From: Flavobacterium johnsoniae UW101
GTDB lineage: Bacteria > Bacteroidota > Bacteroidia > Flavobacteriales > Flavobacteriaceae
NCBI RefSeq assembly: GCF_000016645.1
Contig: NC_009441.1
Span: 5,022,001 to 5,086,000 of the forward strand
Direction of reading: 5' to 3'
DNA: 64,000 nt
The translations under genes and the position numbers were made by a program. Of the stretch, positions 1-64,000 are shown piece by piece; within the stretch, counting starts at the first letter, position 1, and every line of letters starts with the position of its first letter. The notes beneath the pieces are model-generated. The model was not told the DNA's origin and searched no databases. It was given only the letters and a program-made list of their open reading frames with translations.

Positions 1-638
1 GTTCTGGCCAGAGTTCTGAAGGAAACAACATGGAAACTTATGCATCTGACATTGCTGAATTAACTGAAGCTTTAAATTTAAAAGATGCAATTCACGTTGG
101 TCATTCAACTGGAGGCGGTGAAGTAATTCGTTACGCAGCAAAATACGGAAAAGGACGTATTGCAAAAGCAGTAATCATCAGTGCAGTTACTCCAATAATG
201 ATTCAAAACGAGTCTAATCCTGAAGGTGTGCCATTGTCAGTTTTTGATGAAATCAGACAAGGAACAGGTTTTAACAGAGCACAGTATTTTTATGATTTCC
301 CTACCGCATTTTACGGATGGAACCGCGAAGGACAAACTGTTCAGGAAGGTATTAAACACAACTGGTGGCGTCAGGGAATGATGGGTTCTGTTTTAGCACA
401 TTATGAAGGAATTAAAGCCTTTTCTGAATCAGATTTTACAGAAGATTTAAAAAGTTTAGACATTCCGGTACTTGTATTACACGGAGAAGACGATCAGATT
501 GTACCTTATGCACAGGCACCAAGAGCGGCAAAACTATTGAAAAACGGAAAATTAATTTCTTATCCGGGATTCTCTCACGGTATGCCGACTATAAATGCTG
601 AAACAATCAACAACGATATTCTGGCTTTTATAAAATAA
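1..638 (+). CDS. alpha/beta hydrolase, non-haem chloroperoxidase-like (5' end outside window)
   Basis: The reading frame is open from base 3, ahead of the first ATG at 30, and the residues before it (SGQSSEGNN) match the region after the family's DRRGHGRS motif. The true start is therefore upstream of the window. The alpha/beta-hydrolase triad is visible: nucleophile serine in GHSTGG (S26 counted from the ATG), acid in HGEDDQ, histidine in FSHGMPT. The family comprises cofactor-free haloperoxidases/esterases of about 275 residues that hydrolyse esters or lactones in the cytoplasm; the substrate is not predictable. It is followed by a strong hairpin terminator, so it ends its own transcript, yet it sits beside a second hydrolase and a dioxygenase and may share their detoxification role. 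Confidence 0.85.
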   Translation, partial: SGQSSEGNNMETYASDIAELTEALNLKDAIHVGHSTGGGEVIRYAAKYGKGRIAKAVIISAVTPIMIQNESNPEGVPLSVFDEIRQGTGFNRAQYFYDFPTAFYGWNREGQTVQEGIKHNWWRQGMMGSVLAHYEGIKAFSESDFTEDLKSLDIPVLVLHGEDDQIVPYAQAPRAAKLLKNGKLISYPGFSHGMPTINAETINNDILAFIK

Positions 639-648
639 ATCAATACAG

Positions 649-690
649 ACTGCCTGTAAAGAATTATAATTACAGGCAGTTTAATTTTCT
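649..690 (+). terminator. intrinsic terminator after the first hydrolase
   Basis: A perfect 11-bp stem (649-659 with 670-680, ACTGCCTGTAA) with a 10-nt loop is followed by a T-rich stretch, 11 bases after the stop codon. Confidence 0.85.
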
Positions 691-728
691 CTCTTAAAAA
701 TTACAAACAAGCACACATTCAAAATACT

Positions 729-1025
729 ATGGAAATAATAAAATTAGAATTAAACGAAAAAAACCACGGCAGTTTTAATTTGTATGTTGATGATAAAAAA
801 TTAGGCGAAATGACAGTAAGCATTAAACCCGGCCTGCTGACAGTTTACCATACAGGAGTTGAACCCGAAGGTGAAGGAAAAGGTTATGCTAAGAAACTTT
901 TAGAAGAAATGGTTTCTTATGTTCGTGCCAATAATTTAAAAGTTTTACCGCTTTGTCCTTACGTTCACGCTCAATTTAAAAGACATCCGGATGAATATGA
1001 AGATATCTGGCAGAAACAATCTTAA
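729..1025 (+). CDS. small GNAT-type N-acetyltransferase (YjdJ/COG2388-like)
   Basis: This 98-residue protein has the compact GNAT fold of the YjdJ type. The acetyl-CoA pyrophosphate loop is seen as EGEGKGYAKKLL, followed by a helix (VSYVRANNLKVLPLCPYV) typical of the family. These proteins probably acetylate a small molecule or protein amine in the cytoplasm, but their substrates are largely unknown. The ATG at 729 is the only plausible start and follows an A-rich leader. The next gene begins 13 bases after the stop, so the two are probably co-transcribed with the esterase and cupin genes. Confidence 0.8.
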   Translation: MEIIKLELNEKNHGSFNLYVDDKKLGEMTVSIKPGLLTVYHTGVEPEGEGKGYAKKLLEEMVSYVRANNLKVLPLCPYVHAQFKRHPDEYEDIWQKQS

Positions 1026-1038
1026 AAACAGAATAGTT

Positions 1039-1659
1039 ATGAATACAGAAATTTTAACAGACGGTGTACCTTTAAATGAAGCTAAAAAAGCTTTAATTAT
1101 GATTCACGGCCGTGGTGCCGGTGCTCATGATATCCTTTCGATTGCCAGACATCTTAAGGTCGACGATTTTGCTCTGGTTGCGCCTCAGGCAGAAAACAGA
1201 ACCTGGTATCCGTATTCGTTTTTAGCTCCTTTAAACGAAAATGAACCCTCTTTTTCAAAATCATTAGAAGCAATTCATCAGGTTGTAGTAGCGGTGCAGC
1301 AAAACGGAATCGAGAAAGAAAACATCTATTTCTTAGGGTTTTCGCAGGGTGCTTGTCTTGCTTTGGAATTTACAACACGAAATGCCTCAAAATATGGCGG
1401 AATCGTTGCTTTTACAGGCGGATTAATTGGCGATCAGGTTTATGAAAATCATTATTCAGGAAACTTCGAAAACACACCAGTTTTTATAGGAACAAGTGAT
1501 CCTGATTTTCATGTTCCCGTAGAAAGAGTAAATGATACCGAAGCGCTTATGACAAAATTGGGCGCAGATGTTACTAAAAAAATCTACCCAAATATGGGAC
1601 ATACCATTAGTCAGGATGAAATAAATTGTGCCAATGCATTAATTTTCAATAAAAAATAA
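1039..1659 (+). CDS. phospholipase/carboxylesterase family hydrolase (MhqD-like)
   Basis: This 206-residue cytoplasmic serine hydrolase belongs to the COG0400 carboxylesterase/acyl-protein thioesterase family. Nucleophile S102 is in GFSQG, the acid is probably D154 in the SDPDFHVP segment, and H188 is in NMGHT; the N-terminal oxyanion loop is MIHGRGAG. An in-frame ATG at 991 lies inside the preceding gene, so the start at 1039, just after that gene's stop, is preferred. The stop overlaps the next ATG by one base (TAATG), implying translational coupling to the cupin. In Bacillus subtilis MhqD, of this family, is induced with a ring-cleaving dioxygenase by hydroquinones; the dioxygenase 600 bases downstream makes the same pairing here. 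Confidence 0.85.
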   Translation: MNTEILTDGVPLNEAKKALIMIHGRGAGAHDILSIARHLKVDDFALVAPQAENRTWYPYSFLAPLNENEPSFSKSLEAIHQVVVAVQQNGIEKENIYFLGFSQGACLALEFTTRNASKYGGIVAFTGGLIGDQVYENHYSGNFENTPVFIGTSDPDFHVPVERVNDTEALMTKLGADVTKKIYPNMGHTISQDEINCANALIFNKK

Positions 1660-2009
1660 TGATTGCGATAACTCGCGTTTACAGCGATGCAAATGGAGAA
1701 AGTCATTTTGAAGACTTTGAAGTTCCGTTAAAAAACAACGGCGATATCGGATTTTTATCTGATGACGAACCCGTAAAATCTATCGTTTTTAGAGAAGTCA
1801 GTCCTTCTTATGATTACGATTTTCATAATGCACCAAACCGTCAGTATATTGTTTTACTGGAAGGCGGTGTAGAAATTGAAACTTCATTAGGAGAAAAAAG
1901 AACATTCAATACCGGTTCAATTCTATTAGTAGAAGACACTACAGGAAAAGGACACAAAACAAAAAATATTGAGCCTAAACTAAGGAAGTCAATATTTATC
2001 AAATTATAA
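1659..2009 (+). CDS. small cupin-domain protein
   Basis: This 116-residue protein has a single cupin beta-barrel: a first motif around residues 60-75 (DFHNAPNRQYIVLLEGG) and a second around 92-108 ending in GKGHKT. The histidines of the classic metal site are only partly kept, so catalysis is uncertain. It starts on the last base of the esterase stop codon and is almost certainly co-translated with it. A role in binding or processing a small aromatic or acyl compound would suit the neighbours, but that is inference. A GTG or later start would cut the first strand, so the coupled ATG at 1659 is used. Confidence 0.75.
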   Translation: MIAITRVYSDANGESHFEDFEVPLKNNGDIGFLSDDEPVKSIVFREVSPSYDYDFHNAPNRQYIVLLEGGVEIETSLGEKRTFNTGSILLVEDTTGKGHKTKNIEPKLRKSIFIKL

Positions 2010-2030
2010 ATTCATCAACATCTTATAATC

Positions 2031-2057
2031 TGCTGTGATTAGTTTTTAGTCACAGCA
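2031..2057. other. hairpin downstream of the cupin gene
   Basis: An 8-bp stem (2031-2038 with 2050-2057, TGCTGTGA/TCACAGCA) lies 21 bases after the cupin stop. It is followed by A residues rather than T, so it is a weak terminator at best. A competing pairing exists between 2027-2034 and 2071-2078 (AATCTGCT/AGCAGATT). Confidence 0.4.
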
Positions 2058-2120
2058 AAAAAACACTGATAGCAGATTTGCTGTTTTCAGAATACATTTC
2101 TATTCCCTGTTTTAAAACTA

Positions 2121-2156
2121 TTGCCGCTGCAGAAAAAAACTAAAAAACAGCGGCAA
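2121..2156. other. 9-bp perfect inverted repeat between cupin and dioxygenase genes
   Basis: TTGCCGCTG at 2121-2129 pairs perfectly with 2148-2156 around an A-rich 18-base loop. It has no T-run, so it is an unassigned structure 60 bases upstream of the promoter of the dioxygenase. Confidence 0.45.
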
Positions 2157-2186
2157 AATATGGTTCTCAGTTCTTTCTTAATCTAG

Positions 2187-2200
2187 GTTAATCGATTAAC
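2187..2200. promoter_or_regulatory. 14-bp perfect palindrome, candidate operator
   Basis: GTTAATCGATTAAC is a perfect palindrome ending 14 bases before a TAnnTTTG element, where the -33 region would be. A repressor bound here would block the dioxygenase promoter. No regulator for it lies in the window. Confidence 0.5.
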
Positions 2201-2214
2201 AGACAGAGTAGACG

Positions 2215-2222
2215 TAAATTTG
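2215..2222 (+). promoter_or_regulatory. Bacteroidota -7 promoter element for the dioxygenase gene
   Basis: TAAATTTG matches the TAnnTTTG consensus exactly, 40 bases before the ATG at 2263. No clear TTG is found at the -33 position, which is occupied by the palindrome at 2187-2200. Confidence 0.6.
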
Positions 2223-2262
2223 TAAAAGAAAAATCAAACAACAATTTAATATAAAAAATACC

Positions 2263-3201
2263 ATGGAAAATAAAATTTTAGGCTTACACCATATTACTGC
2301 AATTGCAGGTGACGCTAAACGCAACTTTAACTTTTATTCAAAAATATTAGGATTAAGATTCATCAAAAAAACAGTGAATTTTGACGATCCGGGAACGTAC
2401 CATTTTTACTTTGGCGACGAAGTGGGAAGCGCAGGAACCATCTTAACTTTTTTCCCTTGGGGAGAAGGAATTCAGCAAGGCAGAAAAGGTTCTGGAATGG
2501 CTACAGAAATTGGTTATTCTGTTCCAAAAGGAAGTCTTGATTTCTGGCAGAAACGTTTTGAGCAGTATAATGTAATTTACAATAAACCTGCTGAAAAATT
2601 TGGAGAAAAATACCTGACTTTCTTAGATCCGGACGGATTGAAATTGGAGTTAATCGAATCTAAAACAGACGATAACAGAAAAGCCTGGGAAACTGACGAA
2701 GTAAAAGCTGATGTGGCAACAAAAGGTTTTCATAACATTACTTTGACTTTAAACCATATTAAACCAACAGCAGCAGTTTTAACTGAAATATTTGGTTACA
2801 AACTGATCGATCAGGACGTAAACCGTTACCGTTATGCAACAGATGCTGTAGAAAATGCTGCTATTGTTGACTTGGTTGAATTAGCGGATGAAAAACGCGG
2901 TTTAAATGCCAACGGAACGGTTCACCACGTAGCATTTCGTGTAAAAAACGATGAAATATTAATGCACTTCCGTGAAAAAGTCGAAGCATACGGATTGTCT
3001 ATTACACCACAAATTGACAGACAGTATTTCCACTCTTTATATTTTAGAGAACCGGGAGGTGTTTTATTTGAAATCGCTACCGATAATCCTGGATTTACAG
3101 TAGACGAAAGCTTAGAAGAATTAGGCCAAAACTTAAAACTTCCGGCACAATACGAACCACAAAGAGCAGCAATTGAAGCTCATTTGGTTAAAATAAATTA
3201 A
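2263..3201 (+). CDS. ring-cleaving dioxygenase (MhqO/LinE-like, two VOC domains)
   Basis: This 312-residue protein of two tandem vicinal-oxygen-chelate (glyoxalase-fold) domains spans roughly residues 5-135 and 150-285. Candidate metal ligands are the histidine pair in GLHHITAIAGD, the histidine of VHHVAFRV and the glutamate of GGVLFEIATD. Family members are Fe(II)-dependent enzymes that open hydroquinone or catechol-type rings; MhqO, MhqE and MhqA of Bacillus are the characterised relatives and act in quinone resistance. It has its own TAnnTTTG promoter with an overlapping palindrome and ends in a strong terminator. The exact aromatic substrate is not predictable. Confidence 0.88.
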   Translation: MENKILGLHHITAIAGDAKRNFNFYSKILGLRFIKKTVNFDDPGTYHFYFGDEVGSAGTILTFFPWGEGIQQGRKGSGMATEIGYSVPKGSLDFWQKRFEQYNVIYNKPAEKFGEKYLTFLDPDGLKLELIESKTDDNRKAWETDEVKADVATKGFHNITLTLNHIKPTAAVLTEIFGYKLIDQDVNRYRYATDAVENAAIVDLVELADEKRGLNANGTVHHVAFRVKNDEILMHFREKVEAYGLSITPQIDRQYFHSLYFREPGGVLFEIATDNPGFTVDESLEELGQNLKLPAQYEPQRAAIEAHLVKIN

Positions 3202-3227
3202 TTATTAAACTACAACACAACTAATGT

Positions 3228-3258
3228 AAAGCTGTCCTCAAAAAGGACAGCTTTTTTT
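3228..3258 (+). terminator. intrinsic terminator after the dioxygenase
   Basis: A perfect 10-bp stem (3228-3237 with 3245-3254, AAAGCTGTCC/GGACAGCTTT) runs straight into a T-run. The A-rich left side means it could also stop the convergent HAD gene on the minus strand. Confidence 0.9.
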
Positions 3259-3276
3259 ATAGATTATTTTCTAAAA

Positions 3277-3915
3277 TTAAATTGACAGCATTTTACTCAA
3301 TTCTTCGTAGCTGTCAAATAAAATGGCTCCTTCTTCTTCTAAATCTTCGTTATTAAAACCATTAACAAAACCGTATACTTTAAAACCTCCGCTTACACCT
3401 GCCTTTACTCCTGCTTTACTGTCTTCTATCACAATACAGTCTTTTACTTCAAAACCCATTTGCTGAGCGGCCTGCAGAAAAATTCCCGGTTCTGGTTTCC
3501 AGCTGCCAATTTGATACGAACTGAATATTTTATTTTCGAATTTGTCGATCAACCCCGACACTTCAAGATTCAAACGGATTTTTTCGACAGGTCCGCTTGA
3601 TGCCACACAATACGGAATTTTTAATTTTGCAATAAAATCTTCAATGCCTTTCATAGGTTTTACCTGTGTTTTAAAAGCTTCAAAACTTTTCTCGCGATAT
3701 TCTGTTTCAAAATTTTCAGGCAGTTTCTGGTCAATTGCTTCTTCAATATGACGAAAACAATCTTTTAAATTTCGACCGTTAAAATATCGGTATGCATCTT
3801 CGAGTTCCATTTCGAATCCGTGTTCCTGAGCCATTGCCAGCAGTATTCCGTTGCCAATTTTCTCAGTATCAACCAAAACTCCGTCACAATCGAAAATAAT
3901 ACATTTTACATTCAT
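3277..3915 (-). CDS. HAD-superfamily hydrolase, beta-phosphoglucomutase-like
   Basis: This 212-residue haloacid-dehalogenase-like phosphatase or phosphomutase has motif I DCDGVLVDTE (nucleophile D9, acid D11), motif II ending SSGP near residue 108, motif III lysine in SWKPEPGIF, and motif IV IEDSKAGVKAG. The helical cap between residues 16 and 85 places it in subfamily IA. Relatives dephosphorylate small sugar phosphates or interconvert hexose phosphates; its own substrate is not evident. It is a single cytoplasmic gene convergent with the dioxygenase and 95 bases downstream of a NUDIX gene on the same strand, so the two may share a transcript. Confidence 0.88.
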   Translation of the reverse strand: MNVKCIIFDCDGVLVDTEKIGNGILLAMAQEHGFEMELEDAYRYFNGRNLKDCFRHIEEAIDQKLPENFETEYREKSFEAFKTQVKPMKGIEDFIAKLKIPYCVASSGPVEKIRLNLEVSGLIDKFENKIFSSYQIGSWKPEPGIFLQAAQQMGFEVKDCIVIEDSKAGVKAGVSGGFKVYGFVNGFNNEDLEEEGAILFDSYEELSKMLSI

Positions 3916-4009
3916 AATTTTTAATTTACTTTTTAGAACCGCTTTATACTATTAGCGGTAAACCAAAATGGAAAGTACAAAAATTATTTTGCAAAGCCGT
4001 TATTGTGCT

Positions 4010-4474
4010 TTAAAGTGAAGATGAAATTTTAGAAACCATCTGAACAATAAAATCAGCCTGTGCTGGATTTATTTTCTTTATGGCTTCGGCAGTTTGAAAC
4101 CATTCGCCTTTGTCTACTTCAGGAAAACTTTGAAGTTTACCGGATTTTGGAGGCCATTCCATTTCAAAGTCATTGCTTTTAATCAAAGATTCATCGAGCT
4201 CAAATTCAACAGCCCATGCATGAACCATTTTACCCGATTTCAATTTTACATATTCAAGTTTAATAAAATCTCCATCGACTTTAAAACCCGTTTCTTCCTC
4301 AAATTCTCGTTTAGCAGCTTCTAACGGATCTTCTTCAATAGTAAATTCTCCTTTTGGAATTGACCAGCTTTCTAAATCTTTATTTTTCCAAAACGGACCG
4401 CCTGGATGAACCAAAAAGAAAAAAATGGTTTTATCTACAAATTTATATGCTAATATTCCGGCGCTCTGTTTCAT
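4010..4474 (-). CDS. NUDIX hydrolase
   Basis: This 154-residue protein carries a perfect Nudix box: G42, E48, R56-E57, E60-E61 and G63 fit GX5EX7REUXEEXGU. The N-terminal strand (SAGILAYKF) and the segment LVHPGGPFWKNKDLESWSIPKG are typical of the small pyrophosphohydrolases that remove nucleoside diphosphate-linked moieties in the cytoplasm. The substrate is not predictable. The ATG at 4474 is the only start preceding the first strand. It has no close functional partner, but the HAD phosphatase follows on the same strand. Confidence 0.9.
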   Translation of the reverse strand: MKQSAGILAYKFVDKTIFFFLVHPGGPFWKNKDLESWSIPKGEFTIEEDPLEAAKREFEEETGFKVDGDFIKLEYVKLKSGKMVHAWAVEFELDESLIKSNDFEMEWPPKSGKLQSFPEVDKGEWFQTAEAIKKINPAQADFIVQMVSKISSSL

Positions 4475-4539
4475 ACAATTACTGTTTGTTTTTTAATCTT
4501 ACTGTATAAATATCGTCATTCTTTTTCAATCTTAACTAT

Positions 4540-5460
4540 TTAGTTATGATTTACCATTTGGCGGAACAACATTAAAATGCCATTTTCATCGCTTTTCCAA
4601 ACGTTGGTGCTTTTTCCCGTTACAATGGCCCTTCCCTTTTTATTGTCCCAGGAAACATCTACATAATAATAACCGTATTCAATAACAAAATTCTTAATAG
4701 GAATCATTTTGCCTGCCTTAATAGATATTGAATCAATCGAAACTCCATTTGGCTTTTCATGTTCTTCAAAATAAGGTTTAATGTTTTCCATTCCAACAAA
4801 CATTGGTGCATCATAAGTAAGATATATGGCATCTTTTGTAAAAAATTCTACAGCGTGTTTTTCACCTTCCCTTTTCGAGACTAATTCGGCAATGCGTTCA
4901 TTTCGTTTACCAACTTCAGTTTCTAGAGTTTTATTTATTTTAGGTTTTGGTATTTCACTTTCTTTCGTTTTTATAGAGGCAAAATTAGAACCGTCAATCG
5001 CTTTATTGGCTCCCCAGATTTCTGACTCCAGAATGAGTTTTCCATTTTTCTCAACCTTCCATACATTCAGATATTTTCCATCATAAGCTAAAACAGCACC
5101 GTTTTCATTTGTTGAATGAATATTAAAAGTCCCTGTTTCGACGGCATAATTGCCTATTTGTTGAATTTCGTAAATATCTCTTTTATAACTATTGATTGTA
5201 AATTTTGAAAGCCATTGCTGATAATAGGATTTAATATCTTCTTTTGTATACAAAGCTTTATGATATTCAGGCATACAAACCGGTTCGTTATCATCGTACA
5301 AATTGGTAGTAACACTAAAATCTTTTCGCAAGAAAGAATCGGCAATCTGGCTGTTTATTGTTTTTAGTTTTTCTTTTAACTCATCTGAACTTTTTAGCTG
5401 TGCCCAGGAATTGATTACAACCAACAGAAAAACAACCATTGATAAATATCTCTTTTTCAT
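4540..5460 (-). CDS. secreted protein with two SnoaL/DUF4440-like domains
   Basis: This 306-residue protein has a Sec signal peptide (residues 1-20, ending SWAQ), so it is exported to the periplasm. Two NTF2-like (DUF4440/SnoaL) domains follow, at about residues 30-160 and 185-304; each ends with the strand pattern NVWKVEKNG or NVWKSDENG. Such cone-shaped folds bind small ligands and some are isomerases, but most secreted Bacteroidota members are uncharacterised. The internal duplication is clear from the repeated TNVWKSDENG-type motif. The gene stands alone on the minus strand, with the divergent DUF4861 gene 186 bases away. Confidence 0.75.
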   Translation of the reverse strand: MKKRYLSMVVFLLVVINSWAQLKSSDELKEKLKTINSQIADSFLRKDFSVTTNLYDDNEPVCMPEYHKALYTKEDIKSYYQQWLSKFTINSYKRDIYEIQQIGNYAVETGTFNIHSTNENGAVLAYDGKYLNVWKVEKNGKLILESEIWGANKAIDGSNFASIKTKESEIPKPKINKTLETEVGKRNERIAELVSKREGEKHAVEFFTKDAIYLTYDAPMFVGMENIKPYFEEHEKPNGVSIDSISIKAGKMIPIKNFVIEYGYYYVDVSWDNKKGRAIVTGKSTNVWKSDENGILMLFRQMVNHN

Positions 5461-5646
5461 CTTTTTAGAGTATTAAAATTGATTCATTAAATGTAAAGAA
5501 AAGAATCATAATCTGTTAAAAAACATTTTATATGAAATTCATTATCAAACACTTGTACATTATTACCCTATTTATGGATTTAAACAATCTTTTAGATTCG
5601 TATTTTTATGAAATAAAAAAAAGCAGAAATTTAAAATATTCATATT

Positions 5647-6816
5647 GTGAAAAAACATTTTTTATCAATCGCAATTCTGGCAGGAACTTTTACAGTTCAG
5701 TCTCAAAATAAAATTATTACGATCAGCAATAATTTAAAAACCGACAGAGAATTTGAAACTGTAGAACTAACAAAAAAAATTCTTGGATTAACAGCCAATT
5801 CAAAACTTGAAAATTATGCCGTTAAAGATCTTGGCAGTAATTCATTTTTAGAAACCCAGACTGTAGACAATGACGGAGACGGAACGGCAGATGTTTTGTT
5901 GTTTCAGCCAAAGATCAAAGCATCTTCTAAACAAGATTTTGAAGTTTTAGCTGGTACGAATCCTTCAGCTTCAAAAGAAATTAGCTGCTATTCACGCTTT
6001 GTTCCGGAACGTACAGACGATTATGCCTGGGAAAACAACAAAGTCGCTTTTAGAACTTATGGTCCTGTGGCTCAAAAAATGGTCGAGGATAAAATTCCCG
6101 GAGGTACTTTAACAAGCGGCATTGATGCGTGGCTGAAAAGAGTCGATTATCCAATTATCAACAAATGGTATGAAAAAGCCACTAACGGAACAGGAACGTA
6201 TCATAAAGATACTGGTGAAGGTCTGGATAATTTTCATGTTGGAGACAGCCGCGGTGTGGGCGGAATTGCAGTAAAAGTCGACGGAAAGTATTATTTCTCG
6301 AAAAATTTCATCAGCTGGAAAACGATTACGACCGGTCCAATCAGAACGAGTTTTATTTTAACTTATGCTGACTGGGACGCCAAAGGAAATAAAATAACCG
6401 AATCAAAATTAATCAGTTTAGATTACGGAAGCCAGCTTTCGCGCTTTGAAATCAATATTACAGGAACTAAGGAAATTGCTGCCGGATTAACACTTCATGA
6501 TAAAAAAGGAACAATTGGAACTAATTTAAAAGAAGGCTGGTTAAGCTATTGGGAACCTATTGATGATTCTGAAATAGGAACTGGTTTAGTGGCTCCAAAA
6601 AACACTTTGCTGAGTTTTGACCATCATGTAACAGATGAAAAAGATTTAAGCAATCTTTATGGAAACATTGCTGTAAAAAACAATAAAGCCGTCTATTATG
6701 TTGGTTTTGGATGGAAAAAAGGAAGTCCGTTTCAAACCAAACAAGAATGGGAAAAATATCTAAGTTCTTTTGCAGAAAAAATCAATAATCCATTGATTGT
6801 GAAGATTAAGAAATAA
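5647..6816 (+). CDS. secreted DUF4861-family protein of the glucuronate locus
   Basis: This 389-residue protein uses a GTG start at 5647; no in-frame ATG precedes the signal peptide, which ends FTVQSQ near residue 20. The rest matches the DUF4861 family: an N-terminal beta sandwich with the NDGDGTADVLLFQP loop, then a large beta-rich domain with conserved FRTYGPVA, GLDNFHVGDSRGVGG and FDHHVTDEKDLSN motifs that looks like a carbohydrate-active fold. Family members occur in pectin, ulvan and other uronate-glycan loci of Bacteroidota. A role on unsaturated uronate oligosaccharides is plausible, but the reaction cannot be assigned from sequence here. It is convergent with the LacI gene and opens the locus. 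Confidence 0.8.
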   Translation: MKKHFLSIAILAGTFTVQSQNKIITISNNLKTDREFETVELTKKILGLTANSKLENYAVKDLGSNSFLETQTVDNDGDGTADVLLFQPKIKASSKQDFEVLAGTNPSASKEISCYSRFVPERTDDYAWENNKVAFRTYGPVAQKMVEDKIPGGTLTSGIDAWLKRVDYPIINKWYEKATNGTGTYHKDTGEGLDNFHVGDSRGVGGIAVKVDGKYYFSKNFISWKTITTGPIRTSFILTYADWDAKGNKITESKLISLDYGSQLSRFEINITGTKEIAAGLTLHDKKGTIGTNLKEGWLSYWEPIDDSEIGTGLVAPKNTLLSFDHHVTDEKDLSNLYGNIAVKNNKAVYYVGFGWKKGSPFQTKQEWEKYLSSFAEKINNPLIVKIKK

Positions 6817-6826
6817 TAATCATTAC

Positions 6827-6901
6827 CCGCAGATTTTACGGATGAAACGGATTGATGCAGCTTATTTTAAAATAAACCTGCCTAATCCGTAAAATCTGTG
6901 G
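6827..6901. repeat. extragenic inverted repeat between DUF4861 and lacI-type genes
   Basis: 17-base arms at 6827-6843 and 6885-6901 match at 16 of 17 positions (the odd pair is G-U compatible). The arms carry the CGCAGATTT-type word found in other spacers of this window. It lies between convergent stops and may terminate both genes. Confidence 0.75.
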
Positions 6902-6912
6902 TTTAGATTAAA

Positions 6913-7911
6913 TCACTTCTTAGCAGGAAAATAATTTTCTTTTAAAATAATCTCAAGCGGAATATAATGTGTGCGTTCTGTATCTTCCTGCAGCACCAGT
7001 TTTTTATACAAATAATTAATTCCCATATAACCCTGATCTTCGGGTCTTTGATTAATTAAAAAATCAATAACGCCTTTATTTAGATATTCTATATTTTCCT
7101 TAAGTAAATCAAAACCAATAATTCGAACACCTTTTATATTGTTCTTTTCTAAAAATTCGGCCACAATATACGCTCGCGAATTGGGTACAAAAATGCTGTT
7201 TACCCCAGAAAACATTTCAAGATTCAGCTGGTCGATTCCGGAATCTTTTAAGGTGAATTCTGAAAAATTAAAATTCGTCAATTCATCGTGATCTTTAAAA
7301 TACGAATAAAATCCTTTAATTCTCTGCTGATAAACTGATGTACTTTCGATTTCGCGGGTAATTTTAAAAATCAAAACATGCCTTTCATTTTTAACGGCAA
7401 AGCTGATGAGCCTTCCGGCTAAATAACCACTCTGAAAAGCATTTTGACCCACATAAGCGTGTTCATTTTCTTCAGAAATATTCGAATCGATCATTACAAT
7501 CGGAATGTTTTTGCTTTCGTAATCTTTTAAAAACCGAACCGAATCTTCATAAAAAATAGGCGCAAACAACAAACCATCGCAGTCAAATTCCATTACTTTT
7601 TTGACAGATTCCTTAAAAGAAGCCAGATTATAATCGTAAAAGAAATAATCCAATACAATCCCGAATTTACCAAATTCCAAAGCCGCTTTTTCGATTCCGT
7701 CCGTCTGGCTCTGCCAATATTCCAAAGTTTCGGACTTAGGAAGAAAAACCGCAAAATGAAATTTTTTGTTTAAAGCCAGATTACTAGCCAGGATATTTCG
7801 CTTATAACCAAACTCTTCAATAATCGCATTAACCTTGTCTACAGTTTCCTGAGCCACCTGTCCGCGTTTATGAATAATCCTGTCAATAGTTCCGGGAGAA
7901 ACATTTGCCAA
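6913..7911 (-). CDS. LacI-family transcriptional regulator (start codon unclear)
   Basis: The body is a periplasmic-binding-protein-like ligand domain (about residues 40-330) after a LacI helix-turn-helix. The first canonical start is TTG at 7911, but it begins inside the HTH (ANVSPGTIDRIIHKRG) and drops helix 1. The frame stays open back to the stop at 7993-7995 and encodes the missing helix (ITIKKIAEL), yet that stretch has no ATG, GTG or TTG. Translation therefore probably starts at an ATA or ATC codon around 7933-7944, or the start codon was lost. Its place between DUF4861 and the divergent yhcH-uxuBA genes suggests it represses them in response to a uronate or an oligosaccharide; the operator candidate is at 8045-8058. 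Confidence 0.82.
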   Translation of the reverse strand: MANVSPGTIDRIIHKRGQVAQETVDKVNAIIEEFGYKRNILASNLALNKKFHFAVFLPKSETLEYWQSQTDGIEKAALEFGKFGIVLDYFFYDYNLASFKESVKKVMEFDCDGLLFAPIFYEDSVRFLKDYESKNIPIVMIDSNISEENEHAYVGQNAFQSGYLAGRLISFAVKNERHVLIFKITREIESTSVYQQRIKGFYSYFKDHDELTNFNFSEFTLKDSGIDQLNLEMFSGVNSIFVPNSRAYIVAEFLEKNNIKGVRIIGFDLLKENIEYLNKGVIDFLINQRPEDQGYMGINYLYKKLVLQEDTERTHYIPLEIILKENYFPAKK

Positions 7912-8006
7912 TTCGGCTATTTTTTTAATTGTTATGATATTGATTCTTTTTAAGTTAAAATAATAAAAGCTCCTTTGTAAAATTATATTTTTTTAGCAAA
8001 AATAAG

Positions 8007-8036
8007 TTGTTTTACATCACAATTTACATACATTTG
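8007..8036 (+). promoter_or_regulatory. promoter of the yhcH-uxuB-uxuA genes
   Basis: TACATTTG at 8029-8036 matches TAnnTTTG exactly, and TTG at 8007-8009 lies 19 bases upstream, the usual spacing for Bacteroidota promoters. Confidence 0.75.
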
Positions 8037-8044
8037 TAAAATAC

Positions 8045-8058
8045 CGTGTGCGTACACG
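8045..8058. promoter_or_regulatory. LacI-type operator candidate
   Basis: CGTGT-GCGT-ACACG is an inverted repeat with a central CG, the architecture expected for LacI-family operators. It begins 8 bases after the -7 element and so overlaps the predicted transcription start. The divergent neighbour is a LacI-type gene. Confidence 0.65.
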
Positions 8059-8146
8059 TAAAATTACACAAATTGTAAAAATAATTTTATTTTTTTGTAT
8101 TCTTTATTCAAAATACGCCTTAATAATCAAGATAAACTTAAACCAA

Positions 8147-8596
8147 ATGATAATAGATTCAGTACATAATGCAGCAAAATACTACAGACTGCATCCTAAT
8201 TTTCAAAAAGCTTTTGAATATGTAAACCAAACCGATATTGCCAGTCTTGAAGCCGGCGTTATTGAAATAAGCGAAGGTTTAAAATTAATCGTAATACACG
8301 GCGACGGAAGTTCGAGAGAAGAAAGTATAAAAGGATTTGAATGCCATGACAAAAACATTGACATTCAGATTTCGATACAAGGTCCGGAAACTTTTGCATG
8401 GAAACCAAGAGAAAAATGCATAAGCCCAAATGGAGATTACAGCGATGAAAAAGACGTTCGTTTTTTTCATGATAAACCAGATATGTTTTTTGAACTTCAG
8501 GAAAAACAATTTGCGATTTTATATCCAGAAGATGTTCACGCAGCCATGATTGGCGAAGGTTTTCTGAAAAAACTTGTTTTTAAAGTAAAAATTTAA
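8147..8596 (+). CDS. YhcH/YjgK/YiaL-family sugar anomerase-like protein
   Basis: This 149-residue protein of the YhcH/YjgK/YiaL family (DUF386) has a cupin-like jelly roll. The motifs EISEGLKLIVIHGDGSSREE, ECHDKNIDIQISIQGPE and FAILYPEDVHAAMIGEG are diagnostic; the histidines and glutamates in ECHDKNID and PEDVHA are likely metal ligands. The characterised relative NanQ (YhcH) speeds anomer interconversion of sialic acid, and YiaL acts in a sugar-acid pathway, so a uronate or keto-acid anomerase role fits the following uxuBA genes. An upstream in-frame GTG at 8048 lies in the operator; the ATG at 8147 is the normal start. It is the first gene of the yhcH-uxuB-uxuA unit. Confidence 0.85.
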   Translation: MIIDSVHNAAKYYRLHPNFQKAFEYVNQTDIASLEAGVIEISEGLKLIVIHGDGSSREESIKGFECHDKNIDIQISIQGPETFAWKPREKCISPNGDYSDEKDVRFFHDKPDMFFELQEKQFAILYPEDVHAAMIGEGFLKKLVFKVKI

Positions 8597-8677
8597 ATAG
8601 TAAACTAAACCATAACCATACTTTATTTTCCAAATTGGAATTTGGGATTTTAAAGTATTGAAAATTTAAACTAAAAA

Positions 8678-9490
8678 ATGGATTCAATATTCAATTTAAA
8701 AGGAAAAATTGCTCTGATTACGGGAGGTGCCGGAGTTTTAGGAAGCAATTTTGCAAATGTATTAGCAAAACAAGGTGTTATTGTGGGAATCGTTTCGCAG
8801 TCACTTGAAAAAGCCGAAAGCACTGTAAAAACTCTTGAAGCAAACGGCGGACAAGGTTTTGCGGTTCAGGCCAATGTTTTAAATAAAGAAGAAGTAGAAA
8901 AAGTAAGAGATTTTATTGTTGAAAAATACGGACGTCTTGATATTTTGATTAACGCAGCCGGCGGAAATATGCCCGGAGCGACTATCCAGCCAGATCAGGC
9001 AGTTTATGATATGAAAAGCGATGATTTACAAAAAGTAATCGATTTGAATATCATTGGAACCATGCTTCCTACTCAGGTTTTTGCAGAGTTATTTGCTAAA
9101 CAAAAACAAGGAAATATCATTAATATTTCATCTGCTTCGGCACAAAGACCTTTAACGAGAGTTGTAGGTTATTCGGCTTCAAAAGCGGCGATTGATAATT
9201 TCACGCAATGGATGGCAGTTGAATTAGCCCAAAAATATGGTGAAGGAATTCGTGTAAACGCTATTTCACCAGGTTTTTTCATTGGAGAACAAAATCGTGC
9301 TTTATTATTAACTCCGGAAGGAAAATTAACTCCAAGAGGTGAAAAAATCATCGATCACACGCCAATGGGAAGATTTGGAACTCCAGAAGATATTGATGGT
9401 GCACTTTTGTTTTTATGCAGCGATATGTCAAAATTCGTAACAGGAACTATCTTAAAAGTTGACGGCGGTTTTGCTGCAACAAGTATCTAA
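8678..9490 (+). CDS. uxuB: D-mannonate oxidoreductase (fructuronate reductase), SDR type
   Basis: This 270-residue short-chain dehydrogenase has the nucleotide loop GGAGVLGSN (near residue 17), NAAGG near 95, catalytic serine in NISSASA and the YxxxK pair in GYSASKAAIDN. It should reduce D-fructuronate to D-mannonate with NAD(P)H in the cytoplasm. This assignment rests on SDR-type UxuB of Bacillus and on the mannonate dehydratase gene 30 bases downstream, not on specificity residues; another sugar-acid reductase is possible. The enzyme links beta-glucuronidase products to the KDG pathway. Glucuronate isomerase and the KDG kinase/aldolase are not in the window. Confidence 0.8.
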   Translation: MDSIFNLKGKIALITGGAGVLGSNFANVLAKQGVIVGIVSQSLEKAESTVKTLEANGGQGFAVQANVLNKEEVEKVRDFIVEKYGRLDILINAAGGNMPGATIQPDQAVYDMKSDDLQKVIDLNIIGTMLPTQVFAELFAKQKQGNIINISSASAQRPLTRVVGYSASKAAIDNFTQWMAVELAQKYGEGIRVNAISPGFFIGEQNRALLLTPEGKLTPRGEKIIDHTPMGRFGTPEDIDGALLFLCSDMSKFVTGTILKVDGGFAATSI

Positions 9491-9520
9491 AAACTAACTC
9501 ACAAAACAACATAATACAAA

Positions 9521-10705
9521 ATGGAACAAACATTAAGATGGTTCGGACCAAATGATCCTGTTTCTTTACAAGATATTGCACAAACCGGAGCAACCGGAAT
9601 TGTAACAGCTTTACACCATATTCCAAACGGAGAAGTTTGGAGTATTGATGAAATTATCAAAAGAAAAGTTGAAATCGAACATCAGGACGGCGATCCTAAA
9701 AAAGGTGCTTCGGGATTAACGTGGTCAGTTGTAGAAAGTATTCCGGTTCATGAAGACATTAAAAAACAGACTGGAAATTACATTCAATACATTGAAAATT
9801 ATAAAGAAAGCATTCGTAATCTGGCTTTATGCGGTATCAAATGTGTGTGTTATAATTTCATGCCTGTTTTAGACTGGTCAAGAACTGATTTATCCTATAC
9901 CGTTGAAGACGGATCAAAAGCACTTCGTTTTGATATAAATGCATTTGCAGCTTTTGAATTGTTCATTTTAAAAAGACCAGGTGCCGAAAACGAATATTCT
10001 GATGAACAAAAACAAAAAGCAAAAAGCTATTTTGAGGCGATGACTGCCGAAGATAAAGTTAAATTGCAGCAGAACATTCTTGCCGGACTTCCGGGTGCCG
10101 AAGAAGCGTATACGGTTGAAGATTTCTTAGTAACCTTAAGTGCTTACAATCATATTGACAGACAGGCTTTAAAGAATAATCTTTTTCATTTTTTAAAAGA
10201 AATTGTTCCGGTTGCAGAAAGCAAAGGCGTTTTAATGGCAATTCATCCAGACGATCCTCCTTACCCAATTTTAGGCCTGCCAAGAGTTGTAAGTACCGAA
10301 GAAGATTTGATCGAGTTAATGAACGCTGCTCCTTCTAAATCAAACGGGTTTACAATGTGTACAGGTTCTTACGGTGTTCGTGCCGATAATGATTTACCGG
10401 GAATTGTAAGACGTCATGGCGATAAAATGAATTTCATCCATTTAAGAAGCACACAACGCGACGAAGAAGGAAGTTTTTATGAAGCCAATCACTTGGAAGG
10501 CGACGTTGATATGTACGAAGTTGTAAAAGCAATTCTTGAAGTTGAAAAAAGAAATAACAGCAAATTACCAATGCGTCCGGATCACGGACACCAAATGCTG
10601 GATGATTTAAAGAAAAAAACAAATCCGGGTTATTCTGCTATCGGCCGTTTAAGAGGACTGGCAGAACTGCGCGGACTGGAATTAGGGATCAAACGATCTT
10701 TATAA
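9521..10705 (+). CDS. uxuA: mannonate dehydratase
   Basis: This 394-residue protein has the same length as Escherichia coli UxuA and strong family signatures: the N-terminal [16 protein letters not shown], the [14 protein letters not shown] segment, the metal-site stretch MAIHPDDPP and the C-terminal [10 protein letters not shown]. It dehydrates D-mannonate to 2-keto-3-deoxygluconate in the cytoplasm using a divalent metal. It follows uxuB by 30 bases and is probably expressed from the promoter at 8007-8036. Its presence points to glucuronate rather than galacturonate as the uronic acid released by this locus, because galacturonate would go through altronate dehydratase. Confidence 0.95.
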
Positions 10706-10847
10706 TTGGTTTTGACACCAAGGCGCTGAGACCCAAAGTTTTTTATTTTTTTTAATCCTTTTAATCTGTGGCTAAAAAAACTTCGTGCCTTAGCGCGTTG
10801 GCGGCAAAATCAAACAAAAAACTAACTAACCACAAAAACCACAAACC

Positions 10848-12482
10848 ATGATTCGCCAAGCCATTATTATCTCCTGTGGCTTTTTTATGAATACCATATT
10901 GGCGCAGGAAATACCAAAAATTATTACTTCACCCAAAACTAATTATCTTCCGGATTTTAGTTATGCAGGCTATCATTTCGGCGAAAGCCCAATTCCTGAA
11001 ACTGCCGGAAAAATTATTAACGCTGCAGATTTTGGAGTAAAAGCCAATGACGAATTAGACGATTCAAAAGCACTTTTAAAAGCCTTTAAAGCAGCAAATG
11101 CTGTTGAAGGAAATGTAATTCTGCAATTGCCGGCAGGACGAATTATTTTAAGCGATATTTTATATATCGAACGAAGCAATTTTGTGCTTCGAGGCGCTGG
11201 TTCTAACGAAAACGGAACCGAAATTTACTGCCCAAGACCCATGATGTATCTTAAAGATTCTGAAGTTTTGGCTGAACTTCGCGAATACTTAACCACTTTT
11301 GATAAAAGACAACGCGAGCCAGAAAACAATATTGATCTTCCTTTTTCACAATATGCATGGTCAGGGGGTTTTATCTGGACGCAGGTTCCAGGCGAACGTG
11401 TAAAATCGTATTTGGATAAATATGAACCAGAATCCAGTCCGTTGGCGAAAGTCAGTTCAGGGAAAATGGGCGAACATATTATTACGGTTTCGGATGTAAA
11501 AGGATTGAAAGTTGGTGATGTTGTAGAACTGCAATTGTTTAATAAAGACGGCGAAAACGGCGAAATTATCAACGATCTATATCAGGGAGCTAAAGTAAAA
11601 CCAGGTTCACATCATTGGAAATTTCCCAAACTTCCTATTGTGAGACAGCAGGTTGAAATAACCAAAATCTCTGGCTCTAAAATCACTTTAAAAACACCTT
11701 TAACCATTTCAATAAAACCAAGTTATCAGGCGCAATTAGTCGAATGGAAACATTTAAATGAAGTTGGAATCGAACATCTTCGTTTTACCTTTCCTGATAT
11801 TCCCAGAGTCGCGCATCATGTTGAACCCGGAAATAACGGTATTTTCCTGACGCGTCTTTTTAACAGCTGGGTTAAAGATGTCAAAATCACAAATGCAGAC
11901 AGCGGCATTCTTGCCGAAGAAGTTTCTAACGTTACCATTCAGGATATTACAACCGATGGATCGCATTTATCGCATTACACGGTAACATTAGGCGGTGTAC
12001 ATAATATTTTGGTTAAGAATTTGAAAATTTACAATTCTGCCGTTCACCCATTAAGTTTCAACACTTTTGCTACTAAAAATGTCTATCAAAACTGTGAAAT
12101 ATTTACAGATCCTGTTTTAGATCAGCACTCGGGAGCCAATCATCAAAATTTATTTGATAATATTACGGTTCATGTAAAAGCCAATAAAAACAATAGTTAC
12201 GCATTGTTTGGCGGCGGAGGCGCTGATTACTGGAAACCTTCTCACGGACCTTTCAGTACTTTTTGGAATTTAAATGTTCAGGTTGAAAATCCAGATACAT
12301 CAAAACCCGTTTTATTGTACGGAATGAAAGACGGCGCTTTAGCCAGAATTATTGGTGTTCACGGAAATGCAAAATTTGAAATCAAATACGACATTGATCC
12401 CTACATTGAATTTTTAAACATGCCAATTGAGAAGATTCCTTCGCTGTATGATTATCAATTAAATAAACGTTTGAAAAAATAA
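10848..12482 (+). CDS. secreted right-handed beta-helix protein, candidate polysaccharide lyase
   Basis: This 544-residue protein has a signal peptide (residues 1-20, ending TILAQ). The segment NAADFGVKANDELDDSKALLKA is the pectate-lyase-3-type start of a parallel beta-helix, and repeated strand motifs (VEIEH, VKDVKITNADSG, VTIQDITTDG, ILVKNLKIYNSA, KNVYQNCEIF) extend to about residue 440. A conserved block with histidine and asparagine, QHSGANHQNLFDNI, lies near residues 427-440. No named polysaccharide-lyase family is recognised, but it is the only lyase-like gene in this locus and the GH88 enzyme needs unsaturated uronates as substrate. The lyase role is inference. The gene starts after a 140-base repeat-bearing spacer behind uxuA. 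Confidence 0.75.
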   Translation: MIRQAIIISCGFFMNTILAQEIPKIITSPKTNYLPDFSYAGYHFGESPIPETAGKIINAADFGVKANDELDDSKALLKAFKAANAVEGNVILQLPAGRIILSDILYIERSNFVLRGAGSNENGTEIYCPRPMMYLKDSEVLAELREYLTTFDKRQREPENNIDLPFSQYAWSGGFIWTQVPGERVKSYLDKYEPESSPLAKVSSGKMGEHIITVSDVKGLKVGDVVELQLFNKDGENGEIINDLYQGAKVKPGSHHWKFPKLPIVRQQVEITKISGSKITLKTPLTISIKPSYQAQLVEWKHLNEVGIEHLRFTFPDIPRVAHHVEPGNNGIFLTRLFNSWVKDVKITNADSGILAEEVSNVTIQDITTDGSHLSHYTVTLGGVHNILVKNLKIYNSAVHPLSFNTFATKNVYQNCEIFTDPVLDQHSGANHQNLFDNITVHVKANKNNSYALFGGGGADYWKPSHGPFSTFWNLNVQVENPDTSKPVLLYGMKDGALARIIGVHGNAKFEIKYDIDPYIEFLNMPIEKIPSLYDYQLNKRLKK

Positions 12483-12483
12483 A

Positions 12484-12636
12484 TTTAAACACATAGAAAC
12501 ATAGCTTTTAAGAGCGTAAAAAGGCGTTTCACTTGCATAAAAAATCATAGGTTTTGCGTGAAAGCTATGTGTGAAAAACTAGTTTTTTTAAAGTCTTGTT
12601 TATAAAAAGAAAAATCTATGTTTCTATGTGTTTAAA
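12484..12636. repeat. long extragenic palindrome with perfect 21-base arms
   Basis: Arms at 12484-12504 and 12616-12636 are perfect reverse complements built from the words ACATAG and AAACA. The loop holds a second pairing (AGCTTTT-type and GTGAAAGCTATG). The repeat begins three bases after the beta-helix stop codon. Confidence 0.85.
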
Positions 12637-12736
12637 AATTAATCTCGCAAAGCCGCTAAGTCGCAAAGGGAAAATTAAAAAAGAAAACTTTTGCTACTCT
12701 GCGAGAAACTCAATTCACAACATAAATCTGTGCGCT

Positions 12737-15700
12737 ATGAAACTTAAAATAGCTCTTTTATTATTTGTCTTTGTTTCCGGGAATTTGTTTTCCCAAAATA
12801 AATACCGACTTAAAAACTTTTCTACTACAGACGGACTTTCGCAGAGTTCTGTTATTGCCATTCATCAGGATAAATTTGGGCAGATGTGGTTTGGAACCCG
12901 CGATGGTCTAAATAAATACGATGGCAGCCGATTTACTATTTTCAGGAATGAAGCTTCTAATAAATATTCAATCAGCAACAATGATATTTTAGCAATTGAA
13001 GAAGACAACTCGGGAAAAATCTGGGTAGGAACTTACAATGGACTAAACTGTTACGATCCTGTTTCAAATCGTTTTACAAGATATCTTCATACCAAAACCA
13101 ATCATACAATAAGCAATAATGCTGTTTGGAGTATTAAGGAAATTGGCGCCGAAATGTGGTTTGGAACTTCAAAAGGACTAACGATTTACAACAAAAAATC
13201 GGGATTGTTTACTTCAGTTTTTCATTCAGATGATGATGCTTCTACTCTTCCAAGTAATAATATTTTAAGCATTATAAAAACCAAAAATGGAGCTGTCTGG
13301 ATTGGAACAACAAAAGGACTGTGTCAGTTAACTAGTCGAAAAAACGGAAAATTAAGTTTTAAAAATTATCAGTTAAATGCGTCTGATTTATTAAACGTAC
13401 AATCGGTAATCGAAGAAAAAGACGGCAGTTTATGGGTGGGAACAAAAAACAAAGGACTTTTAAAATTTGATCAAAAACAAAAATCTTTTGTTTCTTTTTT
13501 ATCAGCCGAAAAATACCGCGAAATAAATACTGATATCCGCTCATTAGTAATTGACAACCAAGGTTCTTTGTGGATTGGAGCTTACGACGGAATTTATATT
13601 TTGGGACAAGATAAAAGTCTGCAGAAAATTAACAATACCAATAACAACAACGGAATCGACAAAGTAAAGTCGGTTTTTATGGATAAAAAAGGGTCGATCT
13701 GGATTGGCTGTTATTACAAAGGCGTAAACCTTTGGGATATTTCAAACGTAAATTTCTCCAACTACAATCAAAATTCGAAAAAGATTCCGATGAGTTTTGA
13801 TGTCGTGAGTTCTATTATTTCAGATAAAAACCAGAATATTTATTTTGGAACTGAAGGCGGCGGAATTACAATTTTCAATAAAAATACCGAAGCTGTAAGC
13901 TACATCAACAGCAAAACCGGACAAACCAATAAAAATGATATCAAAGCAATGTGTCTTTCTGACGATCATATTTTATGGTTTGGAACTTTTTCAAAAGGAT
14001 TATCAGCTTACAATACGGTTTCGAAACGAATTGAAGACAACAGAATTACTCCTGACTTAACCGAATTTTTAAAGGAAAGCGGTGTTTATTCGCTTAAAGC
14101 AGAAAATAAAATTTTATGGATTGGAACTTTTGGAAAAGGCTTAATTCGTTACGATACCGAGAACAAAAAATTTGAGATTATTGGCAATGACAACACTAAA
14201 CCCGTTTTCCTGACCAATAATATGGTTCGCAGTATTTTAATCGATAAACAAAATTCAATCTGGCTGGGAACACAAAATGGTTTGAATCGTATTTCACTTC
14301 GAAATTTCAATCCTAAAAAATATACGATACAGCATTTCTTTTACAACCACTCTTCTTTGTCCGGTGATGATATTCTGACTTTGTTTGAGGATTCTCAAAA
14401 TAAAATCTGGGTTGGAACAAAAGCAAAAGGTTTGTATTATTTTGATGGAAAAAAATTCAGCCAAATCAATCTTAGAATCGGAAATACCATCATTACTTCT
14501 ATCCACTCTATTTTAGAAGATGACGATAAAAACCTTTGGATCAGTACAAATCAGGGAATTATTAAATACAGTACAATTAAAAAGACGGTTGTAATTTATG
14601 ACCAAAAAGACGGTTTGGCAAGTAATGAATTTAATGATAATTCGGCTTTAAAATTAGGATCAAATCAATTTTATTTCGGAAGTCCTTCGGGCGCAACGTT
14701 TTTTGATGCAGCCAAAATTTCCTTAAACAATTATGCACCTCAGGTTTTAATTACTAATTTAAAAATTAAAAACGAAACCGTAAATGCGCATGATAAAGAC
14801 GGCATTTTAGAGCAGAGCATTGGTTTTACCAACACCATTACTCTGGATTATGACAAAGCGAATTTCTCGATTAGTTTTGCGATTCCAAATTACATTCGAT
14901 CAAAAAACAACCAATACAGTTATCGTTTAACTGGTTTAGAAAATAACTGGACGACAACTAAAAACAGCGAAGCCAATTTTGCAATTCAAAATCCTGGAAC
15001 TTATACATTTGAAGTCCGCGGCGCAAATAATGACGGAGTATGGAATCAAACTCCAACTACTTTAACGGTAATTGTAAATCCGGCTCCGTGGCGCAGTATC
15101 TGGGCATTTTTATTGTACGGAATCGTGATTGGTTTGGGCTTATGCGGTTTAATCTGGATTATGAAATCGAAAGCCAGACTGAAACAAAAACTTGAACTGG
15201 AATATTTGGAAACGCAGCGAATTGAAGAAAACAACAAATTAAAACTGGATTTCTTTACCAATATTTCACATGAATTCAGAACGCCTTTGACCCTTATTTT
15301 AGGTCCGTTACAGCAAATTCTGGCCGATTATAACGGAACCAATGAAATGTATAAAAAACTTCTGGTTATTGAAGGAAGCGCGAATCATTTACTGAGTCTG
15401 ATTAACCGTTTAATGGATTTTAGAAAACTGGAAAATCATCAGGTTACGCTGGAATCTGCAAACGGAAATATTGTAAAATTTACCAAAGAAATCTTTTTGT
15501 CGTTTATTGAATATGCTAAAGACGGCGGTTACGATTATAGTTTTGAAACCGAAAACGAAGAAATTCTGGTTTATTTTGACCGTTACAAACTCGAGCGTGT
15601 GTTTTACAATTTGATATCAAATGCTTTTAGATATACTCCAAAAGGCGGTTCGATTAAAATTAAAATCAATCACGACCAGCAGAATCTGTTTATTGCTGTC

Positions 15701-16828
15701 GAAGATTCTGGCGTAGGAATCTCAGAAGAACATATCGATAAAATTTTTGATTTGTTTTTTGAAGTTCCAACGCACAATCAGGTTCAAAAAAATTACAATA
15801 AAGGCACCGGAATTGGGCTTTCAATCGTAAAAAACATTGTGGAACTGCATAAAGGAAAAATCGACGTTACAAACAAAGCCACTGGAGGCGTTATTTTTAA
15901 AGTAACGTTACCGCTTGGACGCGAGCATCTTCTGGACAGCGAAATTATACCTGATTTTAAAATCAGTGATGATATTGAACAATATGCCGCTCAATTAGAA
16001 CCTTCGGAAATTACTGAACATGAAGACATCGAAGATTTAATTGTAAACGAAGAAAAGCAGACTATTTTAATTGTTGAAGATCATAAGGTTTTGAGAAAGT
16101 TCATGAAAAACCTTCTCAAAAAAGATTATAACATTATAGAAGCTGAAAATGGAAAAATTGCTTTAGAAAAAGCTTTAAAGTTTGTTCCAAATTTAATTAT
16201 AAGCGACGTTATTATGCCAGAAATGGTGGGAACTGAATTGTGTTCAAAAATCAAAGAGAACATCAAAACCAGCCATATTCCGGTAATTTTGCTGACTTCC
16301 AGATCTTCATTGGTTTATAAATTTGAAGGACTGGAAAGCGGTGCCGATGATTACATCAGTAAACCATTCAATTTAATGGAATTCAGGCTTCGCGTTAAAA
16401 ACCTTCTGAACACAACTGAACGTTTAAAAATCAAGTTTTCAAGCGAGGATAGTTTTATTCCGTCAGAAATCACGGTTTCTTCTCTGGATGAAGAATTATT
16501 GAAAAAGGCATTTAAAATTGTGGAAGAAAACATTTCTAACGAACAATTTGACATTCCGTTTTTCTGTTCAGAACTGGGCGTAAGCCGAACGATGTTATTT
16601 CTAAAAATCAAAGCTTGGACGAATTGCACGCCAAATGAGTTTATTCATGAAATCAGGTTAAAACGTGCGGCTCAATTATTAGAACAAAACAAATTAACCG
16701 TTTCAGAAATCAGTTATAAAGTCGGTTTCAACAATCCGAAATACTTTAGCAAATGCTTTCAGAAAAAGTACGGAGAAACTCCGTCACAATACTCCGACAA
16801 ATTTTATAAATCTTCGGTCATAATTTAA
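12737..16828 (+). CDS. hybrid two-component system sensor/regulator (HTCS) of the glucuronate locus
   Basis: The ATG at 12737 begins a signal peptide (MKLKIALLLF... ending LFSQ); the in-frame upstream extension from 12596 crosses repeat DNA and is not expected to be coding. The 1,363-residue protein has about fourteen two-component-propeller repeats (WFGT/WIGT motifs, to about residue 710), a Y_Y_Y domain, one membrane segment near 800-825, HisKA with phospho-accepting H845 in NISHEFRTPL, HATPase, a receiver domain with D1157 in ISDVIMPE, and a C-terminal AraC helix-turn-helix. Such one-polypeptide systems sense an oligosaccharide in the periplasm and activate the adjacent susCD genes. It lies immediately upstream of susC. 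Confidence 0.95.
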   Translation: MKLKIALLLFVFVSGNLFSQNKYRLKNFSTTDGLSQSSVIAIHQDKFGQMWFGTRDGLNKYDGSRFTIFRNEASNKYSISNNDILAIEEDNSGKIWVGTYNGLNCYDPVSNRFTRYLHTKTNHTISNNAVWSIKEIGAEMWFGTSKGLTIYNKKSGLFTSVFHSDDDASTLPSNNILSIIKTKNGAVWIGTTKGLCQLTSRKNGKLSFKNYQLNASDLLNVQSVIEEKDGSLWVGTKNKGLLKFDQKQKSFVSFLSAEKYREINTDIRSLVIDNQGSLWIGAYDGIYILGQDKSLQKINNTNNNNGIDKVKSVFMDKKGSIWIGCYYKGVNLWDISNVNFSNYNQNSKKIPMSFDVVSSIISDKNQNIYFGTEGGGITIFNKNTEAVSYINSKTGQTNKNDIKAMCLSDDHILWFGTFSKGLSAYNTVSKRIEDNRITPDLTEFLKESGVYSLKAENKILWIGTFGKGLIRYDTENKKFEIIGNDNTKPVFLTNNMVRSILIDKQNSIWLGTQNGLNRISLRNFNPKKYTIQHFFYNHSSLSGDDILTLFEDSQNKIWVGTKAKGLYYFDGKKFSQINLRIGNTIITSIHSILEDDDKNLWISTNQGIIKYSTIKKTVVIYDQKDGLASNEFNDNSALKLGSNQFYFGSPSGATFFDAAKISLNNYAPQVLITNLKIKNETVNAHDKDGILEQSIGFTNTITLDYDKANFSISFAIPNYIRSKNNQYSYRLTGLENNWTTTKNSEANFAIQNPGTYTFEVRGANNDGVWNQTPTTLTVIVNPAPWRSIWAFLLYGIVIGLGLCGLIWIMKSKARLKQKLELEYLETQRIEENNKLKLDFFTNISHEFRTPLTLILGPLQQILADYNGTNEMYKKLLVIEGSANHLLSLINRLMDFRKLENHQVTLESANGNIVKFTKEIFLSFIEYAKDGGYDYSFETENEEILVYFDRYKLERVFYNLISNAFRYTPKGGSIKIKINHDQQNLFIAVEDSGVGISEEHIDKIFDLFFEVPTHNQVQKNYNKGTGIGLSIVKNIVELHKGKIDVTNKATGGVIFKVTLPLGREHLLDSEIIPDFKISDDIEQYAAQLEPSEITEHEDIEDLIVNEEKQTILIVEDHKVLRKFMKNLLKKDYNIIEAENGKIALEKALKFVPNLIISDVIMPEMVGTELCSKIKENIKTSHIPVILLTSRSSLVYKFEGLESGADDYISKPFNLMEFRLRVKNLLNTTERLKIKFSSEDSFIPSEITVSSLDEELLKKAFKIVEENISNEQFDIPFFCSELGVSRTMLFLKIKAWTNCTPNEFIHEIRLKRAAQLLEQNKLTVSEISYKVGFNNPKYFSKCFQKKYGETPSQYSDKFYKSSVII

Positions 16829-16851
16829 AAAATCCACTGTTTTAAAGGGTT

Positions 16852-16887
16852 AAAAAAGGGTATCTGTATTATTGGATACCCTTTTTT
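16852..16887 (+). terminator. intrinsic terminator after the HTCS gene
   Basis: The inverted repeat AAAAAGGGTATC...GGATACCCTTTTTT (16852-16864 with 16875-16887) separates the sensor gene from the susC promoter. Confidence 0.85.
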
Positions 16888-16920
16888 GTATTTCTATATC
16901 GTTTTCGGCGTATACATTTG
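16885..16920 (+). promoter_or_regulatory. susC promoter candidate
   Basis: TACATTTG at 16913-16920 matches the -7 consensus exactly. A TTTG at 16885-16888 is 24 bases upstream, longer than usual, as expected for an activator-dependent promoter controlled by the HTCS. Confidence 0.65.
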
Positions 16921-16924
16921 CGAT

Positions 16925-17017
16925 ATGAAAATCAAAAAAACAAACTTCTTATTACTGCAAATTTTGTTTGTCATTATCATAATCGGAATGAGTTTATTGC
17001 TTTTCTACTTTATCTAA
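16925..17017 (+). CDS. 30-residue hydrophobic leader ORF at the susC transcription start
   Basis: An ATG at 16925 opens 30 codons ending TAA at 17015-17017. The peptide is a basic N-terminus (MKIKK) followed by a single hydrophobic span with FVIIIIGMSLLLF, a clear one-pass membrane peptide. The ATG lies five bases after the -7 element, so the transcript would be leaderless or nearly so. It ends 26 bases before the susC ATG. It is unknown whether it is translated; a chance AT-rich ORF cannot be excluded. If real, it could be a susC leader peptide or a small membrane protein of the transporter. Confidence 0.45.
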   Translation: MKIKKTNFLLLQILFVIIIIGMSLLLFYFI

Positions 17018-17043
17018 CATTAACCTTTAAAACCAAAAAATGA

Positions 17044-20000
17044 ATGTGTACAGACCGAAAAATCAAATCGTTTAAATGGTGTTTACTGGTATCTTTTTTA
17101 CTGGTAAATATTGTGATGCACGCACAGGAACGAAAAGTGACTGGAAAAATCACTTCGAGCGAAGATTTGCTTGGACTTCCTGGTGCTAATGTCTATATTA
17201 AAAATTCGTCTGTTGGAGCAACAGCTGATATGGATGGAAATTACACTGTAATTGTAGGAGAAAAAAATGCTGTTTTAGTTTTCAATTTTGTCGGGTTTCA
17301 AACTGTAGAAATTCCGGTTGGAACCAAAAGTATTATCAATGTAAGTTTAAAACCAGATACAAAAGCACTTGATGAAGTTATTGTAGTAGGTTACGGAACC
17401 CGTAAAAAAAGTGACATTACAGGATCTATATCTTCTGTAACGGCAAAAGAACTAACCTCTTTTCCTGTTTTAAATGCAGAACAGGCTTTACAAGGCCGTG
17501 CGGCGGGTGTTTCTGTAATGACCAATAACGGCGGTGAACCGGGCGCTCCTGTAAAAATAAGGGTTCGCGGGGGAACTTCTATCAATGCAAGCGGTGATGC
17601 GCTTGTTGTGGTTGATGGTTTTGCAGGTGTTTCTATGCCGGCTCCGCAGGATATTGCTTCGATTGAAGTTTTAAAAGATGCTTCGGCGACTGCAATTTAC
17701 GGTTCAAGAGGTTCAAACGGGGTTATTATGGTAACTACCAAAAAAGGAAAAGTTGGAAAACCAGTAATTGAATTCAGTAATTCGACTTCAGTACAATCTG
17801 TAAATAACAAACTGCATTTATTAAATGCCGATCAGTTTGCAGCTTACCGTAAAAGTTTTACAACGCATACACAAGGTCCGGCAAATACAGACTGGCAGGA
17901 TGTAATTTATCGCGACGGAATGATTTCGAATACGCAGCTGTCTTTTTCAGGCGGATCTGAAAATGTGAGATATTATGTATCTGGAACTTATTTTAATCAA
18001 AACGGAGTTGTAATCAATTCTGGAATTGACAGATATACCATTGTAAGTAATCTTGAGGCCGATTTGTCTCCTAAATTAAAAGTGGGTTTAAATACTTTTA
18101 CCAGCAAACAGAACAAAGAAGGAATCATAAGCCAGACTGGTGCCGGAGGAACAGGAGCTGCGGGTGTAATTGCGGCAGCCTATCGTTTTATGCCGGATAA
18201 AGGAATTTATAATGAAGACGGTACTTATACCACAACCGCTCCAATTGGAGATGATATTGACAATCCGTATGCAACAGCTATGGAAAATATTCTGGAAACT
18301 GTTTCTATTGTAAACCGAAATAATTTCTTTGCGCAGTATCAAATTACAAAAGACCTTGACTTTAAAACAACATTAGGTCTAACCGATAATAACTCGCAGA
18401 CCGGAAGATTTATTCCGTCTACTTTAATTGCCGGAAAAAATATCAAAGGAGAAGCTTCTGTAAACAATACCAGATTTTCTTCTTTCCTTACAGAAAATTA
18501 TCTGACTTTTAAACGTGAAGTGATCTCAAAAGGTATGTTAACAGTTTTGGCCGGATATTCATACCAAAAAAACAAAAACGAAAATTCGTATGCCGCTTCC
18601 AGAGGATTTTTAACCAATACCAATTCGTATAGAAATCTGGGTGCCGGAACTGTTTTCTTAAAACCAGATTCAGGTTTATCTGAAACAGAATTAATTTCTG
18701 CTTTTGGAAGGTTAAACTTTGATTACGACGATAAATATCTGTTTACGTTTACTGCCAGACGAGATGGTTCTTCAAGCTTTAGCCAAAACTACAAATACGG
18801 AACTTTCCCTTCTGGAGCTGTTGGATGGAATATTGGTAAAGAAAATTTCTTAAAAGACAGTAAAACGGTTTCAAACCTTAAGTTAAGAGCTAGCTATGGA
18901 GCAACAGGAAATCCTTCAATTGGCGCCTACTCTACTCTTTCCAGATTTTCTGAAATTTATTATGTAAGCGGTGACGTGATTACAAATGCTGTGCAGTTAA
19001 CTTCACTTGATAATCCAAACTTAAAATGGGAAACCTCGTATCAGCAGGATTATGGTATTGATTTAGGTTTATTTGATAACAGAATCAGCATTACTGCCGA
19101 TTATTATAAAACGATTACTAAAGATTTATTGTTTAACAGACCTCTTCCGGGAGTTTCAGGAATTGCTTCTCAGCTTCAAAACGTGGGCGAATTAGAAAAT
19201 AAAGGATGGGAATTGGGTATCACTTCCAGAAACTTTACGGGTCCTGATTTTACATGGTCGACAAACTTTAATATTTCTTCAAACAAAAACAAAGTATTAA
19301 AATTAGCAGATAACAAAGATCTTTTAATCAATTCTGCTCCGGGTCATTTCTTAGCAACTGAATCTCAGATTTTAAGAGTTGGACAGCCAGTTGGATCTTT
19401 CTTCGGATTTATTTATGATGGCGTAATCCAGCAGGGAGAAACGGTTTTACCAGGAAACTTTGAAACTGCTCCGGGAGGTGAAAAATTCAGAGATGTAAAC
19501 GGCGACGGAAAACTGGATTCTCAGGATAAAACAATTATCGGAAATCCAAATCCTGATTTCATTTTTGGTTTCAACAATGATTTTACCTATAAAAATCTGG
19601 ATCTGAATATTTTCTTTCAGGGTTCACAAGGAAATCAAATCCTGAACTATACTTTAATGGAACTGGCTTCTGGAAACAATAATGCTACAACTGAGGTTTT
19701 AGATGCCTGGACGCCTACTAATACGGATACAAATGTTCCGGCAAACGCAGCAAGAACGAAAAGAATCACTTCAAGATTTGTTTATGATGGAAGTTACATC
19801 CGCTTGAAAAATGTTTCTTTAGGATATAGTTTAGATGAAAAAGTGGTTTCGAAATTAGGATTAAGCAAAGTTCGTTTCTACATCAGTGCGCAAAACCTTT
19901 GGACAATTACCAATTATCCGGGTTCAGATCCTGAAACGAATTACCTAAACGATACCAACTCAAGAAGTAATACCAATTTAGGATTGGATTATGGAGGATA

Positions 20001-20046
20001 TCCAAACGTAAGAACATTTACAGCAGGATTCAATTTAAAATTTTAA
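17044..20046 (+). CDS. SusC-type TonB-dependent outer-membrane glycan transporter
   Basis: This 1,000-residue protein has a signal peptide ending VMHAQ (about residue 28), a carboxypeptidase-regulatory-like domain (about 32-105), a TonB-box region DEVIVVGYGT, a plug domain with the SusC signature ATAIYGSRGSNGVIMVTTKKGK (about 215-240), and a long beta-barrel ending in the aromatic GFNLKF. It imports oligosaccharides across the outer membrane with the SusD lipoprotein encoded 16 bases downstream. A competing ATG four bases upstream (17040) starts an 11-codon out-of-frame ORF; the 17044 start gives a proper signal peptide. The HTCS just upstream is its likely activator. Confidence 0.95.
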   Translation: MCTDRKIKSFKWCLLVSFLLVNIVMHAQERKVTGKITSSEDLLGLPGANVYIKNSSVGATADMDGNYTVIVGEKNAVLVFNFVGFQTVEIPVGTKSIINVSLKPDTKALDEVIVVGYGTRKKSDITGSISSVTAKELTSFPVLNAEQALQGRAAGVSVMTNNGGEPGAPVKIRVRGGTSINASGDALVVVDGFAGVSMPAPQDIASIEVLKDASATAIYGSRGSNGVIMVTTKKGKVGKPVIEFSNSTSVQSVNNKLHLLNADQFAAYRKSFTTHTQGPANTDWQDVIYRDGMISNTQLSFSGGSENVRYYVSGTYFNQNGVVINSGIDRYTIVSNLEADLSPKLKVGLNTFTSKQNKEGIISQTGAGGTGAAGVIAAAYRFMPDKGIYNEDGTYTTTAPIGDDIDNPYATAMENILETVSIVNRNNFFAQYQITKDLDFKTTLGLTDNNSQTGRFIPSTLIAGKNIKGEASVNNTRFSSFLTENYLTFKREVISKGMLTVLAGYSYQKNKNENSYAASRGFLTNTNSYRNLGAGTVFLKPDSGLSETELISAFGRLNFDYDDKYLFTFTARRDGSSSFSQNYKYGTFPSGAVGWNIGKENFLKDSKTVSNLKLRASYGATGNPSIGAYSTLSRFSEIYYVSGDVITNAVQLTSLDNPNLKWETSYQQDYGIDLGLFDNRISITADYYKTITKDLLFNRPLPGVSGIASQLQNVGELENKGWELGITSRNFTGPDFTWSTNFNISSNKNKVLKLADNKDLLINSAPGHFLATESQILRVGQPVGSFFGFIYDGVIQQGETVLPGNFETAPGGEKFRDVNGDGKLDSQDKTIIGNPNPDFIFGFNNDFTYKNLDLNIFFQGSQGNQILNYTLMELASGNNNATTEVLDAWTPTNTDTNVPANAARTKRITSRFVYDGSYIRLKNVSLGYSLDEKVVSKLGLSKVRFYISAQNLWTITNYPGSDPETNYLNDTNSRSNTNLGLDYGGYPNVRTFTAGFNLKF

Positions 20047-20061
20047 TCTAACACAACTATC

Positions 20062-21582
20062 ATGAAAAAATATATAGCTTTTCTTTGCTTCGGAACACTC
20101 GCTTTTTTCAGCTGTTCTGATCTGGAAGAAAAACCGGTAGGAATTATTCGTCCGGCGAACTTCTTTAACAATACAGACGATTTGCAGGCCGCTGTAAATG
20201 GTGCTTTTGCAAACATTGCCCATAATAATTACTGGGGAAGAGAATTTACAATTGCTTTAATGCTTCGCGATGACATGGCCGATATTGGCGACAGAACAAC
20301 TCAGGCTGCGCGTATCGATGTAAACGATATGTCTATGAATGATACCAACGCGCTTGTAGCAAACTTTTGGCCGCAATCGTATGTTATCATTACAGCCGCT
20401 AATCAGGCAATTGAAGGTGCTAAAAAAACACCGGGAGATCCTGCAAAAGTTAACGCAATTGTAGCTCAGGCTTATTTTGCAAGAGCATTTACATATTATC
20501 ATTTAGTGCGTCTTTTTGGAGACATTCCCTACATTGATTTTGTCGTAAACGATGTTTCTCAGATCAATTCTATGAGCAAAACCAAAGAAGCAGATGTATA
20601 TCCAAAAATCATTGCCGATTTAGAATTTGCAAAACAATGGCTTGAAGATAAACCAAAAGTAAAAGCTGTTCCGGGTAAAGGCACCGCGGCTGGATATTTA
20701 GCATCTGTTTACCTGACTTTAGGAAATTTCCAGAAAGCATACGACGAAGCTAAATATGTAATTACAAACGAAACAAAATTTGGTTTAGGTTTAGATGCTG
20801 ATTTTCAGGATTTATTTAACGCTACAAAAACGGCATCTTTAAAAGAACCGCTTTTTACAGTTGATTTTAACAACTTAACATCAGGAAATTACGGCCAGGA
20901 TTATACCGCGTTTTTTACAGGATCTTTAAAAGATGACAGTTATAGTTACGGGCAAGGATTCTCGGTTGCAGTTCCTTCCTTAAAAGTATTTAATACCTGG
21001 GATCAAAGAGATTACAGAAGAGCAGTAAGTTTTGATACCATTATTAGAAAGAAAACTGGTCCGGGCGGTGCTTTACAGGTTTATCCTTCAAGCGACAACG
21101 AAAAAGCGCCGCGTCCGCATATTGCCAAATATTTCCGTTTTCCGGGAAAAGCAGGTGCTAACGGAAGAACTTCTCAGCACAACTACATTACAATGCGTTT
21201 TGCCGAAGTTTTATTAACAGCTGCAGAAGCATTAAACGAAATCACTCCGGGAACTACAGAAGCAGATGGTTATGTAAACCGTGTTCGTGCCAGAGCCAGA
21301 AACAAAGCTGGAAAACTGGTTTCTTTTCCGGCAAACGTAACTCCGGGACTTTCTCAGGCCGATTTTAGAAAAATGGTTATTGACGAAAGAAGATTAGAAC
21401 TGGCATTTGAATATGTAAGATGGTACGATATTAAAAGACTTAAAATTGGTTTAGAAGTTTTTGGTCCGTCTGGTTTAGAACCGCACGCTAATTTCGATCC
21501 AAACAAAGATTATTTATGGCCGTTACCAGGAACAGAATTGGCTATTAACCCAAATTTAAAACCAAATAATCCTGGTTATTAA
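20062..21582 (+). CDS. SusD/RagB-family surface glycan-binding lipoprotein
   Basis: This 506-residue protein begins with a lipoprotein signal (FFSC lipobox, cysteine near residue 18). TPR-like helices (ANQAIEGAKK, AYFARAFTYYHLVRLFGDIPY, TAAGYLASVYLTLGNFQKAYDEA) and the C-terminal YLWPLPGTELAINPNLKPNNPGY are diagnostic of SusD. It caps the SusC barrel on the cell surface and captures the glycan. It starts 16 bases after the susC stop and is part of the same transcript. The glycan specificity cannot be read from the sequence. The spacer behind it carries two nested inverted repeats, which may lower expression of the following enzymes. Confidence 0.95.
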   Translation: MKKYIAFLCFGTLAFFSCSDLEEKPVGIIRPANFFNNTDDLQAAVNGAFANIAHNNYWGREFTIALMLRDDMADIGDRTTQAARIDVNDMSMNDTNALVANFWPQSYVIITAANQAIEGAKKTPGDPAKVNAIVAQAYFARAFTYYHLVRLFGDIPYIDFVVNDVSQINSMSKTKEADVYPKIIADLEFAKQWLEDKPKVKAVPGKGTAAGYLASVYLTLGNFQKAYDEAKYVITNETKFGLGLDADFQDLFNATKTASLKEPLFTVDFNNLTSGNYGQDYTAFFTGSLKDDSYSYGQGFSVAVPSLKVFNTWDQRDYRRAVSFDTIIRKKTGPGGALQVYPSSDNEKAPRPHIAKYFRFPGKAGANGRTSQHNYITMRFAEVLLTAAEALNEITPGTTEADGYVNRVRARARNKAGKLVSFPANVTPGLSQADFRKMVIDERRLELAFEYVRWYDIKRLKIGLEVFGPSGLEPHANFDPNKDYLWPLPGTELAINPNLKPNNPGY

Positions 21583-21603
21583 TTTTAACACAATTAGTAT
21601 TGA

Positions 21604-21806
21604 ACGCGGATGAACGGATTTTTTAATCACGTTGCGTATAATTAGGTTTCACGCAGATTTAAAAAGATTTAAGCTGATTAAAATTGTTTTTTTTAATCCG
21701 CTTTATCTGCCAAAATCTTTTAAATCTGCGTGAAATAAAAAAATCCATGCAAAATCAGCTCCTGATAACTATCAGGACTACGATAGAGAATCCGTACAAT
21801 CCGCGT
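21604..21806. repeat. outer extragenic inverted repeat after susD
   Basis: ACGCGGATGAACGGATT at 21604-21620 pairs, with two small differences, with 21789-21806. It encloses the repeat at 21647-21735, making a nested palindrome that fills most of the 268-base spacer. Confidence 0.65.
21647..21735. repeat. inner extragenic palindrome (TTTCACGCAGATTT family)
   Basis: Arms 21647-21670 and 21713-21735 are reverse complements apart from one missing T. The same 14-base word recurs as an inverted pair at 25571-25643, so this is a dispersed element family. Confidence 0.8.
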
Positions 21807-21851
21807 ATAACATTTTAGTATAGAAACTAAAAATAAAGATTAATTAGTAAT

Positions 21852-23042
21852 ATGAATAAAGTTAGTTTCATTTTAATCCTTGGGTTTGCATCGCTTGCAA
21901 CAGCATGCAAATCTGGGGTTAATCCTCAAACAAAAAGTACAACGGCGACAAATAATTTACTTGAAACGCGTTACAAAATGCTCCTCGATTATCCAGTCGA
22001 TTCTATGTCGATGCCGAGAAGTATGAATATTAAAACCCTTGAGATTCGCAAAGTACCGTCGAGAGACTGGACCAGCGGTTTTTTTGCCGGAAACCTTTGG
22101 CAGTTATACCGTCTTACAGGCGATTCTAAATACAAAGAACAAGCTCAAAAATGGACTCCTTTCAGTAAAAAGGAAAGTGTTAATAGTAATTCGCATGACG
22201 TAGGTTTTAAAGTGTTTTGCAGTTTTGGAGAAGCGCTGAAAGTGGAAAACAAGAAAGACTATGAAGCCGTAATTGTTAAAGGCGCCGAAACTTTATGCAC
22301 AAGGTTTAATCCAAAAGTGGGTTCAATTCGTTCTTGGGATTTCAACAAGGAAATTTGGGATTATCCGGTAATCATCGACAATATGATGAATCTGGAACTG
22401 CTTTTTGAAGCATCTAAAATATCAGGAAATCCAAAATACCGTGACGTTGCTGTTAAACACGCTAATACAACATTGAAAAATCAGTTTAGAGAAGACAATT
22501 CATGTTACCACGTTATCGATTATAATCCAAATACTGGTGAAGTTAGAAAGAAAACCACACTTCAGGGTTATAACGACGATTCGGTTTGGGCTCGCGGTCA
22601 GGCTTGGGCAGTTTACGGATTTACAATGTCATACCGATATACCAAAGATCCGGCCTATTTAAAACAAGCCGAAGGAACAGCAAAGTTTTTTATGACCAAT
22701 AAAAACCTTCCGGAAGATGGAATTCCGTATTGGGATTTTAAAGATCCAAGTATTCCAAATGCGGCACGAGATGTTTCGGCTGCAATGGTTATGGCATCTG
22801 CACTATATGAGTTATACGGCTATACCCAAAATAATAGTTATTTGGCTTTCGCCGATAAGCTGATGGCTTCGGTACAAACCGACAAATATGTTCTAGATAC
22901 TAAAATCAAAGCGCCGTTTTTATTTGATCACAGTACCGGAAACTGGCCGAAACATGACGAAATTGACGAACCAATAATCTACGCCGATTACTATTTTCTG
23001 GAAGCATTAATAAAGGTGCAAAGGCTCAAAGGTTCAAAGTAA
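21852..23042 (+). CDS. GH88 unsaturated glucuronyl hydrolase, lipoprotein
   Basis: This 396-residue protein has a lipoprotein signal (LATAC, C19), so it is membrane-anchored, probably facing the periplasm. The catalytic aspartates of GH88 are seen at D116 (SHDVGF) and D176 (IDNMMN), 60 residues apart as in Bacillus unsaturated glucuronyl hydrolase (D88/D149). It hydrates and releases the 4,5-unsaturated uronate left at the non-reducing end by a lyase. GH105 is a related alternative, but the SHD and IDNMMN pattern favours GH88. The last codons (QRLKGSK) are encoded by the left arm of an intergenic repeat, with the stop in the loop. Confidence 0.92.
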   Translation: MNKVSFILILGFASLATACKSGVNPQTKSTTATNNLLETRYKMLLDYPVDSMSMPRSMNIKTLEIRKVPSRDWTSGFFAGNLWQLYRLTGDSKYKEQAQKWTPFSKKESVNSNSHDVGFKVFCSFGEALKVENKKDYEAVIVKGAETLCTRFNPKVGSIRSWDFNKEIWDYPVIIDNMMNLELLFEASKISGNPKYRDVAVKHANTTLKNQFREDNSCYHVIDYNPNTGEVRKKTTLQGYNDDSVWARGQAWAVYGFTMSYRYTKDPAYLKQAEGTAKFFMTNKNLPEDGIPYWDFKDPSIPNAARDVSAAMVMASALYELYGYTQNNSYLAFADKLMASVQTDKYVLDTKIKAPFLFDHSTGNWPKHDEIDEPIIYADYYFLEALIKVQRLKGSK

Positions 23043-23073
23043 CAAAGGTTTTTAATCTTTGAACCTTTGAGCC
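23023..23073. repeat. palindrome overlapping the GH88 stop codon
   Basis: Perfect 17-base arms (23023-23039 and 23057-23073, GGCTCAAAGGTTCAAAG) flank the GH88 TAA at 23040-23042. It may act as terminator or mRNA stabiliser between GH88 and the first GH2 gene. Confidence 0.85.
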
Positions 23074-23086
23074 AGAAAAACCTTTG

Positions 23087-23118
23087 AACCTTTGTAACTA
23101 TGAACCTTTGTAACTATG
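23087..23118 (+). repeat. 16-bp tandem duplication that includes the GH2 start codon
   Basis: AACCTTTGTAACTATG occurs twice in direct succession (23087-23102 and 23103-23118). The second copy ends in the ATG of the GH2 gene; the first copy supplies an out-of-frame ATG at 23100. Confidence 0.9.
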
Positions 23119-25527
23119 AATAAAACGAATAAAACTTTTTCAATTTTTGCGCTTTTTGTTTTTTTTCAGATTTGTCTGAGCAGCAGTTTTGCTCAGACAA
23201 AGATGAATATTAACGACAACTGGCTTTATTTAGAAAATCATACTCCAAACCTTACCGAAGCGCAAAAAGCTTCTAACTGGGTTTCTCTGAACTTACCGCA
23301 TACCTGGAATGCCGAAGATGCAACCGATTTAGTTCCGGGGTACAGGCGCGATGCAAGCTGGTATCAAAAAAAATTAAATATCACACAGATCGACAAAAAC
23401 AAGGTTTATTCCTTATACTTTGAAGGATCAAACGTAACGACCAAAGTTTATGTAAACGGTAAAGAAGCCGGATCACATATTGGCGGATATATTGGTTTTT
23501 CAATCGATATTACAAATTTGATTAAGGAAGGAAATAATGAGATTTTTGTTCGTGTGGACAATAGTTATGATATCGAAATTATCCCGTCTCAAAAAAGTGA
23601 TTTCTTTATTTACGGCGGTATCACGCGCGATGTCTGGCTGGTTTCAAAATACAAAAATCATATCGAGAATATAAAGATTACAACTCCGGAAGTTTCTGCT
23701 AAAAAAGCTTCGGTGCAAATTGTTTCTTCTTTTGTAAATCCAGATAATTCAAAAGACTTATCATTGACGGTTACTTTAAAAAATCCGAAAGGCAAAAAAA
23801 TAGCAAGCAAAACAATTCCTGTTACTGATAAAAATTCGACCATCACTTTTGAAAATATCAAAAACCCAGAACTTTGGGATACAGAAAATCCGAATTTATA
23901 CAAACTGACCGCTGTTTTATCTGAAAAAAATCAAATTAAAGACAGCGTTGCGGAAAAAGTAGGTTTTAGATGGTTTGAATTTAAAGATCATGGTCCATTT
24001 TACCTTAACGGAAAACGTCTGCTTATTCGCGGTACACACCGTCATGAAGAACAAGCCGGAGTTGGCGCTGCCATGAGCAACGAACAGCATTGGGCAGATA
24101 TGAAATCAATAAAAGAAATGGGTGCAAATTTTGTCCGTTTAGCCCATTATCCGCAAGATCCCGAAGTTTATAAAGCCTGCGACGAGTTAGGTTTATTGGT
24201 TTGGGATGAACTTCCCTGGTGTCGCGGCGGTATTGGTAATGAGGTTTGGAAAACCAATACTAAAAATATGCTGGCCGAGATTATCGACCAAAATTACAAT
24301 CATCCAAGTATTATTATCTGGTCTTTAGGAAACGAAATGAACTGGCTTCCTGATTTTCCTGATGGTGATAATCCAGAAAAAACAAATGTGTTTTTAACTG
24401 AATTAAATGACATCGCTCATAAACTCGATCCTACAAGAAAAACGGCTATTAGAAAATATTATGAAGGTTCTCATATTGTAGATGTTTTCTCGCCGTCAAT
24501 CTGGTCAGGATGGTATTCTGGAAGTTACAAAAGTTATCAAAAAGCAATTAACGTTTATAAAAAAGAATACAAGCATTTTATTCATGCTGAATATGGCGGA
24601 GACAGCCATGTAGGCCGTCACAGTGAAAATCCGGTTACGGGTGAAAATGTGATTAAAGCTGAAGGCTGGGAAGAAGCGATTGTTCAGACTAAAGTTGCAA
24701 ACATTGCTCAAATTGGCGATTGGAGCGAAAATTATATAGTCGATTTATTTGACTGGCATTTGCATATATCCGAGAATGACCCGGCGTTTGTGGGTAATGT
24801 ACAATGGGCATTTAAGGATTTTGCAACGCCGTTACGTCCGGAAGATGATATTCCGTACATGAATCAAAAAGGACTTACTGATCGAAACGGAATTCCGAAA
24901 GATGCGTATTATGTTTTTAAAAGTTATTGGGCAAAAGAACCTTTCACTTATATTGAATCGCATACCTGGACAGAGCGTCAGGGACCTGAAAATACAGCGA
25001 GAACGATCAGTGTTTTCAGTAACTGTGATAAAGTAACTTTATCTCATAACGGAAAATCATTAGGAGAAAAACAGCGAAATCTTTCTCTCTATCCGGCAAA
25101 TGGCTTAACTTGGGATGTCAATTTTACAAAAGGTGAAAATGTTCTAATTGCTGTTGGAAAAACGAAAGAAGGAAAAACGGTTTCTGATACGCTGAAAGTT
25201 AATTATCGTTTTAATAAAAATGATACGGCGGTTTCATTACAATTATCATCAGAAAAGCTGAAAAACGGCAATTATCTGGTAACCGCAATTGCAGTTGACA
25301 ATAATAATTTGCGCTGTCTGGATTATGAAGCGAGTGTTTATTTTCAATGTTTAAAGGGAGGAAAAACACTAAAAAATCAAGGAACACCAACCGGAAGCGA
25401 ATCCATAAAAATGGCAAATGGAAAAGCTTCTATAGAAGTTATTCCTGATGGTTCTAATAATCCAATCGAAATGACGGCTTTGAACCAAAGCTTTAAAGGA
25501 GAATATTTGAAGATTCCAGTTGAGTAA
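23116..25527 (+). CDS. secreted GH2 enzyme with beta-glucuronidase signature
   Basis: This 803-residue protein has a signal peptide (to SSSFAQ, about residue 27). GH2 domains in order are sugar-binding jelly roll (about 30-180), immunoglobulin-like domain (185-290), TIM barrel (295-600) and a C-terminal beta-sandwich extension (about 615-803). Acid/base is E407 in SLGNEMNW and nucleophile E492 in HAEYGGD. N583 and K585 (NQKG) align with the N-x-K pair that recognises the uronate carboxylate in bacterial beta-glucuronidases, so beta-glucuronidase is favoured over beta-galactosidase. The long C-terminal extension resembles large Bacteroidota GH2 enzymes. It follows GH88 within a repeat-filled 73-base gap. 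Confidence 0.85.
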   Translation: MNKTNKTFSIFALFVFFQICLSSSFAQTKMNINDNWLYLENHTPNLTEAQKASNWVSLNLPHTWNAEDATDLVPGYRRDASWYQKKLNITQIDKNKVYSLYFEGSNVTTKVYVNGKEAGSHIGGYIGFSIDITNLIKEGNNEIFVRVDNSYDIEIIPSQKSDFFIYGGITRDVWLVSKYKNHIENIKITTPEVSAKKASVQIVSSFVNPDNSKDLSLTVTLKNPKGKKIASKTIPVTDKNSTITFENIKNPELWDTENPNLYKLTAVLSEKNQIKDSVAEKVGFRWFEFKDHGPFYLNGKRLLIRGTHRHEEQAGVGAAMSNEQHWADMKSIKEMGANFVRLAHYPQDPEVYKACDELGLLVWDELPWCRGGIGNEVWKTNTKNMLAEIIDQNYNHPSIIIWSLGNEMNWLPDFPDGDNPEKTNVFLTELNDIAHKLDPTRKTAIRKYYEGSHIVDVFSPSIWSGWYSGSYKSYQKAINVYKKEYKHFIHAEYGGDSHVGRHSENPVTGENVIKAEGWEEAIVQTKVANIAQIGDWSENYIVDLFDWHLHISENDPAFVGNVQWAFKDFATPLRPEDDIPYMNQKGLTDRNGIPKDAYYVFKSYWAKEPFTYIESHTWTERQGPENTARTISVFSNCDKVTLSHNGKSLGEKQRNLSLYPANGLTWDVNFTKGENVLIAVGKTKEGKTVSDTLKVNYRFNKNDTAVSLQLSSEKLKNGNYLVTAIAVDNNNLRCLDYEASVYFQCLKGGKTLKNQGTPTGSESIKMANGKASIEVIPDGSNNPIEMTALNQSFKGEYLKIPVE

Positions 25528-25570
25528 AAAAGGTTCTAAGCTGCTAAGGGACTAAGGTGCTAAGTTTTAT

Positions 25571-25643
25571 GTTTCACGCAGATTTTGCAGATTGAGCAGA
25601 TTTAATTTTGATCTGCTTAAATCTTTTTAAATCTGCGTGAAAC
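25571..25643. repeat. extragenic palindrome (GTTTCACGCAGATTT family)
   Basis: Perfect 15-base arms at 25571-25585 and 25629-25643, with a second internal pairing around AGCAGATTTAA/ATCTGCTTAAAT. CTAAGG-type direct words precede it at 25534-25566. Confidence 0.8.
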
Positions 25644-25726
25644 AAAATCATTTTAATCCTTATAATCTGCGGCTATAAATAAAAATCTCCGTGGCAAGTA
25701 CAAACAAATACAAATTAATACCAAAA

Positions 25727-27523
25727 ATGAAAAAACTATTAACTGCATTACTCCTAACTTCTTCTATTCTAGGATTTGCACAAAATTTAATCTCCAATGT
25801 ACCAAACCGAAACACAACTTCTTTAAACGGAGTTTGGAATTATATTATCGATCCGTATCAAACGGGTTTTTACAGCTTTCACTTAGATCAATACGATAAA
25901 AATGAAAAACCGGCAAAAGGGGCATTTTTTAGTAATTATCATACTCAAAATAAACAGGAACTGGTAGAATATGATTTTGATAAATCGCCCACAATTAATA
26001 TCCCAAGCGATTGGAATTCGCAGGTTGCGGAGCTGAAATATTACGAAGGAAATGTTTGGTTTAAAAAATCATTTGATTATAATTTAAAAGATAAAAAACG
26101 TCTGTTTTTATACTTAGGAGCCATTAATTATAAAGCTGATGTGTATTTAAACGGAAAAAAACTCGGCACACATGAAGGCGGCTTTACACCATTTAATTAT
26201 GAAGTAACTTCGATTGTACAGCCAAAAGGCAATTATTTGGTAATAAAAGTGGATAATACACGCCATAAAGAAGATGTGCCGACTGTTAATACTGACTGGT
26301 GGAATTACGGAGGCATTACGCGCGATGTGACTTTAATTGAAGAAGAAGCTTCTTTTGTGGAAGATTATACTATTCAGCTGAAAAAAGGCAATAAATCGGT
26401 TATTTCCGGTTTTATTAAAATCAATAATTTTGATGCTTCACAAAATAATATTTCGATTTCTATTCCTGAATTAAAAATCAATTTTAAAGGAAAAGCGGAT
26501 GCTCAGGGAATTTTAAATTTCGAAATTCCTGCGAAAAAAATCTCGTATTGGTCGCCTGAAAGTCCGAAATTATATGATGTAACGATTGACTTTAACGGAC
26601 AAAAATTAAAAGATCAAATTGGTTTTAGAACTATCGAAACAAACGAAGATAAAATTCTGCTTAATGGAAAACCTGTTTTCTTAAGAGGAATTTCAATTCA
26701 CGAAGAAAATGCCAAAGGCGGCCGCGCTAATTCTGTTGAAGATGCTTTGCGTTTATTAAACTGGGCAAAAGAAATGGGATGTAATTATGTTCGTCTGGCA
26801 CATTATCCGCATAACGAAAACATCATTCGCGAAGCTGATAAAATGGGAATAATGGTTTGGGAAGAAATTCCAGTATACTGGACTGTAGAATTTACAAACA
26901 AAAACACGTATCAAAATGCCGAAGATCAATTAACTACTTCTATTACAAGAGATAAAAACAGAGCCAGTATTATTATTTGGTCAATGGCAAATGAAACACC
27001 AATTTCTGAAGCCAGAAATACTTTCATCAAAAATTTAGCATCACACACGAGATCATTAGACAATACGAGATTAATCAGCGCTGCTTTATTAACAAAAAAA
27101 GAAACTATTGATGATCCAATTGGTGAAGTTTTAGATGTTGTGGCTTTCAATCAATATTTAGGCTGGTACGGCGGTAATTTAGAAGATGCTGAGAAAATAA
27201 CATGGAAATCGAAATATAATAAACCTATTGTTGTTTCTGAATTTGGCGGTGATGCGAAAGCTGGTTTTCATGGAGAAAAAAATGAGCGCTGGACTGAGGA
27301 ATATCAGGAATACCTATATATTCAGAATTTAAAAATGATTGAAAAAATCCCGCATCTAAGCGGTACAAGTCCTTGGATTCTGGTCGATTTTAGATCTCCA
27401 AAAAGATTACTTCCGGGAATTCAGGACGGTTACAACCGTAAAGGTTTAATTTCAAATGACGGTGAAAAGAAAAAAGCTTTTTATATTATGCAGGATTGGT
27501 ACTTGAAGAAGAGCAAAGAGTAA
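25727..27523 (+). CDS. secreted GH2 beta-glucuronidase
   Basis: Start at ATG 25727 gives a clean signal peptide (MKKLLTALLLTSSILGFAQ) and 598 residues, close to the 603 of Escherichia coli UidA; the in-frame GTG at 25691 lies in repeat DNA. Domains are GH2 sugar-binding, Ig-like and TIM barrel. Acid/base is E423 (MANETP) and nucleophile E505 (SEFGGD). FNQYLGWYGGNLEDAEK matches the UidA segment around NRYYGWY. N570 and K572 (YNRKGL) match the uronate-recognising N-x-K pair of UidA (N566/K568). It should release beta-linked glucuronate from oligosaccharides in the periplasm, feeding UxuB and UxuA. The C-terminal KKSKE tail runs into purine-rich repeat sequence. Confidence 0.88.
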   Translation: MKKLLTALLLTSSILGFAQNLISNVPNRNTTSLNGVWNYIIDPYQTGFYSFHLDQYDKNEKPAKGAFFSNYHTQNKQELVEYDFDKSPTINIPSDWNSQVAELKYYEGNVWFKKSFDYNLKDKKRLFLYLGAINYKADVYLNGKKLGTHEGGFTPFNYEVTSIVQPKGNYLVIKVDNTRHKEDVPTVNTDWWNYGGITRDVTLIEEEASFVEDYTIQLKKGNKSVISGFIKINNFDASQNNISISIPELKINFKGKADAQGILNFEIPAKKISYWSPESPKLYDVTIDFNGQKLKDQIGFRTIETNEDKILLNGKPVFLRGISIHEENAKGGRANSVEDALRLLNWAKEMGCNYVRLAHYPHNENIIREADKMGIMVWEEIPVYWTVEFTNKNTYQNAEDQLTTSITRDKNRASIIIWSMANETPISEARNTFIKNLASHTRSLDNTRLISAALLTKKETIDDPIGEVLDVVAFNQYLGWYGGNLEDAEKITWKSKYNKPIVVSEFGGDAKAGFHGEKNERWTEEYQEYLYIQNLKMIEKIPHLSGTSPWILVDFRSPKRLLPGIQDGYNRKGLISNDGEKKKAFYIMQDWYLKKSKE

Positions 27524-27590
27524 TTAGTAAAGAGTAATGAGTGAAGAGTGAAGAGGAAAGAATGTAGAAGAAAGAATAAAGAGTATTACC
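27524..27590 (+). repeat. purine-rich AAGAGTAA/GAAGAGTGAAGAG low-complexity spacer
   Basis: Direct repetition of AGAGTAA and GAAGAGT words starts within the last codons of the GH2 gene and continues about 65 bases beyond its stop. Confidence 0.6.
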
Positions 27591-27678
27591 AATTCATTAA
27601 CAAAAAACCGACTGTAAATTATATGATTTTTCTTCATTATTAACTTACTTTGTAGTTATTCTAAAAAATTGTAATCCT

Positions 27679-28242
27679 ATGAAAAAATTTTATTTAATGG
27701 CAGTTACCTTGTTTGCTGCCTTTACAGTTCAGGCACAAGACGTGGTGAAATTTGCTCCATTAGACAATAGCCCTGTTGATATTTCTTATTTCCCAAACAA
27801 AGCGGTTAAGTTTAAAAAAACAGATAATCCAAATCCGGTTGTCAAAGTTATTTATGCAAGACCTTCAGCAAAAGGAAGAACTATTTTTGGTGATGTTGTA
27901 AAATTTGGAGAAATCTGGAGAGTTGGTGCTAACGAAAATACAGAAATCAAATTCTACAAAGACGTAACAATTGGCGGTAAAAAAATACCTGCTGGATACT
28001 ACAGTTTATTTGCTATTCCAGAAAAAGACAAATGGACTATCATTATCAATAAAGAATTGGATTTATGGGGTGGTTATGCTTATGACGAAAGCAAAGATGT
28101 GGTAAGAGTTTCTGTTCCTGTTAAACCAGTAAATGAAACTATCGAAGCTTTATCTATTGCTTTTACAACTCAAGGTAACATAGCAAACCTTGTTATTGGA
28201 TGGGATAAAACAACGGTTGAATTACCAATTACGATAAAATAA
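27679..28242 (+). CDS. secreted DUF2911-domain protein
   Basis: This 187-residue protein has a signal peptide (MKKFYLMAVTLFAAFTVQAQ). The DUF2911 domain covers the rest, with the family motifs VVKVIYARPSAKGRTIFG, GEIWRVGANENTEIKFYKDV, GKKIPAGYYSLFAIPEKDKWTIIIN and the C-terminal VIGWDKTTVELPI. The family is common in Bacteroidota, is exported, and has no established function; the beta-rich pattern suggests a binding domain. It ends before a strong terminator and has its own leader, so it need not belong to the glycan locus, although it lies 155 bases behind the GH2 gene. Confidence 0.85.
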   Translation: MKKFYLMAVTLFAAFTVQAQDVVKFAPLDNSPVDISYFPNKAVKFKKTDNPNPVVKVIYARPSAKGRTIFGDVVKFGEIWRVGANENTEIKFYKDVTIGGKKIPAGYYSLFAIPEKDKWTIIINKELDLWGGYAYDESKDVVRVSVPVKPVNETIEALSIAFTTQGNIANLVIGWDKTTVELPITIK

Positions 28243-28270
28243 GTTTTAGTGATATATGCCACGAAGGCAC

Positions 28271-28310
28271 AAAGTCGCAAAGTTTTTTTAAGCTTTGCGA
28301 CTTTTTTTTT
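28271..28310 (+). terminator. terminator made from a CGCAAAG repeat
   Basis: Perfect 12-base arms (28271-28282 and 28293-28304, AAAGTCGCAAAG) are followed by an uninterrupted T-run, 28 bases after the DUF2911 stop. It shows that the CGCAAAG repeat family can serve as terminators. Confidence 0.9.
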
Positions 28311-28391
28311 GCCGCGAATTACACGAATTTTCACAAATTTAAATCATCAATTGGAAGAAAAAAATTAGTGCAAATTCGTGTAATTTGTGGC
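28311..28391. repeat. extragenic inverted repeat between convergent genes
   Basis: 20-base arms at 28311-28330 and 28372-28391 match at 18 positions, both differences being G-U compatible (AATTACACGAATTT / AAATTCGTGTAATT core). It lies eight bases from the stop of the Mo-subunit gene on the minus strand. Confidence 0.8.
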
Positions 28392-28398
28392 TAAAAAT

Positions 28399-30600
28399 TT
28401 AAACAACAGTTTCTATAATTTTATCCAACCTAATCGGTAAATCCCGTACACGTTTTCCGGTGGCGTTAAAAACGGCATTTGCAATGGCAGGCGCCATTCC
28501 GACTAAAGCTGTTTCCCCAAGACCTTTTGTTCCCATTGGGTTGCTGATTGGATCTTTTTTATTGACGAAGAAAACTTCCTGCTTTTCAATATCAGCATTT
28601 ACGGGAACATGATAATCTGCAAAATTGTTATTGATCGGACGTCCGAAACGATGATCGATTTCTAATGCTTCCATTAATCCCATCCCGATACCTCCTACTG
28701 CACCGCCAAACATTTGTCCAGCTGATGTTTTTTGATTAATAACCGTTCCAATATCAGCACAAGAAACCACGTGTGCCAATCGTATTTTCCCTAAATTCAG
28801 ATTCACTAATACTTTTACAAAATGAACTGAAAACGAATAAATAGAATATTTCTTCGCTTCTTCTGCTCCCTTTGAGAGATTTTCAACTTCTAATCCTTCT
28901 AATTTATTAACGGTTAGTAAAGAAGTTAAAGCAAGCGTTTTTGTTTTGTCTTTTTTAGAAGAAATTAAACCATTTTCAAAAGTTAAATCCGTAATGGCGA
29001 TTCCCTTAAAAGTTGGATTTTGCGCTGCCAATTCCAATACTTTACTAACTAGTAAATTACAAGAATCATGCACTGCAGAACCAACAGACGAAGTCGTAGC
29101 CGATCCGCCCTGCGTAGGACCTTTTGGTAATCCGCTTTTTCCCATTTCAATGATGACATTCTCGGCAGGAAGACCTGTGATTTCAGCTCCAATCGCCGTC
29201 ATCATGGTTGCTGTCCCGGGTCCCATATCATTTACACTGCATTGCAGTACTAAATTTCCATCTGGTAAAAATTTTGCTTTTACAGAAGTCGGGCTTCTAT
29301 AACAGCCAAAAGTTCCCGTTCCCATTCCGTAGCCAACCAGCCAGTTTCCTTCTTTCACAGAACCCGGTTCATTTTTACGGTTTTTCCAGCCAATGCGCTC
29401 CATTCCGCCTTCGTAACATTCCAGAAGATATTTACTGCTCCATGGTTTATTTTGTTCCAAATCTTTCTCGGCATAATTCAGCTTTCGAAATTCAATCGGG
29501 TCCATATTTAATTTATGCGCCAGTTCATCCATGGCACATTCTAAGGCAAAAGAACCTGTCGCTTCACCCGGGCCGCGCATCCAAATTGGTGTGCAGGTAT
29601 CCAAAGGCACAATTCTATAACGAGTCGAAACATTGGCACAATCATAAATAAATCGAGACATGTTTACGGTTCCTTCCATAAAATCCTCGTAGCTAGATGT
29701 CATGGCAACGGCTTCGTGCGTTAAGCCAGTAAGTTTTCCGGCTTTTGTTGCGCCAAGACCCATTTTCTGAATCGTATAAGGTCTGAAACCTACATTGGTA
29801 AACATCTGCTCGCGGTGTAAAACTAATTTTACCGGACGATTTAATTTTTTAGAACCAATTAAGGCTGCAATTTCATACGGCCAGGTGTGTAATCCCATAC
29901 CGAATGCACCACCAAGATATTCAGAATGTACCTCAACATCTTCAATTGAAACTCCAAAAACTCCAGCCACACTTTTACGCGTTCCTTCAACACCTTGGCT
30001 TTTAGTATATAAAACAGGCTTATTTCCGTCCCATTTGGCAATAATATTGGCCAGTTCCATTGGGTTATGCACTTCTGTTGGAATGGTGTACTCGGCTTCT
30101 AAAATTACCTCTGCATTTTTATATCCGTCATGTTCACCGCGATGGTAATCATTTCCTTTATCTGTTTCGACTTTTTTCTCTTTATCAGCTGCTTTTTTTA
30201 GTTCAGTCGAATGTTCTTCTTTAAAATAATCGGCTTTAATTAAACTCGCAGCATATTGCATACGTTCAAAAGTATCGGCAATAACTAAAGCGATTGGCTG
30301 ATCATAATACAAAACCGAATCGTCTTTGAAAATCTGCAAAGGCTGACCAAAATTATGTTTGTCTTTTACTTTTTCGTAACCTACAGGTTTATCTACATTT
30401 AAATGCGTAATAACCGCCAAAACTCCCGGCGCCCATTCGGCTTTTTTTGTATCTATGGTTTTGATTCTTCCTTTTGCAATCGTGCTTCCCACCAAACAGG
30501 CGTAGACAACACCAGCCGTTTTATATTCTGCCGAATAAGTTGCTGAACCCGTTACTTTAGCAAATCCGTCAACTCTATTAATATTACTTGTCTTGCTCAT
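28399..30600 (-). CDS. paoC: molybdenum-binding subunit of a PaoABC-type aldehyde oxidoreductase
   Basis: This 733-residue protein (Escherichia coli PaoC/YagR is about the same length) belongs to the xanthine dehydrogenase family. The N-terminal a/b hammerhead (DGFAKVTGSATYSAEYK) is followed by Mo-cofactor segments (GGAFGMGLHTWPYE, MRGPGEATGSFALECAMDE, QGGSATTSSVGSAV). The catalytic glutamate is in GTKGLGETALVG near the C-terminus. It should hold the molybdopterin-cytosine cofactor that oxidises aldehydes to acids. It has no signal peptide and is expected to travel with the Tat-exported small subunit. It is last in the three-gene operon, eight bases after the FAD subunit. Confidence 0.92.
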   Translation of the reverse strand: MSKTSNINRVDGFAKVTGSATYSAEYKTAGVVYACLVGSTIAKGRIKTIDTKKAEWAPGVLAVITHLNVDKPVGYEKVKDKHNFGQPLQIFKDDSVLYYDQPIALVIADTFERMQYAASLIKADYFKEEHSTELKKAADKEKKVETDKGNDYHRGEHDGYKNAEVILEAEYTIPTEVHNPMELANIIAKWDGNKPVLYTKSQGVEGTRKSVAGVFGVSIEDVEVHSEYLGGAFGMGLHTWPYEIAALIGSKKLNRPVKLVLHREQMFTNVGFRPYTIQKMGLGATKAGKLTGLTHEAVAMTSSYEDFMEGTVNMSRFIYDCANVSTRYRIVPLDTCTPIWMRGPGEATGSFALECAMDELAHKLNMDPIEFRKLNYAEKDLEQNKPWSSKYLLECYEGGMERIGWKNRKNEPGSVKEGNWLVGYGMGTGTFGCYRSPTSVKAKFLPDGNLVLQCSVNDMGPGTATMMTAIGAEITGLPAENVIIEMGKSGLPKGPTQGGSATTSSVGSAVHDSCNLLVSKVLELAAQNPTFKGIAITDLTFENGLISSKKDKTKTLALTSLLTVNKLEGLEVENLSKGAEEAKKYSIYSFSVHFVKVLVNLNLGKIRLAHVVSCADIGTVINQKTSAGQMFGGAVGGIGMGLMEALEIDHRFGRPINNNFADYHVPVNADIEKQEVFFVNKKDPISNPMGTKGLGETALVGMAPAIANAVFNATGKRVRDLPIRLDKIIETVV

Positions 30601-30608
30601 AATTCTAA

Positions 30609-31589
30609 TTATTTTGATGCTGCTATAGTAAGTGCTTCTGTTATGGCATTGGCTCCAAGTGTAATCTTAAAATCATTATCACCGTATCCTCTTGCGCCTT
30701 TCATTGATAAATTGGCCGCTTGTCTAAATATTTCTTCTGAAATTGTTTTTCCTTTCAGAAATTCCTCTGCTTCTGTTAATCGCCATGGTTTATGTGCTAC
30801 ACCGCCCATAGCCAGTCTAACATCATTTATGGTATTATTTTTTATATCTAAAGCCACAGCAACCGAAACCAATGCAAAGGCATAACTTGTTCTGTCACGA
30901 ACTTTTAAATAATGTACATTTTTAGTGAAATTATTATCCGGAATTTCAACTGAGGTAATCAATTCTTTATTATCCAAAGTATTGTCTTTTTCGGGCGTAT
31001 TTCCCGGCAGTCGATGAAAATCTGTAAACTTAATTTGTCGTTTGCCTTTTGGTCCTTCTACCAAAACCTGTGCATCTAATGCTGCCAAAGCCACACACAT
31101 ATCGCTTGGATGAACAGCTATACAACTGTCTGAAGCTCCAAAAACAGCCGACATTCTGTTTGAACCTCCAATCGCGCCACAGCCGCTTTTTGGTGTTCTT
31201 TTATTACAAGGCATATCAGTATTGTAATAATAAGAGCATCTTGTTTTTTGTAACATATTACCTCCAACTGTAGCCATGTGTCTGATTTGCTGCGATGCTC
31301 CCGCCGCTAAAGCTAAAGACAGCAAAGGATATTTTTCTTTTATAGATGCATCTTCGGCAACCTGACTGTTTTTTGCCAAAGCGCCTATCGAAACTTTTCC
31401 TTTTAAAAATTCTATTTTTTTAAGATCCAGTCCGTTAATGTCAACCAGTTTATCCGGCGCCACAACATTTTTTTTCATTAAATCAACCAGATTGGTTCCT
31501 CCCGCAATAAACATCGCTTCTTTTTCTTTGCTGATATTGGTTACCGCCGAACCTGATGATAATGCTCTAATTATTTGAAAGTTTTTCAT
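30609..31589 (-). CDS. paoB: FAD/4Fe-4S subunit of the aldehyde oxidoreductase
   Basis: This 326-residue FAD-binding subunit has the flavin loop FIAGGTNLVDLMK near residue 30 and ATVGGNMLQ near 107. Three cysteines in the insert TRCSYYYNTDMPCNKRTPKSGC, followed by further conserved GAIGGS, match the extra 4Fe-4S loop of PaoB/YagS rather than ordinary xanthine dehydrogenase FAD subunits. It passes electrons between the molybdenum centre and the 2Fe-2S subunit. Its start overlaps the stop of the 2Fe-2S gene by four bases (ATGA), so the two are translationally coupled. Confidence 0.9.
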   Translation of the reverse strand: MKNFQIIRALSSGSAVTNISKEKEAMFIAGGTNLVDLMKKNVVAPDKLVDINGLDLKKIEFLKGKVSIGALAKNSQVAEDASIKEKYPLLSLALAAGASQQIRHMATVGGNMLQKTRCSYYYNTDMPCNKRTPKSGCGAIGGSNRMSAVFGASDSCIAVHPSDMCVALAALDAQVLVEGPKGKRQIKFTDFHRLPGNTPEKDNTLDNKELITSVEIPDNNFTKNVHYLKVRDRTSYAFALVSVAVALDIKNNTINDVRLAMGGVAHKPWRLTEAEEFLKGKTISEEIFRQAANLSMKGARGYGDNDFKITLGANAITEALTIAASK

Positions 31590-32224
31590 AGTTCCTTCCC
31601 TCCTTCCTTCATTTCGGTTATGGCATCAACAATGTTGTGGTAAGCGCCGCAACGGCAGATATTGCCACTCATATATTCACTGATTTCTTCTCTGCTGTTG
31701 GCGTGGCCTTCTTTGATACAGGCAATTCCCGACATGATTTGTCCCGGCGTGCAATAACCGCACTGAAAACCGTCATGTTTGATAAAAGCTTCCTGCATTG
31801 GGTGCAGTTTTTTTCCTTTTGAAAGTCCTTCGATTGTGGTTACCTGTGCATTTTGCTGCATGGATGCCAGAGTCAGGCACGACAAAATTCTTGTTCCGTT
31901 TACGTGAACTGTACATGCACCGCATTGCCCGTGGTCACAGCCTTTTTTGGTTCCTGTAAGCTGTAACTGCTCTCTTAACAAATCCAGTAAAGTAGTTCTT
32001 GGTTCTATGTTAAGATTGTGTTTTTTGCCGTTTACCTCGATAGAAAGCGGTACTGTTTCTAAATACTCCGCTATTTTTTCATCCCATTTATTCTCTGAAG
32101 CCATTACCAGCGAAGGCGGTGTAAAGGCCAGAGCAGTAAAAAGTCCCGATTTCTTTATAAAGTCACGACGGGAATTTGAGTCATTTTCTGCAGCCGTATT
32201 CGGATTTGTTTTTTTAGAAGCCAT
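31586..32224 (-). CDS. paoA: Tat-exported 2Fe-2S subunit of the aldehyde oxidoreductase
   Basis: Start at 32224 is preferred, giving 212 residues; the longer frame to 32308 reads through the promoter. A twin-arginine signal (NSRRDFIKKSGLFTALAF) lies near residues 18-36. The first 2Fe-2S site is GCDHGQCGACTV with a downstream cysteine, and the second, helical site is CGYCTPGQ...CRCG. This matches PaoA/YagT. The enzyme should therefore work in the periplasm, oxidising aldehydes, possibly aromatic ones; its electron acceptor is not visible. A TAAATTTG element on the minus strand (32267-32274) precedes the start. Confidence 0.92.
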   Translation of the reverse strand: MASKKTNPNTAAENDSNSRRDFIKKSGLFTALAFTPPSLVMASENKWDEKIAEYLETVPLSIEVNGKKHNLNIEPRTTLLDLLREQLQLTGTKKGCDHGQCGACTVHVNGTRILSCLTLASMQQNAQVTTIEGLSKGKKLHPMQEAFIKHDGFQCGYCTPGQIMSGIACIKEGHANSREEISEYMSGNICRCGAYHNIVDAITEMKEGGKEL

Positions 32225-32266
32225 TCTATCTATCTTTAAATTAGCAAAATCACTTGGGTATTCTAA

Positions 32267-32274
32267 CAAATTTA
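32267..32274 (-). promoter_or_regulatory. -7 promoter element of the pao operon
   Basis: Reads TAAATTTG on the minus strand, 43 bases before the paoA start; no well-placed -33 TTG. Confidence 0.5.
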
Positions 32275-32393
32275 ACAATCTTAATCCACAAAAAGTTATG
32301 AAATTCAAACATTACTCTTATTTAGAATAATTACAATTTCGCTTTGAGATTTAACCGCAAAGAGCGCAAAGTTTTTTCTCTTTATCATCTATA

Positions 32394-32451
32394 AAAAACG
32401 CAAAGTTCGCAAAGCTTTGTGTAGATGAAGCTTTGCGAACTTTGCGTTTTT
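32394..32451. repeat. perfect 24-base hairpin of the CGCAAAG family
   Basis: Arms 32394-32417 and 32428-32451 are exact reverse complements with a 10-base loop; related words (CCGCAAAGAGCGCAAAG) lie at 32354-32371. It sits between divergent start sites, not at a transcript end. Confidence 0.9.
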
Positions 32452-32508
32452 GTAAAAATCCAGCTTATACAAATCTTAGCGTCCTTCGGTTAAGAAAAAT
32501 TATGCACA

Positions 32509-32538
32509 TTTGTTTTTACATTGAAAATTGTACTTTTA
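32509..32538 (+). promoter_or_regulatory. promoter candidate for the cysteine desulfurase-like gene
   Basis: TTTG at 32509-32512 and TACTTTTA at 32531-32538 (one mismatch to TAnnTTTG) are 18 bases apart, 20 bases before the ATG. Confidence 0.4.
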
Positions 32539-32557
32539 CAAGACTAAGTTTTTATTT

Positions 32558-33706
32558 ATGCCGCAGCAGCAAAATATTTATCTGGACAATAATGCCACAA
32601 CCCGTGTTGATGAACGCGTTCTCGAAGCTATGCTTCCTTATTTTACAGATTTATATGCCAATTCTACAAGTCAGCATATTGCAGGATTAACGGTTAAGGA
32701 AGCAATTGAAAATGCTGCGTGGCAAACTGCTGATTTAATAAATGCTGATGCAGAAGAAATTATTTTTACTTCTGGAGCAACTGAGGCAATCAATTTGGCA
32801 ATAAAAGGTCTGGCTGATCAAGAACGCAAACATATTGTTACTCTTGAAACAGAACATAAAGCAGTTCTTGAAACTTGCCACTTTATGGAAAGTATCGGCT
32901 TTAATGCCAGCTATCTTCCTGTTGAACGTGACGGGCTTTTAGATCTTAATCTTTTAAATGAAACTGTTACAGATAAAACACTGGTTTTCATTGGAATGTT
33001 TTCTAATAACGAAACAGGTGTCATACAAAATGTCAGTAAAATTTCTGCTATTTTAAAACGCAAAAATGTTCTTTTTTTGTGTGATACTACCCAGGCTGTT
33101 GGAAAAATTTCTATTGATGTAAAAGCTTTGGGAATTGATCTTTTAACAATGTCTGCTCATAAATTTTACGGACCAAAAGGAATTGGTGCTTTGTATCTTT
33201 CGGCGAAAGCCAAAATAAAACTGCTTCCTCAGATTACTGGCGGCGGACATCAGAAAAAACTGCGAAGCGGTACACTGAATGTTCCCGGAATTATTGGTTT
33301 AGGAAAAGCAGCAGAAATAGCTGTCAACGAATTAGAAAATGATAAAATCAGAATTGAAAGACTTCGAAATGCATTAGAAAAAGGGTTATTGCAATTTAAA
33401 GGTTCTTTTGTAAACGGAAATATTCAGAACCGAATTTACAATACCACAAATATTTGTTTTCCCGGGGTAAATTCAGAACAGTTAATTATGGCTTTGGGGA
33501 ATATCTCGGTTTCGAATGGAGCGTCGTGTTCGGCGGTTACTTCTGAGCCTTCACATGTTTTAAAAGCAATGGGATTGTCTGATGAAGAAGCTTTGAGTTC
33601 GATTCGTTTTAGTCTGGGAAGATTTACTACGGAAGAAGAAATTGACATTGCTGTTGAACGTATTTTGACTTCAGCTGAGCAATTAGTTTTGTCTCTAAAA
33701 CGCTAA
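32558..33706 (+). CDS. NifS-type cysteine desulfurase (aminotransferase class V)
   Basis: This 382-residue PLP enzyme starts at ATG 32558 (the upstream TTG at 32528 is ignored). YLDNNATTRVDE is the NifS-type N-terminus, the PLP lysine is in MSAHKFYGPKG, and the sulfur-relay cysteine is in SNGASCSAVTSEPSHVLKAMG. It should abstract sulfur from cysteine as an enzyme persulfide. A general IscS is normally encoded with the Fe-S genes; this copy instead diverges from the pao operon and precedes molybdenum-cofactor maturation genes, so a role in sulfurating the molybdenum cofactor or building the Fe-S clusters of PaoABC is inferred. No iscU or other Fe-S scaffold gene is adjacent. Confidence 0.88.
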   Translation: MPQQQNIYLDNNATTRVDERVLEAMLPYFTDLYANSTSQHIAGLTVKEAIENAAWQTADLINADAEEIIFTSGATEAINLAIKGLADQERKHIVTLETEHKAVLETCHFMESIGFNASYLPVERDGLLDLNLLNETVTDKTLVFIGMFSNNETGVIQNVSKISAILKRKNVLFLCDTTQAVGKISIDVKALGIDLLTMSAHKFYGPKGIGALYLSAKAKIKLLPQITGGGHQKKLRSGTLNVPGIIGLGKAAEIAVNELENDKIRIERLRNALEKGLLQFKGSFVNGNIQNRIYNTTNICFPGVNSEQLIMALGNISVSNGASCSAVTSEPSHVLKAMGLSDEEALSSIRFSLGRFTTEEEIDIAVERILTSAEQLVLSLKR

Positions 33707-33753
33707 GTTTTTATTAAGCCTCAATTAATTCAACCTTTGCTCCTTTGCCCCTC

Positions 33754-34356
33754 TCAAAAAATAAGCTTATTGTAATCTTCTTCAGTATCAATATCGATAC
33801 TGCCTTTTTCAAAAGGAATTGAAGCTGTATCTTCAAAATATTTTTTAATAAGTTTCTTTGCCCCTTCCTGCCCTTTTAAATCCTGTAACTCTTTAAAGTA
33901 CTTTTTGTGGAATAAAACGGGTGTTCCCACAGTTTCAGAATATGCCGAAGCCGTAATTCCTTTTCCTGTTTTATGATATTCGTTTATAAGATTTTCAAAA
34001 ATAAAACTAGTCACAAAAGGCTGGTCGCAGACTGCAAAAATGCATTGTTCACAATTGGGATTTAAATGCAGTAATTCATTAAGTCCTTTTACTATTGATG
34101 ATGCCATTCCGGTTTCCCAATCTTCATTAAAACAAATTGTGACATCAAAGGAAAGAAGTTCTTTTTCTATGATTTTGCTGTTTGATCCTGTTATAACAAT
34201 CAAAAATGAATCCGGTACTTTTAAAGCTTCTGAAATTGTGTTTTTTAAAAGTGTTGATTGGTTGTATTGCAGCAATTGTTTCGGACGTCCTAATCTGGAA
34301 GAACTGCCGGCGGCTAAAATTACAATACCGGTTTTATTGTGAAATTTATTCTCCAT
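33754..34356 (-). CDS. MocA-like molybdenum cofactor nucleotidyltransferase
   Basis: This protein of about 200 residues has the nucleotidyltransferase signature ILAAGSSSRLGRPKQLL at its N-terminus and the CDQPF motif near residue 110 that binds metal and nucleotide. The family includes MocA, which attaches CMP to molybdopterin to make the cytosine-dinucleotide cofactor used by PaoC-type enzymes, and MobA, which attaches GMP. The neighbours make MocA more likely. The ATG at 34356 is chosen; 34368 is also possible. It overlaps the end of the XdhC-like gene, so both are co-translated on the minus strand. Confidence 0.85.
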   Translation of the reverse strand: MENKFHNKTGIVILAAGSSSRLGRPKQLLQYNQSTLLKNTISEALKVPDSFLIVITGSNSKIIEKELLSFDVTICFNEDWETGMASSIVKGLNELLHLNPNCEQCIFAVCDQPFVTSFIFENLINEYHKTGKGITASAYSETVGTPVLFHKKYFKELQDLKGQEGAKKLIKKYFEDTASIPFEKGSIDIDTEEDYNKLIF

Positions 34357-35470
34357 AATGAATTTCATCGTGAATTTTTCCGGTTTTGAATTTCAGGGAA
34401 GTTCCGGTTTTTCCTGTGGCAAAGGCTTTTATTTCTGAAACAATTGATAAAGCAATTTCTTCAGAAGTTTCGGCTCCAATATCTAATCCAATTGGGCTGT
34501 AAATGCGTTTTAATTGTTCTTCGCTGATTTTTATTCCTTCATTTTGAAGATCATTGAGCATTCGCTGCAGTTTGGTTTTGGGGCCGAGGATTCCAATGTA
34601 CTGACAGCTGGTTTCAAAAAGCATTTTCAAAACCGCTAAATCGTATTTGTAATTGTGTGTCATTAAAACAAAATAGGTTTGATCGTCGATTAGAATATCT
34701 TCTAAAAACTGTTCTGGTTTTACGGCATTTACTTTATCTGCTTTTGGAAAACGTTTTGATACAGCGTGAGTAGCGCGGCCGTCGCCAATAATAACTTTCC
34801 AGCCCAAAATTGAAGCCATTTTTACTAAAGGCTGCACATCGTTTCCTGCTCCGGCAATAACGAGCGAAATAACAGGTTTTATGTATTCTATCAGGGCTTC
34901 GGTACTGTTTTCTCCCGGAAGTTTTTTTACTGCAGAAGTTTTGGTCTGCATTACTTCATTTACATCAGAAATTAGATCTGGAATATCATTGTTACAGCTT
35001 AATACGGGACTTTCTTTTCTAAAAAATAATGCCGTTCCTATTTGATGGGCATTTCTTTTTAGAGAAAAAACAGTAACTATTACGGCTTCTTTTCTTTCTA
35101 ATTCCAGTTGTTGTAAAAGCTGAATGGGATTATTAGGGATTTCATCATTTATATATTCAAACAAAATATGTACAATTCCGTTGCATCCAAGCTGCAATCC
35201 TAATTCAATATCATCTTCATTATTGGTATTATAAGTAATGAGTTTATTTTGTTTTTGATTAATGGAAAGCAGTGCTTTTCGCAGTGCATCTCCTTCCAGA
35301 CAGCCTCCGCTTATTGCTCCTGTAAGCTGGCCGTCTTCGGTAACAAGCATGCGCGCACCGGGCTGTCGGTACGAAGATCCTTCAACTTTAACGACTGTAG
35401 CCAAAGCTGTTTTTTTTCCTTCCGATTTTGCTTGTGAATAGGCTTTGAGAATTTCGCTGATTTCTTTCAT
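34346..35470 (-). CDS. XdhC/CoxI-family molybdenum cofactor maturation factor (PaoD-like)
   Basis: This 374-residue cytoplasmic protein has an N-terminal XdhC/CoxI domain (ALATVVKVEGSSYRQPGARMLV, GAISGGCLEGD with conserved cysteine) and a C-terminal Rossmann domain (ISLVIAGAGNDVQPLVKMA, IGILGPKTKLQRML). The family binds the molybdenum cofactor, protects it during sulfuration and delivers it to xanthine dehydrogenase-type enzymes; PaoD does this for PaoABC. The start at 35470 (MKEISEIL) is preferred over 35488. It is encoded with the MocA-like gene 2.1 kb from paoA, on the far side of the NifS-like gene. Confidence 0.9.
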   Translation of the reverse strand: MKEISEILKAYSQAKSEGKKTALATVVKVEGSSYRQPGARMLVTEDGQLTGAISGGCLEGDALRKALLSINQKQNKLITYNTNNEDDIELGLQLGCNGIVHILFEYINDEIPNNPIQLLQQLELERKEAVIVTVFSLKRNAHQIGTALFFRKESPVLSCNNDIPDLISDVNEVMQTKTSAVKKLPGENSTEALIEYIKPVISLVIAGAGNDVQPLVKMASILGWKVIIGDGRATHAVSKRFPKADKVNAVKPEQFLEDILIDDQTYFVLMTHNYKYDLAVLKMLFETSCQYIGILGPKTKLQRMLNDLQNEGIKISEEQLKRIYSPIGLDIGAETSEEIALSIVSEIKAFATGKTGTSLKFKTGKIHDEIHYGE

Positions 35471-35524
35471 AAAAATAATGTTCATCAAAAAGAAATTAGA
35501 ATTGATGACGCTTTCATACTTTAA

Positions 35525-35576
35525 AAATAAAAAAATATTATAAACTTAACGAGTGTGTTTAAGTTTATAATATTTT
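35525..35576 (-). terminator. AT-rich terminator of the NlpE-like gene
   Basis: Perfect 18-base arms (35532-35549 and 35559-35576) around a 9-base loop; on the minus strand the hairpin is followed by a T-rich tract. It lies 22 bases after the NlpE-like stop. Confidence 0.85.
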
Positions 35577-35597
35577 GAATTTAAAAATCGGGCTTTG

Positions 35598-36083
35598 TTA
35601 TTTCTTAAGTTCTAAGGAATAATTGAGTTTCGATTTTATTATTTTTTTGCTTCGGTCGAGCATATAAATCTTTTTGGTATCTGAACTAAAATAGCCGTAA
35701 TAAATTTGTTTCTCGGCTGGTTTGTCCCAATTTAGAATAAAAGTTGTGCCGTTTGGATCACTTTCCAGGCCTCTTTCGGTGTTGAAATTTCCTTTCTCTA
35801 CAAACTCTTTTTCGGGTGATTTTCCTTTATAGATGCTGGATAATTCAAACTTTTGGTCTTCCATTGTTCCGTTTCCAAGATCAATTTTTAGAACTGTCTG
35901 AATACCGCTGCAATCTGCACAAGGCAGTAAACCTTCGTATACCAAAACATTTGCAACAGCAGTGTTTTCGGTTTTTACGGCTGTTGTATCTGTTTCGGTT
36001 TTTACAATTTCATCTTCCTTTTTTTTCGAATTACAAGACGTTAACTGAATTGCAACTGCTAATAAAATAACTAAATTTTTCAT
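35598..36083 (-). CDS. NlpE-like outer-membrane lipoprotein
   Basis: The ATG at 36083 gives 161 residues with a lipoprotein signal (MKNLVILLAVAIQLTSC, cysteine near 17). A low-complexity charged linker (about 18-45) leads to the NlpE N-terminal domain with the CxxC motif in LPCADCSGIQTVLKIDL and the family's GNFNTERGLESDPNGTTFIL region. NlpE proteins sense surface or copper stress in proteobacteria; Bacteroidota homologues are uncharacterised and some are metal-linked. It stands alone, with its own terminator. Confidence 0.85.
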   Translation of the reverse strand: MKNLVILLAVAIQLTSCNSKKKEDEIVKTETDTTAVKTENTAVANVLVYEGLLPCADCSGIQTVLKIDLGNGTMEDQKFELSSIYKGKSPEKEFVEKGNFNTERGLESDPNGTTFILNWDKPAEKQIYYGYFSSDTKKIYMLDRSKKIIKSKLNYSLELKK

Positions 36084-36272
36084 GTTCTTTAGATTTATTA
36101 TTCTTTCAAATATACCAAATTTTCTTACGTTATTATTCAAAAGCTTCTATTCTCAGGCCTAATACTTAACAAATTAAAAACGATAATTTTTTCTTACAAT
36201 ATCATTTATGTCATCAAGTTTTGTATTTTTATCAATAGCAAAATATTTATAGTTAACTTAAAATAAAACTAC

Positions 36273-36605
36273 ATGGGAAAATTTGTAATTACCAAAAGAA
36301 CCAATGGTGAATTTCAATTTAATTTGAAAGCTGGCAACGGCCAGACAATTTTAACAAGTGAAGGCTATACAACTAAAGCGGCCTGCACAAACGGAATTGA
36401 ATCTGTAAAAACAAACTCGCAGGATGATAATCGTTATGACAGAAAAGAAGCGAAAAATGGTAAACCTTATTTTAATTTAAAAGCTAGCAACGGCCAGATT
36501 ATAGGAGCTAGCGAAGTGTATGAAAGCGTTTCTGCCAGAGAAAACGGAATCGAATCTGTTAAGAAAAATGCTCCGGATGCAGCTGTTGATGATCAGACAT
36601 CTTAA
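36273..36605 (+). CDS. YegP-family protein (two DUF1508 repeats)
   Basis: This 110-residue cytoplasmic protein is made of two DUF1508 repeats of about 48 residues: GKFVITKRTNGEFQFNLKAGNGQTIL and KPYFNLKASNGQIIGASEVY, each ending NGIESVKxNA. Proteins of this kind are small, abundant and of unknown function; YegP of Escherichia coli is a two-repeat member. The ATG at 36273 follows an A-rich leader. It is convergent with the XRE regulator and shares a bidirectional terminator with it. Confidence 0.92.
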   Translation: MGKFVITKRTNGEFQFNLKAGNGQTILTSEGYTTKAACTNGIESVKTNSQDDNRYDRKEAKNGKPYFNLKASNGQIIGASEVYESVSARENGIESVKKNAPDAAVDDQTS

Positions 36606-36614
36606 AAATATAAT

Positions 36615-36646
36615 AAAAAAACGAGGCTCTTAAGCCTCGTTTTTTT
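36615..36646. terminator. bidirectional terminator between yegP-like and XRE genes
   Basis: ACGAGGCT (36621-36628) pairs with AGCCTCGT (36633-36640), flanked by six A and six T residues, so it can stop transcription from both sides. Confidence 0.92.
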
Positions 36647-36647
36647 G

Positions 36648-37037
36648 TTATAATTGACCGAATTTCTTTTTATATCGGTTTAATTCTTCCTCGGTTTTGT
36701 TTAAAAGCTTTTCCAGAAGTTTTATTTTATCTTCATAGAGTTCCTTTAAGGCTTCTCCATTATTAGAATTAATTAATATATTTCCGTTGTTGCTGTTTCC
36801 TTTTACGGTATTAAAATTGTTGAAATATCTCTGACTGTCGAAACTAATAATATCTTCTACACTAACTTCTAAAATCTTCGCAATTTCAACTAATTTGACG
36901 TAAGATAAAATGGTTTTTCCTTTTTCAATTTTACTATAACCTGCCTGCGTGACACCAAGTTGATCTGCCATATATTCCTGAGTATAATTTTTTAACTCTC
37001 TAATGCTTTTTATTTTACTTTTTATTGAAGTTGCCAT
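36648..37037 (-). CDS. XRE-family transcriptional regulator with coiled-coil tail
   Basis: Start at ATG 37037 gives 129 residues: an XRE helix-turn-helix (SIRELKNYTQEYMADQLGVTQAGYSKIEKGKT, about 12-45), a linker with an asparagine-rich GNSNNGNILINSNNG stretch, and a C-terminal coiled coil (YEDKIKLLEKLLNKTEEELNRYKKKF). The coiled coil probably mediates dimerisation. The frame continues upstream to a TTG at 37139 and would add a hydrophobic segment; this is treated as non-coding leader. No target is evident. Confidence 0.85.
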   Translation of the reverse strand: MATSIKSKIKSIRELKNYTQEYMADQLGVTQAGYSKIEKGKTILSYVKLVEIAKILEVSVEDIISFDSQRYFNNFNTVKGNSNNGNILINSNNGEALKELYEDKIKLLEKLLNKTEEELNRYKKKFGQL

Positions 37038-37234
37038 AAGTTTGATTTGGGTAAGGGCGTATATAGCTGAAACAGCCGCTACTAAACTTAGGGGTATTGC
37101 AGCTATAACTTTTATTTTGGAATCTAAATACTGCTTCAATTGTAGGTGAGAAATGAAGCCTGATTGTTTATTTTTTTCTAATTATAGTTATATAACCATA
37201 GACCAGAGCAATAACAATAAACGCTAAATCGTAA

Positions 37235-37678
37235 TTAGAAACATTGTTCAATAATCGATTCATTGTAATGTCTGTTTTTTTGTTTCTCTAAAATTCGGTT
37301 AAACTCAAAATTTAGGTAGTTGTCGATCTGCTTGCCAATCGCCGGGCGATCCTGAGCATTTATTTTTATTTTGGTTTCTTTTCGGTAGATATCTTTTACA
37401 ATAACGAAATAATCGAACTCTGTATTGTTGTTAAATCGCATAATACTTAAAAAAGTGTAACACAATAAAGCGGGTATTACATAATAGAGTTCCATTAAAT
37501 TGGTAAAAATCATGCAGTAATAGGCTAAAATGGTGACTGCAATAAAAGCTGCATTTACAAAGAGGTAGGTTCTCTTTTTTTTGAGCAGTCCAAGTTCTAC
37601 AATTTCGTTAAAACTGTACTGCCATTTTTTTGATCCGTAGCAAAACTGCACTTGATCATGGGTAAGGGAAATGAACAT
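37235..37678 (-). CDS. small two-span membrane protein of unknown function
   Basis: This 147-residue protein is not recognised. It has an N-terminal soluble part with a PH-like look (MFISLTHDQVQFCYGSKKWQYSFNEIVELGLLKKK), two membrane spans (about 38-60 and 64-80) and a charged C-terminal half. The first strands resemble bacterial PH-domain membrane proteins, where a soluble part flanks a helical hairpin. It lies upstream of the XRE gene on the same strand with a 197-base gap and may be an independent gene. Possible roles include membrane-stress sensing, but nothing in the sequence decides it. Confidence 0.7.
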   Translation of the reverse strand: MFISLTHDQVQFCYGSKKWQYSFNEIVELGLLKKKRTYLFVNAAFIAVTILAYYCMIFTNLMELYYVIPALLCYTFLSIMRFNNNTEFDYFVIVKDIYRKETKIKINAQDRPAIGKQIDNYLNFEFNRILEKQKNRHYNESIIEQCF

Positions 37679-37989
37679 AATAATACTAAATAATTAAAAA
37701 CACAAAATTCTAAGAAAAGTTTTGGGAGACTCTTATCAGAATTTGTCTTAGGCTTAAAAAAAATGTTTTTGGAGATGCTTAAATTTATGAACACATCATT
37801 TCACAATATTACGCATAATCACCTTTTTTTTCTTACAAACCAGCTTATAGAATATAACCATAGGTTGTAATTAATTCTATTTGTATTTTTTTACTTATAT
37901 TTTACTTCTCTCATTTGAGATTTTCCCTATATATTGAAAATAAAAAAGAGGACTTAGCAGTCCTCTTTTTCTATAAAATTTATTTTTCT
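37679..37989. other. spacer between the small membrane protein gene and lutC
   Basis: AT-rich, with no recognisable gene. It contains the hairpin terminator of the lut genes at 37943-37970; no consensus promoter for the membrane protein gene was found. Confidence 0.6.
37943..37970 (-). terminator. terminator of the lut genes
   Basis: AAAAAGAGGACT pairs with AGTCCTCTTTTT around a four-base loop; both sides end in A/T runs, so it also works on the plus strand. It lies 20 bases after the lutC stop. Confidence 0.9.
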
Positions 37990-38577
37990 CTAATCTAATA
38001 AAAAAACAATTAGTCCTCTAGCTCCATGCGCACCTAAAACTAACGATTGTTCGATATCTGCCGTTTTTGATGGTCCTGCAATAAAAGTCCCGAAACCATA
38101 TTCCTGATTCCCTATTCTTTCATAAGCTTGCTGCATGGTTCTAACAATATCATTTTTGTGAACAATTATTGCTAAATACTGTGCAATAAAAGGCGAAACA
38201 CGCTGTCCTAAAATATCATCTGTTACCCAGAGTCCGCTGTTTTCTGCAACTCCAAAATGTGCTTTTATAACTGTAAGCTCAACATCCTGAAGCGAATGCG
38301 GATCGACATTGTTCCAGTCTAAAGAAGCAATTTCTGAAAGTTCCGGGAGTGTTGTAATTAATCTTTTTTGAAGATTATAATTTGCTTTTATATAATCGAT
38401 GATTTCCTGATAGTTTGATACTTCAACCGGATCTCCGCCAATTCCTTTTAAAACCGTTTTATAAGTTTCGAGTGTATCAAAATTCTCGGAACCTAAAAGA
38501 TTTAAATCCGGCAGTTCCGTAACCAAATCAGGCTGATTCGCTTTTATTCTGTTTAAAATTTCGGCTTTACTGCTCAT
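37990..38577 (-). CDS. lutC: lactate utilisation protein C (LUD domain)
   Basis: This 195-residue LUD-domain protein has the signatures NSGLWVTDDILGQRVSPFIAQYLAIIVHKNDIV and the C-terminal GTFIAGPSKTADIEQSLVLGAHGARGLIVFLL. With LutA and LutB it oxidises L-lactate to pyruvate on the cytoplasmic side. Its start overlaps the end of lutB by 11 bases, indicating translational coupling. In this window the lactate is expected to come from rhamnose-derived lactaldehyde. Confidence 0.92.
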   Translation of the reverse strand: MSSKAEILNRIKANQPDLVTELPDLNLLGSENFDTLETYKTVLKGIGGDPVEVSNYQEIIDYIKANYNLQKRLITTLPELSEIASLDWNNVDPHSLQDVELTVIKAHFGVAENSGLWVTDDILGQRVSPFIAQYLAIIVHKNDIVRTMQQAYERIGNQEYGFGTFIAGPSKTADIEQSLVLGAHGARGLIVFLLD

Positions 38578-39970
38578 TGTCTTTTGTTTTAGATTCTCTC
38601 GAATTTTTCTTGTACCATTCTCTAAAAGATTCCTGCGGTACGTCTGGCATTTCGCGCTGGTCGTACCATTTGTTCATTTTATTATTTACCATTGCCGGAA
38701 CATTTTTCATTACAAATCTTCCTGATTTTCCTGCAATATTAAAAATCGTTGGATTGGCCAAAACTGTTGCCATCGTTTTCATGGCTATGGTTTTTGCTTT
38801 TGGCGTATAGCCGTCTTTTACCAAAACCTGACGCCATTTGTACAATTGATCGTGAATATCAATTTTTACCGGACAAACATTGGTACAGGAACCGCAAAGC
38901 GTACTGGCAAAAGGCAGATCGGCATTTTTGCTCATATCTAAGTTGGGTGCCAGAATAGAACCAATTGGTCCCGCAACCGCATTATGATAACTATGCCCGC
39001 CGCTTCGTCTGTAAACAGGGCATGTATTCATGCAGGCGCCACAGCGAATACATTTTAGTGAATTTCTAAAATCTTCGCGTCCTAACTGTTTGCTTCTGCC
39101 GTTGTCGACAATTACAATATGAAGTTCTTTTCCGTCTCTTGGTTTCTTAAAATGACTAGAAAAAGTAGTTATAGGCTGTCCTGTAGCACTTCTTGCTAAT
39201 AATCTAAGGAAAACGCCTAGATGTTTTCGCTGCGGAATGAGTTTTTCAAATCCCATACAGGCGATATGAACATCGGCTAAATGTGCGCCCATATCGGCAT
39301 TTCCTTCGTTGGTGCAGACCACAAATTCTCCGGTTTCTGCCACTGCAAAATTTACTCCGGTTAAAGCTGCTTTTCTGGTCAGGAAAGTATTTCTTAAACT
39401 ATGACGGGCAGATTCTGTTAAGTACTGCGGGTTAAAATTGCCTTTTTCGGTTCCAAGATGTTCGTGAAAAGTTTCACTTACATCTTCTTTTTTAAGGTGA
39501 ATGGCAGGCAGTACAATATGACTTGGCGGTTCTTTACGAAGCTGTACAATGTATTCGCCTAAATCTGAGTCGATAACTTCTATGCCTTTTTCGGCTAAAT
39601 AATCGTTTAAATGGCATTCTTCTGTAAGCATCGATTTTGATTTCACCATTTGCTTTACATCATGTTTTGCCATGATCGAATGCACTATTTCGTTGTGTTC
39701 TTTTGCATCGGCCGCCCAATGTACGATGATTCCGTTTCTTTGGGCATTAGCCTCAAATTCTACTAAATAATCGTGAATATTTGAAAGTACATTGGCTTTT
39801 ATTCTTGAAGCCGTTTCACGAAGAAGCTCCCAGTCATCAATATTATGAGCTGCTTTATCGCGTTTCGCACGAACAAACCAAAGTGTTTCGTCATGCCAGT
39901 TGACACGTTCCACATCTTTGTTGAATTTTGTTGCGGCTTCGCTGTGCGGTGTTATTTTTTCTGATGACAT
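38567..39970 (-). CDS. lutB: lactate utilisation iron-sulfur protein B
   Basis: This 467-residue protein has an N-terminal LUD domain (about 60-290) and two 4Fe-4S motifs, CIRCGACMNTCPVY (near residue 310) and CGSCTNVCPV (near 360), followed by a C-terminal tail typical of LutB. It carries electrons from lactate in the LutABC complex. The start at 39970 leaves 165 bases to lutA, a gap filled by a nested CGCAAAG palindrome. Confidence 0.95.
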   Translation of the reverse strand: MSSEKITPHSEAATKFNKDVERVNWHDETLWFVRAKRDKAAHNIDDWELLRETASRIKANVLSNIHDYLVEFEANAQRNGIIVHWAADAKEHNEIVHSIMAKHDVKQMVKSKSMLTEECHLNDYLAEKGIEVIDSDLGEYIVQLRKEPPSHIVLPAIHLKKEDVSETFHEHLGTEKGNFNPQYLTESARHSLRNTFLTRKAALTGVNFAVAETGEFVVCTNEGNADMGAHLADVHIACMGFEKLIPQRKHLGVFLRLLARSATGQPITTFSSHFKKPRDGKELHIVIVDNGRSKQLGREDFRNSLKCIRCGACMNTCPVYRRSGGHSYHNAVAGPIGSILAPNLDMSKNADLPFASTLCGSCTNVCPVKIDIHDQLYKWRQVLVKDGYTPKAKTIAMKTMATVLANPTIFNIAGKSGRFVMKNVPAMVNNKMNKWYDQREMPDVPQESFREWYKKNSRESKTKDNEQ

Positions 39971-40014
39971 TTTTAATTATTTAAAAGTCAATTTTGAAAT
40001 GTTTATAATGGTTT

Positions 40015-40115
40015 ATTTAACCGCAAAGTGCGCAAAGAAAAAAACGCAAGGTACGCAAGAATCAAAATTAACTTTGCGAACCTTGCGTAAAACTTTGTGA
40101 ACTTTGCGGTTAAAT
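40015..40115. repeat. nested CGCAAAG palindrome between lutA and lutB
   Basis: Outer 23-base arms (40015-40037 and 40093-40115) match at 21 positions, and an inner pair (ACGCAAGGTACGCAAG / CTTTGCGAACCTTGCGT, from 40044) nests inside. It lies within one apparent transcription unit, so it is not a simple end terminator. Confidence 0.85.
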
Positions 40116-40135
40116 TTTATACTTAACATCTATTT

Positions 40136-40876
40136 TTAGTTTTCGAGTGAATTTAATATTTCAGCAATATGGATGGTTTTAATTCTGCTTTTTTGCCTTT
40201 TTAAAATTCCATCTAAATGCATTAAGCAGGACATGTCGCCTCCTGTAATATAATCTACATCGTGACTTTCGTGATCTTTAATTCGGTCTTGTCCCATTTT
40301 TACAGAAACGGCTTCTTCGGTAACACAAAATGTTCCTCCAAAACCGCAGCATTCGTCTTTTCTCATTAAAGCAACCAAATCAAGATCTTTAATACTATGG
40401 AGCAATTGCTCTGGTTTTGAGAAAAACGGTGCGTTTAGTTCTGACATCTGCGAAAGTTTTAAACCGCGTTGTCCGTGACAGCTTACGTGCATTCCTACTT
40501 TATAAGGAAATCTTCCGTCAATGTGATCAATTTTTAAAACATCAGTTATAAATTCTGTCAGTTCATAAACTGTGTTTCGAATTGCTGTTGCTTTTTCTTC
40601 CTGTTTTTCGTCATGTAAATGGTCTTTTACATGCAGAACACAGCTTCCGGAAGGACATACGATGTAATCGAATCCGGTAAAATTAGCTATAAAATTGGTA
40701 TCACAGCCTTTTGTTAAGTGCGCATAACCACTGTTTGCCATTGGCTGGCCGCAACAGGTCTGTCCCATCGGAAAATAAACTTCACAGCCTAATTTCTGCA
40801 AAAGCTCGTATGTCGCAATACCCACTTTTGGGTAAAACTGATCGACATAACACGGTATAAATAGCCCGATTTTCAT
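40136..40876 (-). CDS. lutA: lactate utilisation protein A (CCG-domain)
   Basis: This 246-residue protein has two cysteine-rich CCG domains: GQTCCGQPMANSGY near residues 38-51 and DECCGFGGTFCV near 175-186, each expected to bind an Fe-S or heterodisulfide-reductase-like centre. It acts with LutB and LutC in L-lactate oxidation. It is the first of the lut genes, 98 bases behind rhaB on the same strand, which ties lactate oxidation to rhamnose catabolism. Confidence 0.94.
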   Translation of the reverse strand: MKIGLFIPCYVDQFYPKVGIATYELLQKLGCEVYFPMGQTCCGQPMANSGYAHLTKGCDTNFIANFTGFDYIVCPSGSCVLHVKDHLHDEKQEEKATAIRNTVYELTEFITDVLKIDHIDGRFPYKVGMHVSCHGQRGLKLSQMSELNAPFFSKPEQLLHSIKDLDLVALMRKDECCGFGGTFCVTEEAVSVKMGQDRIKDHESHDVDYITGGDMSCLMHLDGILKRQKSRIKTIHIAEILNSLEN

Positions 40877-40888
40877 TTTTTATTTTTT

Positions 40889-40970
40889 TTATTTTTTGTC
40901 CGCAGGTTTGACAGATTAAACCGACACTTGCAGATTTTCTAAAATTAAATCTGCTGTAATCTGCGGCATA
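40889..40970. repeat. CCGCAG/CTGCGG inverted repeat between rhaB and lutA
   Basis: CCGCAGGTTTG near the lutA side and AATCTGCTGTAATCTGCGG near the rhaB side form an imperfect inverted repeat of the CAGATTT family. Confidence 0.55.
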
Positions 40971-40974
40971 CATT

Positions 40975-42336
40975 TTAATGTTTGTAAAATTTCAAATCAA
41001 TTAAGTCATTCTGGATTGGTTTAGGATTCCAGTTTTGGTGAATGGCCAATGCAGCTCCCAAAGCACTTGCCTGTGCCATTGATGCGGCGTAAACTTCTAC
41101 ATCCGGGAATGCTTCTGCCAGTAAATTCATGAAAATAGAATTTTTGCTGAAACCTCCGTCTACAAAAATTTTCTTTACCGGACTGTTATGAATGACTAAA
41201 TTAGTTGAAAATACTTGTTGTTCTACCAAATCCAGCATTAATTGATGGTAGGCAGTTTCGTAGCTTTTAAATGTCGAAAGGTCTCTTTTTTGAAAAGGGC
41301 ATTCTTTCAGTATATCAAAATTATACTTTTTAGGGTAAATAATCTGGAAATTTAAAGCTCTTAAATTTGATACGATGTTTTTATCAAAGTAAACTTCTTT
41401 GTATGTATCAACTGGAACGTTAAAATGTTCTGCTAAACGTTTGGTTTGTACTTCGTGTTCGTTTCCTGCAAAAAGTCTTGCTGCTTTTACAGGCTTTTCT
41501 GTGTATTGCAAATAGCATAAACAATCATTTTGCAGTTCTTCAAAAGTCAGTGCTTTGTTATTAAACGGATTTAAGGAAATACTCCAGGTTCCTGTAGATA
41601 ATAATACAAACGGTTCTGTAAAGTTTATGGTATACGGAATAATGGCCGATGAACTATCGTGAAGCCCTGCTCCTACTGCCAGACCTTCTTTTGTTTTTAT
41701 AACATCTTTTCCATAATAAAACGGCGGAATTTTATTTGAAATACCTTCGCTTTTGAGCCATTTATGGTATTTCATTTTTTTGAAATTCCAAAGATTGGTA
41801 TGACAGCCTACGCTTGTAATATCGGTATAAGCTTCATTGGTTAAAAGAAAACTCAAAAATTGAGGCAGGTGTAAACAATATTCTACCTTTTCAAATAATT
41901 CTGGTTTTTCTTCTTTTAAACGGTAAATCTGCATTCCTGAATTTAAACTTCCCAAAACCGGAGAAGCTGTTTTTACAGCAAATGCTTCTTTTCCTTTGTA
42001 TTTATTGTAAAAGTCATTTTTTAAATCCTCCGGATAATCTTTTAAATAATTATACAGAGGAGTTAAAACTTTTCCTTCTTTATCAATGTAGACAAAACTT
42101 GCACCATAAGTGCTGAAATTGATGGCTTTTAAAACATAATTGGTTAAAGCTTTTATTTCTTCTAAACGCTCAAAAATCCAGTTTTTAAGCAATTCTATAT
42201 CTTCGCAGGGAAAACCGTCTTCGTCGACTGTTTCGTCGAAATTAACTGATTTTTCCCAGACAATTCTATAGTTTTCGTCAAATAAAAATACTTTTTTGTT
42301 TGTTTTACCAATATCAAAAATTGCAACTACATTCAT
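40975..42336 (-). CDS. rhaB: rhamnulokinase (FGGY family)
   Basis: This 453-residue FGGY sugar kinase has the N-terminal phosphate loop AIFDIGKTNKKVFLF, the AGLHDSSSA motif with catalytic aspartate, LLSTGTWSISL for ATP and KIFVDGGFSKNSIFMNLLAE near the C-terminus. It phosphorylates L-rhamnulose at C1. Its place between rhaI and lutA, and beside the rhamnulose-1-phosphate aldolase, fixes the substrate. It is cytoplasmic. The divergence from other FGGY kinases is in the usual range for Bacteroidota. Confidence 0.93.
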   Translation of the reverse strand: MNVVAIFDIGKTNKKVFLFDENYRIVWEKSVNFDETVDEDGFPCEDIELLKNWIFERLEEIKALTNYVLKAINFSTYGASFVYIDKEGKVLTPLYNYLKDYPEDLKNDFYNKYKGKEAFAVKTASPVLGSLNSGMQIYRLKEEKPELFEKVEYCLHLPQFLSFLLTNEAYTDITSVGCHTNLWNFKKMKYHKWLKSEGISNKIPPFYYGKDVIKTKEGLAVGAGLHDSSSAIIPYTINFTEPFVLLSTGTWSISLNPFNNKALTFEELQNDCLCYLQYTEKPVKAARLFAGNEHEVQTKRLAEHFNVPVDTYKEVYFDKNIVSNLRALNFQIIYPKKYNFDILKECPFQKRDLSTFKSYETAYHQLMLDLVEQQVFSTNLVIHNSPVKKIFVDGGFSKNSIFMNLLAEAFPDVEVYAASMAQASALGAALAIHQNWNPKPIQNDLIDLKFYKH

Positions 42337-42344
42337 TTTTTTAA

Positions 42345-42421
42345 TTGTAAATTGTAAGTTGTGAATTGTGATTTTTGTTCAGTCTTTTTATTAACTCATA
42401 ATTCACAACTCACATTCATAA
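42345..42421. repeat. inverted repeat between rhaI and rhaB
   Basis: AGTTGTGAATTGTGA and CATAATTCACAACTCAC words face each other in the 86-base spacer. The weak symmetry resembles the other spacer palindromes. Confidence 0.55.
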
Positions 42422-42422
42422 C

Positions 42423-43697
42423 TTATAGTCCTGTTGCCAATGTTTTTAATCCTCTTTCTCCAATTAGATTTTTTCTTACAGAAAGGTTTCTGTACAATTC
42501 TACCGGATTTAAAGCTGCACCAGAACGTAAACGTGCCTCAGCAACTAATGCGCGAACGTCTGTACGGAAAGCATTTTGAAGAATTTCCTGTGCTTTTACC
42601 ACATCATTTTCTTCTTGTGCTTTTTCTAATGCTTTTCTGTCTACAGAAAGTGCTTGTGCATAAGCAATCATAATAGCTTCTACAGACTGCAGCAAATCTT
42701 CTAACGGATCTTTGATGTTGTGTGATGCGTCGATCATCCAGCCTAAATCTTTGGCGTGGTTCATTCCTCTTGCGTCCATTCCTTCAACCAATTCATTGAA
42801 AATCAAAAATAACTGATAAGGTTTTAAAGCTCCGGCAGTTAAATCGTCATCGCCGTATTTTGAATCGTTAAAGTGGAATCCGCCCAGTTTGTTTTCCATT
42901 AATAATAAGGAAACAATCTGCTCGATATTGGCATTTGGCAGGTGGTGTCCTAAATCGACTAATGTCTGCGCTTTATCGCCTAACTTTTTAACATACGAGT
43001 AAGACTGCCCCCAATCTGCTACGGTCGTTGAATAAAAGTTAGGCTCAGCACATTTGTATTCTAAAAATAATTTCCAGTTTGAAGGCAGGGCATCGTAGAT
43101 TTCTTCTAAACTTTCTAATGTATTTTGATATGCTTTTCTAAAGTTTAATTGCCCCGGAAAGTTAGAACCATCGGCAAGCCAGATTGTTAATGACTCAGAT
43201 CCTAATTCGATTCCGTGTTTAATAACTTCTATATTGTGTGCAATCGCCTGTTTGCGGACTGCTTTGTTTACGTTTTGTAATGAACCGTACTTATAAGTAT
43301 GTTCTGAGTCTGCCTGATCCTGAAATGTATTCGAGTTCATGGCGTCAAATTTTAAATTGTGCTGTGCTGCAAGTGCTTTAATAGCTTTGTAATCTTGCGG
43401 AATATCCCACGGAATATGAAGCGAAATTGCTCCCGAAGCGCTGTTTAATTTGTGAAGTAATCCAACATCTTCGATTTTTTCTTCGATTGAACGAGGTTCT
43501 CCTCCGCCTGCAAAACGTCCAAATCTTGTTCCTCCTGTTCCTAAAGCCCAAGATGGAATAGCAATTTGAAAGTCGATTAATTTTTGGATAATCGCCTCTG
43601 TATTATCAATTTCTGATGCTGTAAAAACCAATTTATTTTGGTGTTTTTTTAATAATCCCTCGTTATGAGATTCAATATGGTTTGATCCGATTATCAT
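42423..43697 (-). CDS. rhaI: L-rhamnose isomerase (RhaI type)
   Basis: This 424-residue protein belongs to the RhaI type (Pseudomonas stutzeri-like) rather than the RhaA type of Escherichia coli. Signatures include WALGTGGTRFGRF, LHIPWDIP, LEYKCAEPNFY (metal-binding glutamate), VDLGHHLPNANIEQI and FHFNDSKYGDDDL. It converts L-rhamnose to L-rhamnulose with a divalent metal. It is the first gene after the rhaEW terminator and so has its own promoter region in the 314-base spacer upstream, which carries one copy of the AATCGATT motif. Confidence 0.95.
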   Translation of the reverse strand: MIIGSNHIESHNEGLLKKHQNKLVFTASEIDNTEAIIQKLIDFQIAIPSWALGTGGTRFGRFAGGGEPRSIEEKIEDVGLLHKLNSASGAISLHIPWDIPQDYKAIKALAAQHNLKFDAMNSNTFQDQADSEHTYKYGSLQNVNKAVRKQAIAHNIEVIKHGIELGSESLTIWLADGSNFPGQLNFRKAYQNTLESLEEIYDALPSNWKLFLEYKCAEPNFYSTTVADWGQSYSYVKKLGDKAQTLVDLGHHLPNANIEQIVSLLLMENKLGGFHFNDSKYGDDDLTAGALKPYQLFLIFNELVEGMDARGMNHAKDLGWMIDASHNIKDPLEDLLQSVEAIMIAYAQALSVDRKALEKAQEENDVVKAQEILQNAFRTDVRALVAEARLRSGAALNPVELYRNLSVRKNLIGERGLKTLATGL

Positions 43698-43770
43698 AAT
43701 ACTTTATATTTTAATAGCGTTTACAAGATATGCAATTTAACTTTATTCGTGTGTTTTTAACACATAAAAA

Positions 43771-43788
43771 AATCGATTGCGTAATTTA
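43771..43788. promoter_or_regulatory. candidate rhamnose-regulator operator, copy 1
   Basis: AATCGATTGCGTAATTTA lies 74 bases before the rhaI start and matches copy 2 (47414-47431) at 15 of the first 16 positions. The core AATCGATT is palindromic. Confidence 0.6.
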
Positions 43789-43922
43789 GGCATTTTTACT
43801 CCTTTATTTCAAGTAAAAATATATGTGGCGCAAATAATTCTGAACTGGTTAAATTATATTCCTAAACTCTTTGTTTAACTTTATTTTTGGATATTCTGGT
43901 CTGTGTGCAAAATGTTATGTCT

Positions 43923-43958
43923 AAAAAAAATCTAACGCTCGAAATATCGAACGTTAGA
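43923..43958 (-). terminator. terminator after rhaEW
   Basis: TCTAACGCTCG (43931-43941) pairs with 43948-43958 with one mismatch; on the minus strand it is followed by eight T residues. Confidence 0.85.
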
Positions 43959-44011
43959 CCACAAAAAACCACTTTTGCTTAAACAAACTTATAAAAAAAC
44001 TTAAATAATTT

Positions 44012-46153
44012 TTATCTATAAAAGCCCATTGCAACACCGCCGTCTACGTTTAGCGCATTTCCTGTAGATTTACCAAGTAAACCTCCAACAAAAGCAAAAC
44101 AAGCATTTGCAATATCATCCGGCAATATGATTTCGTTTAATAACGTACGTTTTGCATAATAAGCCGGAAGTTCTTCTACTGTAACTCCGTATGCTTTTGC
44201 ACGGCCTTCTGCCCATCCTCCAGACCAAATATTTGAGTCTGAAATTACAGCATCAGGATTTACTGTATTTACACGAATTTTATCAGCTCCAAGTTCTGCA
44301 GCCATTAAACGTGTTAAGTGCGCCTGTGCAGCTTTTGCTGAACCATAACCAGGGTTATTTGGACCAGCCACAACAGCATTTTTAGAAACGATATTTACGA
44401 TATCACCTCCAAAACCTTGTTTACGCATTACTTCGATTCCGGCTTTAGAAACAATAAATTGTCCTTTAACCAAGATATCGTATAATCTGTCCCATTCTTC
44501 CAGAGTATGTTCTGCAATAGATTTCGAAATACTGATTCCGGCATTGTTTACTACAATGTCAACACCTCCAAAAGCTAAAGAAGCTTCGTCCAATGCTTTT
44601 TCTGTACTTGCTTCGTCAGTAACATTTAATAAAGTGCTTGAAACTGCATCTTTACCAAATGCTTTAACAAACTCAGCAGATGCACCTTCTAAACGCTCTT
44701 CGTTGATATCATTGATTACAACACAAGCACCTTCCTGAGCGAATTTTTTAGCGATAGCTTTCCCAATTCCACCCGCAGAACCTGTAATAAGAGCTACTCT
44801 TCCAGACAATGCTTTTGGTTTTGGCATGCGTTGTAATTTTGCTTCTTCTAATAACCAATATTCAATATCAAAAGCTTCCTGATGAGGCAGTGAAGTATAT
44901 TCTGAAACGGCTTCAGCGCCTTTCATAACGTTTACTGCATTTACATAATATTCTGATGCCAGACGTGCCATTGTTTTATCTTTTGCAAAAGTGAACATTC
45001 CCACTCCAGGATATAAAATCACAACCGGATTTGGGTCACGCATTGCAGGAGAATTTGATTTCTTGCAGGCATTATAATAGTCTTTGTACATTGCGCGGTA
45101 AGCTTCAAAAGCCGGAGCCAGTTTTGCTTTAACCGCATCAACATCTGATAAATCTTCGTTTGGATCTAATTCTAAAACCAGCGGGCTGATTTTAGTTCTT
45201 AAAAAGTGATCCGGACAAGATGTTCCTAATGGAGCTAATTTTGAAAGATCATTAGAATTGATAAATTCCAATACTCTTGCATCATCTGTATAATGTCCAA
45301 TCATTTGACGTTCTGATGAACAGAAACCTCTTAAAATTGGAGCCACTTTTGCAGCTTTTAATTTTCTATCTGCTTCTGGAAGACTTTCAATTTTTTGTCC
45401 TCCAAAAACCGGACGTTTTTTTCCGTAGTTGCTTTCTAAATATTCAGCACATTTTTCGATTACTTCTAATGTGTTGATGTAGCTTTCGTATGCTGTATCT
45501 CCCCAGGTAAATAAACCGTGAGAACCTAACATGATTCCTCTTAGTTTTTTGCCTTTCTTTTCAGCTTCTTCTAAACAGCTTCTTAACTGAAGTCCTAAGT
45601 CAAAGCCCGGACGCTGCCAGCCTACCCAGCCAATTTCTCCGTCAAATAATTCTTCAGTAATTTTTGCTCCGTCTTTTGCAGCAGCAATTGCAATTGCCGC
45701 ATCAGGATGCAAGTGATCGATATGTTTGAATGGAAGAAAACCGTGTAAAGGTGTATCGATAGAAGGTGCTTTTGAAGCTAAATCGAAAATACAGTGGTTG
45801 AACAATTCTACCATTTCATCTTCAAACTCAATTCCTCTGTAAACATTTTCAAGATTACGAAGTCTGTCTAAGTACAAAGCCGCACAGCCAGATTTTGTTA
45901 AAGTTCCAATATCTCCTCCAGAACCTTTAATCCACATAACTTCTGAGCTTGCTCCTGTTAAAGGATCTTTATCAGTAATTTTTACAGAAGTATTTCCTCC
46001 TCCATAGTTTGTCAGTCTTAAATCGGCTCCTAATAAATTAGAACGATAAATGAAAAGCGCTACTTCATCTCCCGATAGTTCTGCGGCTTTAGCATCATCC
46101 CAAAGGTAGCTTACGTGCTTAAAATTTGTATTAATTGTTTTTGTATTCGACAT
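44012..46153 (-). CDS. rhaEW: bifunctional rhamnulose-1-phosphate aldolase / lactaldehyde dehydrogenase
   Basis: This 713-residue fusion has a class II aldolase domain (about residues 30-400) with metal-binding histidines in DHLHPDAAI and GSHGLFTWG, then an SDR domain (about 450-713) with GSAGGIGKAIA, NNAGISIS, catalytic YGSAKAAQ and the C-terminal GNALNVDGG. The family (RhaEW of Bacillus) cleaves L-rhamnulose-1-phosphate to DHAP and L-lactaldehyde and oxidises the latter to L-lactate. That lactate is the substrate of the LutABC genes downstream. The gene follows rhaT by 27 bases and ends at its own terminator. Confidence 0.95.
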   Translation of the reverse strand: MSNTKTINTNFKHVSYLWDDAKAAELSGDEVALFIYRSNLLGADLRLTNYGGGNTSVKITDKDPLTGASSEVMWIKGSGGDIGTLTKSGCAALYLDRLRNLENVYRGIEFEDEMVELFNHCIFDLASKAPSIDTPLHGFLPFKHIDHLHPDAAIAIAAAKDGAKITEELFDGEIGWVGWQRPGFDLGLQLRSCLEEAEKKGKKLRGIMLGSHGLFTWGDTAYESYINTLEVIEKCAEYLESNYGKKRPVFGGQKIESLPEADRKLKAAKVAPILRGFCSSERQMIGHYTDDARVLEFINSNDLSKLAPLGTSCPDHFLRTKISPLVLELDPNEDLSDVDAVKAKLAPAFEAYRAMYKDYYNACKKSNSPAMRDPNPVVILYPGVGMFTFAKDKTMARLASEYYVNAVNVMKGAEAVSEYTSLPHQEAFDIEYWLLEEAKLQRMPKPKALSGRVALITGSAGGIGKAIAKKFAQEGACVVINDINEERLEGASAEFVKAFGKDAVSSTLLNVTDEASTEKALDEASLAFGGVDIVVNNAGISISKSIAEHTLEEWDRLYDILVKGQFIVSKAGIEVMRKQGFGGDIVNIVSKNAVVAGPNNPGYGSAKAAQAHLTRLMAAELGADKIRVNTVNPDAVISDSNIWSGGWAEGRAKAYGVTVEELPAYYAKRTLLNEIILPDDIANACFAFVGGLLGKSTGNALNVDGGVAMGFYR

Positions 46154-46180
46154 ATACTTTATAATTATTTCTTGTATTAT

Positions 46181-47230
46181 TTATAATGAGTTACCAATTC
46201 CTACCAAAATGATCGCAAGCATAATAAGCCCGATTCCCCAGAAAAAAGTTCTTAATGTTTTTTTCGAAACTCCTTTCCATTCTTTTAAATAAAAACCCCA
46301 AAAGTTTGCAGTTAAAATGATGGTTGCCATGTGCAGAATCCATGAACTGGCACCATTCCCTAGTTTGCTCTCTCCCATTCCGTAAAAGAAAAACTGTAAA
46401 AACCACATCGTTCCGGCAAGTGCAGAAAACAAAACGTTTTTAGTAATTGGAGTAGATTTATCGGTATAGTTTTTAATTGTTTTATTTTTAAAGTTTAAAT
46501 AAAGACACCAGATAAAATTGGTTGTTAATCCTCCCCAAAGCAGTACAACATAGGTTACGTTGTTTTGGAATAACGGATTTGCACCATTTACTATAGCATG
46601 TTCTGCCATTGGTTTTCCGGCTTCGATTCCGTAATTAAAAAATGAACTTAAAATTCCTGAAATTACAGCTACAATTAAACCTTTTACCAAATTGAAGTCT
46701 TTGTCCTTATCTTCATGACCTGTTGCAAAATCCTTTTCTTTCAGCATTCCAGCTTTTCCAGAAATAGCAATACCTATAAGATATACTACAACTCCAAATA
46801 AAACCAGCTGTCCGCCAGAAGTAGAAAGCATGTGTGTAAATGAAATTTTTCCTTCTGTTGGAACAATATCATAATAAATTGAAGGAACTAAAGCTCCAAA
46901 TGCAGAACAAAATCCTAATGTAATTGAATTTCCTAAAGACATTCCTAAGTAGCGAACGCCAAGACCATAAGTAAGTCCGCCAATTCCCCAAATTAATCCC
47001 ATTAAAAAAGTAAAGGATTTAATTGCAGGTGAAGCGGCAATGATAATTTCTGTAAAATTTGGAATCGTTAAATAAGCCGCAATCGGCGGTACAATTAACC
47101 AAGAAAAGAAACCGCCCACAAGCCAGTAACTTTCCCAAGCCCAATCTTTAACTTTTTTAAAAGGCATATAAAAACTACCTGAAGAAAATCCTCCGATAGA
47201 ATGAAAAATGATTCCTAATAATGATTCCAT
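46181..47230 (-). CDS. rhaT: L-rhamnose-proton symporter
   Basis: This 349-residue inner-membrane protein has about ten hydrophobic spans, and Escherichia coli RhaT is 344 residues. Family signatures are GIIFHSIGGFSSGSFYMPFKKVKDWAWESYWLVGG at the start and LSSFFNYGIEAGKPM in the middle. It carries L-rhamnose into the cytoplasm with protons. It is the first gene of the rhaT-rhaEW unit. The upstream region has a copy of the GTACAGGA box (47306-47318) and of the AATCGATT motif. Confidence 0.95.
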   Translation of the reverse strand: MESLLGIIFHSIGGFSSGSFYMPFKKVKDWAWESYWLVGGFFSWLIVPPIAAYLTIPNFTEIIIAASPAIKSFTFLMGLIWGIGGLTYGLGVRYLGMSLGNSITLGFCSAFGALVPSIYYDIVPTEGKISFTHMLSTSGGQLVLFGVVVYLIGIAISGKAGMLKEKDFATGHEDKDKDFNLVKGLIVAVISGILSSFFNYGIEAGKPMAEHAIVNGANPLFQNNVTYVVLLWGGLTTNFIWCLYLNFKNKTIKNYTDKSTPITKNVLFSALAGTMWFLQFFFYGMGESKLGNGASSWILHMATIILTANFWGFYLKEWKGVSKKTLRTFFWGIGLIMLAIILVGIGNSL

Positions 47231-47305
47231 TTAATAATTTGTTTTTGGTTAATTGTGATAGTTAGTTTGGTTTTGTAAAATAATATAATGTAAAAATTAA
47301 AACTG

Positions 47306-47318
47306 TCCTGTACTATCC
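47306..47318 (-). promoter_or_regulatory. GTACAGGA box upstream of rhaT
   Basis: On the minus strand it reads GGATAGTACAGGA; ATAGTACAGGA is identical to the box at 63284-63294 in the same orientation to the downstream gene. Confidence 0.6.
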
Positions 47319-47413
47319 TTTATGATTTGTGTATTTTATGTTAAAAATGCGCACTAATTGCAAAGAACGATTGGTTTATATTGGAAAAATAAATTAAAAA
47401 ACCCTATTTTAGC

Positions 47414-47431
47414 AATCGATTTCGTAATTAT
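47414..47431. promoter_or_regulatory. candidate rhamnose-regulator operator, copy 2
   Basis: AATCGATTTCGTAATTAT lies midway between rhaT and the divergent GntR gene and matches the copy before rhaI. Confidence 0.6.
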
Positions 47432-47623
47432 ATTTCCGATAATTTAATATTAAATTAACCTAAGTGCCTGAAAATAAAGTAAGCCTTTATTTAATTTATC
47501 TTTTTTGTAAGGAAAGTAGCAAAATCAACACATAAAGCGTTTTTTCAAGTTTGCTTTTTTAAAAAATACAATTAAAAAAATTGGCTGCATGTTTCTCATG
47601 AATCCAATTTGCAACATACAAGC

Positions 47624-48664
47624 ATGATTAAATTAATTAAAATAGACGAAGATTCGAGGGTTCCAAAATACAAACAGATTGTAGACTCGATTTTGCAGAA
47701 TATTGCTAACGGAAATTTAAAAATAAATCAAAAAATTCCCTCTATAAACAGTTTCAGCGAGGAGTTTTATATGTCTCGTGATACGGTTGAAAAAGCTTAT
47801 AATATTTTAAAAGAACGAAAAATCATTTCTTCAATTAGAGGAAAAGGATATTATATTACGAGAACAAAACTGGAGTCTAAAGTCAATATTTTGTTTTTGA
47901 CCAATAAATTGAGCTCGTATAAAATGAAAACCTACAGTGCTTTTATTAACACTTTAGGAGCTAATGCGCATGTCGATCTTCAAATTTATCATTGTGATGA
48001 AACGCTCTTTTTAAATATTCTCGACAAGTTTGAAGGCGCTTATGATTATTATGTTATAACAACCCATTTTAAAACCGATGAACTGAAACATTTAAGTTTT
48101 ACAGATGAAGTTGTAGACGCCATTAAAAGAATTCCGCAGGAAAAGCTGGTAATTCTGGATAATATAAAACTGGGAACGGGAGATGATGTTATTAAAATCT
48201 ATCAGGATTTTGAAAACGACATTTACAATGCATTAAAAGAAGGTTTAGAAAAAATAGCCAAATACAAACGTCTTATTTTAGTTTATCCGGATAAAGCAGT
48301 TTATCCATATCCGAGAAGAATCCTCCACGGATTCAGGAAATTCTGTGTTGAACACGAAATCAATTTTGAGATTTTAAGTGAAGTTTACGACGATATGATT
48401 CTAAAAAAAGGAGATCTGTTTATTACCATTGAAGAATCTGATCTGGTGAATTTAATGAAGCAGATTCGCGATGAAGAGTTTGTTTTAGGAAAAGATATCG
48501 GCGTTATCTCTTATAACGATACACCTTTAAAAGAATTGCTGGGCATAACGGTTATGTCTACTGATTTTAATATAATGGGAGAAACTGCAGCAAGGCTTAT
48601 TTTGAATAAAGAAAAAGGACATTTTAAAGTACCGTTTAATTTTATTGACAGAAATTCTATTTGA
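47624..48664 (+). CDS. GntR/LacI-hybrid transcriptional regulator of rhamnose genes
   Basis: Start at ATG 47624 gives 346 residues: a GntR winged helix (PKYKQIVDSILQNI... YMSRDTVEKAYNILKERKIISSIRGKGYYI, about 8-75) joined to a periplasmic-binding-protein-like effector domain (about 85-340), the AraR-type arrangement. It probably binds a sugar of the rhamnose pathway and controls the divergent rhaT operon and rhaI. The candidate operators are the two AATCGATT motifs. The effector is not known from sequence, and the in-frame TTG at 47609 is not used. Confidence 0.85.
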   Translation: MIKLIKIDEDSRVPKYKQIVDSILQNIANGNLKINQKIPSINSFSEEFYMSRDTVEKAYNILKERKIISSIRGKGYYITRTKLESKVNILFLTNKLSSYKMKTYSAFINTLGANAHVDLQIYHCDETLFLNILDKFEGAYDYYVITTHFKTDELKHLSFTDEVVDAIKRIPQEKLVILDNIKLGTGDDVIKIYQDFENDIYNALKEGLEKIAKYKRLILVYPDKAVYPYPRRILHGFRKFCVEHEINFEILSEVYDDMILKKGDLFITIEESDLVNLMKQIRDEEFVLGKDIGVISYNDTPLKELLGITVMSTDFNIMGETAARLILNKEKGHFKVPFNFIDRNSI

Positions 48665-48676
48665 GGTACTGAAATG

Positions 48677-48714
48677 CTAAGATACTAAGGTACTAAGGTT
48701 CTAAGATACTAAGG
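48677..48714. repeat. CTAAGATACTAAGG direct repeats after the regulator
   Basis: Two identical 14-base copies (48677-48690 and 48701-48714) separated by TACTAAGGTT. Related words occur at 25534-25566, 52590-52618 and, inverted, 57303-57340. Confidence 0.75.
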
Positions 48715-48751
48715 CACTGCGTTTTTTTATCGATTATATTAAAGTCAAATA

Positions 48752-48797
48752 AAAGGCTTTAGTCAAACTTTACCGTTTTGGCTAAAGCCTTTTTTTA
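48752..48797 (+). terminator. terminator of the GntR gene
   Basis: AAAGGCTTTAG (48752-48762) pairs perfectly with 48782-48792, with inner TCAAA/TTTTG pairing, and is followed by a T-run. Confidence 0.85.
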
Positions 48798-48936
48798 TGT
48801 TGTTTATGAAATGGTTTCATATTATAATTTGCAACCATATTTGCTCTTTGTAAAGCATAAGTTTTTTCTTAAAAAGTTAATTTTAAGCCCTTTAAAAATA
48901 CCAGACGATTCTTTTGTACAATTAATCCATTGAATT

Positions 48937-50340
48937 ATGAAAAAAATCATTTTCCTGGCAGTAATCGTATTTTTAATCACTACGGCCTGCAAAAAAGAAA
49001 CTCCTTTAGATAAAACAAATACGGCAGATAACTCTGTTTCACCCGATTCTGTAACAGCCATTGCAAAAGAAGCATGGATTTACGGTTATCCTGTTTTTTA
49101 CAATTATAAAATGATTTATGCTACTGCCCTCAATAAACAATCCGGAGAATTTGTTGGTTTTAATAAATTCAAAAACATTGCTATGAGTGCTACACCATCT
49201 GACACATTGGTTGTTACGATAAATAATGATACCCCTTATTCGATGGCGTCATTAAATGTTTCTGATGAGCCAGTTGTAATTGAGCTTCCAAAAGTTGAGG
49301 AAAACAGATATTATGTTATGCAGTTTGTAGATCTTTATACCTTTAATTTTGAATATCTTGGGTCGCGCGTGTCAGGAAATAATCCAGGAAAATATCTTAT
49401 CGCTGGTCCTGACTGGAAAGGTGAAACTCCAAAAGGCATTAATAAAGTATTAAAATCTGAAACCAACTTAATTTTTCTTGTCGGCCGTACACAGCTTCAT
49501 TCTCCAGAGGATGTGTCAAATCTAAAAAAAATACAAGAACAGTATAAATTAATGCCGCTTCATGAATATACAAAACAGCCGGTCCCACAAGTTAAAAAGT
49601 ATGATTTACCGCTTCCTGTCTGGAAAGAAGATGATTACAGTACGCCTGAGTTTATCAATGTTTTAAACGCATTATTACAATATGCAAACGTAGACAGCAG
49701 TGAAACGAAACTTCGGGAACGTTTTGCTAAAATTGGGATTATTCCGGGCAAACGTTTTGACAGTTCAAAATATTCTCCTGAGACTATAATAGCTATCGAA
49801 AAAGGAATTATCGAAGCCAAAAAAGAACTAGAATCCGGAGTTACTAATCTTAGAGATTTCGGAAATCTGTTTGGTACAAGAAAAGCTCTTGAAAACAATT
49901 ATATGAACCGTGCCATTGCCGCTGCAGCCGGAATTTACGGAAACACGAAAGAAGAAGCTGTTTATACCGGAAGCGCTGTTGATAAAGATAACCAGCCTTT
50001 AGCCGGAAATAAAAATTATATTTTAAAATTCAGTAAAAACCAGCTTCCTGAGGCGAAATATTTTTGGAGCATAACCATGTATAATCTTCCTAAACGCTTA
50101 TTGGTTCGAAATCCAATTTCGAGATATTCGATAGGCAACAAATCAAAAGGCTTAAAATATGAGTCAAATGGAGATTTAATTATTTACCTGCAGGCTTCTT
50201 CACCGGGAAAAGATAAAGAGAGTAACTGGCTTCCGACTCCTAAAAATGAAAACTTTAATTTTGTTATTCGAATTTACGGTCCAAATGAAAAAGTAATAAA
50301 TGGTTCATGGAAAATGCCATTGCCAGAAATTGTCAAATAA
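48937..50340 (+). CDS. DUF1254/DUF1214-domain lipoprotein
   Basis: This 467-residue protein has a lipoprotein signal (MKKIIFLAVIVFLITTAC, cysteine 18). It holds a DUF1254 domain (about 45-180; motifs AWIYGYPVFYNYKMIYAT, INNDTPYSMASLNVSDEPVVIELP) and a DUF1214 domain (about 350-465; PLAGNKNYILKFSKNQLPEAKYFWSITMYN, NGDLIIYLQASSPGKDKESNWLPTPKNENF). The pair is widespread and its biochemical function is unknown. It stands alone between two terminators. Confidence 0.9.
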   Translation: MKKIIFLAVIVFLITTACKKETPLDKTNTADNSVSPDSVTAIAKEAWIYGYPVFYNYKMIYATALNKQSGEFVGFNKFKNIAMSATPSDTLVVTINNDTPYSMASLNVSDEPVVIELPKVEENRYYVMQFVDLYTFNFEYLGSRVSGNNPGKYLIAGPDWKGETPKGINKVLKSETNLIFLVGRTQLHSPEDVSNLKKIQEQYKLMPLHEYTKQPVPQVKKYDLPLPVWKEDDYSTPEFINVLNALLQYANVDSSETKLRERFAKIGIIPGKRFDSSKYSPETIIAIEKGIIEAKKELESGVTNLRDFGNLFGTRKALENNYMNRAIAAAAGIYGNTKEEAVYTGSAVDKDNQPLAGNKNYILKFSKNQLPEAKYFWSITMYNLPKRLLVRNPISRYSIGNKSKGLKYESNGDLIIYLQASSPGKDKESNWLPTPKNENFNFVIRIYGPNEKVINGSWKMPLPEIVK

Positions 50341-50351
50341 TATATGTCCAT

Positions 50352-50390
50352 AAAAAAGCCTGAAATATTAAAATTTCAGGCTTTTTACTT
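50352..50390. terminator. bidirectional terminator
   Basis: AAAAAAGCCTGAAAT pairs with ATTTCAGGCTTTTT around a short loop, between the convergent stops at 50340 and 50403. Confidence 0.9.
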
Positions 50391-50402
50391 TTTTAAAAGC
50401 TC

Positions 50403-51590
50403 TTATTTAATCACTTTATCATAAGGAATATACTGATCCCATTCCCATGGTGTGTATTTGTCCTGAATTCCTGTTTCTAACAGGTATTTAATTATTTTTC
50501 CTGTGCTGTAGCTGTTTGACATTATAAGCATTCCAATTCCTTTATCTGGAAATACGATACTGTAATTCTGAAACCCAGAACCCTGCCCTTCTTTAAATGC
50601 TCCTGGTCCGTAAGGTGATTTTACGAGTCCCCAGCCTAAACCGTATGAAAGTTCGAGATTGTCATACCAATTACCGTCTTCTAACGCGCCGGGTCCAAAT
50701 TGGTTTTTAGAATGAATACGAATCTGCGGACTAAACAATTCTTTGTATGATTTTGAACTTAGTATTTTTTTATTCAGGATAGCAGTTAAAAATTTACTGT
50801 AATCTTCAATAGTAGTTTCCAGTGTTCCTGCTCCTCTTGGCGCATTGTCTTTGTCTTTTTCCTGTTTTTTTCCTTCTTCATCATATCCGTACGCATAATC
50901 TTTCTCAAATTTTTCCTGCCATTTGTAGCTGGAAGCTGTCATTCCCAAAGGTTTAAACACTCTTTCCTGAGCAAGTTCTTCTAAAGGTTTTCTGGTTATT
51001 TTTTCTAAAACTACCTGAAGATATGTCAATCCTTCTCCAGAATAACTGTAACGGCTTCCCGGTTCAAACTTAATGCGTAATTTTTCGTCAGATTCAAACC
51101 AGCGCCAGTTAGGAAGTCCGGTTGTGTGGTCCAGACACATTCTGGCTGTAATTTTAGTGTATTCGGGATAATCTTTTAATTCTTTAAAATCTTCGTGCCA
51201 TACTTTAGGTTCATACTCGTAAATTGATTTTGGAAGATAGCTTTGCAAAGGTTTGTCTAAACTAATTACACCTTCGTCAACCAGTTTCATAACTACAACA
51301 GCAAATACTGCTTTGCTAAAAGAAGCTCCGTATAAATTGGTATGCAGATCTAATTTTTTATTATTTTCGACATCGCTAAAGCCGAAGGCATTCATATAAA
51401 CCGGTTTTTTAGAATTAAAAACCGTAATGGCAAGTCCTTTTACATCGGCTTTATTCATAAGATATTTTATGGCCGATGTTAAGCTGTCCTGGGAAATAGT
51501 GCTTCCGTCAAGCCTTTTAATCAAAGCTGCATTTTGTGAGTGAACACCAAAAATGCCTGCAAAAAAAATAAGTAAGAAAAAGTGTTTCAT
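50403..51590 (-). CDS. secreted serine hydrolase, class C beta-lactamase-like
   Basis: This 395-residue protein has a signal peptide (to GVHSQ, about residue 19). Penicillin-binding-fold motifs are SxxK in GASFSKAVF (about residue 90), the tyrosine motif in RYSYSGEGL (about 180), and a degenerate KTG-like EGQGSGFQNYS near 335. Such proteins (EstB, DD-peptidase and D-amino-acid hydrolase relatives) act on esters or peptides in the periplasm; true beta-lactamase activity is not implied. It is a single gene on the minus strand. Confidence 0.9.
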   Translation of the reverse strand: MKHFFLLIFFAGIFGVHSQNAALIKRLDGSTISQDSLTSAIKYLMNKADVKGLAITVFNSKKPVYMNAFGFSDVENNKKLDLHTNLYGASFSKAVFAVVVMKLVDEGVISLDKPLQSYLPKSIYEYEPKVWHEDFKELKDYPEYTKITARMCLDHTTGLPNWRWFESDEKLRIKFEPGSRYSYSGEGLTYLQVVLEKITRKPLEELAQERVFKPLGMTASSYKWQEKFEKDYAYGYDEEGKKQEKDKDNAPRGAGTLETTIEDYSKFLTAILNKKILSSKSYKELFSPQIRIHSKNQFGPGALEDGNWYDNLELSYGLGWGLVKSPYGPGAFKEGQGSGFQNYSIVFPDKGIGMLIMSNSYSTGKIIKYLLETGIQDKYTPWEWDQYIPYDKVIK

Positions 51591-51825
51591 ATTCAGTTTT
51601 ATTATATTGCTGTTTACTATTTACTGTGCGTAACCTTATAATTTCTTTATAAAACTTTTCAAACAGCAATTTACATAAAACAGCTTGATAATAAGTCAAA
51701 TAAAAAAACTAAGAATCTTAAAATCAATTTAAATCCCATTTTAATTATTATATTTCAATCCAAAAAATCATACAAATATATTTTCCATACAACCTTAAGA
51801 CAATACTTATAAATAACCATTTTTG

Positions 51826-52581
51826 ATGAAAAACATAAAAAATGATCTGAATAAAAAGTTACTGCATCAGAATAATTCTGCCGATTTAAAAACTATCACG
51901 CAATTAAAAATCTGCCAGAAAACTGCACAAAATTTTGCCGAATTAGAAAACGGAATTGCTGTTCTGAGCGATCTGTATCATAATAAAAGTTATGTGTATT
52001 CTGGAAAAATTGCAGATGAACTAAACATTTTCAAAAAAAATCAAATGCAGGAATTAGAAAGCATTTGGGAAGAAGAACTTTTTGATAAATTGAATAATGA
52101 AGATGTTCTGCAAAAATATCTTTTAGAGCTTCAGTTTTTTCAGTTCATTAAAACAGTTCCAATTCATGAAAGAAGGGATTTTTGCGTGATAAGCAGATTA
52201 AGATTCAAAGACAATACGACCAATAAATCTTTACTGCACAAGATGTTTTATTTCTCGAATGAACATGAAGATATCGAACTGGCTTTATGTCTTTACAATT
52301 TCGATTTTTCGCAGGCTTTTCATTACGAAGGGAAAATTATAAATACAGCAAACGGAAACGTTATGCAGCAAAATGAAGCCGGAAATTTTTCTTTTCTTTC
52401 TTCAAGAGAAAAGGAGATTCTAAAAATGCTTCAAAAAGGCAAACAGAGTAAAGAAATTGCTTCTCTTCTATTCATAAGTAAAAATACCGTCAGCCGGCAC
52501 AGGCAGAATATTCTCGAAAAAATGAAAGTAAACAATACGGCAGAAGCTTGTACACTTGCTGTAAAGCTGAAATGGATATAG
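51826..52581 (+). CDS. LuxR-family transcriptional regulator
   Basis: Start at ATG 51826 gives 251 residues. The N-terminal part (about 1-180) is helical and unrecognised, possibly PAS-like. The C-terminal LuxR-type helix-turn-helix is clear: LSSREKEILKMLQKGKQSKEIASLLFISKNTVSRHRQNILEKM. There is no receiver-domain aspartate pocket, so this is not a classic response regulator. It is convergent with the TonB receptor and shares its terminator. Its effector is unknown. Confidence 0.88.
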   Translation: MKNIKNDLNKKLLHQNNSADLKTITQLKICQKTAQNFAELENGIAVLSDLYHNKSYVYSGKIADELNIFKKNQMQELESIWEEELFDKLNNEDVLQKYLLELQFFQFIKTVPIHERRDFCVISRLRFKDNTTNKSLLHKMFYFSNEHEDIELALCLYNFDFSQAFHYEGKIINTANGNVMQQNEAGNFSFLSSREKEILKMLQKGKQSKEIASLLFISKNTVSRHRQNILEKMKVNNTAEACTLAVKLKWI

Positions 52582-52640
52582 TTTTTTTAAGGTGCTGAGA
52601 TGCTAAGCTGCTAAGGTTTTAAGTACTGACCTTTTATAAT

Positions 52641-52678
52641 AAAAAAACCCGAACATTGATTTGTTCGGGCTTTTTTTA
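52641..52678. terminator. bidirectional terminator between the LuxR gene and the TonB receptor
   Basis: CCCGAACA (52648-52655) pairs with TGTTCGGG (52662-52669), with a run of A before it and of T after it. Confidence 0.92.
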
Positions 52679-52698
52679 TTTCTTAATCTTAAATCCTA

Positions 52699-55086
52699 TT
52701 AGAATTTATACGTTACGCTTCCCATAAAAGTACGAGGTGCCTGAACGTTGATTGTTGTATAACCATTAAAGTACAATTCGTCTGTAAGGTTGTTTACTTT
52801 TAATGAAACTCTGTATTTAGGCTGATCGTAGTACAAAGCAGCATTGATTACAGCGTAAGATGGAAGTTCGAAAGTTTCAGTTCCGTTGTTGTAGATATAC
52901 GTAGCGTCTCCGTAGTTACCTCCAAATCCTAAACCTAAACCTTTGAATGTAGCATTTTGTAAATTATAGCTGATCCAGTAGTTGATTAAGTTTTCTGGTC
53001 CTGCAGTTACAGGTCTTAATCCGTTTAATTTAGAATCGTTGTTTGAGTAACCTACAAGAAGGTTTAATCCTGGAATTGGGTTTGCTGTAACTTCTAATTC
53101 AAAACCTTTACTGTATTGAGTTCCGTTTTGTACACTTGCGTTTGGTAAACTTGGATCTGCAGTTACAATATCTTTTACTTTAATATCGTAGTAGCTAAGC
53201 GTAGCGCTTACTTTGTTTTGGAAAGCATTTACTTTAATACCTCCTTCAAACTGGTTTGCTCTTTCCGGATCAAATTTTTGCATTTGAAGAGCACCTCCAA
53301 CATTTGCATTGATGTATCCAATATTTGTAAAACTATTTTGGTAGTTACCAAAAACAGAAACCTGATCTTTTATTACTTGATACACTACACCAAATTTTGG
53401 AGAAAATGCATTTTGTGAAAAATCACCTGCTTTTTGACCTGTAGTATCATCTGTAGTTCCTTGGTTATCATAATGATCAAAACGTACCGCTGCAGAAACA
53501 ATTAAACTTTCTGTAATGTTAATAGCATCTGCAACATAAGCACTATAGGTTGAAAGCGCGCTGTTTGTTTTATAATCAAATCCATTTACCAATTCAGCAT
53601 TTACAGTTGTTGGATTAAAGTTATTATAAGCTGCCGTAGTTCCTGTATATCCTATCTTATCAAATTCACCATTTGGTAAAAGTCTGTATCCTAATCTGTT
53701 TGTAGAGTGGAATAAATCACCACCAATTAAGAAACGGTTTCTCATTTTTCCGAAAAGTAAGAAATCACCATTAAAGTTTTGCTGGAATTCAATTGCATTG
53801 TCTTTTCCGTTAGCATTCCATGCATTTCTAGATATTTCTTCATTTGGGTAAAGATAGAACCAAGTCTGCAGCCCAGAAGCTCTGTTAGAAGTACTGCTGA
53901 ATACAGACTGAGAAGTCCATTCATCAGAAATTTTATAATTTGCCTGAGCAAAAACGTTGAATGTTTTTGTATTGGTTATGAATTCGTCTCCCCAAAATGA
54001 TCTTTTAAAGTTCATATTAAGATCCTTTGCATTGTTAAACCCTAAGGCAGCAACAGATACATCAAAAGGAAGATAAATTAATGGCATTCCAGAGTTATTT
54101 TGGTCACCAATTTCTGCATCAAGAGATAAAGTCAATTTATCGTTTACTTTATAAGAGAATGATGGCGCCACAAAGAAACTTCTTGAAGATCCATAATCCT
54201 GAAAAGTATTCGTATTGTTATAAGAAGTGTTTAATCTAAATAATGCTGTATTGTCATCGTTTAATGGTGTATTGATGTCAGCAGAAACACGGTTAAATCC
54301 GTAGCTTCCTGCCTGATAAGCAATCTCTCCTCCAAAAGTTTCATACGGTTTTTTAGTTACACGGTTAATTAAACCTCCGTAAGAAGAAAGTACGTTTCCA
54401 AATAATGTAGCAGAAGGTCCTTTGATAACCTCAATTCTTTCAAGGTTTGCAGCATCAGAATTACTGTTTACTTTTCCTGCAATACCATTTCTTACTAAAC
54501 TTTGAGTTGTAAATCCACGTAATGAATACCAAGAACCTCCATCACCTGCACGGTTAGTAGCTCCCCATAATTGGTATAAACCCGGAACGTTTTTCAACGC
54601 TTCGTCTTGGTTCGTTACCAATTGGTCTTTCATTAACTCTTTAGTAACTACGTTGTAAACTTGTGAGTTTTCAAGGTTTTTAACCTGCATTCTTGATACG
54701 TACTCACTTTCTGATTTTGTGTATTTGTTTGCATTTCCTTTTACAAATACTTCAGTAAGGTTTTCTGATGTAGTAATTAATGTAAAATTTTCTACAATTT
54801 CATTAGCTGAACTAACGGTAATGCTTTTTTCTTTTGATGAAAATCCTACTGCCGAAACTCTTATAGTATAAGTTCCAGGCTTAACATTTTTTATTTCGTA
54901 ATTTCCCTGCGCATCAGTTGTAGTTCCAACACGTGTTCCTTTTAGAGTTACTGAAACATTATCTGCAGCTTCATTAGTCGATAATGAAATCATACCTTTA
55001 ATGGTAGCCGTTTGTGCGAACGAAGTTACACTTGTAAGCAGCATTAAGCAAAAGCTTAACAACGGAAGTAATATTTTTACTTTCAT
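52699..55086 (-). CDS. TonB-dependent siderophore-type receptor
   Basis: This 795-residue outer-membrane receptor has a signal peptide (to SFAQ, about residue 25), a carboxypeptidase-regulatory-like domain (about 26-100), a plug with the siderophore-receptor segment VPGLYQLWGATNRAGDGGSWYSLRGF, and a 22-stranded-type barrel ending in APRTFMGSVTYKF. The plug lacks the SusC signature, and the gene has no SusD partner, so an iron-siderophore cargo is favoured. The promoter at 55113-55144 on the minus strand is a textbook Bacteroidota one. No Fur box was recognised. Confidence 0.9.
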   Translation of the reverse strand: MKVKILLPLLSFCLMLLTSVTSFAQTATIKGMISLSTNEAADNVSVTLKGTRVGTTTDAQGNYEIKNVKPGTYTIRVSAVGFSSKEKSITVSSANEIVENFTLITTSENLTEVFVKGNANKYTKSESEYVSRMQVKNLENSQVYNVVTKELMKDQLVTNQDEALKNVPGLYQLWGATNRAGDGGSWYSLRGFTTQSLVRNGIAGKVNSNSDAANLERIEVIKGPSATLFGNVLSSYGGLINRVTKKPYETFGGEIAYQAGSYGFNRVSADINTPLNDDNTALFRLNTSYNNTNTFQDYGSSRSFFVAPSFSYKVNDKLTLSLDAEIGDQNNSGMPLIYLPFDVSVAALGFNNAKDLNMNFKRSFWGDEFITNTKTFNVFAQANYKISDEWTSQSVFSSTSNRASGLQTWFYLYPNEEISRNAWNANGKDNAIEFQQNFNGDFLLFGKMRNRFLIGGDLFHSTNRLGYRLLPNGEFDKIGYTGTTAAYNNFNPTTVNAELVNGFDYKTNSALSTYSAYVADAINITESLIVSAAVRFDHYDNQGTTDDTTGQKAGDFSQNAFSPKFGVVYQVIKDQVSVFGNYQNSFTNIGYINANVGGALQMQKFDPERANQFEGGIKVNAFQNKVSATLSYYDIKVKDIVTADPSLPNASVQNGTQYSKGFELEVTANPIPGLNLLVGYSNNDSKLNGLRPVTAGPENLINYWISYNLQNATFKGLGLGFGGNYGDATYIYNNGTETFELPSYAVINAALYYDQPKYRVSLKVNNLTDELYFNGYTTINVQAPRTFMGSVTYKF

Positions 55087-55112
55087 TTTATTTAGATTTA
55101 TTTTGAATAAGG

Positions 55113-55144
55113 CAAATTTATAGGTTGTGTTAAACTATACCAAA
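55113..55144 (-). promoter_or_regulatory. promoter of the siderophore-type receptor
   Basis: On the minus strand TTTG (55141-55144), a 20-base spacer and TAAATTTG (55113-55120) form a full consensus promoter about 27 bases before the start codon. Confidence 0.75.
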
Positions 55145-55257
55145 TTATTTTTATTTATTCCAGATAATAATGCATTTCATTAAGTTTACATCAGATTTAA
55201 CAGTTTTTTAATTCCAAAAAAATAAAATTCACATTTTTTTTACAGATTTTACTATGT

Positions 55258-55302
55258 GAGCATAATAAAAAGAGATGCCAAAAACAGCTTTCTGGCATCT
55301 CT
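55258..55302 (-). terminator. terminator of the PL11 gene
   Basis: AGAGATGCCA (55271-55280) pairs with TGGCATCTCT (55293-55302); on the minus strand it is followed by TTTTATTATG. Confidence 0.85.
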
Positions 55303-55339
55303 AAAGAAGTATTTTTTCCTAAAAAGGTACTATTTACAG

Positions 55340-57190
55340 TTATTTTTTTGACGGCACTAAAACTATATTAGGCTTTGGAGCCGGATCCATAGCTGCTCCC
55401 ATATAAAAACTGGTGTGTGGCGGCTGGTTATAACCAACATTCTGCCAGGCAACACTTAATCGATATTGAGGATCGTGCATTAAAGTATACTGTTTTACAT
55501 TTGTTGGAATTATCGTAGAATAAATCCTAAGTTCTTTATTATCTTCCGATCTTAAAATTAATTCTTCCCGCCAATCTCCCAGAATATCTGCCGAAAGTGC
55601 CGGAGTCGATTTAGTTCCGTTATTAGAAACTGCTCCTTCTGCTGTAAACAATCTTCCTGAATTGTATTTGTCAATATAGTTAGAATTTAAAAGTTCTCTA
55701 GAAGTATCGCCGTCCCAATAAATTAAAAAATTAGTCGAACTTGGTGCTTTACCAATGTTATTTCCTTTCATATCATGCAGATAAGGCGAGCCAGACCACC
55801 AGCACTGCGCACCTTTTCGGGTCGCATCAATATTATCTGCAACGCCCCGGCCTACATCTTCATTAAGAGAACCTGTAAACAATACTTTTCCGTCTTTGGC
55901 CGAAAATAGAGTGACACCAGGTCCCGTTGTACCATTTTCGATTTCATGAATGCCAAAAACTTCCAGACCCGGAATATCCAGATCAAGATCAGAAACATGA
56001 ATCGCGTCTCCGTGCCTGAAACCCGTTGTGTACAAACCTTGTCCGTTGTCGTCAACACACATCGATCCATAGATTATTTCATCTTTTCCATCATTGTCAA
56101 CATCGGTAACCGTCAAATTATGATTTCCCATTCCCGAATAGGGATTTTCAGCATCTTTACTGTCGAAAACCCATTTTGAAGTCAGTTTTTTATTTTTAAA
56201 ATCCCAGGCTGCCAAAACTGTTCTGCCATAATAACCACGGCACATTACAACACTTGGATGAACGCCGTCGAGATACGCAATACAGGCAAGAAAACGATCC
56301 ATTCGGTTTCCTTTTGTATCGTTTCCTCCGCTTCCTCCTCTTCCGCCCCAGCCTGCTAAATCGCCTCGCTGCGGAATATAATCTACAGTAATAATCAATT
56401 TTCCTGTTCTTCCGTCAAAAACCGAAAGATATTCCGGGCCTTTTAAAATCTTGCCATACGTTTTAGAATCAGGATCACGGTCAACCCAGTCTTTTGAAGC
56501 GTCTCCAACCACATTTCCTTCACTGTCCGTTGTTCCGTCGGCAGTTTTACAGACCAGTTCAGCAAAACCGTCACCGTCTAAATCATACACCATAAACTGC
56601 GTATAATGTGCGCCTTCGCGAATGTTTTTCCCAAGATTAATCTGCCATAAAAACGTTCCGTCTAAAGTATACGCCTGAAATATAGGCGGATCTGTAATTC
56701 CGGTTTGAGAATTATCATGTCCTTTTCCGGTCATGTGAACTATTAATTCATATTTTCCGTCTCCGTTTAAATCGCCAACAGAAACATCATTTGCCATATA
56801 GCCTTCAATTTCTTTTAATTTAATAGATAAATATTGTTTATCTGAGGCATTCGCCGGAATTGTAAAACTTCCTGAAGCTGCAGCTTCTTTTCCTTTTAAA
56901 ACCGTTTTTACAAACCAGGTATTTTCTTCTTTGGCATTGGCTTTGGCATCAATAAAATTAGTCGCTCCGGTAATAGGGTTTTCATTTAATAAAACTGCTT
57001 TTTGAGTACCGCTTTTTCGATACAGATTAAAAGCAAGATCATCAGGATCGGTTCCTAAAACCCGCCAGCTGATAAAAAACTGTCCTTTGTCTTTTATGGC
57101 GATGATACCGCGGTCTAAGTTTTCCATTTGTCTTTGGCTCAAAGCTTTCAAACTCACAAAAAGCAATAAAAAGAGAATATATTTTTTCAT
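55340..57190 (-). CDS. PL11 rhamnogalacturonan lyase
   Basis: This 616-residue protein has a signal peptide (to KALSQ, about residue 18). It is related to YesW/YesX-type PL11 enzymes: the N-terminal QMENLDRGIIAIKDKGQFFISWRVLGTDPD, calcium-binding repeats with DLNGDGKYELIV, DLDGDGFAELVCKTADGT and DVDNDGKDEIIYG, and a C-terminal AWQNVGYNQPPHTSFYMGAAMDP. It cleaves the rhamnose-galacturonate backbone of rhamnogalacturonan I by beta-elimination in the periplasm or outside the cell. The rhamnose pathway in this window would use the product sugar. It is the last of three minus-strand glycan genes. Confidence 0.93.
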   Translation of the reverse strand: MKKYILFLLLFVSLKALSQRQMENLDRGIIAIKDKGQFFISWRVLGTDPDDLAFNLYRKSGTQKAVLLNENPITGATNFIDAKANAKEENTWFVKTVLKGKEAAASGSFTIPANASDKQYLSIKLKEIEGYMANDVSVGDLNGDGKYELIVHMTGKGHDNSQTGITDPPIFQAYTLDGTFLWQINLGKNIREGAHYTQFMVYDLDGDGFAELVCKTADGTTDSEGNVVGDASKDWVDRDPDSKTYGKILKGPEYLSVFDGRTGKLIITVDYIPQRGDLAGWGGRGGSGGNDTKGNRMDRFLACIAYLDGVHPSVVMCRGYYGRTVLAAWDFKNKKLTSKWVFDSKDAENPYSGMGNHNLTVTDVDNDGKDEIIYGSMCVDDNGQGLYTTGFRHGDAIHVSDLDLDIPGLEVFGIHEIENGTTGPGVTLFSAKDGKVLFTGSLNEDVGRGVADNIDATRKGAQCWWSGSPYLHDMKGNNIGKAPSSTNFLIYWDGDTSRELLNSNYIDKYNSGRLFTAEGAVSNNGTKSTPALSADILGDWREELILRSEDNKELRIYSTIIPTNVKQYTLMHDPQYRLSVAWQNVGYNQPPHTSFYMGAAMDPAPKPNIVLVPSKK

Positions 57191-57344
57191 AGAATTGATA
57201 TCGAATTGTGGTTAGTTGTTTCACACAGATTTTTATTAATCTCGCAAAGTCGCGAAGACGCAAAGATTTTTTTTAAATAAAAGCTTTACGACCCCAAAAA
57301 AACTTAGTCCCTCAGCACCTTAGAAACTTAAAACCTTAAAAAAA

Positions 57345-59471
57345 CTAAAACATCTTCTTAAACCCTTCGCTTTTAACTTTCCATGTTCCATCTTTTGGAA
57401 AGCCCGGATTTTCACCTTCAGATCCGTCCCAGCCGGCGCACATCATGGCAACTGCCGTCAGAATTCCGCCGTTACCCGGAAGATAAAGCGTTAATCGTTC
57501 TGCCTGATAATTATGTCCGTTTTTTAAATACGTATTTGTCGTTACCTTCATAAAAAGAGCATCAACTGCTTTGTCTGGCATATTCAATCGTGCTGCCGAC
57601 ATCGCTGTCATTGGGAAATCCCAGCCCCAGGTTTTATCCCACGACCACGTTTTCCAAACCAGATCAAAAGTATTTTTCATGATTTTTTTATCCAAAAGAG
57701 ACGTTTCAGGAAGCATTCCAAACGTTCCTAAAACCGATGGATGATCTGTTTTAAATTCAGGATTCGTATAGGAATCTGTCGCGCTTTCTGTTGCCAGATA
57801 CACATTATCTGCAACCGGAAGTTTTGACAATTTAGCCAAAACCGTTTCCCATTTTTCGGGTACTTTTTGGTTTAGTTTTTTCTTCCATTCGATTGCTGTT
57901 TTCAAAGCCCAGTTCCAATATGCCAATTCATACGTTGGATTAAAAGTTTCCATTGCTTTAAAACGCTCCTGAGCCGGAATTACGCCCGGGCCTAAAACAT
58001 AACGATCTGTTTTAGAATCATAATAGGCAAACGAAGCCATAAAATCGGCTGTTGCAAAAACACGTTCGCTGTATAAATTTAAGGTTGAATTTGTTGGTTT
58101 TGCTCTGTACATTAATTCCGCATACGTGATAAAATGCGGCTGCTGCCAAATTAAAAATGAACCTACAGACGATGGACTTTCGTTTCCGTCTGCATCAACC
58201 ATTTTCTGCCATCTTGCACCTTCAAAACCTTGTCTTTTGGCAATATTTTTAGCTTTATCAAAAACCTTTTGATACCACGGAAGGCTTTTTTCTAATAATT
58301 CAGGACGGTTCCAAAGCGCAAAATGAACGCCGTGCCACCAGTGCATTTCTAAATGCGGTTTTCCGTACCAGCTGTTGTACGTCAAACCCGTTTCCTGAGG
58401 CGGTACTTTTCCCGTACACTGTAATTTCGTAAGATATTGTGATAAAATAATTCTGCGTTCCAGTTCATTTGCGCGAGGATCTGTACTTCCCGAAAAATCA
58501 ACTGCTGCACCGCTGTTCCAGAATTTTTTCCAGCCTTTTATACTGCTGTTTTGAATGTCTGCAAAAGAAGAATTTTTAACCGATTTTTTTTCTGCCAAAG
58601 CAAAAAGAGCACTCAATTCTAATGTATTGGTGTTCGAAGCTTCAACAACAAAATAATGATCTGATGTTTGCTTAATCTGTGCGTTTCCTTTCCAGTTAAA
58701 ATGAACGTTGTATGAAATACTATCCATAACGTGAGTTACAACCGCTTCTGTTTTTGATTTTTCAGTCAGAGTGCTTTTATAATCCTGTTTGCCTTCCCAT
58801 TTTGTTCCCATATCGGCCCAGTCTCCGGTTGGAAACGGAATTCGAAGACTTATTTTTAAACGTTTCTGCTGTAATAAATCCGATTTTACTTTTACGCCTA
58901 TCTCGTCTTTTTCCTGATGTGAAGCAGTTAAAACGGTTACCGGAGTTCCTTCAATTTCAAAATAACTTTCGATTTCTCCTGTCCAGACATTTAGCTTTTG
59001 CGAAATCGCTTTTATATCCGAAGGTTTTGCCGGACTTCCGTCTTTCTTTGTAATCTCAAAACCTAAATTTCCAAGCTGCAATAAATGCGGATTCTGTCTG
59101 AACCAGTTTACTGCTTCTACTTTTCGTTTGGGTTCTTTTATCTGAACCGTGTATGAAATCTCTCTGCCATATTGTTTGTAATCTCTTAAGGTTTCAGAAA
59201 ACTTATAATTATTCGTGTTTTTATAACTGTCCCAGCCCCATTCCGACTGTGTTCCAAGTGGAATCCCGTTTTGATATTCTTTCGGAAAAGTCTGCAGTCC
59301 GGTTGCATCAACCGTAAAAGCAAAAGCGCCATTCCCTACCGTTAAAGAAGCCAGAGTATCAATAGCCGAAAGTTGAACATTGTGCCTTGTTACCAAAGTC
59401 TTTCGGTCGATTTTCTGTGCAAAAAGCGAAACCGAAAATAAGAATACGGTTATGAGTGGATAGTTTTTCAT
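57345..59471 (-). CDS. secreted six-hairpin glycosidase-like protein, family not assigned
   Basis: This 708-residue protein has a signal peptide (to SLFAQ, about residue 18). An N-terminal beta-sandwich (about 25-300, LASLTVGNGAFAFTVDATGLQTFP) is followed by an (alpha/alpha)6-type helical domain with LTYNSWYGKPHLEMHWWHGVHFALWNRPELL and SPSSVGSFLIWQQPHFITYAELMY, then a C-terminal part with WDKTWGWDFPMTAMSAARL. The order resembles GH65/GH95-type glycosidases. Neither the catalytic acid nor the family could be fixed by eye. It lies between DUF4450 and PL11 on one strand and probably attacks rhamnogalacturonan oligosaccharides. Confidence 0.78.
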   Translation of the reverse strand: MKNYPLITVFLFSVSLFAQKIDRKTLVTRHNVQLSAIDTLASLTVGNGAFAFTVDATGLQTFPKEYQNGIPLGTQSEWGWDSYKNTNNYKFSETLRDYKQYGREISYTVQIKEPKRKVEAVNWFRQNPHLLQLGNLGFEITKKDGSPAKPSDIKAISQKLNVWTGEIESYFEIEGTPVTVLTASHQEKDEIGVKVKSDLLQQKRLKISLRIPFPTGDWADMGTKWEGKQDYKSTLTEKSKTEAVVTHVMDSISYNVHFNWKGNAQIKQTSDHYFVVEASNTNTLELSALFALAEKKSVKNSSFADIQNSSIKGWKKFWNSGAAVDFSGSTDPRANELERRIILSQYLTKLQCTGKVPPQETGLTYNSWYGKPHLEMHWWHGVHFALWNRPELLEKSLPWYQKVFDKAKNIAKRQGFEGARWQKMVDADGNESPSSVGSFLIWQQPHFITYAELMYRAKPTNSTLNLYSERVFATADFMASFAYYDSKTDRYVLGPGVIPAQERFKAMETFNPTYELAYWNWALKTAIEWKKKLNQKVPEKWETVLAKLSKLPVADNVYLATESATDSYTNPEFKTDHPSVLGTFGMLPETSLLDKKIMKNTFDLVWKTWSWDKTWGWDFPMTAMSAARLNMPDKAVDALFMKVTTNTYLKNGHNYQAERLTLYLPGNGGILTAVAMMCAGWDGSEGENPGFPKDGTWKVKSEGFKKMF

Positions 59472-59521
59472 GTGGTTATTTTGTTTTGATAGTTTTTAAA
59501 GTTTCAGGTTTCTTGAAATGT

Positions 59522-59598
59522 TTTTTTAACCGCAAAGCACGCAAGTTTTTTACTTAACAATGGTTTATAAATCGCAAAGTTCGCAAAGCCTTATCCAC
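59522..59598. repeat. CGCAAAG-type spacer repeats
   Basis: Words CCGCAAAGCACGCAAG and CGCAAAGTTCGCAAAG, each seen in other spacers of this window, occur in the gap between the 708-residue protein gene and the octamer array. Confidence 0.6.
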
Positions 59599-59609
59599 AC
59601 AAAGCTTGT

Positions 59610-59681
59610 CCCTTTGTTACTTTGCCCCTTTGTCTCTTTGCTACTTTGTTACTTTGCCCCTTTGTCCCTTTGCCCCTTTAC
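59610..59681. repeat. nine tandem octamers of the YHCTTTGY type
   Basis: Nine 8-base units (for example CCCTTTGT, TACTTTGC, CTCTTTGC) run without gaps over 72 bases, ending six bases from the DUF4450 stop. On the minus strand they are purine-rich (GGGGCAAAG). Confidence 0.92.
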
Positions 59682-59687
59682 CTACAA

Positions 59688-62600
59688 TTATCTAATTAAA
59701 GTCACACTCATCAAACCAATCACAACATCATTTGCAATAGTTTTCAGAGTCAGGTTTTTTAATGTTTTATTTTTATCCAAAGGCAGTTCTAAAATCGTTC
59801 CTGCTCCACCATCAACTCCGTAATTACTAAATCCTTTTATGGTTTTAAAATCTTTAAAATCTCTCGAAATTTCTCCTGTTTTAAAATAAACCCTCGGCGG
59901 TTTTGGAGCATCGGTTGTAAAGGCAAGCCCGTCTGTAAAATAATCCTGTTCAATCGGCCACCAGTTTTCCGGATTTCTTAAGGGCAGAATTTCAGAAGTT
60001 CCATCAGTATATTCTATTTTTATTTCTCCGTTTACAATACGGCTCTGCATAGGGTTTGTAGTTCCGGCCAGCATAAAATAAGCGTGAGAAGCTTTTCCGT
60101 TTAACGGAATAGTGATGCTTCCCGGAAAATTATCCCACATAGAGGTGAAGATTATATTTTTCTGATTTTCATCAGAAGGCGTTTGAAATAAAATCCCGTT
60201 TGGAGTTGAAATTTTCCCTGTTTTTTTTGCTTTTTCACGCAGCCCTTTATCATCAATCTGGACCGAAACATTGGGATAACACCAGTTTCCAATGCCTTGT
60301 TTTGGTAATTGTAAGGTTACCGTATTAGGTCTTGGCGACAAATATTCGTAATTAAAAATATCAGTAACTTTTGCATTAAAAAACGGAGCAAGAGAAATCG
60401 TCTCTAACCGTGCGGATTTATCCAAAGGTTTATTCCAATCTGTAACCGTTTCATTTAATTGTTTTTCTGCTTTTGCATTGAAATGAATTGGCTGCCACCA
60501 AGAGAATTCTCCTTGTTTTACTTCTATAAAAAAGACTTTACTGCCTGCTGAATTCACTTTCGTTTTAAGCGAATCATCTGTTTTTGAAACACCACTCAAA
60601 ACCTGCTGCGGATCATAAACAGAAATGATTTTGGCTTTTGAGGTATTGATTTCTAAAGCTTCATTAAAAGCATAATTTTCTTTTGATACGATTTCTTCTA
60701 AAGAATCTCCTTTCCAAGTAATCTGAATATTATAATTGGAACTATACGGAACCTCAATACTTATTTTTGGTTTTCCGATGTTCTCTGAAACGGCTTTCCA
60801 TAATACTGATTTTCCGTTTACCAAAATACTTTCAACAGCTTCAAAATTGGCATTTAAAACCAATTTCAAATTCATTTTAGCTGAAAACTGATTCTTTATT
60901 ATATAGGTATCTTTTTTATTTTCTCTTTTAAAATCAATTGAAACATCTGGAATTTCTAGTGAAGCCTGATTCCATTTTTCTGGAAAACCGGGTTTTATAA
61001 TTAAAATTTCATTTAAAGCATAGGGCTGAATCCCGAAAAGTCCTTCGACTAAAGTTCGTGAAGCCATACCAATTGGGTCAGCAAAATCGCGGTACAATTC
61101 GCCTCGCATCGCATCCTGAAACAAAAGCTGTTCGAAACCGCCCGGCGAAGCGCCCAAATACATACTTTCGATCAAAGCGCTTTCCCACATTGTATAGGCT
61201 TTTTCAGATTGTCCGCCCTGCCAGAAAGCAAGCGAAGTATGCAATTGTTCTGCTAAAGCCACATTATTGGTCGACCACGTATAAGGCTGCCAATTGGTGG
61301 TGCTGATAACGTACAAGTCTTTTTTTTCTAATCCTTCTGCATTAATTGGGATATGTGGAATCTGATTATTTACATAATCCAACATTTGATAACTCTCAAA
61401 AGGATTTGATAATTCTGAATCGATAGTATGATAAATACTCCATACTCCCGGCGTATCGTGCAGTATTCTATTTCCTAAAGCATCTTTGTATTCAGCAAAA
61501 ATGCCTTTTTTCGGAATCCAAAGCTGGTTGTTTGCGGCTTTTAAAATTTTGTCTGCTTCTTTTTCAAAAGGTGCGGCATCGATGTTTAATTTTTTTGCCA
61601 GTTCTGCCGCCATTTTATTCGCATAATAATTATAAGCCGAAGAATGAATTACGCCGCTGCCGCTGTATTGCAAAGCATCACTTGCCCAGATCGAAGCATA
61701 AGCATCATAAAGTCCGTCATTATCCGGATCAAAATTTCGTTTTTCCCATTTTAAATGTCGTTCAATCGTCGGCCACATTTCTTTTAAGAAAGCCGTATCT
61801 CCCGTCCATTTAAAATGGCGGAACATCTGATCGAAAAAAACCAGATTCATATCATAATGATGCGCCACATTGTTCTTATTCGGACTTCGGCTGATGTAAC
61901 CGCTGCTGAACATGGATGTTCCTATTTCTTCTTTTTGTCGAGCAAGATTTTTTTCTTCATCAAAAACAACAGGACCGCTTTCCGGCGAAGTTACCTGCGA
62001 ATTGCTGTAACTTTTAAAATGCGTTTTGGCTCTGTCGTGCCAGCCCAATGGATCTGCCGTATAAGCGCCCCGCCATGCATTTAAATACATACGCCACGCA
62101 ATAGCTCCGTGAAGATACGCCGGACTTTCCCAAATTCCGTCAGAAGCAATCGCAAGTGCAGAACCCAGCGTGTTAATATATACATCAGGCGTTTTCACTT
62201 TTATTCTATTGGCTAAAAGATGTGTTGCCGTAACTGATTTTTCATAAAGTTGGGCAATCGTTTTTTGTGTGTAATTGACTTTTGAAATCTCAGGAACAAA
62301 CAGCCAGTAATTGGCTTTTTCTGAAACTGAATTTATTTTTCCGCTTATTAAAGGCAGTGTTTCAGCCTTAGATTTAAAAAGTTCTAAAGGTTTATTCTGA
62401 ATATTGGCATCTGCTAAACGAATTTCTGAATTGGGAAAAAAACCGCTCAGACTTTTATTATTTCCTGTTTTTTGTTTGTTGCTTTCAGAACCATAATCTA
62501 AAAGGAAGGATTCTTTTTTGAGCGTATATTTATTATTGAGGCAGTAATTGGGCTGTAAATAAAAAACCGATTCCGGATCTGCGCCAATATCACCGTCACG

Positions 62601-63107
62601 ACTGAACTTTTTACCTATTGCTCCGCCAAAAGCCCAGATTAAATTGATGTTTTTAGATATTTTTTGACCATACACTTTTACAATAAAACCTTCGCTTTCT
62701 TTTAATGCCACAACATCAATAAACAATTTACTTCCTTCTAAAATAGGATCTTCAATGGTATATTGCATCGTTCCCAAAACATAGCGTGTATCAATTTTTG
62801 CCGCTTCGGTAATCCATTTACTTTCTTTTCCGTTTGACAATCCTAGTTTAAAATTGCCTCCCATTCCGGGCATATACATGGCAAATTCCGGTAAATCTCC
62901 GGTTTCAACTCTAAATCCCGTATTCGAACCATAAAGAGCACGGTTGAATTTTCGGGTTCCATTTTTTAAAACAAAACTATTTCCTTCGGGTGCGTAATGC
63001 ATTTTACGAATCGGTGTTTTTTCCTGACCAAAAACAATCAGAGTTGAAGTCAGAAATAAGCCCGCTAAAGTGCAAATAGTTCGTTTTTTAATTCCCATAA
63101 AATTCAA
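59688..63107 (-). CDS. secreted DUF4450-domain protein, large six-hairpin-type enzyme
   Basis: This 1,139-residue protein has a signal peptide (to LIVFGQ, about residue 28). The N-terminus (MHYAPEGNSFVLKNGTRKFNRALYGSNTGFRVETGDLPEFAMYMPGMGG) is the DUF4450 signature. A helical (alpha/alpha)6-type region (about 330-720) carries HGAIAWRMYLNAWRGAYTADPLGWHDRAKTHF and YASIWASDALQYSGSGVIHSSAYNYYANKM; the last 400 residues are beta-rich. The fold suggests a glycosidase, but the catalytic pair is not identified. It heads the DUF4450, 708-residue, PL11 set, and its upstream region holds a GTACAGGATAC box. Confidence 0.85.
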   Translation of the reverse strand: MNFMGIKKRTICTLAGLFLTSTLIVFGQEKTPIRKMHYAPEGNSFVLKNGTRKFNRALYGSNTGFRVETGDLPEFAMYMPGMGGNFKLGLSNGKESKWITEAAKIDTRYVLGTMQYTIEDPILEGSKLFIDVVALKESEGFIVKVYGQKISKNINLIWAFGGAIGKKFSRDGDIGADPESVFYLQPNYCLNNKYTLKKESFLLDYGSESNKQKTGNNKSLSGFFPNSEIRLADANIQNKPLELFKSKAETLPLISGKINSVSEKANYWLFVPEISKVNYTQKTIAQLYEKSVTATHLLANRIKVKTPDVYINTLGSALAIASDGIWESPAYLHGAIAWRMYLNAWRGAYTADPLGWHDRAKTHFKSYSNSQVTSPESGPVVFDEEKNLARQKEEIGTSMFSSGYISRSPNKNNVAHHYDMNLVFFDQMFRHFKWTGDTAFLKEMWPTIERHLKWEKRNFDPDNDGLYDAYASIWASDALQYSGSGVIHSSAYNYYANKMAAELAKKLNIDAAPFEKEADKILKAANNQLWIPKKGIFAEYKDALGNRILHDTPGVWSIYHTIDSELSNPFESYQMLDYVNNQIPHIPINAEGLEKKDLYVISTTNWQPYTWSTNNVALAEQLHTSLAFWQGGQSEKAYTMWESALIESMYLGASPGGFEQLLFQDAMRGELYRDFADPIGMASRTLVEGLFGIQPYALNEILIIKPGFPEKWNQASLEIPDVSIDFKRENKKDTYIIKNQFSAKMNLKLVLNANFEAVESILVNGKSVLWKAVSENIGKPKISIEVPYSSNYNIQITWKGDSLEEIVSKENYAFNEALEINTSKAKIISVYDPQQVLSGVSKTDDSLKTKVNSAGSKVFFIEVKQGEFSWWQPIHFNAKAEKQLNETVTDWNKPLDKSARLETISLAPFFNAKVTDIFNYEYLSPRPNTVTLQLPKQGIGNWCYPNVSVQIDDKGLREKAKKTGKISTPNGILFQTPSDENQKNIIFTSMWDNFPGSITIPLNGKASHAYFMLAGTTNPMQSRIVNGEIKIEYTDGTSEILPLRNPENWWPIEQDYFTDGLAFTTDAPKPPRVYFKTGEISRDFKDFKTIKGFSNYGVDGGAGTILELPLDKNKTLKNLTLKTIANDVVIGLMSVTLIR

Positions 63108-63206
63108 AAAATTGACAATTATTAAAATTTGAATAATAAAATTAATCCCTGATTATTTTATTAATTCAATAATACAGATGCAATTTCTTTGTTTTTTTGT
63201 GGGATA

Positions 63207-63217
63207 GTATCCTGTAC
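63207..63217 (-). promoter_or_regulatory. GTACAGGATAC box facing the DUF4450 operon
   Basis: Reads GTACAGGATAC on the minus strand, 100 bases before the DUF4450 start; identical to the plus-strand box at 63286-63296. Confidence 0.65.
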
Positions 63218-63285
63218 CTACCTGATTTTAGAAATTTAAAAAATGTATTAATTTTTAGAATTATCTAATATTTTTTAACATCATA

Positions 63286-63323
63286 GTACAGGATACAATA
63301 TAAAAATGGATCAAGTAGATTTG
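63286..63323 (+). promoter_or_regulatory. GTACAGGATAC box and -7 element of the GH2 gene
   Basis: The box (63286-63296) ends 19 bases before TAGATTTG (63316-63323), an exact TAnnTTTG. It occupies the -33 position, as an activator site would. Confidence 0.65.
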
Positions 63324-63428
63324 AAAATACAATTTCTTTTTGAGCCTGAATTTTAAAGAAAAATAAATGCAGAAAAGAAGTTTTTAAACCACGAAATACT
63401 AACCTGTTTTAAAGTCCGACTCCACTCT

Positions 63429-64000
63429 ATGCTTTCAAAAAAACCAATCAGAACTTTATTTTTTCTCTTACATTTTTTTTTTATTATTCCGAATATAAAA
63501 GCGCAGAAAACAGATAAAATTTACCTTTCGGGAAAAGATTTTGAACATCCTGTTCAGTGGGATTTTTATTGTACAGGTGGAAACAATAGTAAAGTATGGT
63601 CTAAAATAAATGTGCCTTCGCAATGGGAACTGGAAGGTTTTGGCGAATATACGTATGGACGCTGGTACAAAGAATTAAACCAGAAAGAGCCCAGCAAGGA
63701 AGAAGGTTTATATAAATATGATTTTGAAATACCACTAGATTATAAAAACAAAACTATTCTAATTGCTTTTGGCGGAGCGATGACGGATACAGAAGTAAAA
63801 ATCAACGGAAAAACTGCTGGACCCATACATCAGGGAGGTTTTTACGAGTTTAAATATGATATTTCTTCACTTTTAAAATTTGGTTCTAAAAATATTTTAG
63901 AGGTTCATGTTTGGAAACATTCAACTAATAAATCAGTAAATAATGCCGAAAGAAGAGCAGACTGGTGGCTTTTCGGCGGTATTTATCGTCCGGTTTGGCT
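63429..64000 (+). CDS. GH2-family glycoside hydrolase, N-terminal part (runs off window)
   Basis: An ATG at 63429 opens a frame with no stop before the window end (190 codons seen). A signal peptide ends NIKAQ near residue 25. The GH2 sugar-binding domain follows: QWDFYCTGG, VPSQWELEGFGEYTYGRWYKEL, GAMTDTEVKINGKTAGPIHQGGFYEF and the signature RRADWWLFGGIYRPVW. The catalytic TIM barrel lies outside the window, so specificity cannot be read; beta-galactosidase acting on rhamnogalacturonan side chains is plausible. It is divergent from DUF4450 and shares its control region. Confidence 0.85.
   Translation, partial: MLSKKPIRTLFFLLHFFFIIPNIKAQKTDKIYLSGKDFEHPVQWDFYCTGGNNSKVWSKINVPSQWELEGFGEYTYGRWYKELNQKEPSKEEGLYKYDFEIPLDYKNKTILIAFGGAMTDTEVKINGKTAGPIHQGGFYEFKYDISSLLKFGSKNILEVHVWKHSTNKSVNNAERRADWWLFGGIYRPVW

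Follow-up and report, generated by a model that had tools for sequence, protein, structure and literature searches.

The 64-kb stretch of DNA analysed here (the window) comes from a Flavobacterium with a 6.1-Mb genome and carries what we take, with a probability of about 0.6, to be a conserved Flavobacterium PUL for a glucuronate-rich polymer, opened by a beta-helix lyase of the PL29 superfamily. Among possible substrates, a glucuronan-type chain is the likeliest single candidate. The parts of this reading that are directly established are gene content, conservation, homology, co-inheritance and predicted fold.

Checking the window showed that the genes described here are real open reading frames; all lie on the + strand except the regulator gene noted below. 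The locus begins with a DUF4861 protein of the NCBIfam BT3233 family (5647..6816), whose start looks like a signal peptide as judged by eye. Pfam and NCBIfam models then identify a LacI-family regulator (6913..7911, - strand) and an anomerase-like YhcH/YiaL (DUF386) protein (8048..8596), the latter probably starting later than position 8048 because most of its relatives have 149 residues. These are followed by a D-mannonate oxidoreductase, a UxuB-type SDR (8678..9490; 377.5 bits, cut-off 281), the mannonate dehydratase UxuA (9521..10705; 580.8 bits, cut-off 199.55), and a right-handed beta-helix protein (10848..12482) that homology and predicted fold make a distant PL29-superfamily lyase candidate. 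The hybrid two-component sensor-regulator (HTCS; 12596..16828, Pfam and NCBIfam) probably has its real start downstream of 12596. Domain scans place after it a SusC-like TonB-dependent transporter (17044..20046) and a SusD-like glycan-binding protein (20062..21582). Three glycoside hydrolases come next, namely a GH88 unsaturated glucuronyl hydrolase (21852..23042) and two GH2 proteins, GH2a (23116..25527) and GH2b (25691..27523), and a DUF2911 protein (27679..28242; domain scan) marks the downstream edge of the conserved block. The domain scan of the locus thus finds the SusC-SusD pair, regulator and CAZymes by which a PUL is recognized.

The GH88 protein scores 61.8 bits against PF07470 (cut-off 26.6), and its closest solved structure is 3wiw (E 9e-89). 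It retains HD at 115-116 and IIDN at 174-177; D116 and D176, which we take to be the catalytic aspartates of GH88, align to UGL. GH2a is beta-glucuronidase-like (6d7j, E 6e-188) and GH2b beta-glucuronidase/galacturonidase-like (6d1n, 7vqm). Both carry NxK, the uronate motif in GH2 enzymes (N583-Q-K and N582-R-K), and neither reaches the curated NCBIfam GUS equivalog cut-offs. The preliminary description of this DNA had proposed a GH88 enzyme, two GH2 enzymes with glucuronidase signatures, UxuB/UxuA, and a dedicated HTCS-SusC-SusD set, and the Pfam and NCBIfam scans bear this out. Its statement that there is no sulfatase also holds for the 13 locus proteins scanned, which likewise contain no hexosaminidase or galactanase-type domain. 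Arabinogalactan, which it had listed as a possible substrate, gains no support from a protein set lacking the last of these.

The gene block is not a chance grouping, because its order recurs in close Flavobacterium contexts: the half from DUF4861 to SusD is in the same order in 6/6 of them, and GH88-GH2a-GH2b-DUF2911 is kept in 7/7, with an inserted gene in one. The block varies in more distant relatives. One Flavobacterium locus (L170) has no SusC, SusD or GH2b, and SusC/SusD are missing between HTCS and GH88 in the loci L134, L143, L149, L151 and L188. Of 150 Flavobacterium genomes, 37 carry the orthologous GH88 gene and 36 carry the beta-helix gene; 36 have both. Of 88 relative neighbourhoods, 58 contain GH88, and these also contain HTCS (51/58), UxuA (32/58), GH2 (28/58), UxaC (14/58) and KduI (9/58), the alginate lyase PL17 being present in only 3/58. 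A candidate LacI operator, CGTGTGCGTACACG (8045..8058, no strand assigned), occurs once in the 64-kb window; CGTGTnnnnACACG is present in 17 of the 18 LacI-bearing loci of a pooled set versus 2 of the 70 others.

The beta-helix protein is a distant PL29 homologue lying outside the curated BT3328 family. Pfam gives it no PL29 name, and the homology is revealed by NCBIfam and hhalign. The NCBIfam BT3328 model (NF058554) matches it in two partial stretches at 104.6 bits (E 4e-30), below the curated cut-off of 1100 bits; a comparison protein, L192, scores 1246.7 bits and is the sole one over that cut-off in 395 genomes. Profile-profile comparison with a PL29 reference set, consisting of five proteins found by the BT3328 model and not including BT3328 itself, gave an hhalign probability of 100 and E 2.2e-49 over 456 columns at 27% identity, and the homology spans the whole catalytic domain. 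The assertion in the preliminary description that the locus has no recognizable polysaccharide lyase family does not hold. Five histidines (His323, His324, His376, His400 and His427) are invariant in the 11 aligned sequences of beta-helix and PL29 types, His466 is kept in 10 of the 11 rows, and Asp425 was marked with this set. Both types share an N-terminal LPDFSYAGY-like and a C-terminal SLYxxQLxxRL motif. The beta-helix protein differs in having DQHxGxNxQN and Arg500, where the PL29 rows are gapped, and in lacking the N-terminal extension of the BT3328-type L192 (886 aa), which is missing also from the PL29-like L046 and L047. In a midpoint-rooted tree built by a quick method, five PL29-type and 86 beta-helix rows fall on opposite sides of a fully supported split, and the beta-helix clade, unlike PL29, is tied to polyuronate loci. 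The protein is thus a remote relative of a characterized lyase family, which goes part of the way towards an outcome that the preliminary description had named as refuting its reading, but it is too distant from PL29 for the substrate to be transferred.

An AF2 model of the protein is a beta-helix with a pLDDT of 96.3. A fold search with this model matched GH28 polygalacturonases, AlgE-type epimerases and lyases alike; on fold alone, the protein may or may not belong with the PL31 or AlgE alginate beta-helix enzymes. A sequence search of the PDB found nothing beyond weak matches (best E 0.019); a profile search gave 24, those shown being short N-terminal beta-helix stretches. The beta-helix fold fits equally the possibility that the protein is a hydrolase or a uronate C5-epimerase, the unsaturated ends for GH88 coming from another enzyme or from outside. 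We think this improbable, since sequence homology and the common histidine set indicate PL29, a lyase family, and since the gene is co-inherited with GH88 in 36/37 genomes. Taken from its sequence relationships, the beta-helix protein is probably the chain-cutting enzyme of the locus.

The second lyase candidate of the preliminary description, the DUF4861 protein, fares less well. It lies above the curated NCBIfam BT3233 cut-off (407.5 versus 320 bits) and is modelled as a mutarotase-like beta-sandwich; the best PDB hit of a DUF4861 profile had an E value of 0.08, and the literature searched yielded nothing on DUF4861, DUF4955 or BT3233. In 30 stretches chosen around DUF4861 matches, a KduI or PF07470 (GH88/GH105-type) gene is present in 20 (the union counted by eye), pectin loci included, and the second DUF4861 gene of the host genome adjoins GH28. 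On this gene context we set the protein aside as the main lyase. Because it accompanies the handling of unsaturated uronates in pectin and glucuronate loci alike, it probably has a part in that handling and is not a chain-cleaver; that it should be the chain-cleaving lyase is very improbable.

Were the protein to have kept PL29 specificity, the food would be an unsulfated GAG-like glycan such as hyaluronan, chondroitin or a bacterial heparosan- or chondroitin-type capsule. The available part of one report describes BT3328 (PL29) as an endo-lyase on CS, DS and HA, accompanied by GH88 and HTCS in the B. thetaiotaomicron chondroitin locus (PMC9067506), and an excerpt of another has RiPL38 acting on HA and CS (PMC13027841). 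The chondroitin/hyaluronan PUL BT3324-BT3350, so far as it is covered in the portions available, likewise combines SusC/SusD, HTCS, GH88 and a PL29-type lyase (PMC9067506, PMC12877422), and the PL29-like L047 has GH88, HTCS, DUF4861 and a sulfatase nearby. The window locus differs from that PUL in that its 13 proteins include no PL8 and no sulfatase, and in having two uronidase-like GH2 enzymes and UxuB/UxuA. Against a GAG-like substrate, no sulfatase or hexosaminidase domain appears in those 13 proteins, and the beta-helix protein falls outside the PL29 rows of the midpoint-rooted tree, in a clade linked to PL6/PL17/PL38 genes. A GAG-like substrate is accordingly unlikely. Those same links could mean an alginate-type lyase, and a locus for alginate or a mannuronate-containing chain: relatives of the protein sit in or beside PL17/PL6/PL7 loci, and the accessible parts of two papers report an operon induced by alginate that holds two genes labelled 'PL29', with GH88 among the alginate genes (PMC13274419), and PL29 in Woeseiaceae alginate PULs (PMC12175321). 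But the window locus, unlike the alginate operons of Bacteroidota and their relatives (PL17, PL6, PL7, KdgF), lacks PL17, PL6 and PL7, and its UxuA and UxuB-type SDR, to which some relatives add UxaC and KduI, belong to a glucuronate route. The host genome has no match to PF05426, PF07940 (which we take to be the PL17-type C-terminal domain) or PF14592, in a search of these three families whose controls matched, so these lyase families are no in trans source of the GH88 substrate. We give the alginate reading little credence.

In the preferred reading, degradation of a glucuronate-rich polymer, the beta-helix protein, whose N-terminus looks like that of an exported protein, would cut the chain by beta-elimination, and the oligomers would be imported via SusC/SusD and sensed by HTCS. 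From their families, GH88 would strip unsaturated glucuronate from the ends left by cutting, and GH2a and GH2b would remove ordinary beta-linked glucuronate. The unsaturated sugar would pass to KduI, perhaps aided by DUF4861, and glucuronate to UxaC, then the UxuB-type SDR and UxuA; KduI and UxaC are encoded in the host genome outside the locus. The catabolic genes would be under LacI with its own operator.

In a 395-genome phylum sample, beta-helix matches occur in 20 genomes versus the one that passes the BT3328 cut-off. The clade is found in Flavobacterium, marine Bacteroidota, Ignavibacteriota, KSB1, Marinimicrobia and some Pseudomonadota records. Natural fusions join it to PL38 in five proteins and to PL6 in three tested proteins. 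Cluster labels were assigned from a single scanned representative per cluster, and PL6-type proteins also fall in the largest of these clusters; PF14099 neighbours were assigned to no PL family. PL38 (alginate/glucuronan lyase, PF05426) is a different family, absent from the host genome, and follows GH88-GH2 in 18/26 relative loci; GH2b occupies the position held by PL38 in many relatives. Two of the four PL38 enzymes named as characterized before RiPL38, in the part of that source available, are glucuronan lyases (PMC13027841). Among the papers that the literature searches listed, none treats the clade as a separate family, and none was retrieved on a PUL combining glucuronidase, GH88, GH2 and PL38. 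We tentatively suggest, at somewhat short of even odds, that the clade is a polysaccharide lyase family of its own, sister to PL29, whose substrates are polyuronates, either pure or mixed, and not chains of hexosamine and uronate. In the lineage of this Flavobacterium it would be the only depolymerase of a PUL for a glucuronan-type polymer, and in relatives it would act alongside PL38 and PL6 or fused to them.

PL29 is known as a family of gut Bacteroides enzymes that attack host GAGs. If our reading is true, a sister clade apparently larger than PL29 would widen PL29 to environmental polyuronates, a depolymerase would be named for a locus that 36 of the 150 Flavobacterium genomes sampled possess, and genes of alginate operons labelled 'PL29 chondroitinase' may be misnamed.

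The open reading frames of the preliminary description were found at the same positions, and in layout the locus is an ordinary PUL. Its order is DUF4861 (5647-6816), LacI (on the opposite strand), YhcH, a UxuB-type SDR, UxuA, the beta-helix gene (10848..12482, + strand), HTCS, SusC, SusD, GH88 (21852..23042, +), GH2a (23116..25527, +), GH2b (25691..27523, +) and DUF2911 (27679..28242). The part from DUF4861 to SusD is kept in all six close Flavobacterium contexts fetched, and GH88-GH2a-GH2b-DUF2911 in seven of seven downstream stretches, one of which has an inserted gene; a tblastn search of these seven found no PL38 gene. A 220-221 aa gene, a KDPG aldolase in the one case scanned, lies between YhcH and the SDR in five of the six close contexts, and is lacking in the window (8597-8677) and in the relative locus L031. 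One Flavobacterium relative has an additional PF14099-like gene between both GH2 genes (L216:6378-7235; 29.5 bits, cut-off 29.9). In more remote relatives the layout varies: SusC and SusD are missing between HTCS and GH88 in L134, L143, L149, L151 and L188, and Flavobacterium sp. LHD-80 (L170) lacks SusC, SusD and GH2b while retaining the beta-helix gene, HTCS, GH88, GH2a and DUF2911.

An inverted-repeat site, CGTGTGCGTACACG, lies between LacI and YhcH (8045-8058), its single occurrence in the 64-kb window. In either orientation it occurs once per locus in all 21 Flavobacterium loci first chosen. Across the whole pooled set (see below), the looser form CGTGTnnnnACACG is found in 17 of 18 LacI-bearing loci versus 2 of 70 without that LacI, and 15 of the 17 carry the exact site. 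This distribution among related loci fits a candidate LacI operator.

Just after the locus, on the opposite strand (28399-31589), are genes for an enzyme of the xanthine/aldehyde dehydrogenase type, encoding its molybdopterin and FAD subunits. A second DUF4861 gene (L048:6015-7301 in a fetched stretch; genome 5092024-5093202) lies beside a GH28 gene with a SASA esterase near, and a PL11 rhamnogalacturonan lyase is encoded at 55340-57190; together these suggest pectin loci just downstream.

Among the 120 homologs of the beta-helix protein listed, nearly all named entries are Flavobacterium; [Flexibacter] sp. ATCC 35103 and a compost metagenome, with a single entry each, are the exceptions. Contigs L133, L155, L162 and L182 are titled Klebsiella, Rhizobium and Chitinophaga, but their gene orders are of flavobacterial type and a tree places them with Flavobacteriaceae; they are probably misbinned MAGs. 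Is the gene inherited together with GH88? Of 150 Flavobacterium genomes, 37 have GH88, and every one of the 36 with the beta-helix gene is among them, at a GH88 threshold (E <= 1e-130) that is a gap in the match table and was set after the table was seen. The sole exception, G408, is 88% complete and in about 270 contigs. Fourteen further genomes have more distant GH88 relatives only (51 in total at E <= 1e-60). One beta-helix gene copy (G538:C243:13958-15247) bears six in-frame stops.

Neighborhoods were pooled from 88 loci: the best 80 of 256 confirmed in a named-genome scan plus L038-041, L043, L044, L046 and L047. L036 and L037 (the same contigs as L113 and L111), L042, L045 and L030-035 were left out, and genes were labeled from one scanned representative per cluster. 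GH88 is present in 58 of the 88, absences here being lower bounds because the loci were found via the beta-helix gene and trimmed at 10 kb. GH88-positive loci differed from the 30 GH88-negative ones in HTCS (51/58 vs 2/30), UxuA (32/58 vs 4/30), GH2a (28/58 vs 4/30), DUF4861 (20/58 vs 0/30) and one sulfatase cluster (12/58 vs 1/30). Differences were not significant at 0.05 for KduI (9/58 vs 1/30; p 0.15), UxaC (14/58 vs 4/30; p 0.28), PL38 (20/58 vs 7/30; p 0.34) and PL17 (3/58 vs 6/30; p 0.057).

Several lyases accompany the beta-helix gene in relatives. PL38 is the next gene after GH88-GH2a in 18 of 26 pooled loci, a total that includes one locus cut short by the end of its stretch; the cluster is PF05426, and its representative matches 3nfv (E 6e-55) and 8bdq (E 6e-44), which we take to be BoPL38. 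Deep relatives are accompanied by PL17, PL6, HepII/III-type and alginate-lyase genes. Fusions also occur (L038, L041, L043, P0146, P0178, P0218, P0234 and P0239, both kinds together): five database proteins tested join a beta-helix part (44-49% identity) to a PL38 part (32-48%), and three other proteins have, ahead of the beta-helix, a PL6-like N-terminus whose identity to a PF14592 protein is 35-41% (E 4e-92 to 3e-90). The F. johnsoniae genome, 6.1 Mb long and closed, gave no matches to PF05426, PF07940 or PF14592, while the controls were detected; for these three families the search thus found no lyase in trans. It does encode UxaC (genome 5148315-5149697) and KduI (5150533-5151357), about 62-65 kb past the window, so that the glucuronate and unsaturated-uronate routes each have an enzyme.

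GH88 matches 3wiw (E 9e-89) and retains both aspartates aligned to UGL, presumably the catalytic ones. The nearest match of GH2a is 6d7j, and those of GH2b are 6d1n and 7vqm (labeled beta-galacturonidase). Both have NxK, and judged from sequence GH2b may prefer either GlcA or GalA.

According to published accounts, the PL29 enzyme BT3328 is a cell-surface endo-lyase acting on CS, DS and HA (PMC9067506), and PL38 counts two lyases each for alginate and glucuronan besides RiPL38, which acts on HA/CS (PMC13027841). Other papers place two genes labeled 'PL29 chondroitinases' in an alginate-induced operon (PMC13274419) and PL29-labeled genes in Woeseiaceae alginate PULs (PMC12175321). The Woeseiaceae locus L174 encodes a beta-helix protein of the window type, and the published genes may belong to this clade.

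The beta-helix protein is a probable depolymerase from a sister branch of PL29, and the locus most likely serves a glucuronate-rich polymer. Given the links to sulfatases and to alginate, it may instead be for another uronate polymer. Our first guess at the substrate is glucuronan, because family or motif marks the block's three glycosidases as uronidase-like, and because in relatives it is polyuronate lyases that take the place of the beta-helix protein or are joined to it.
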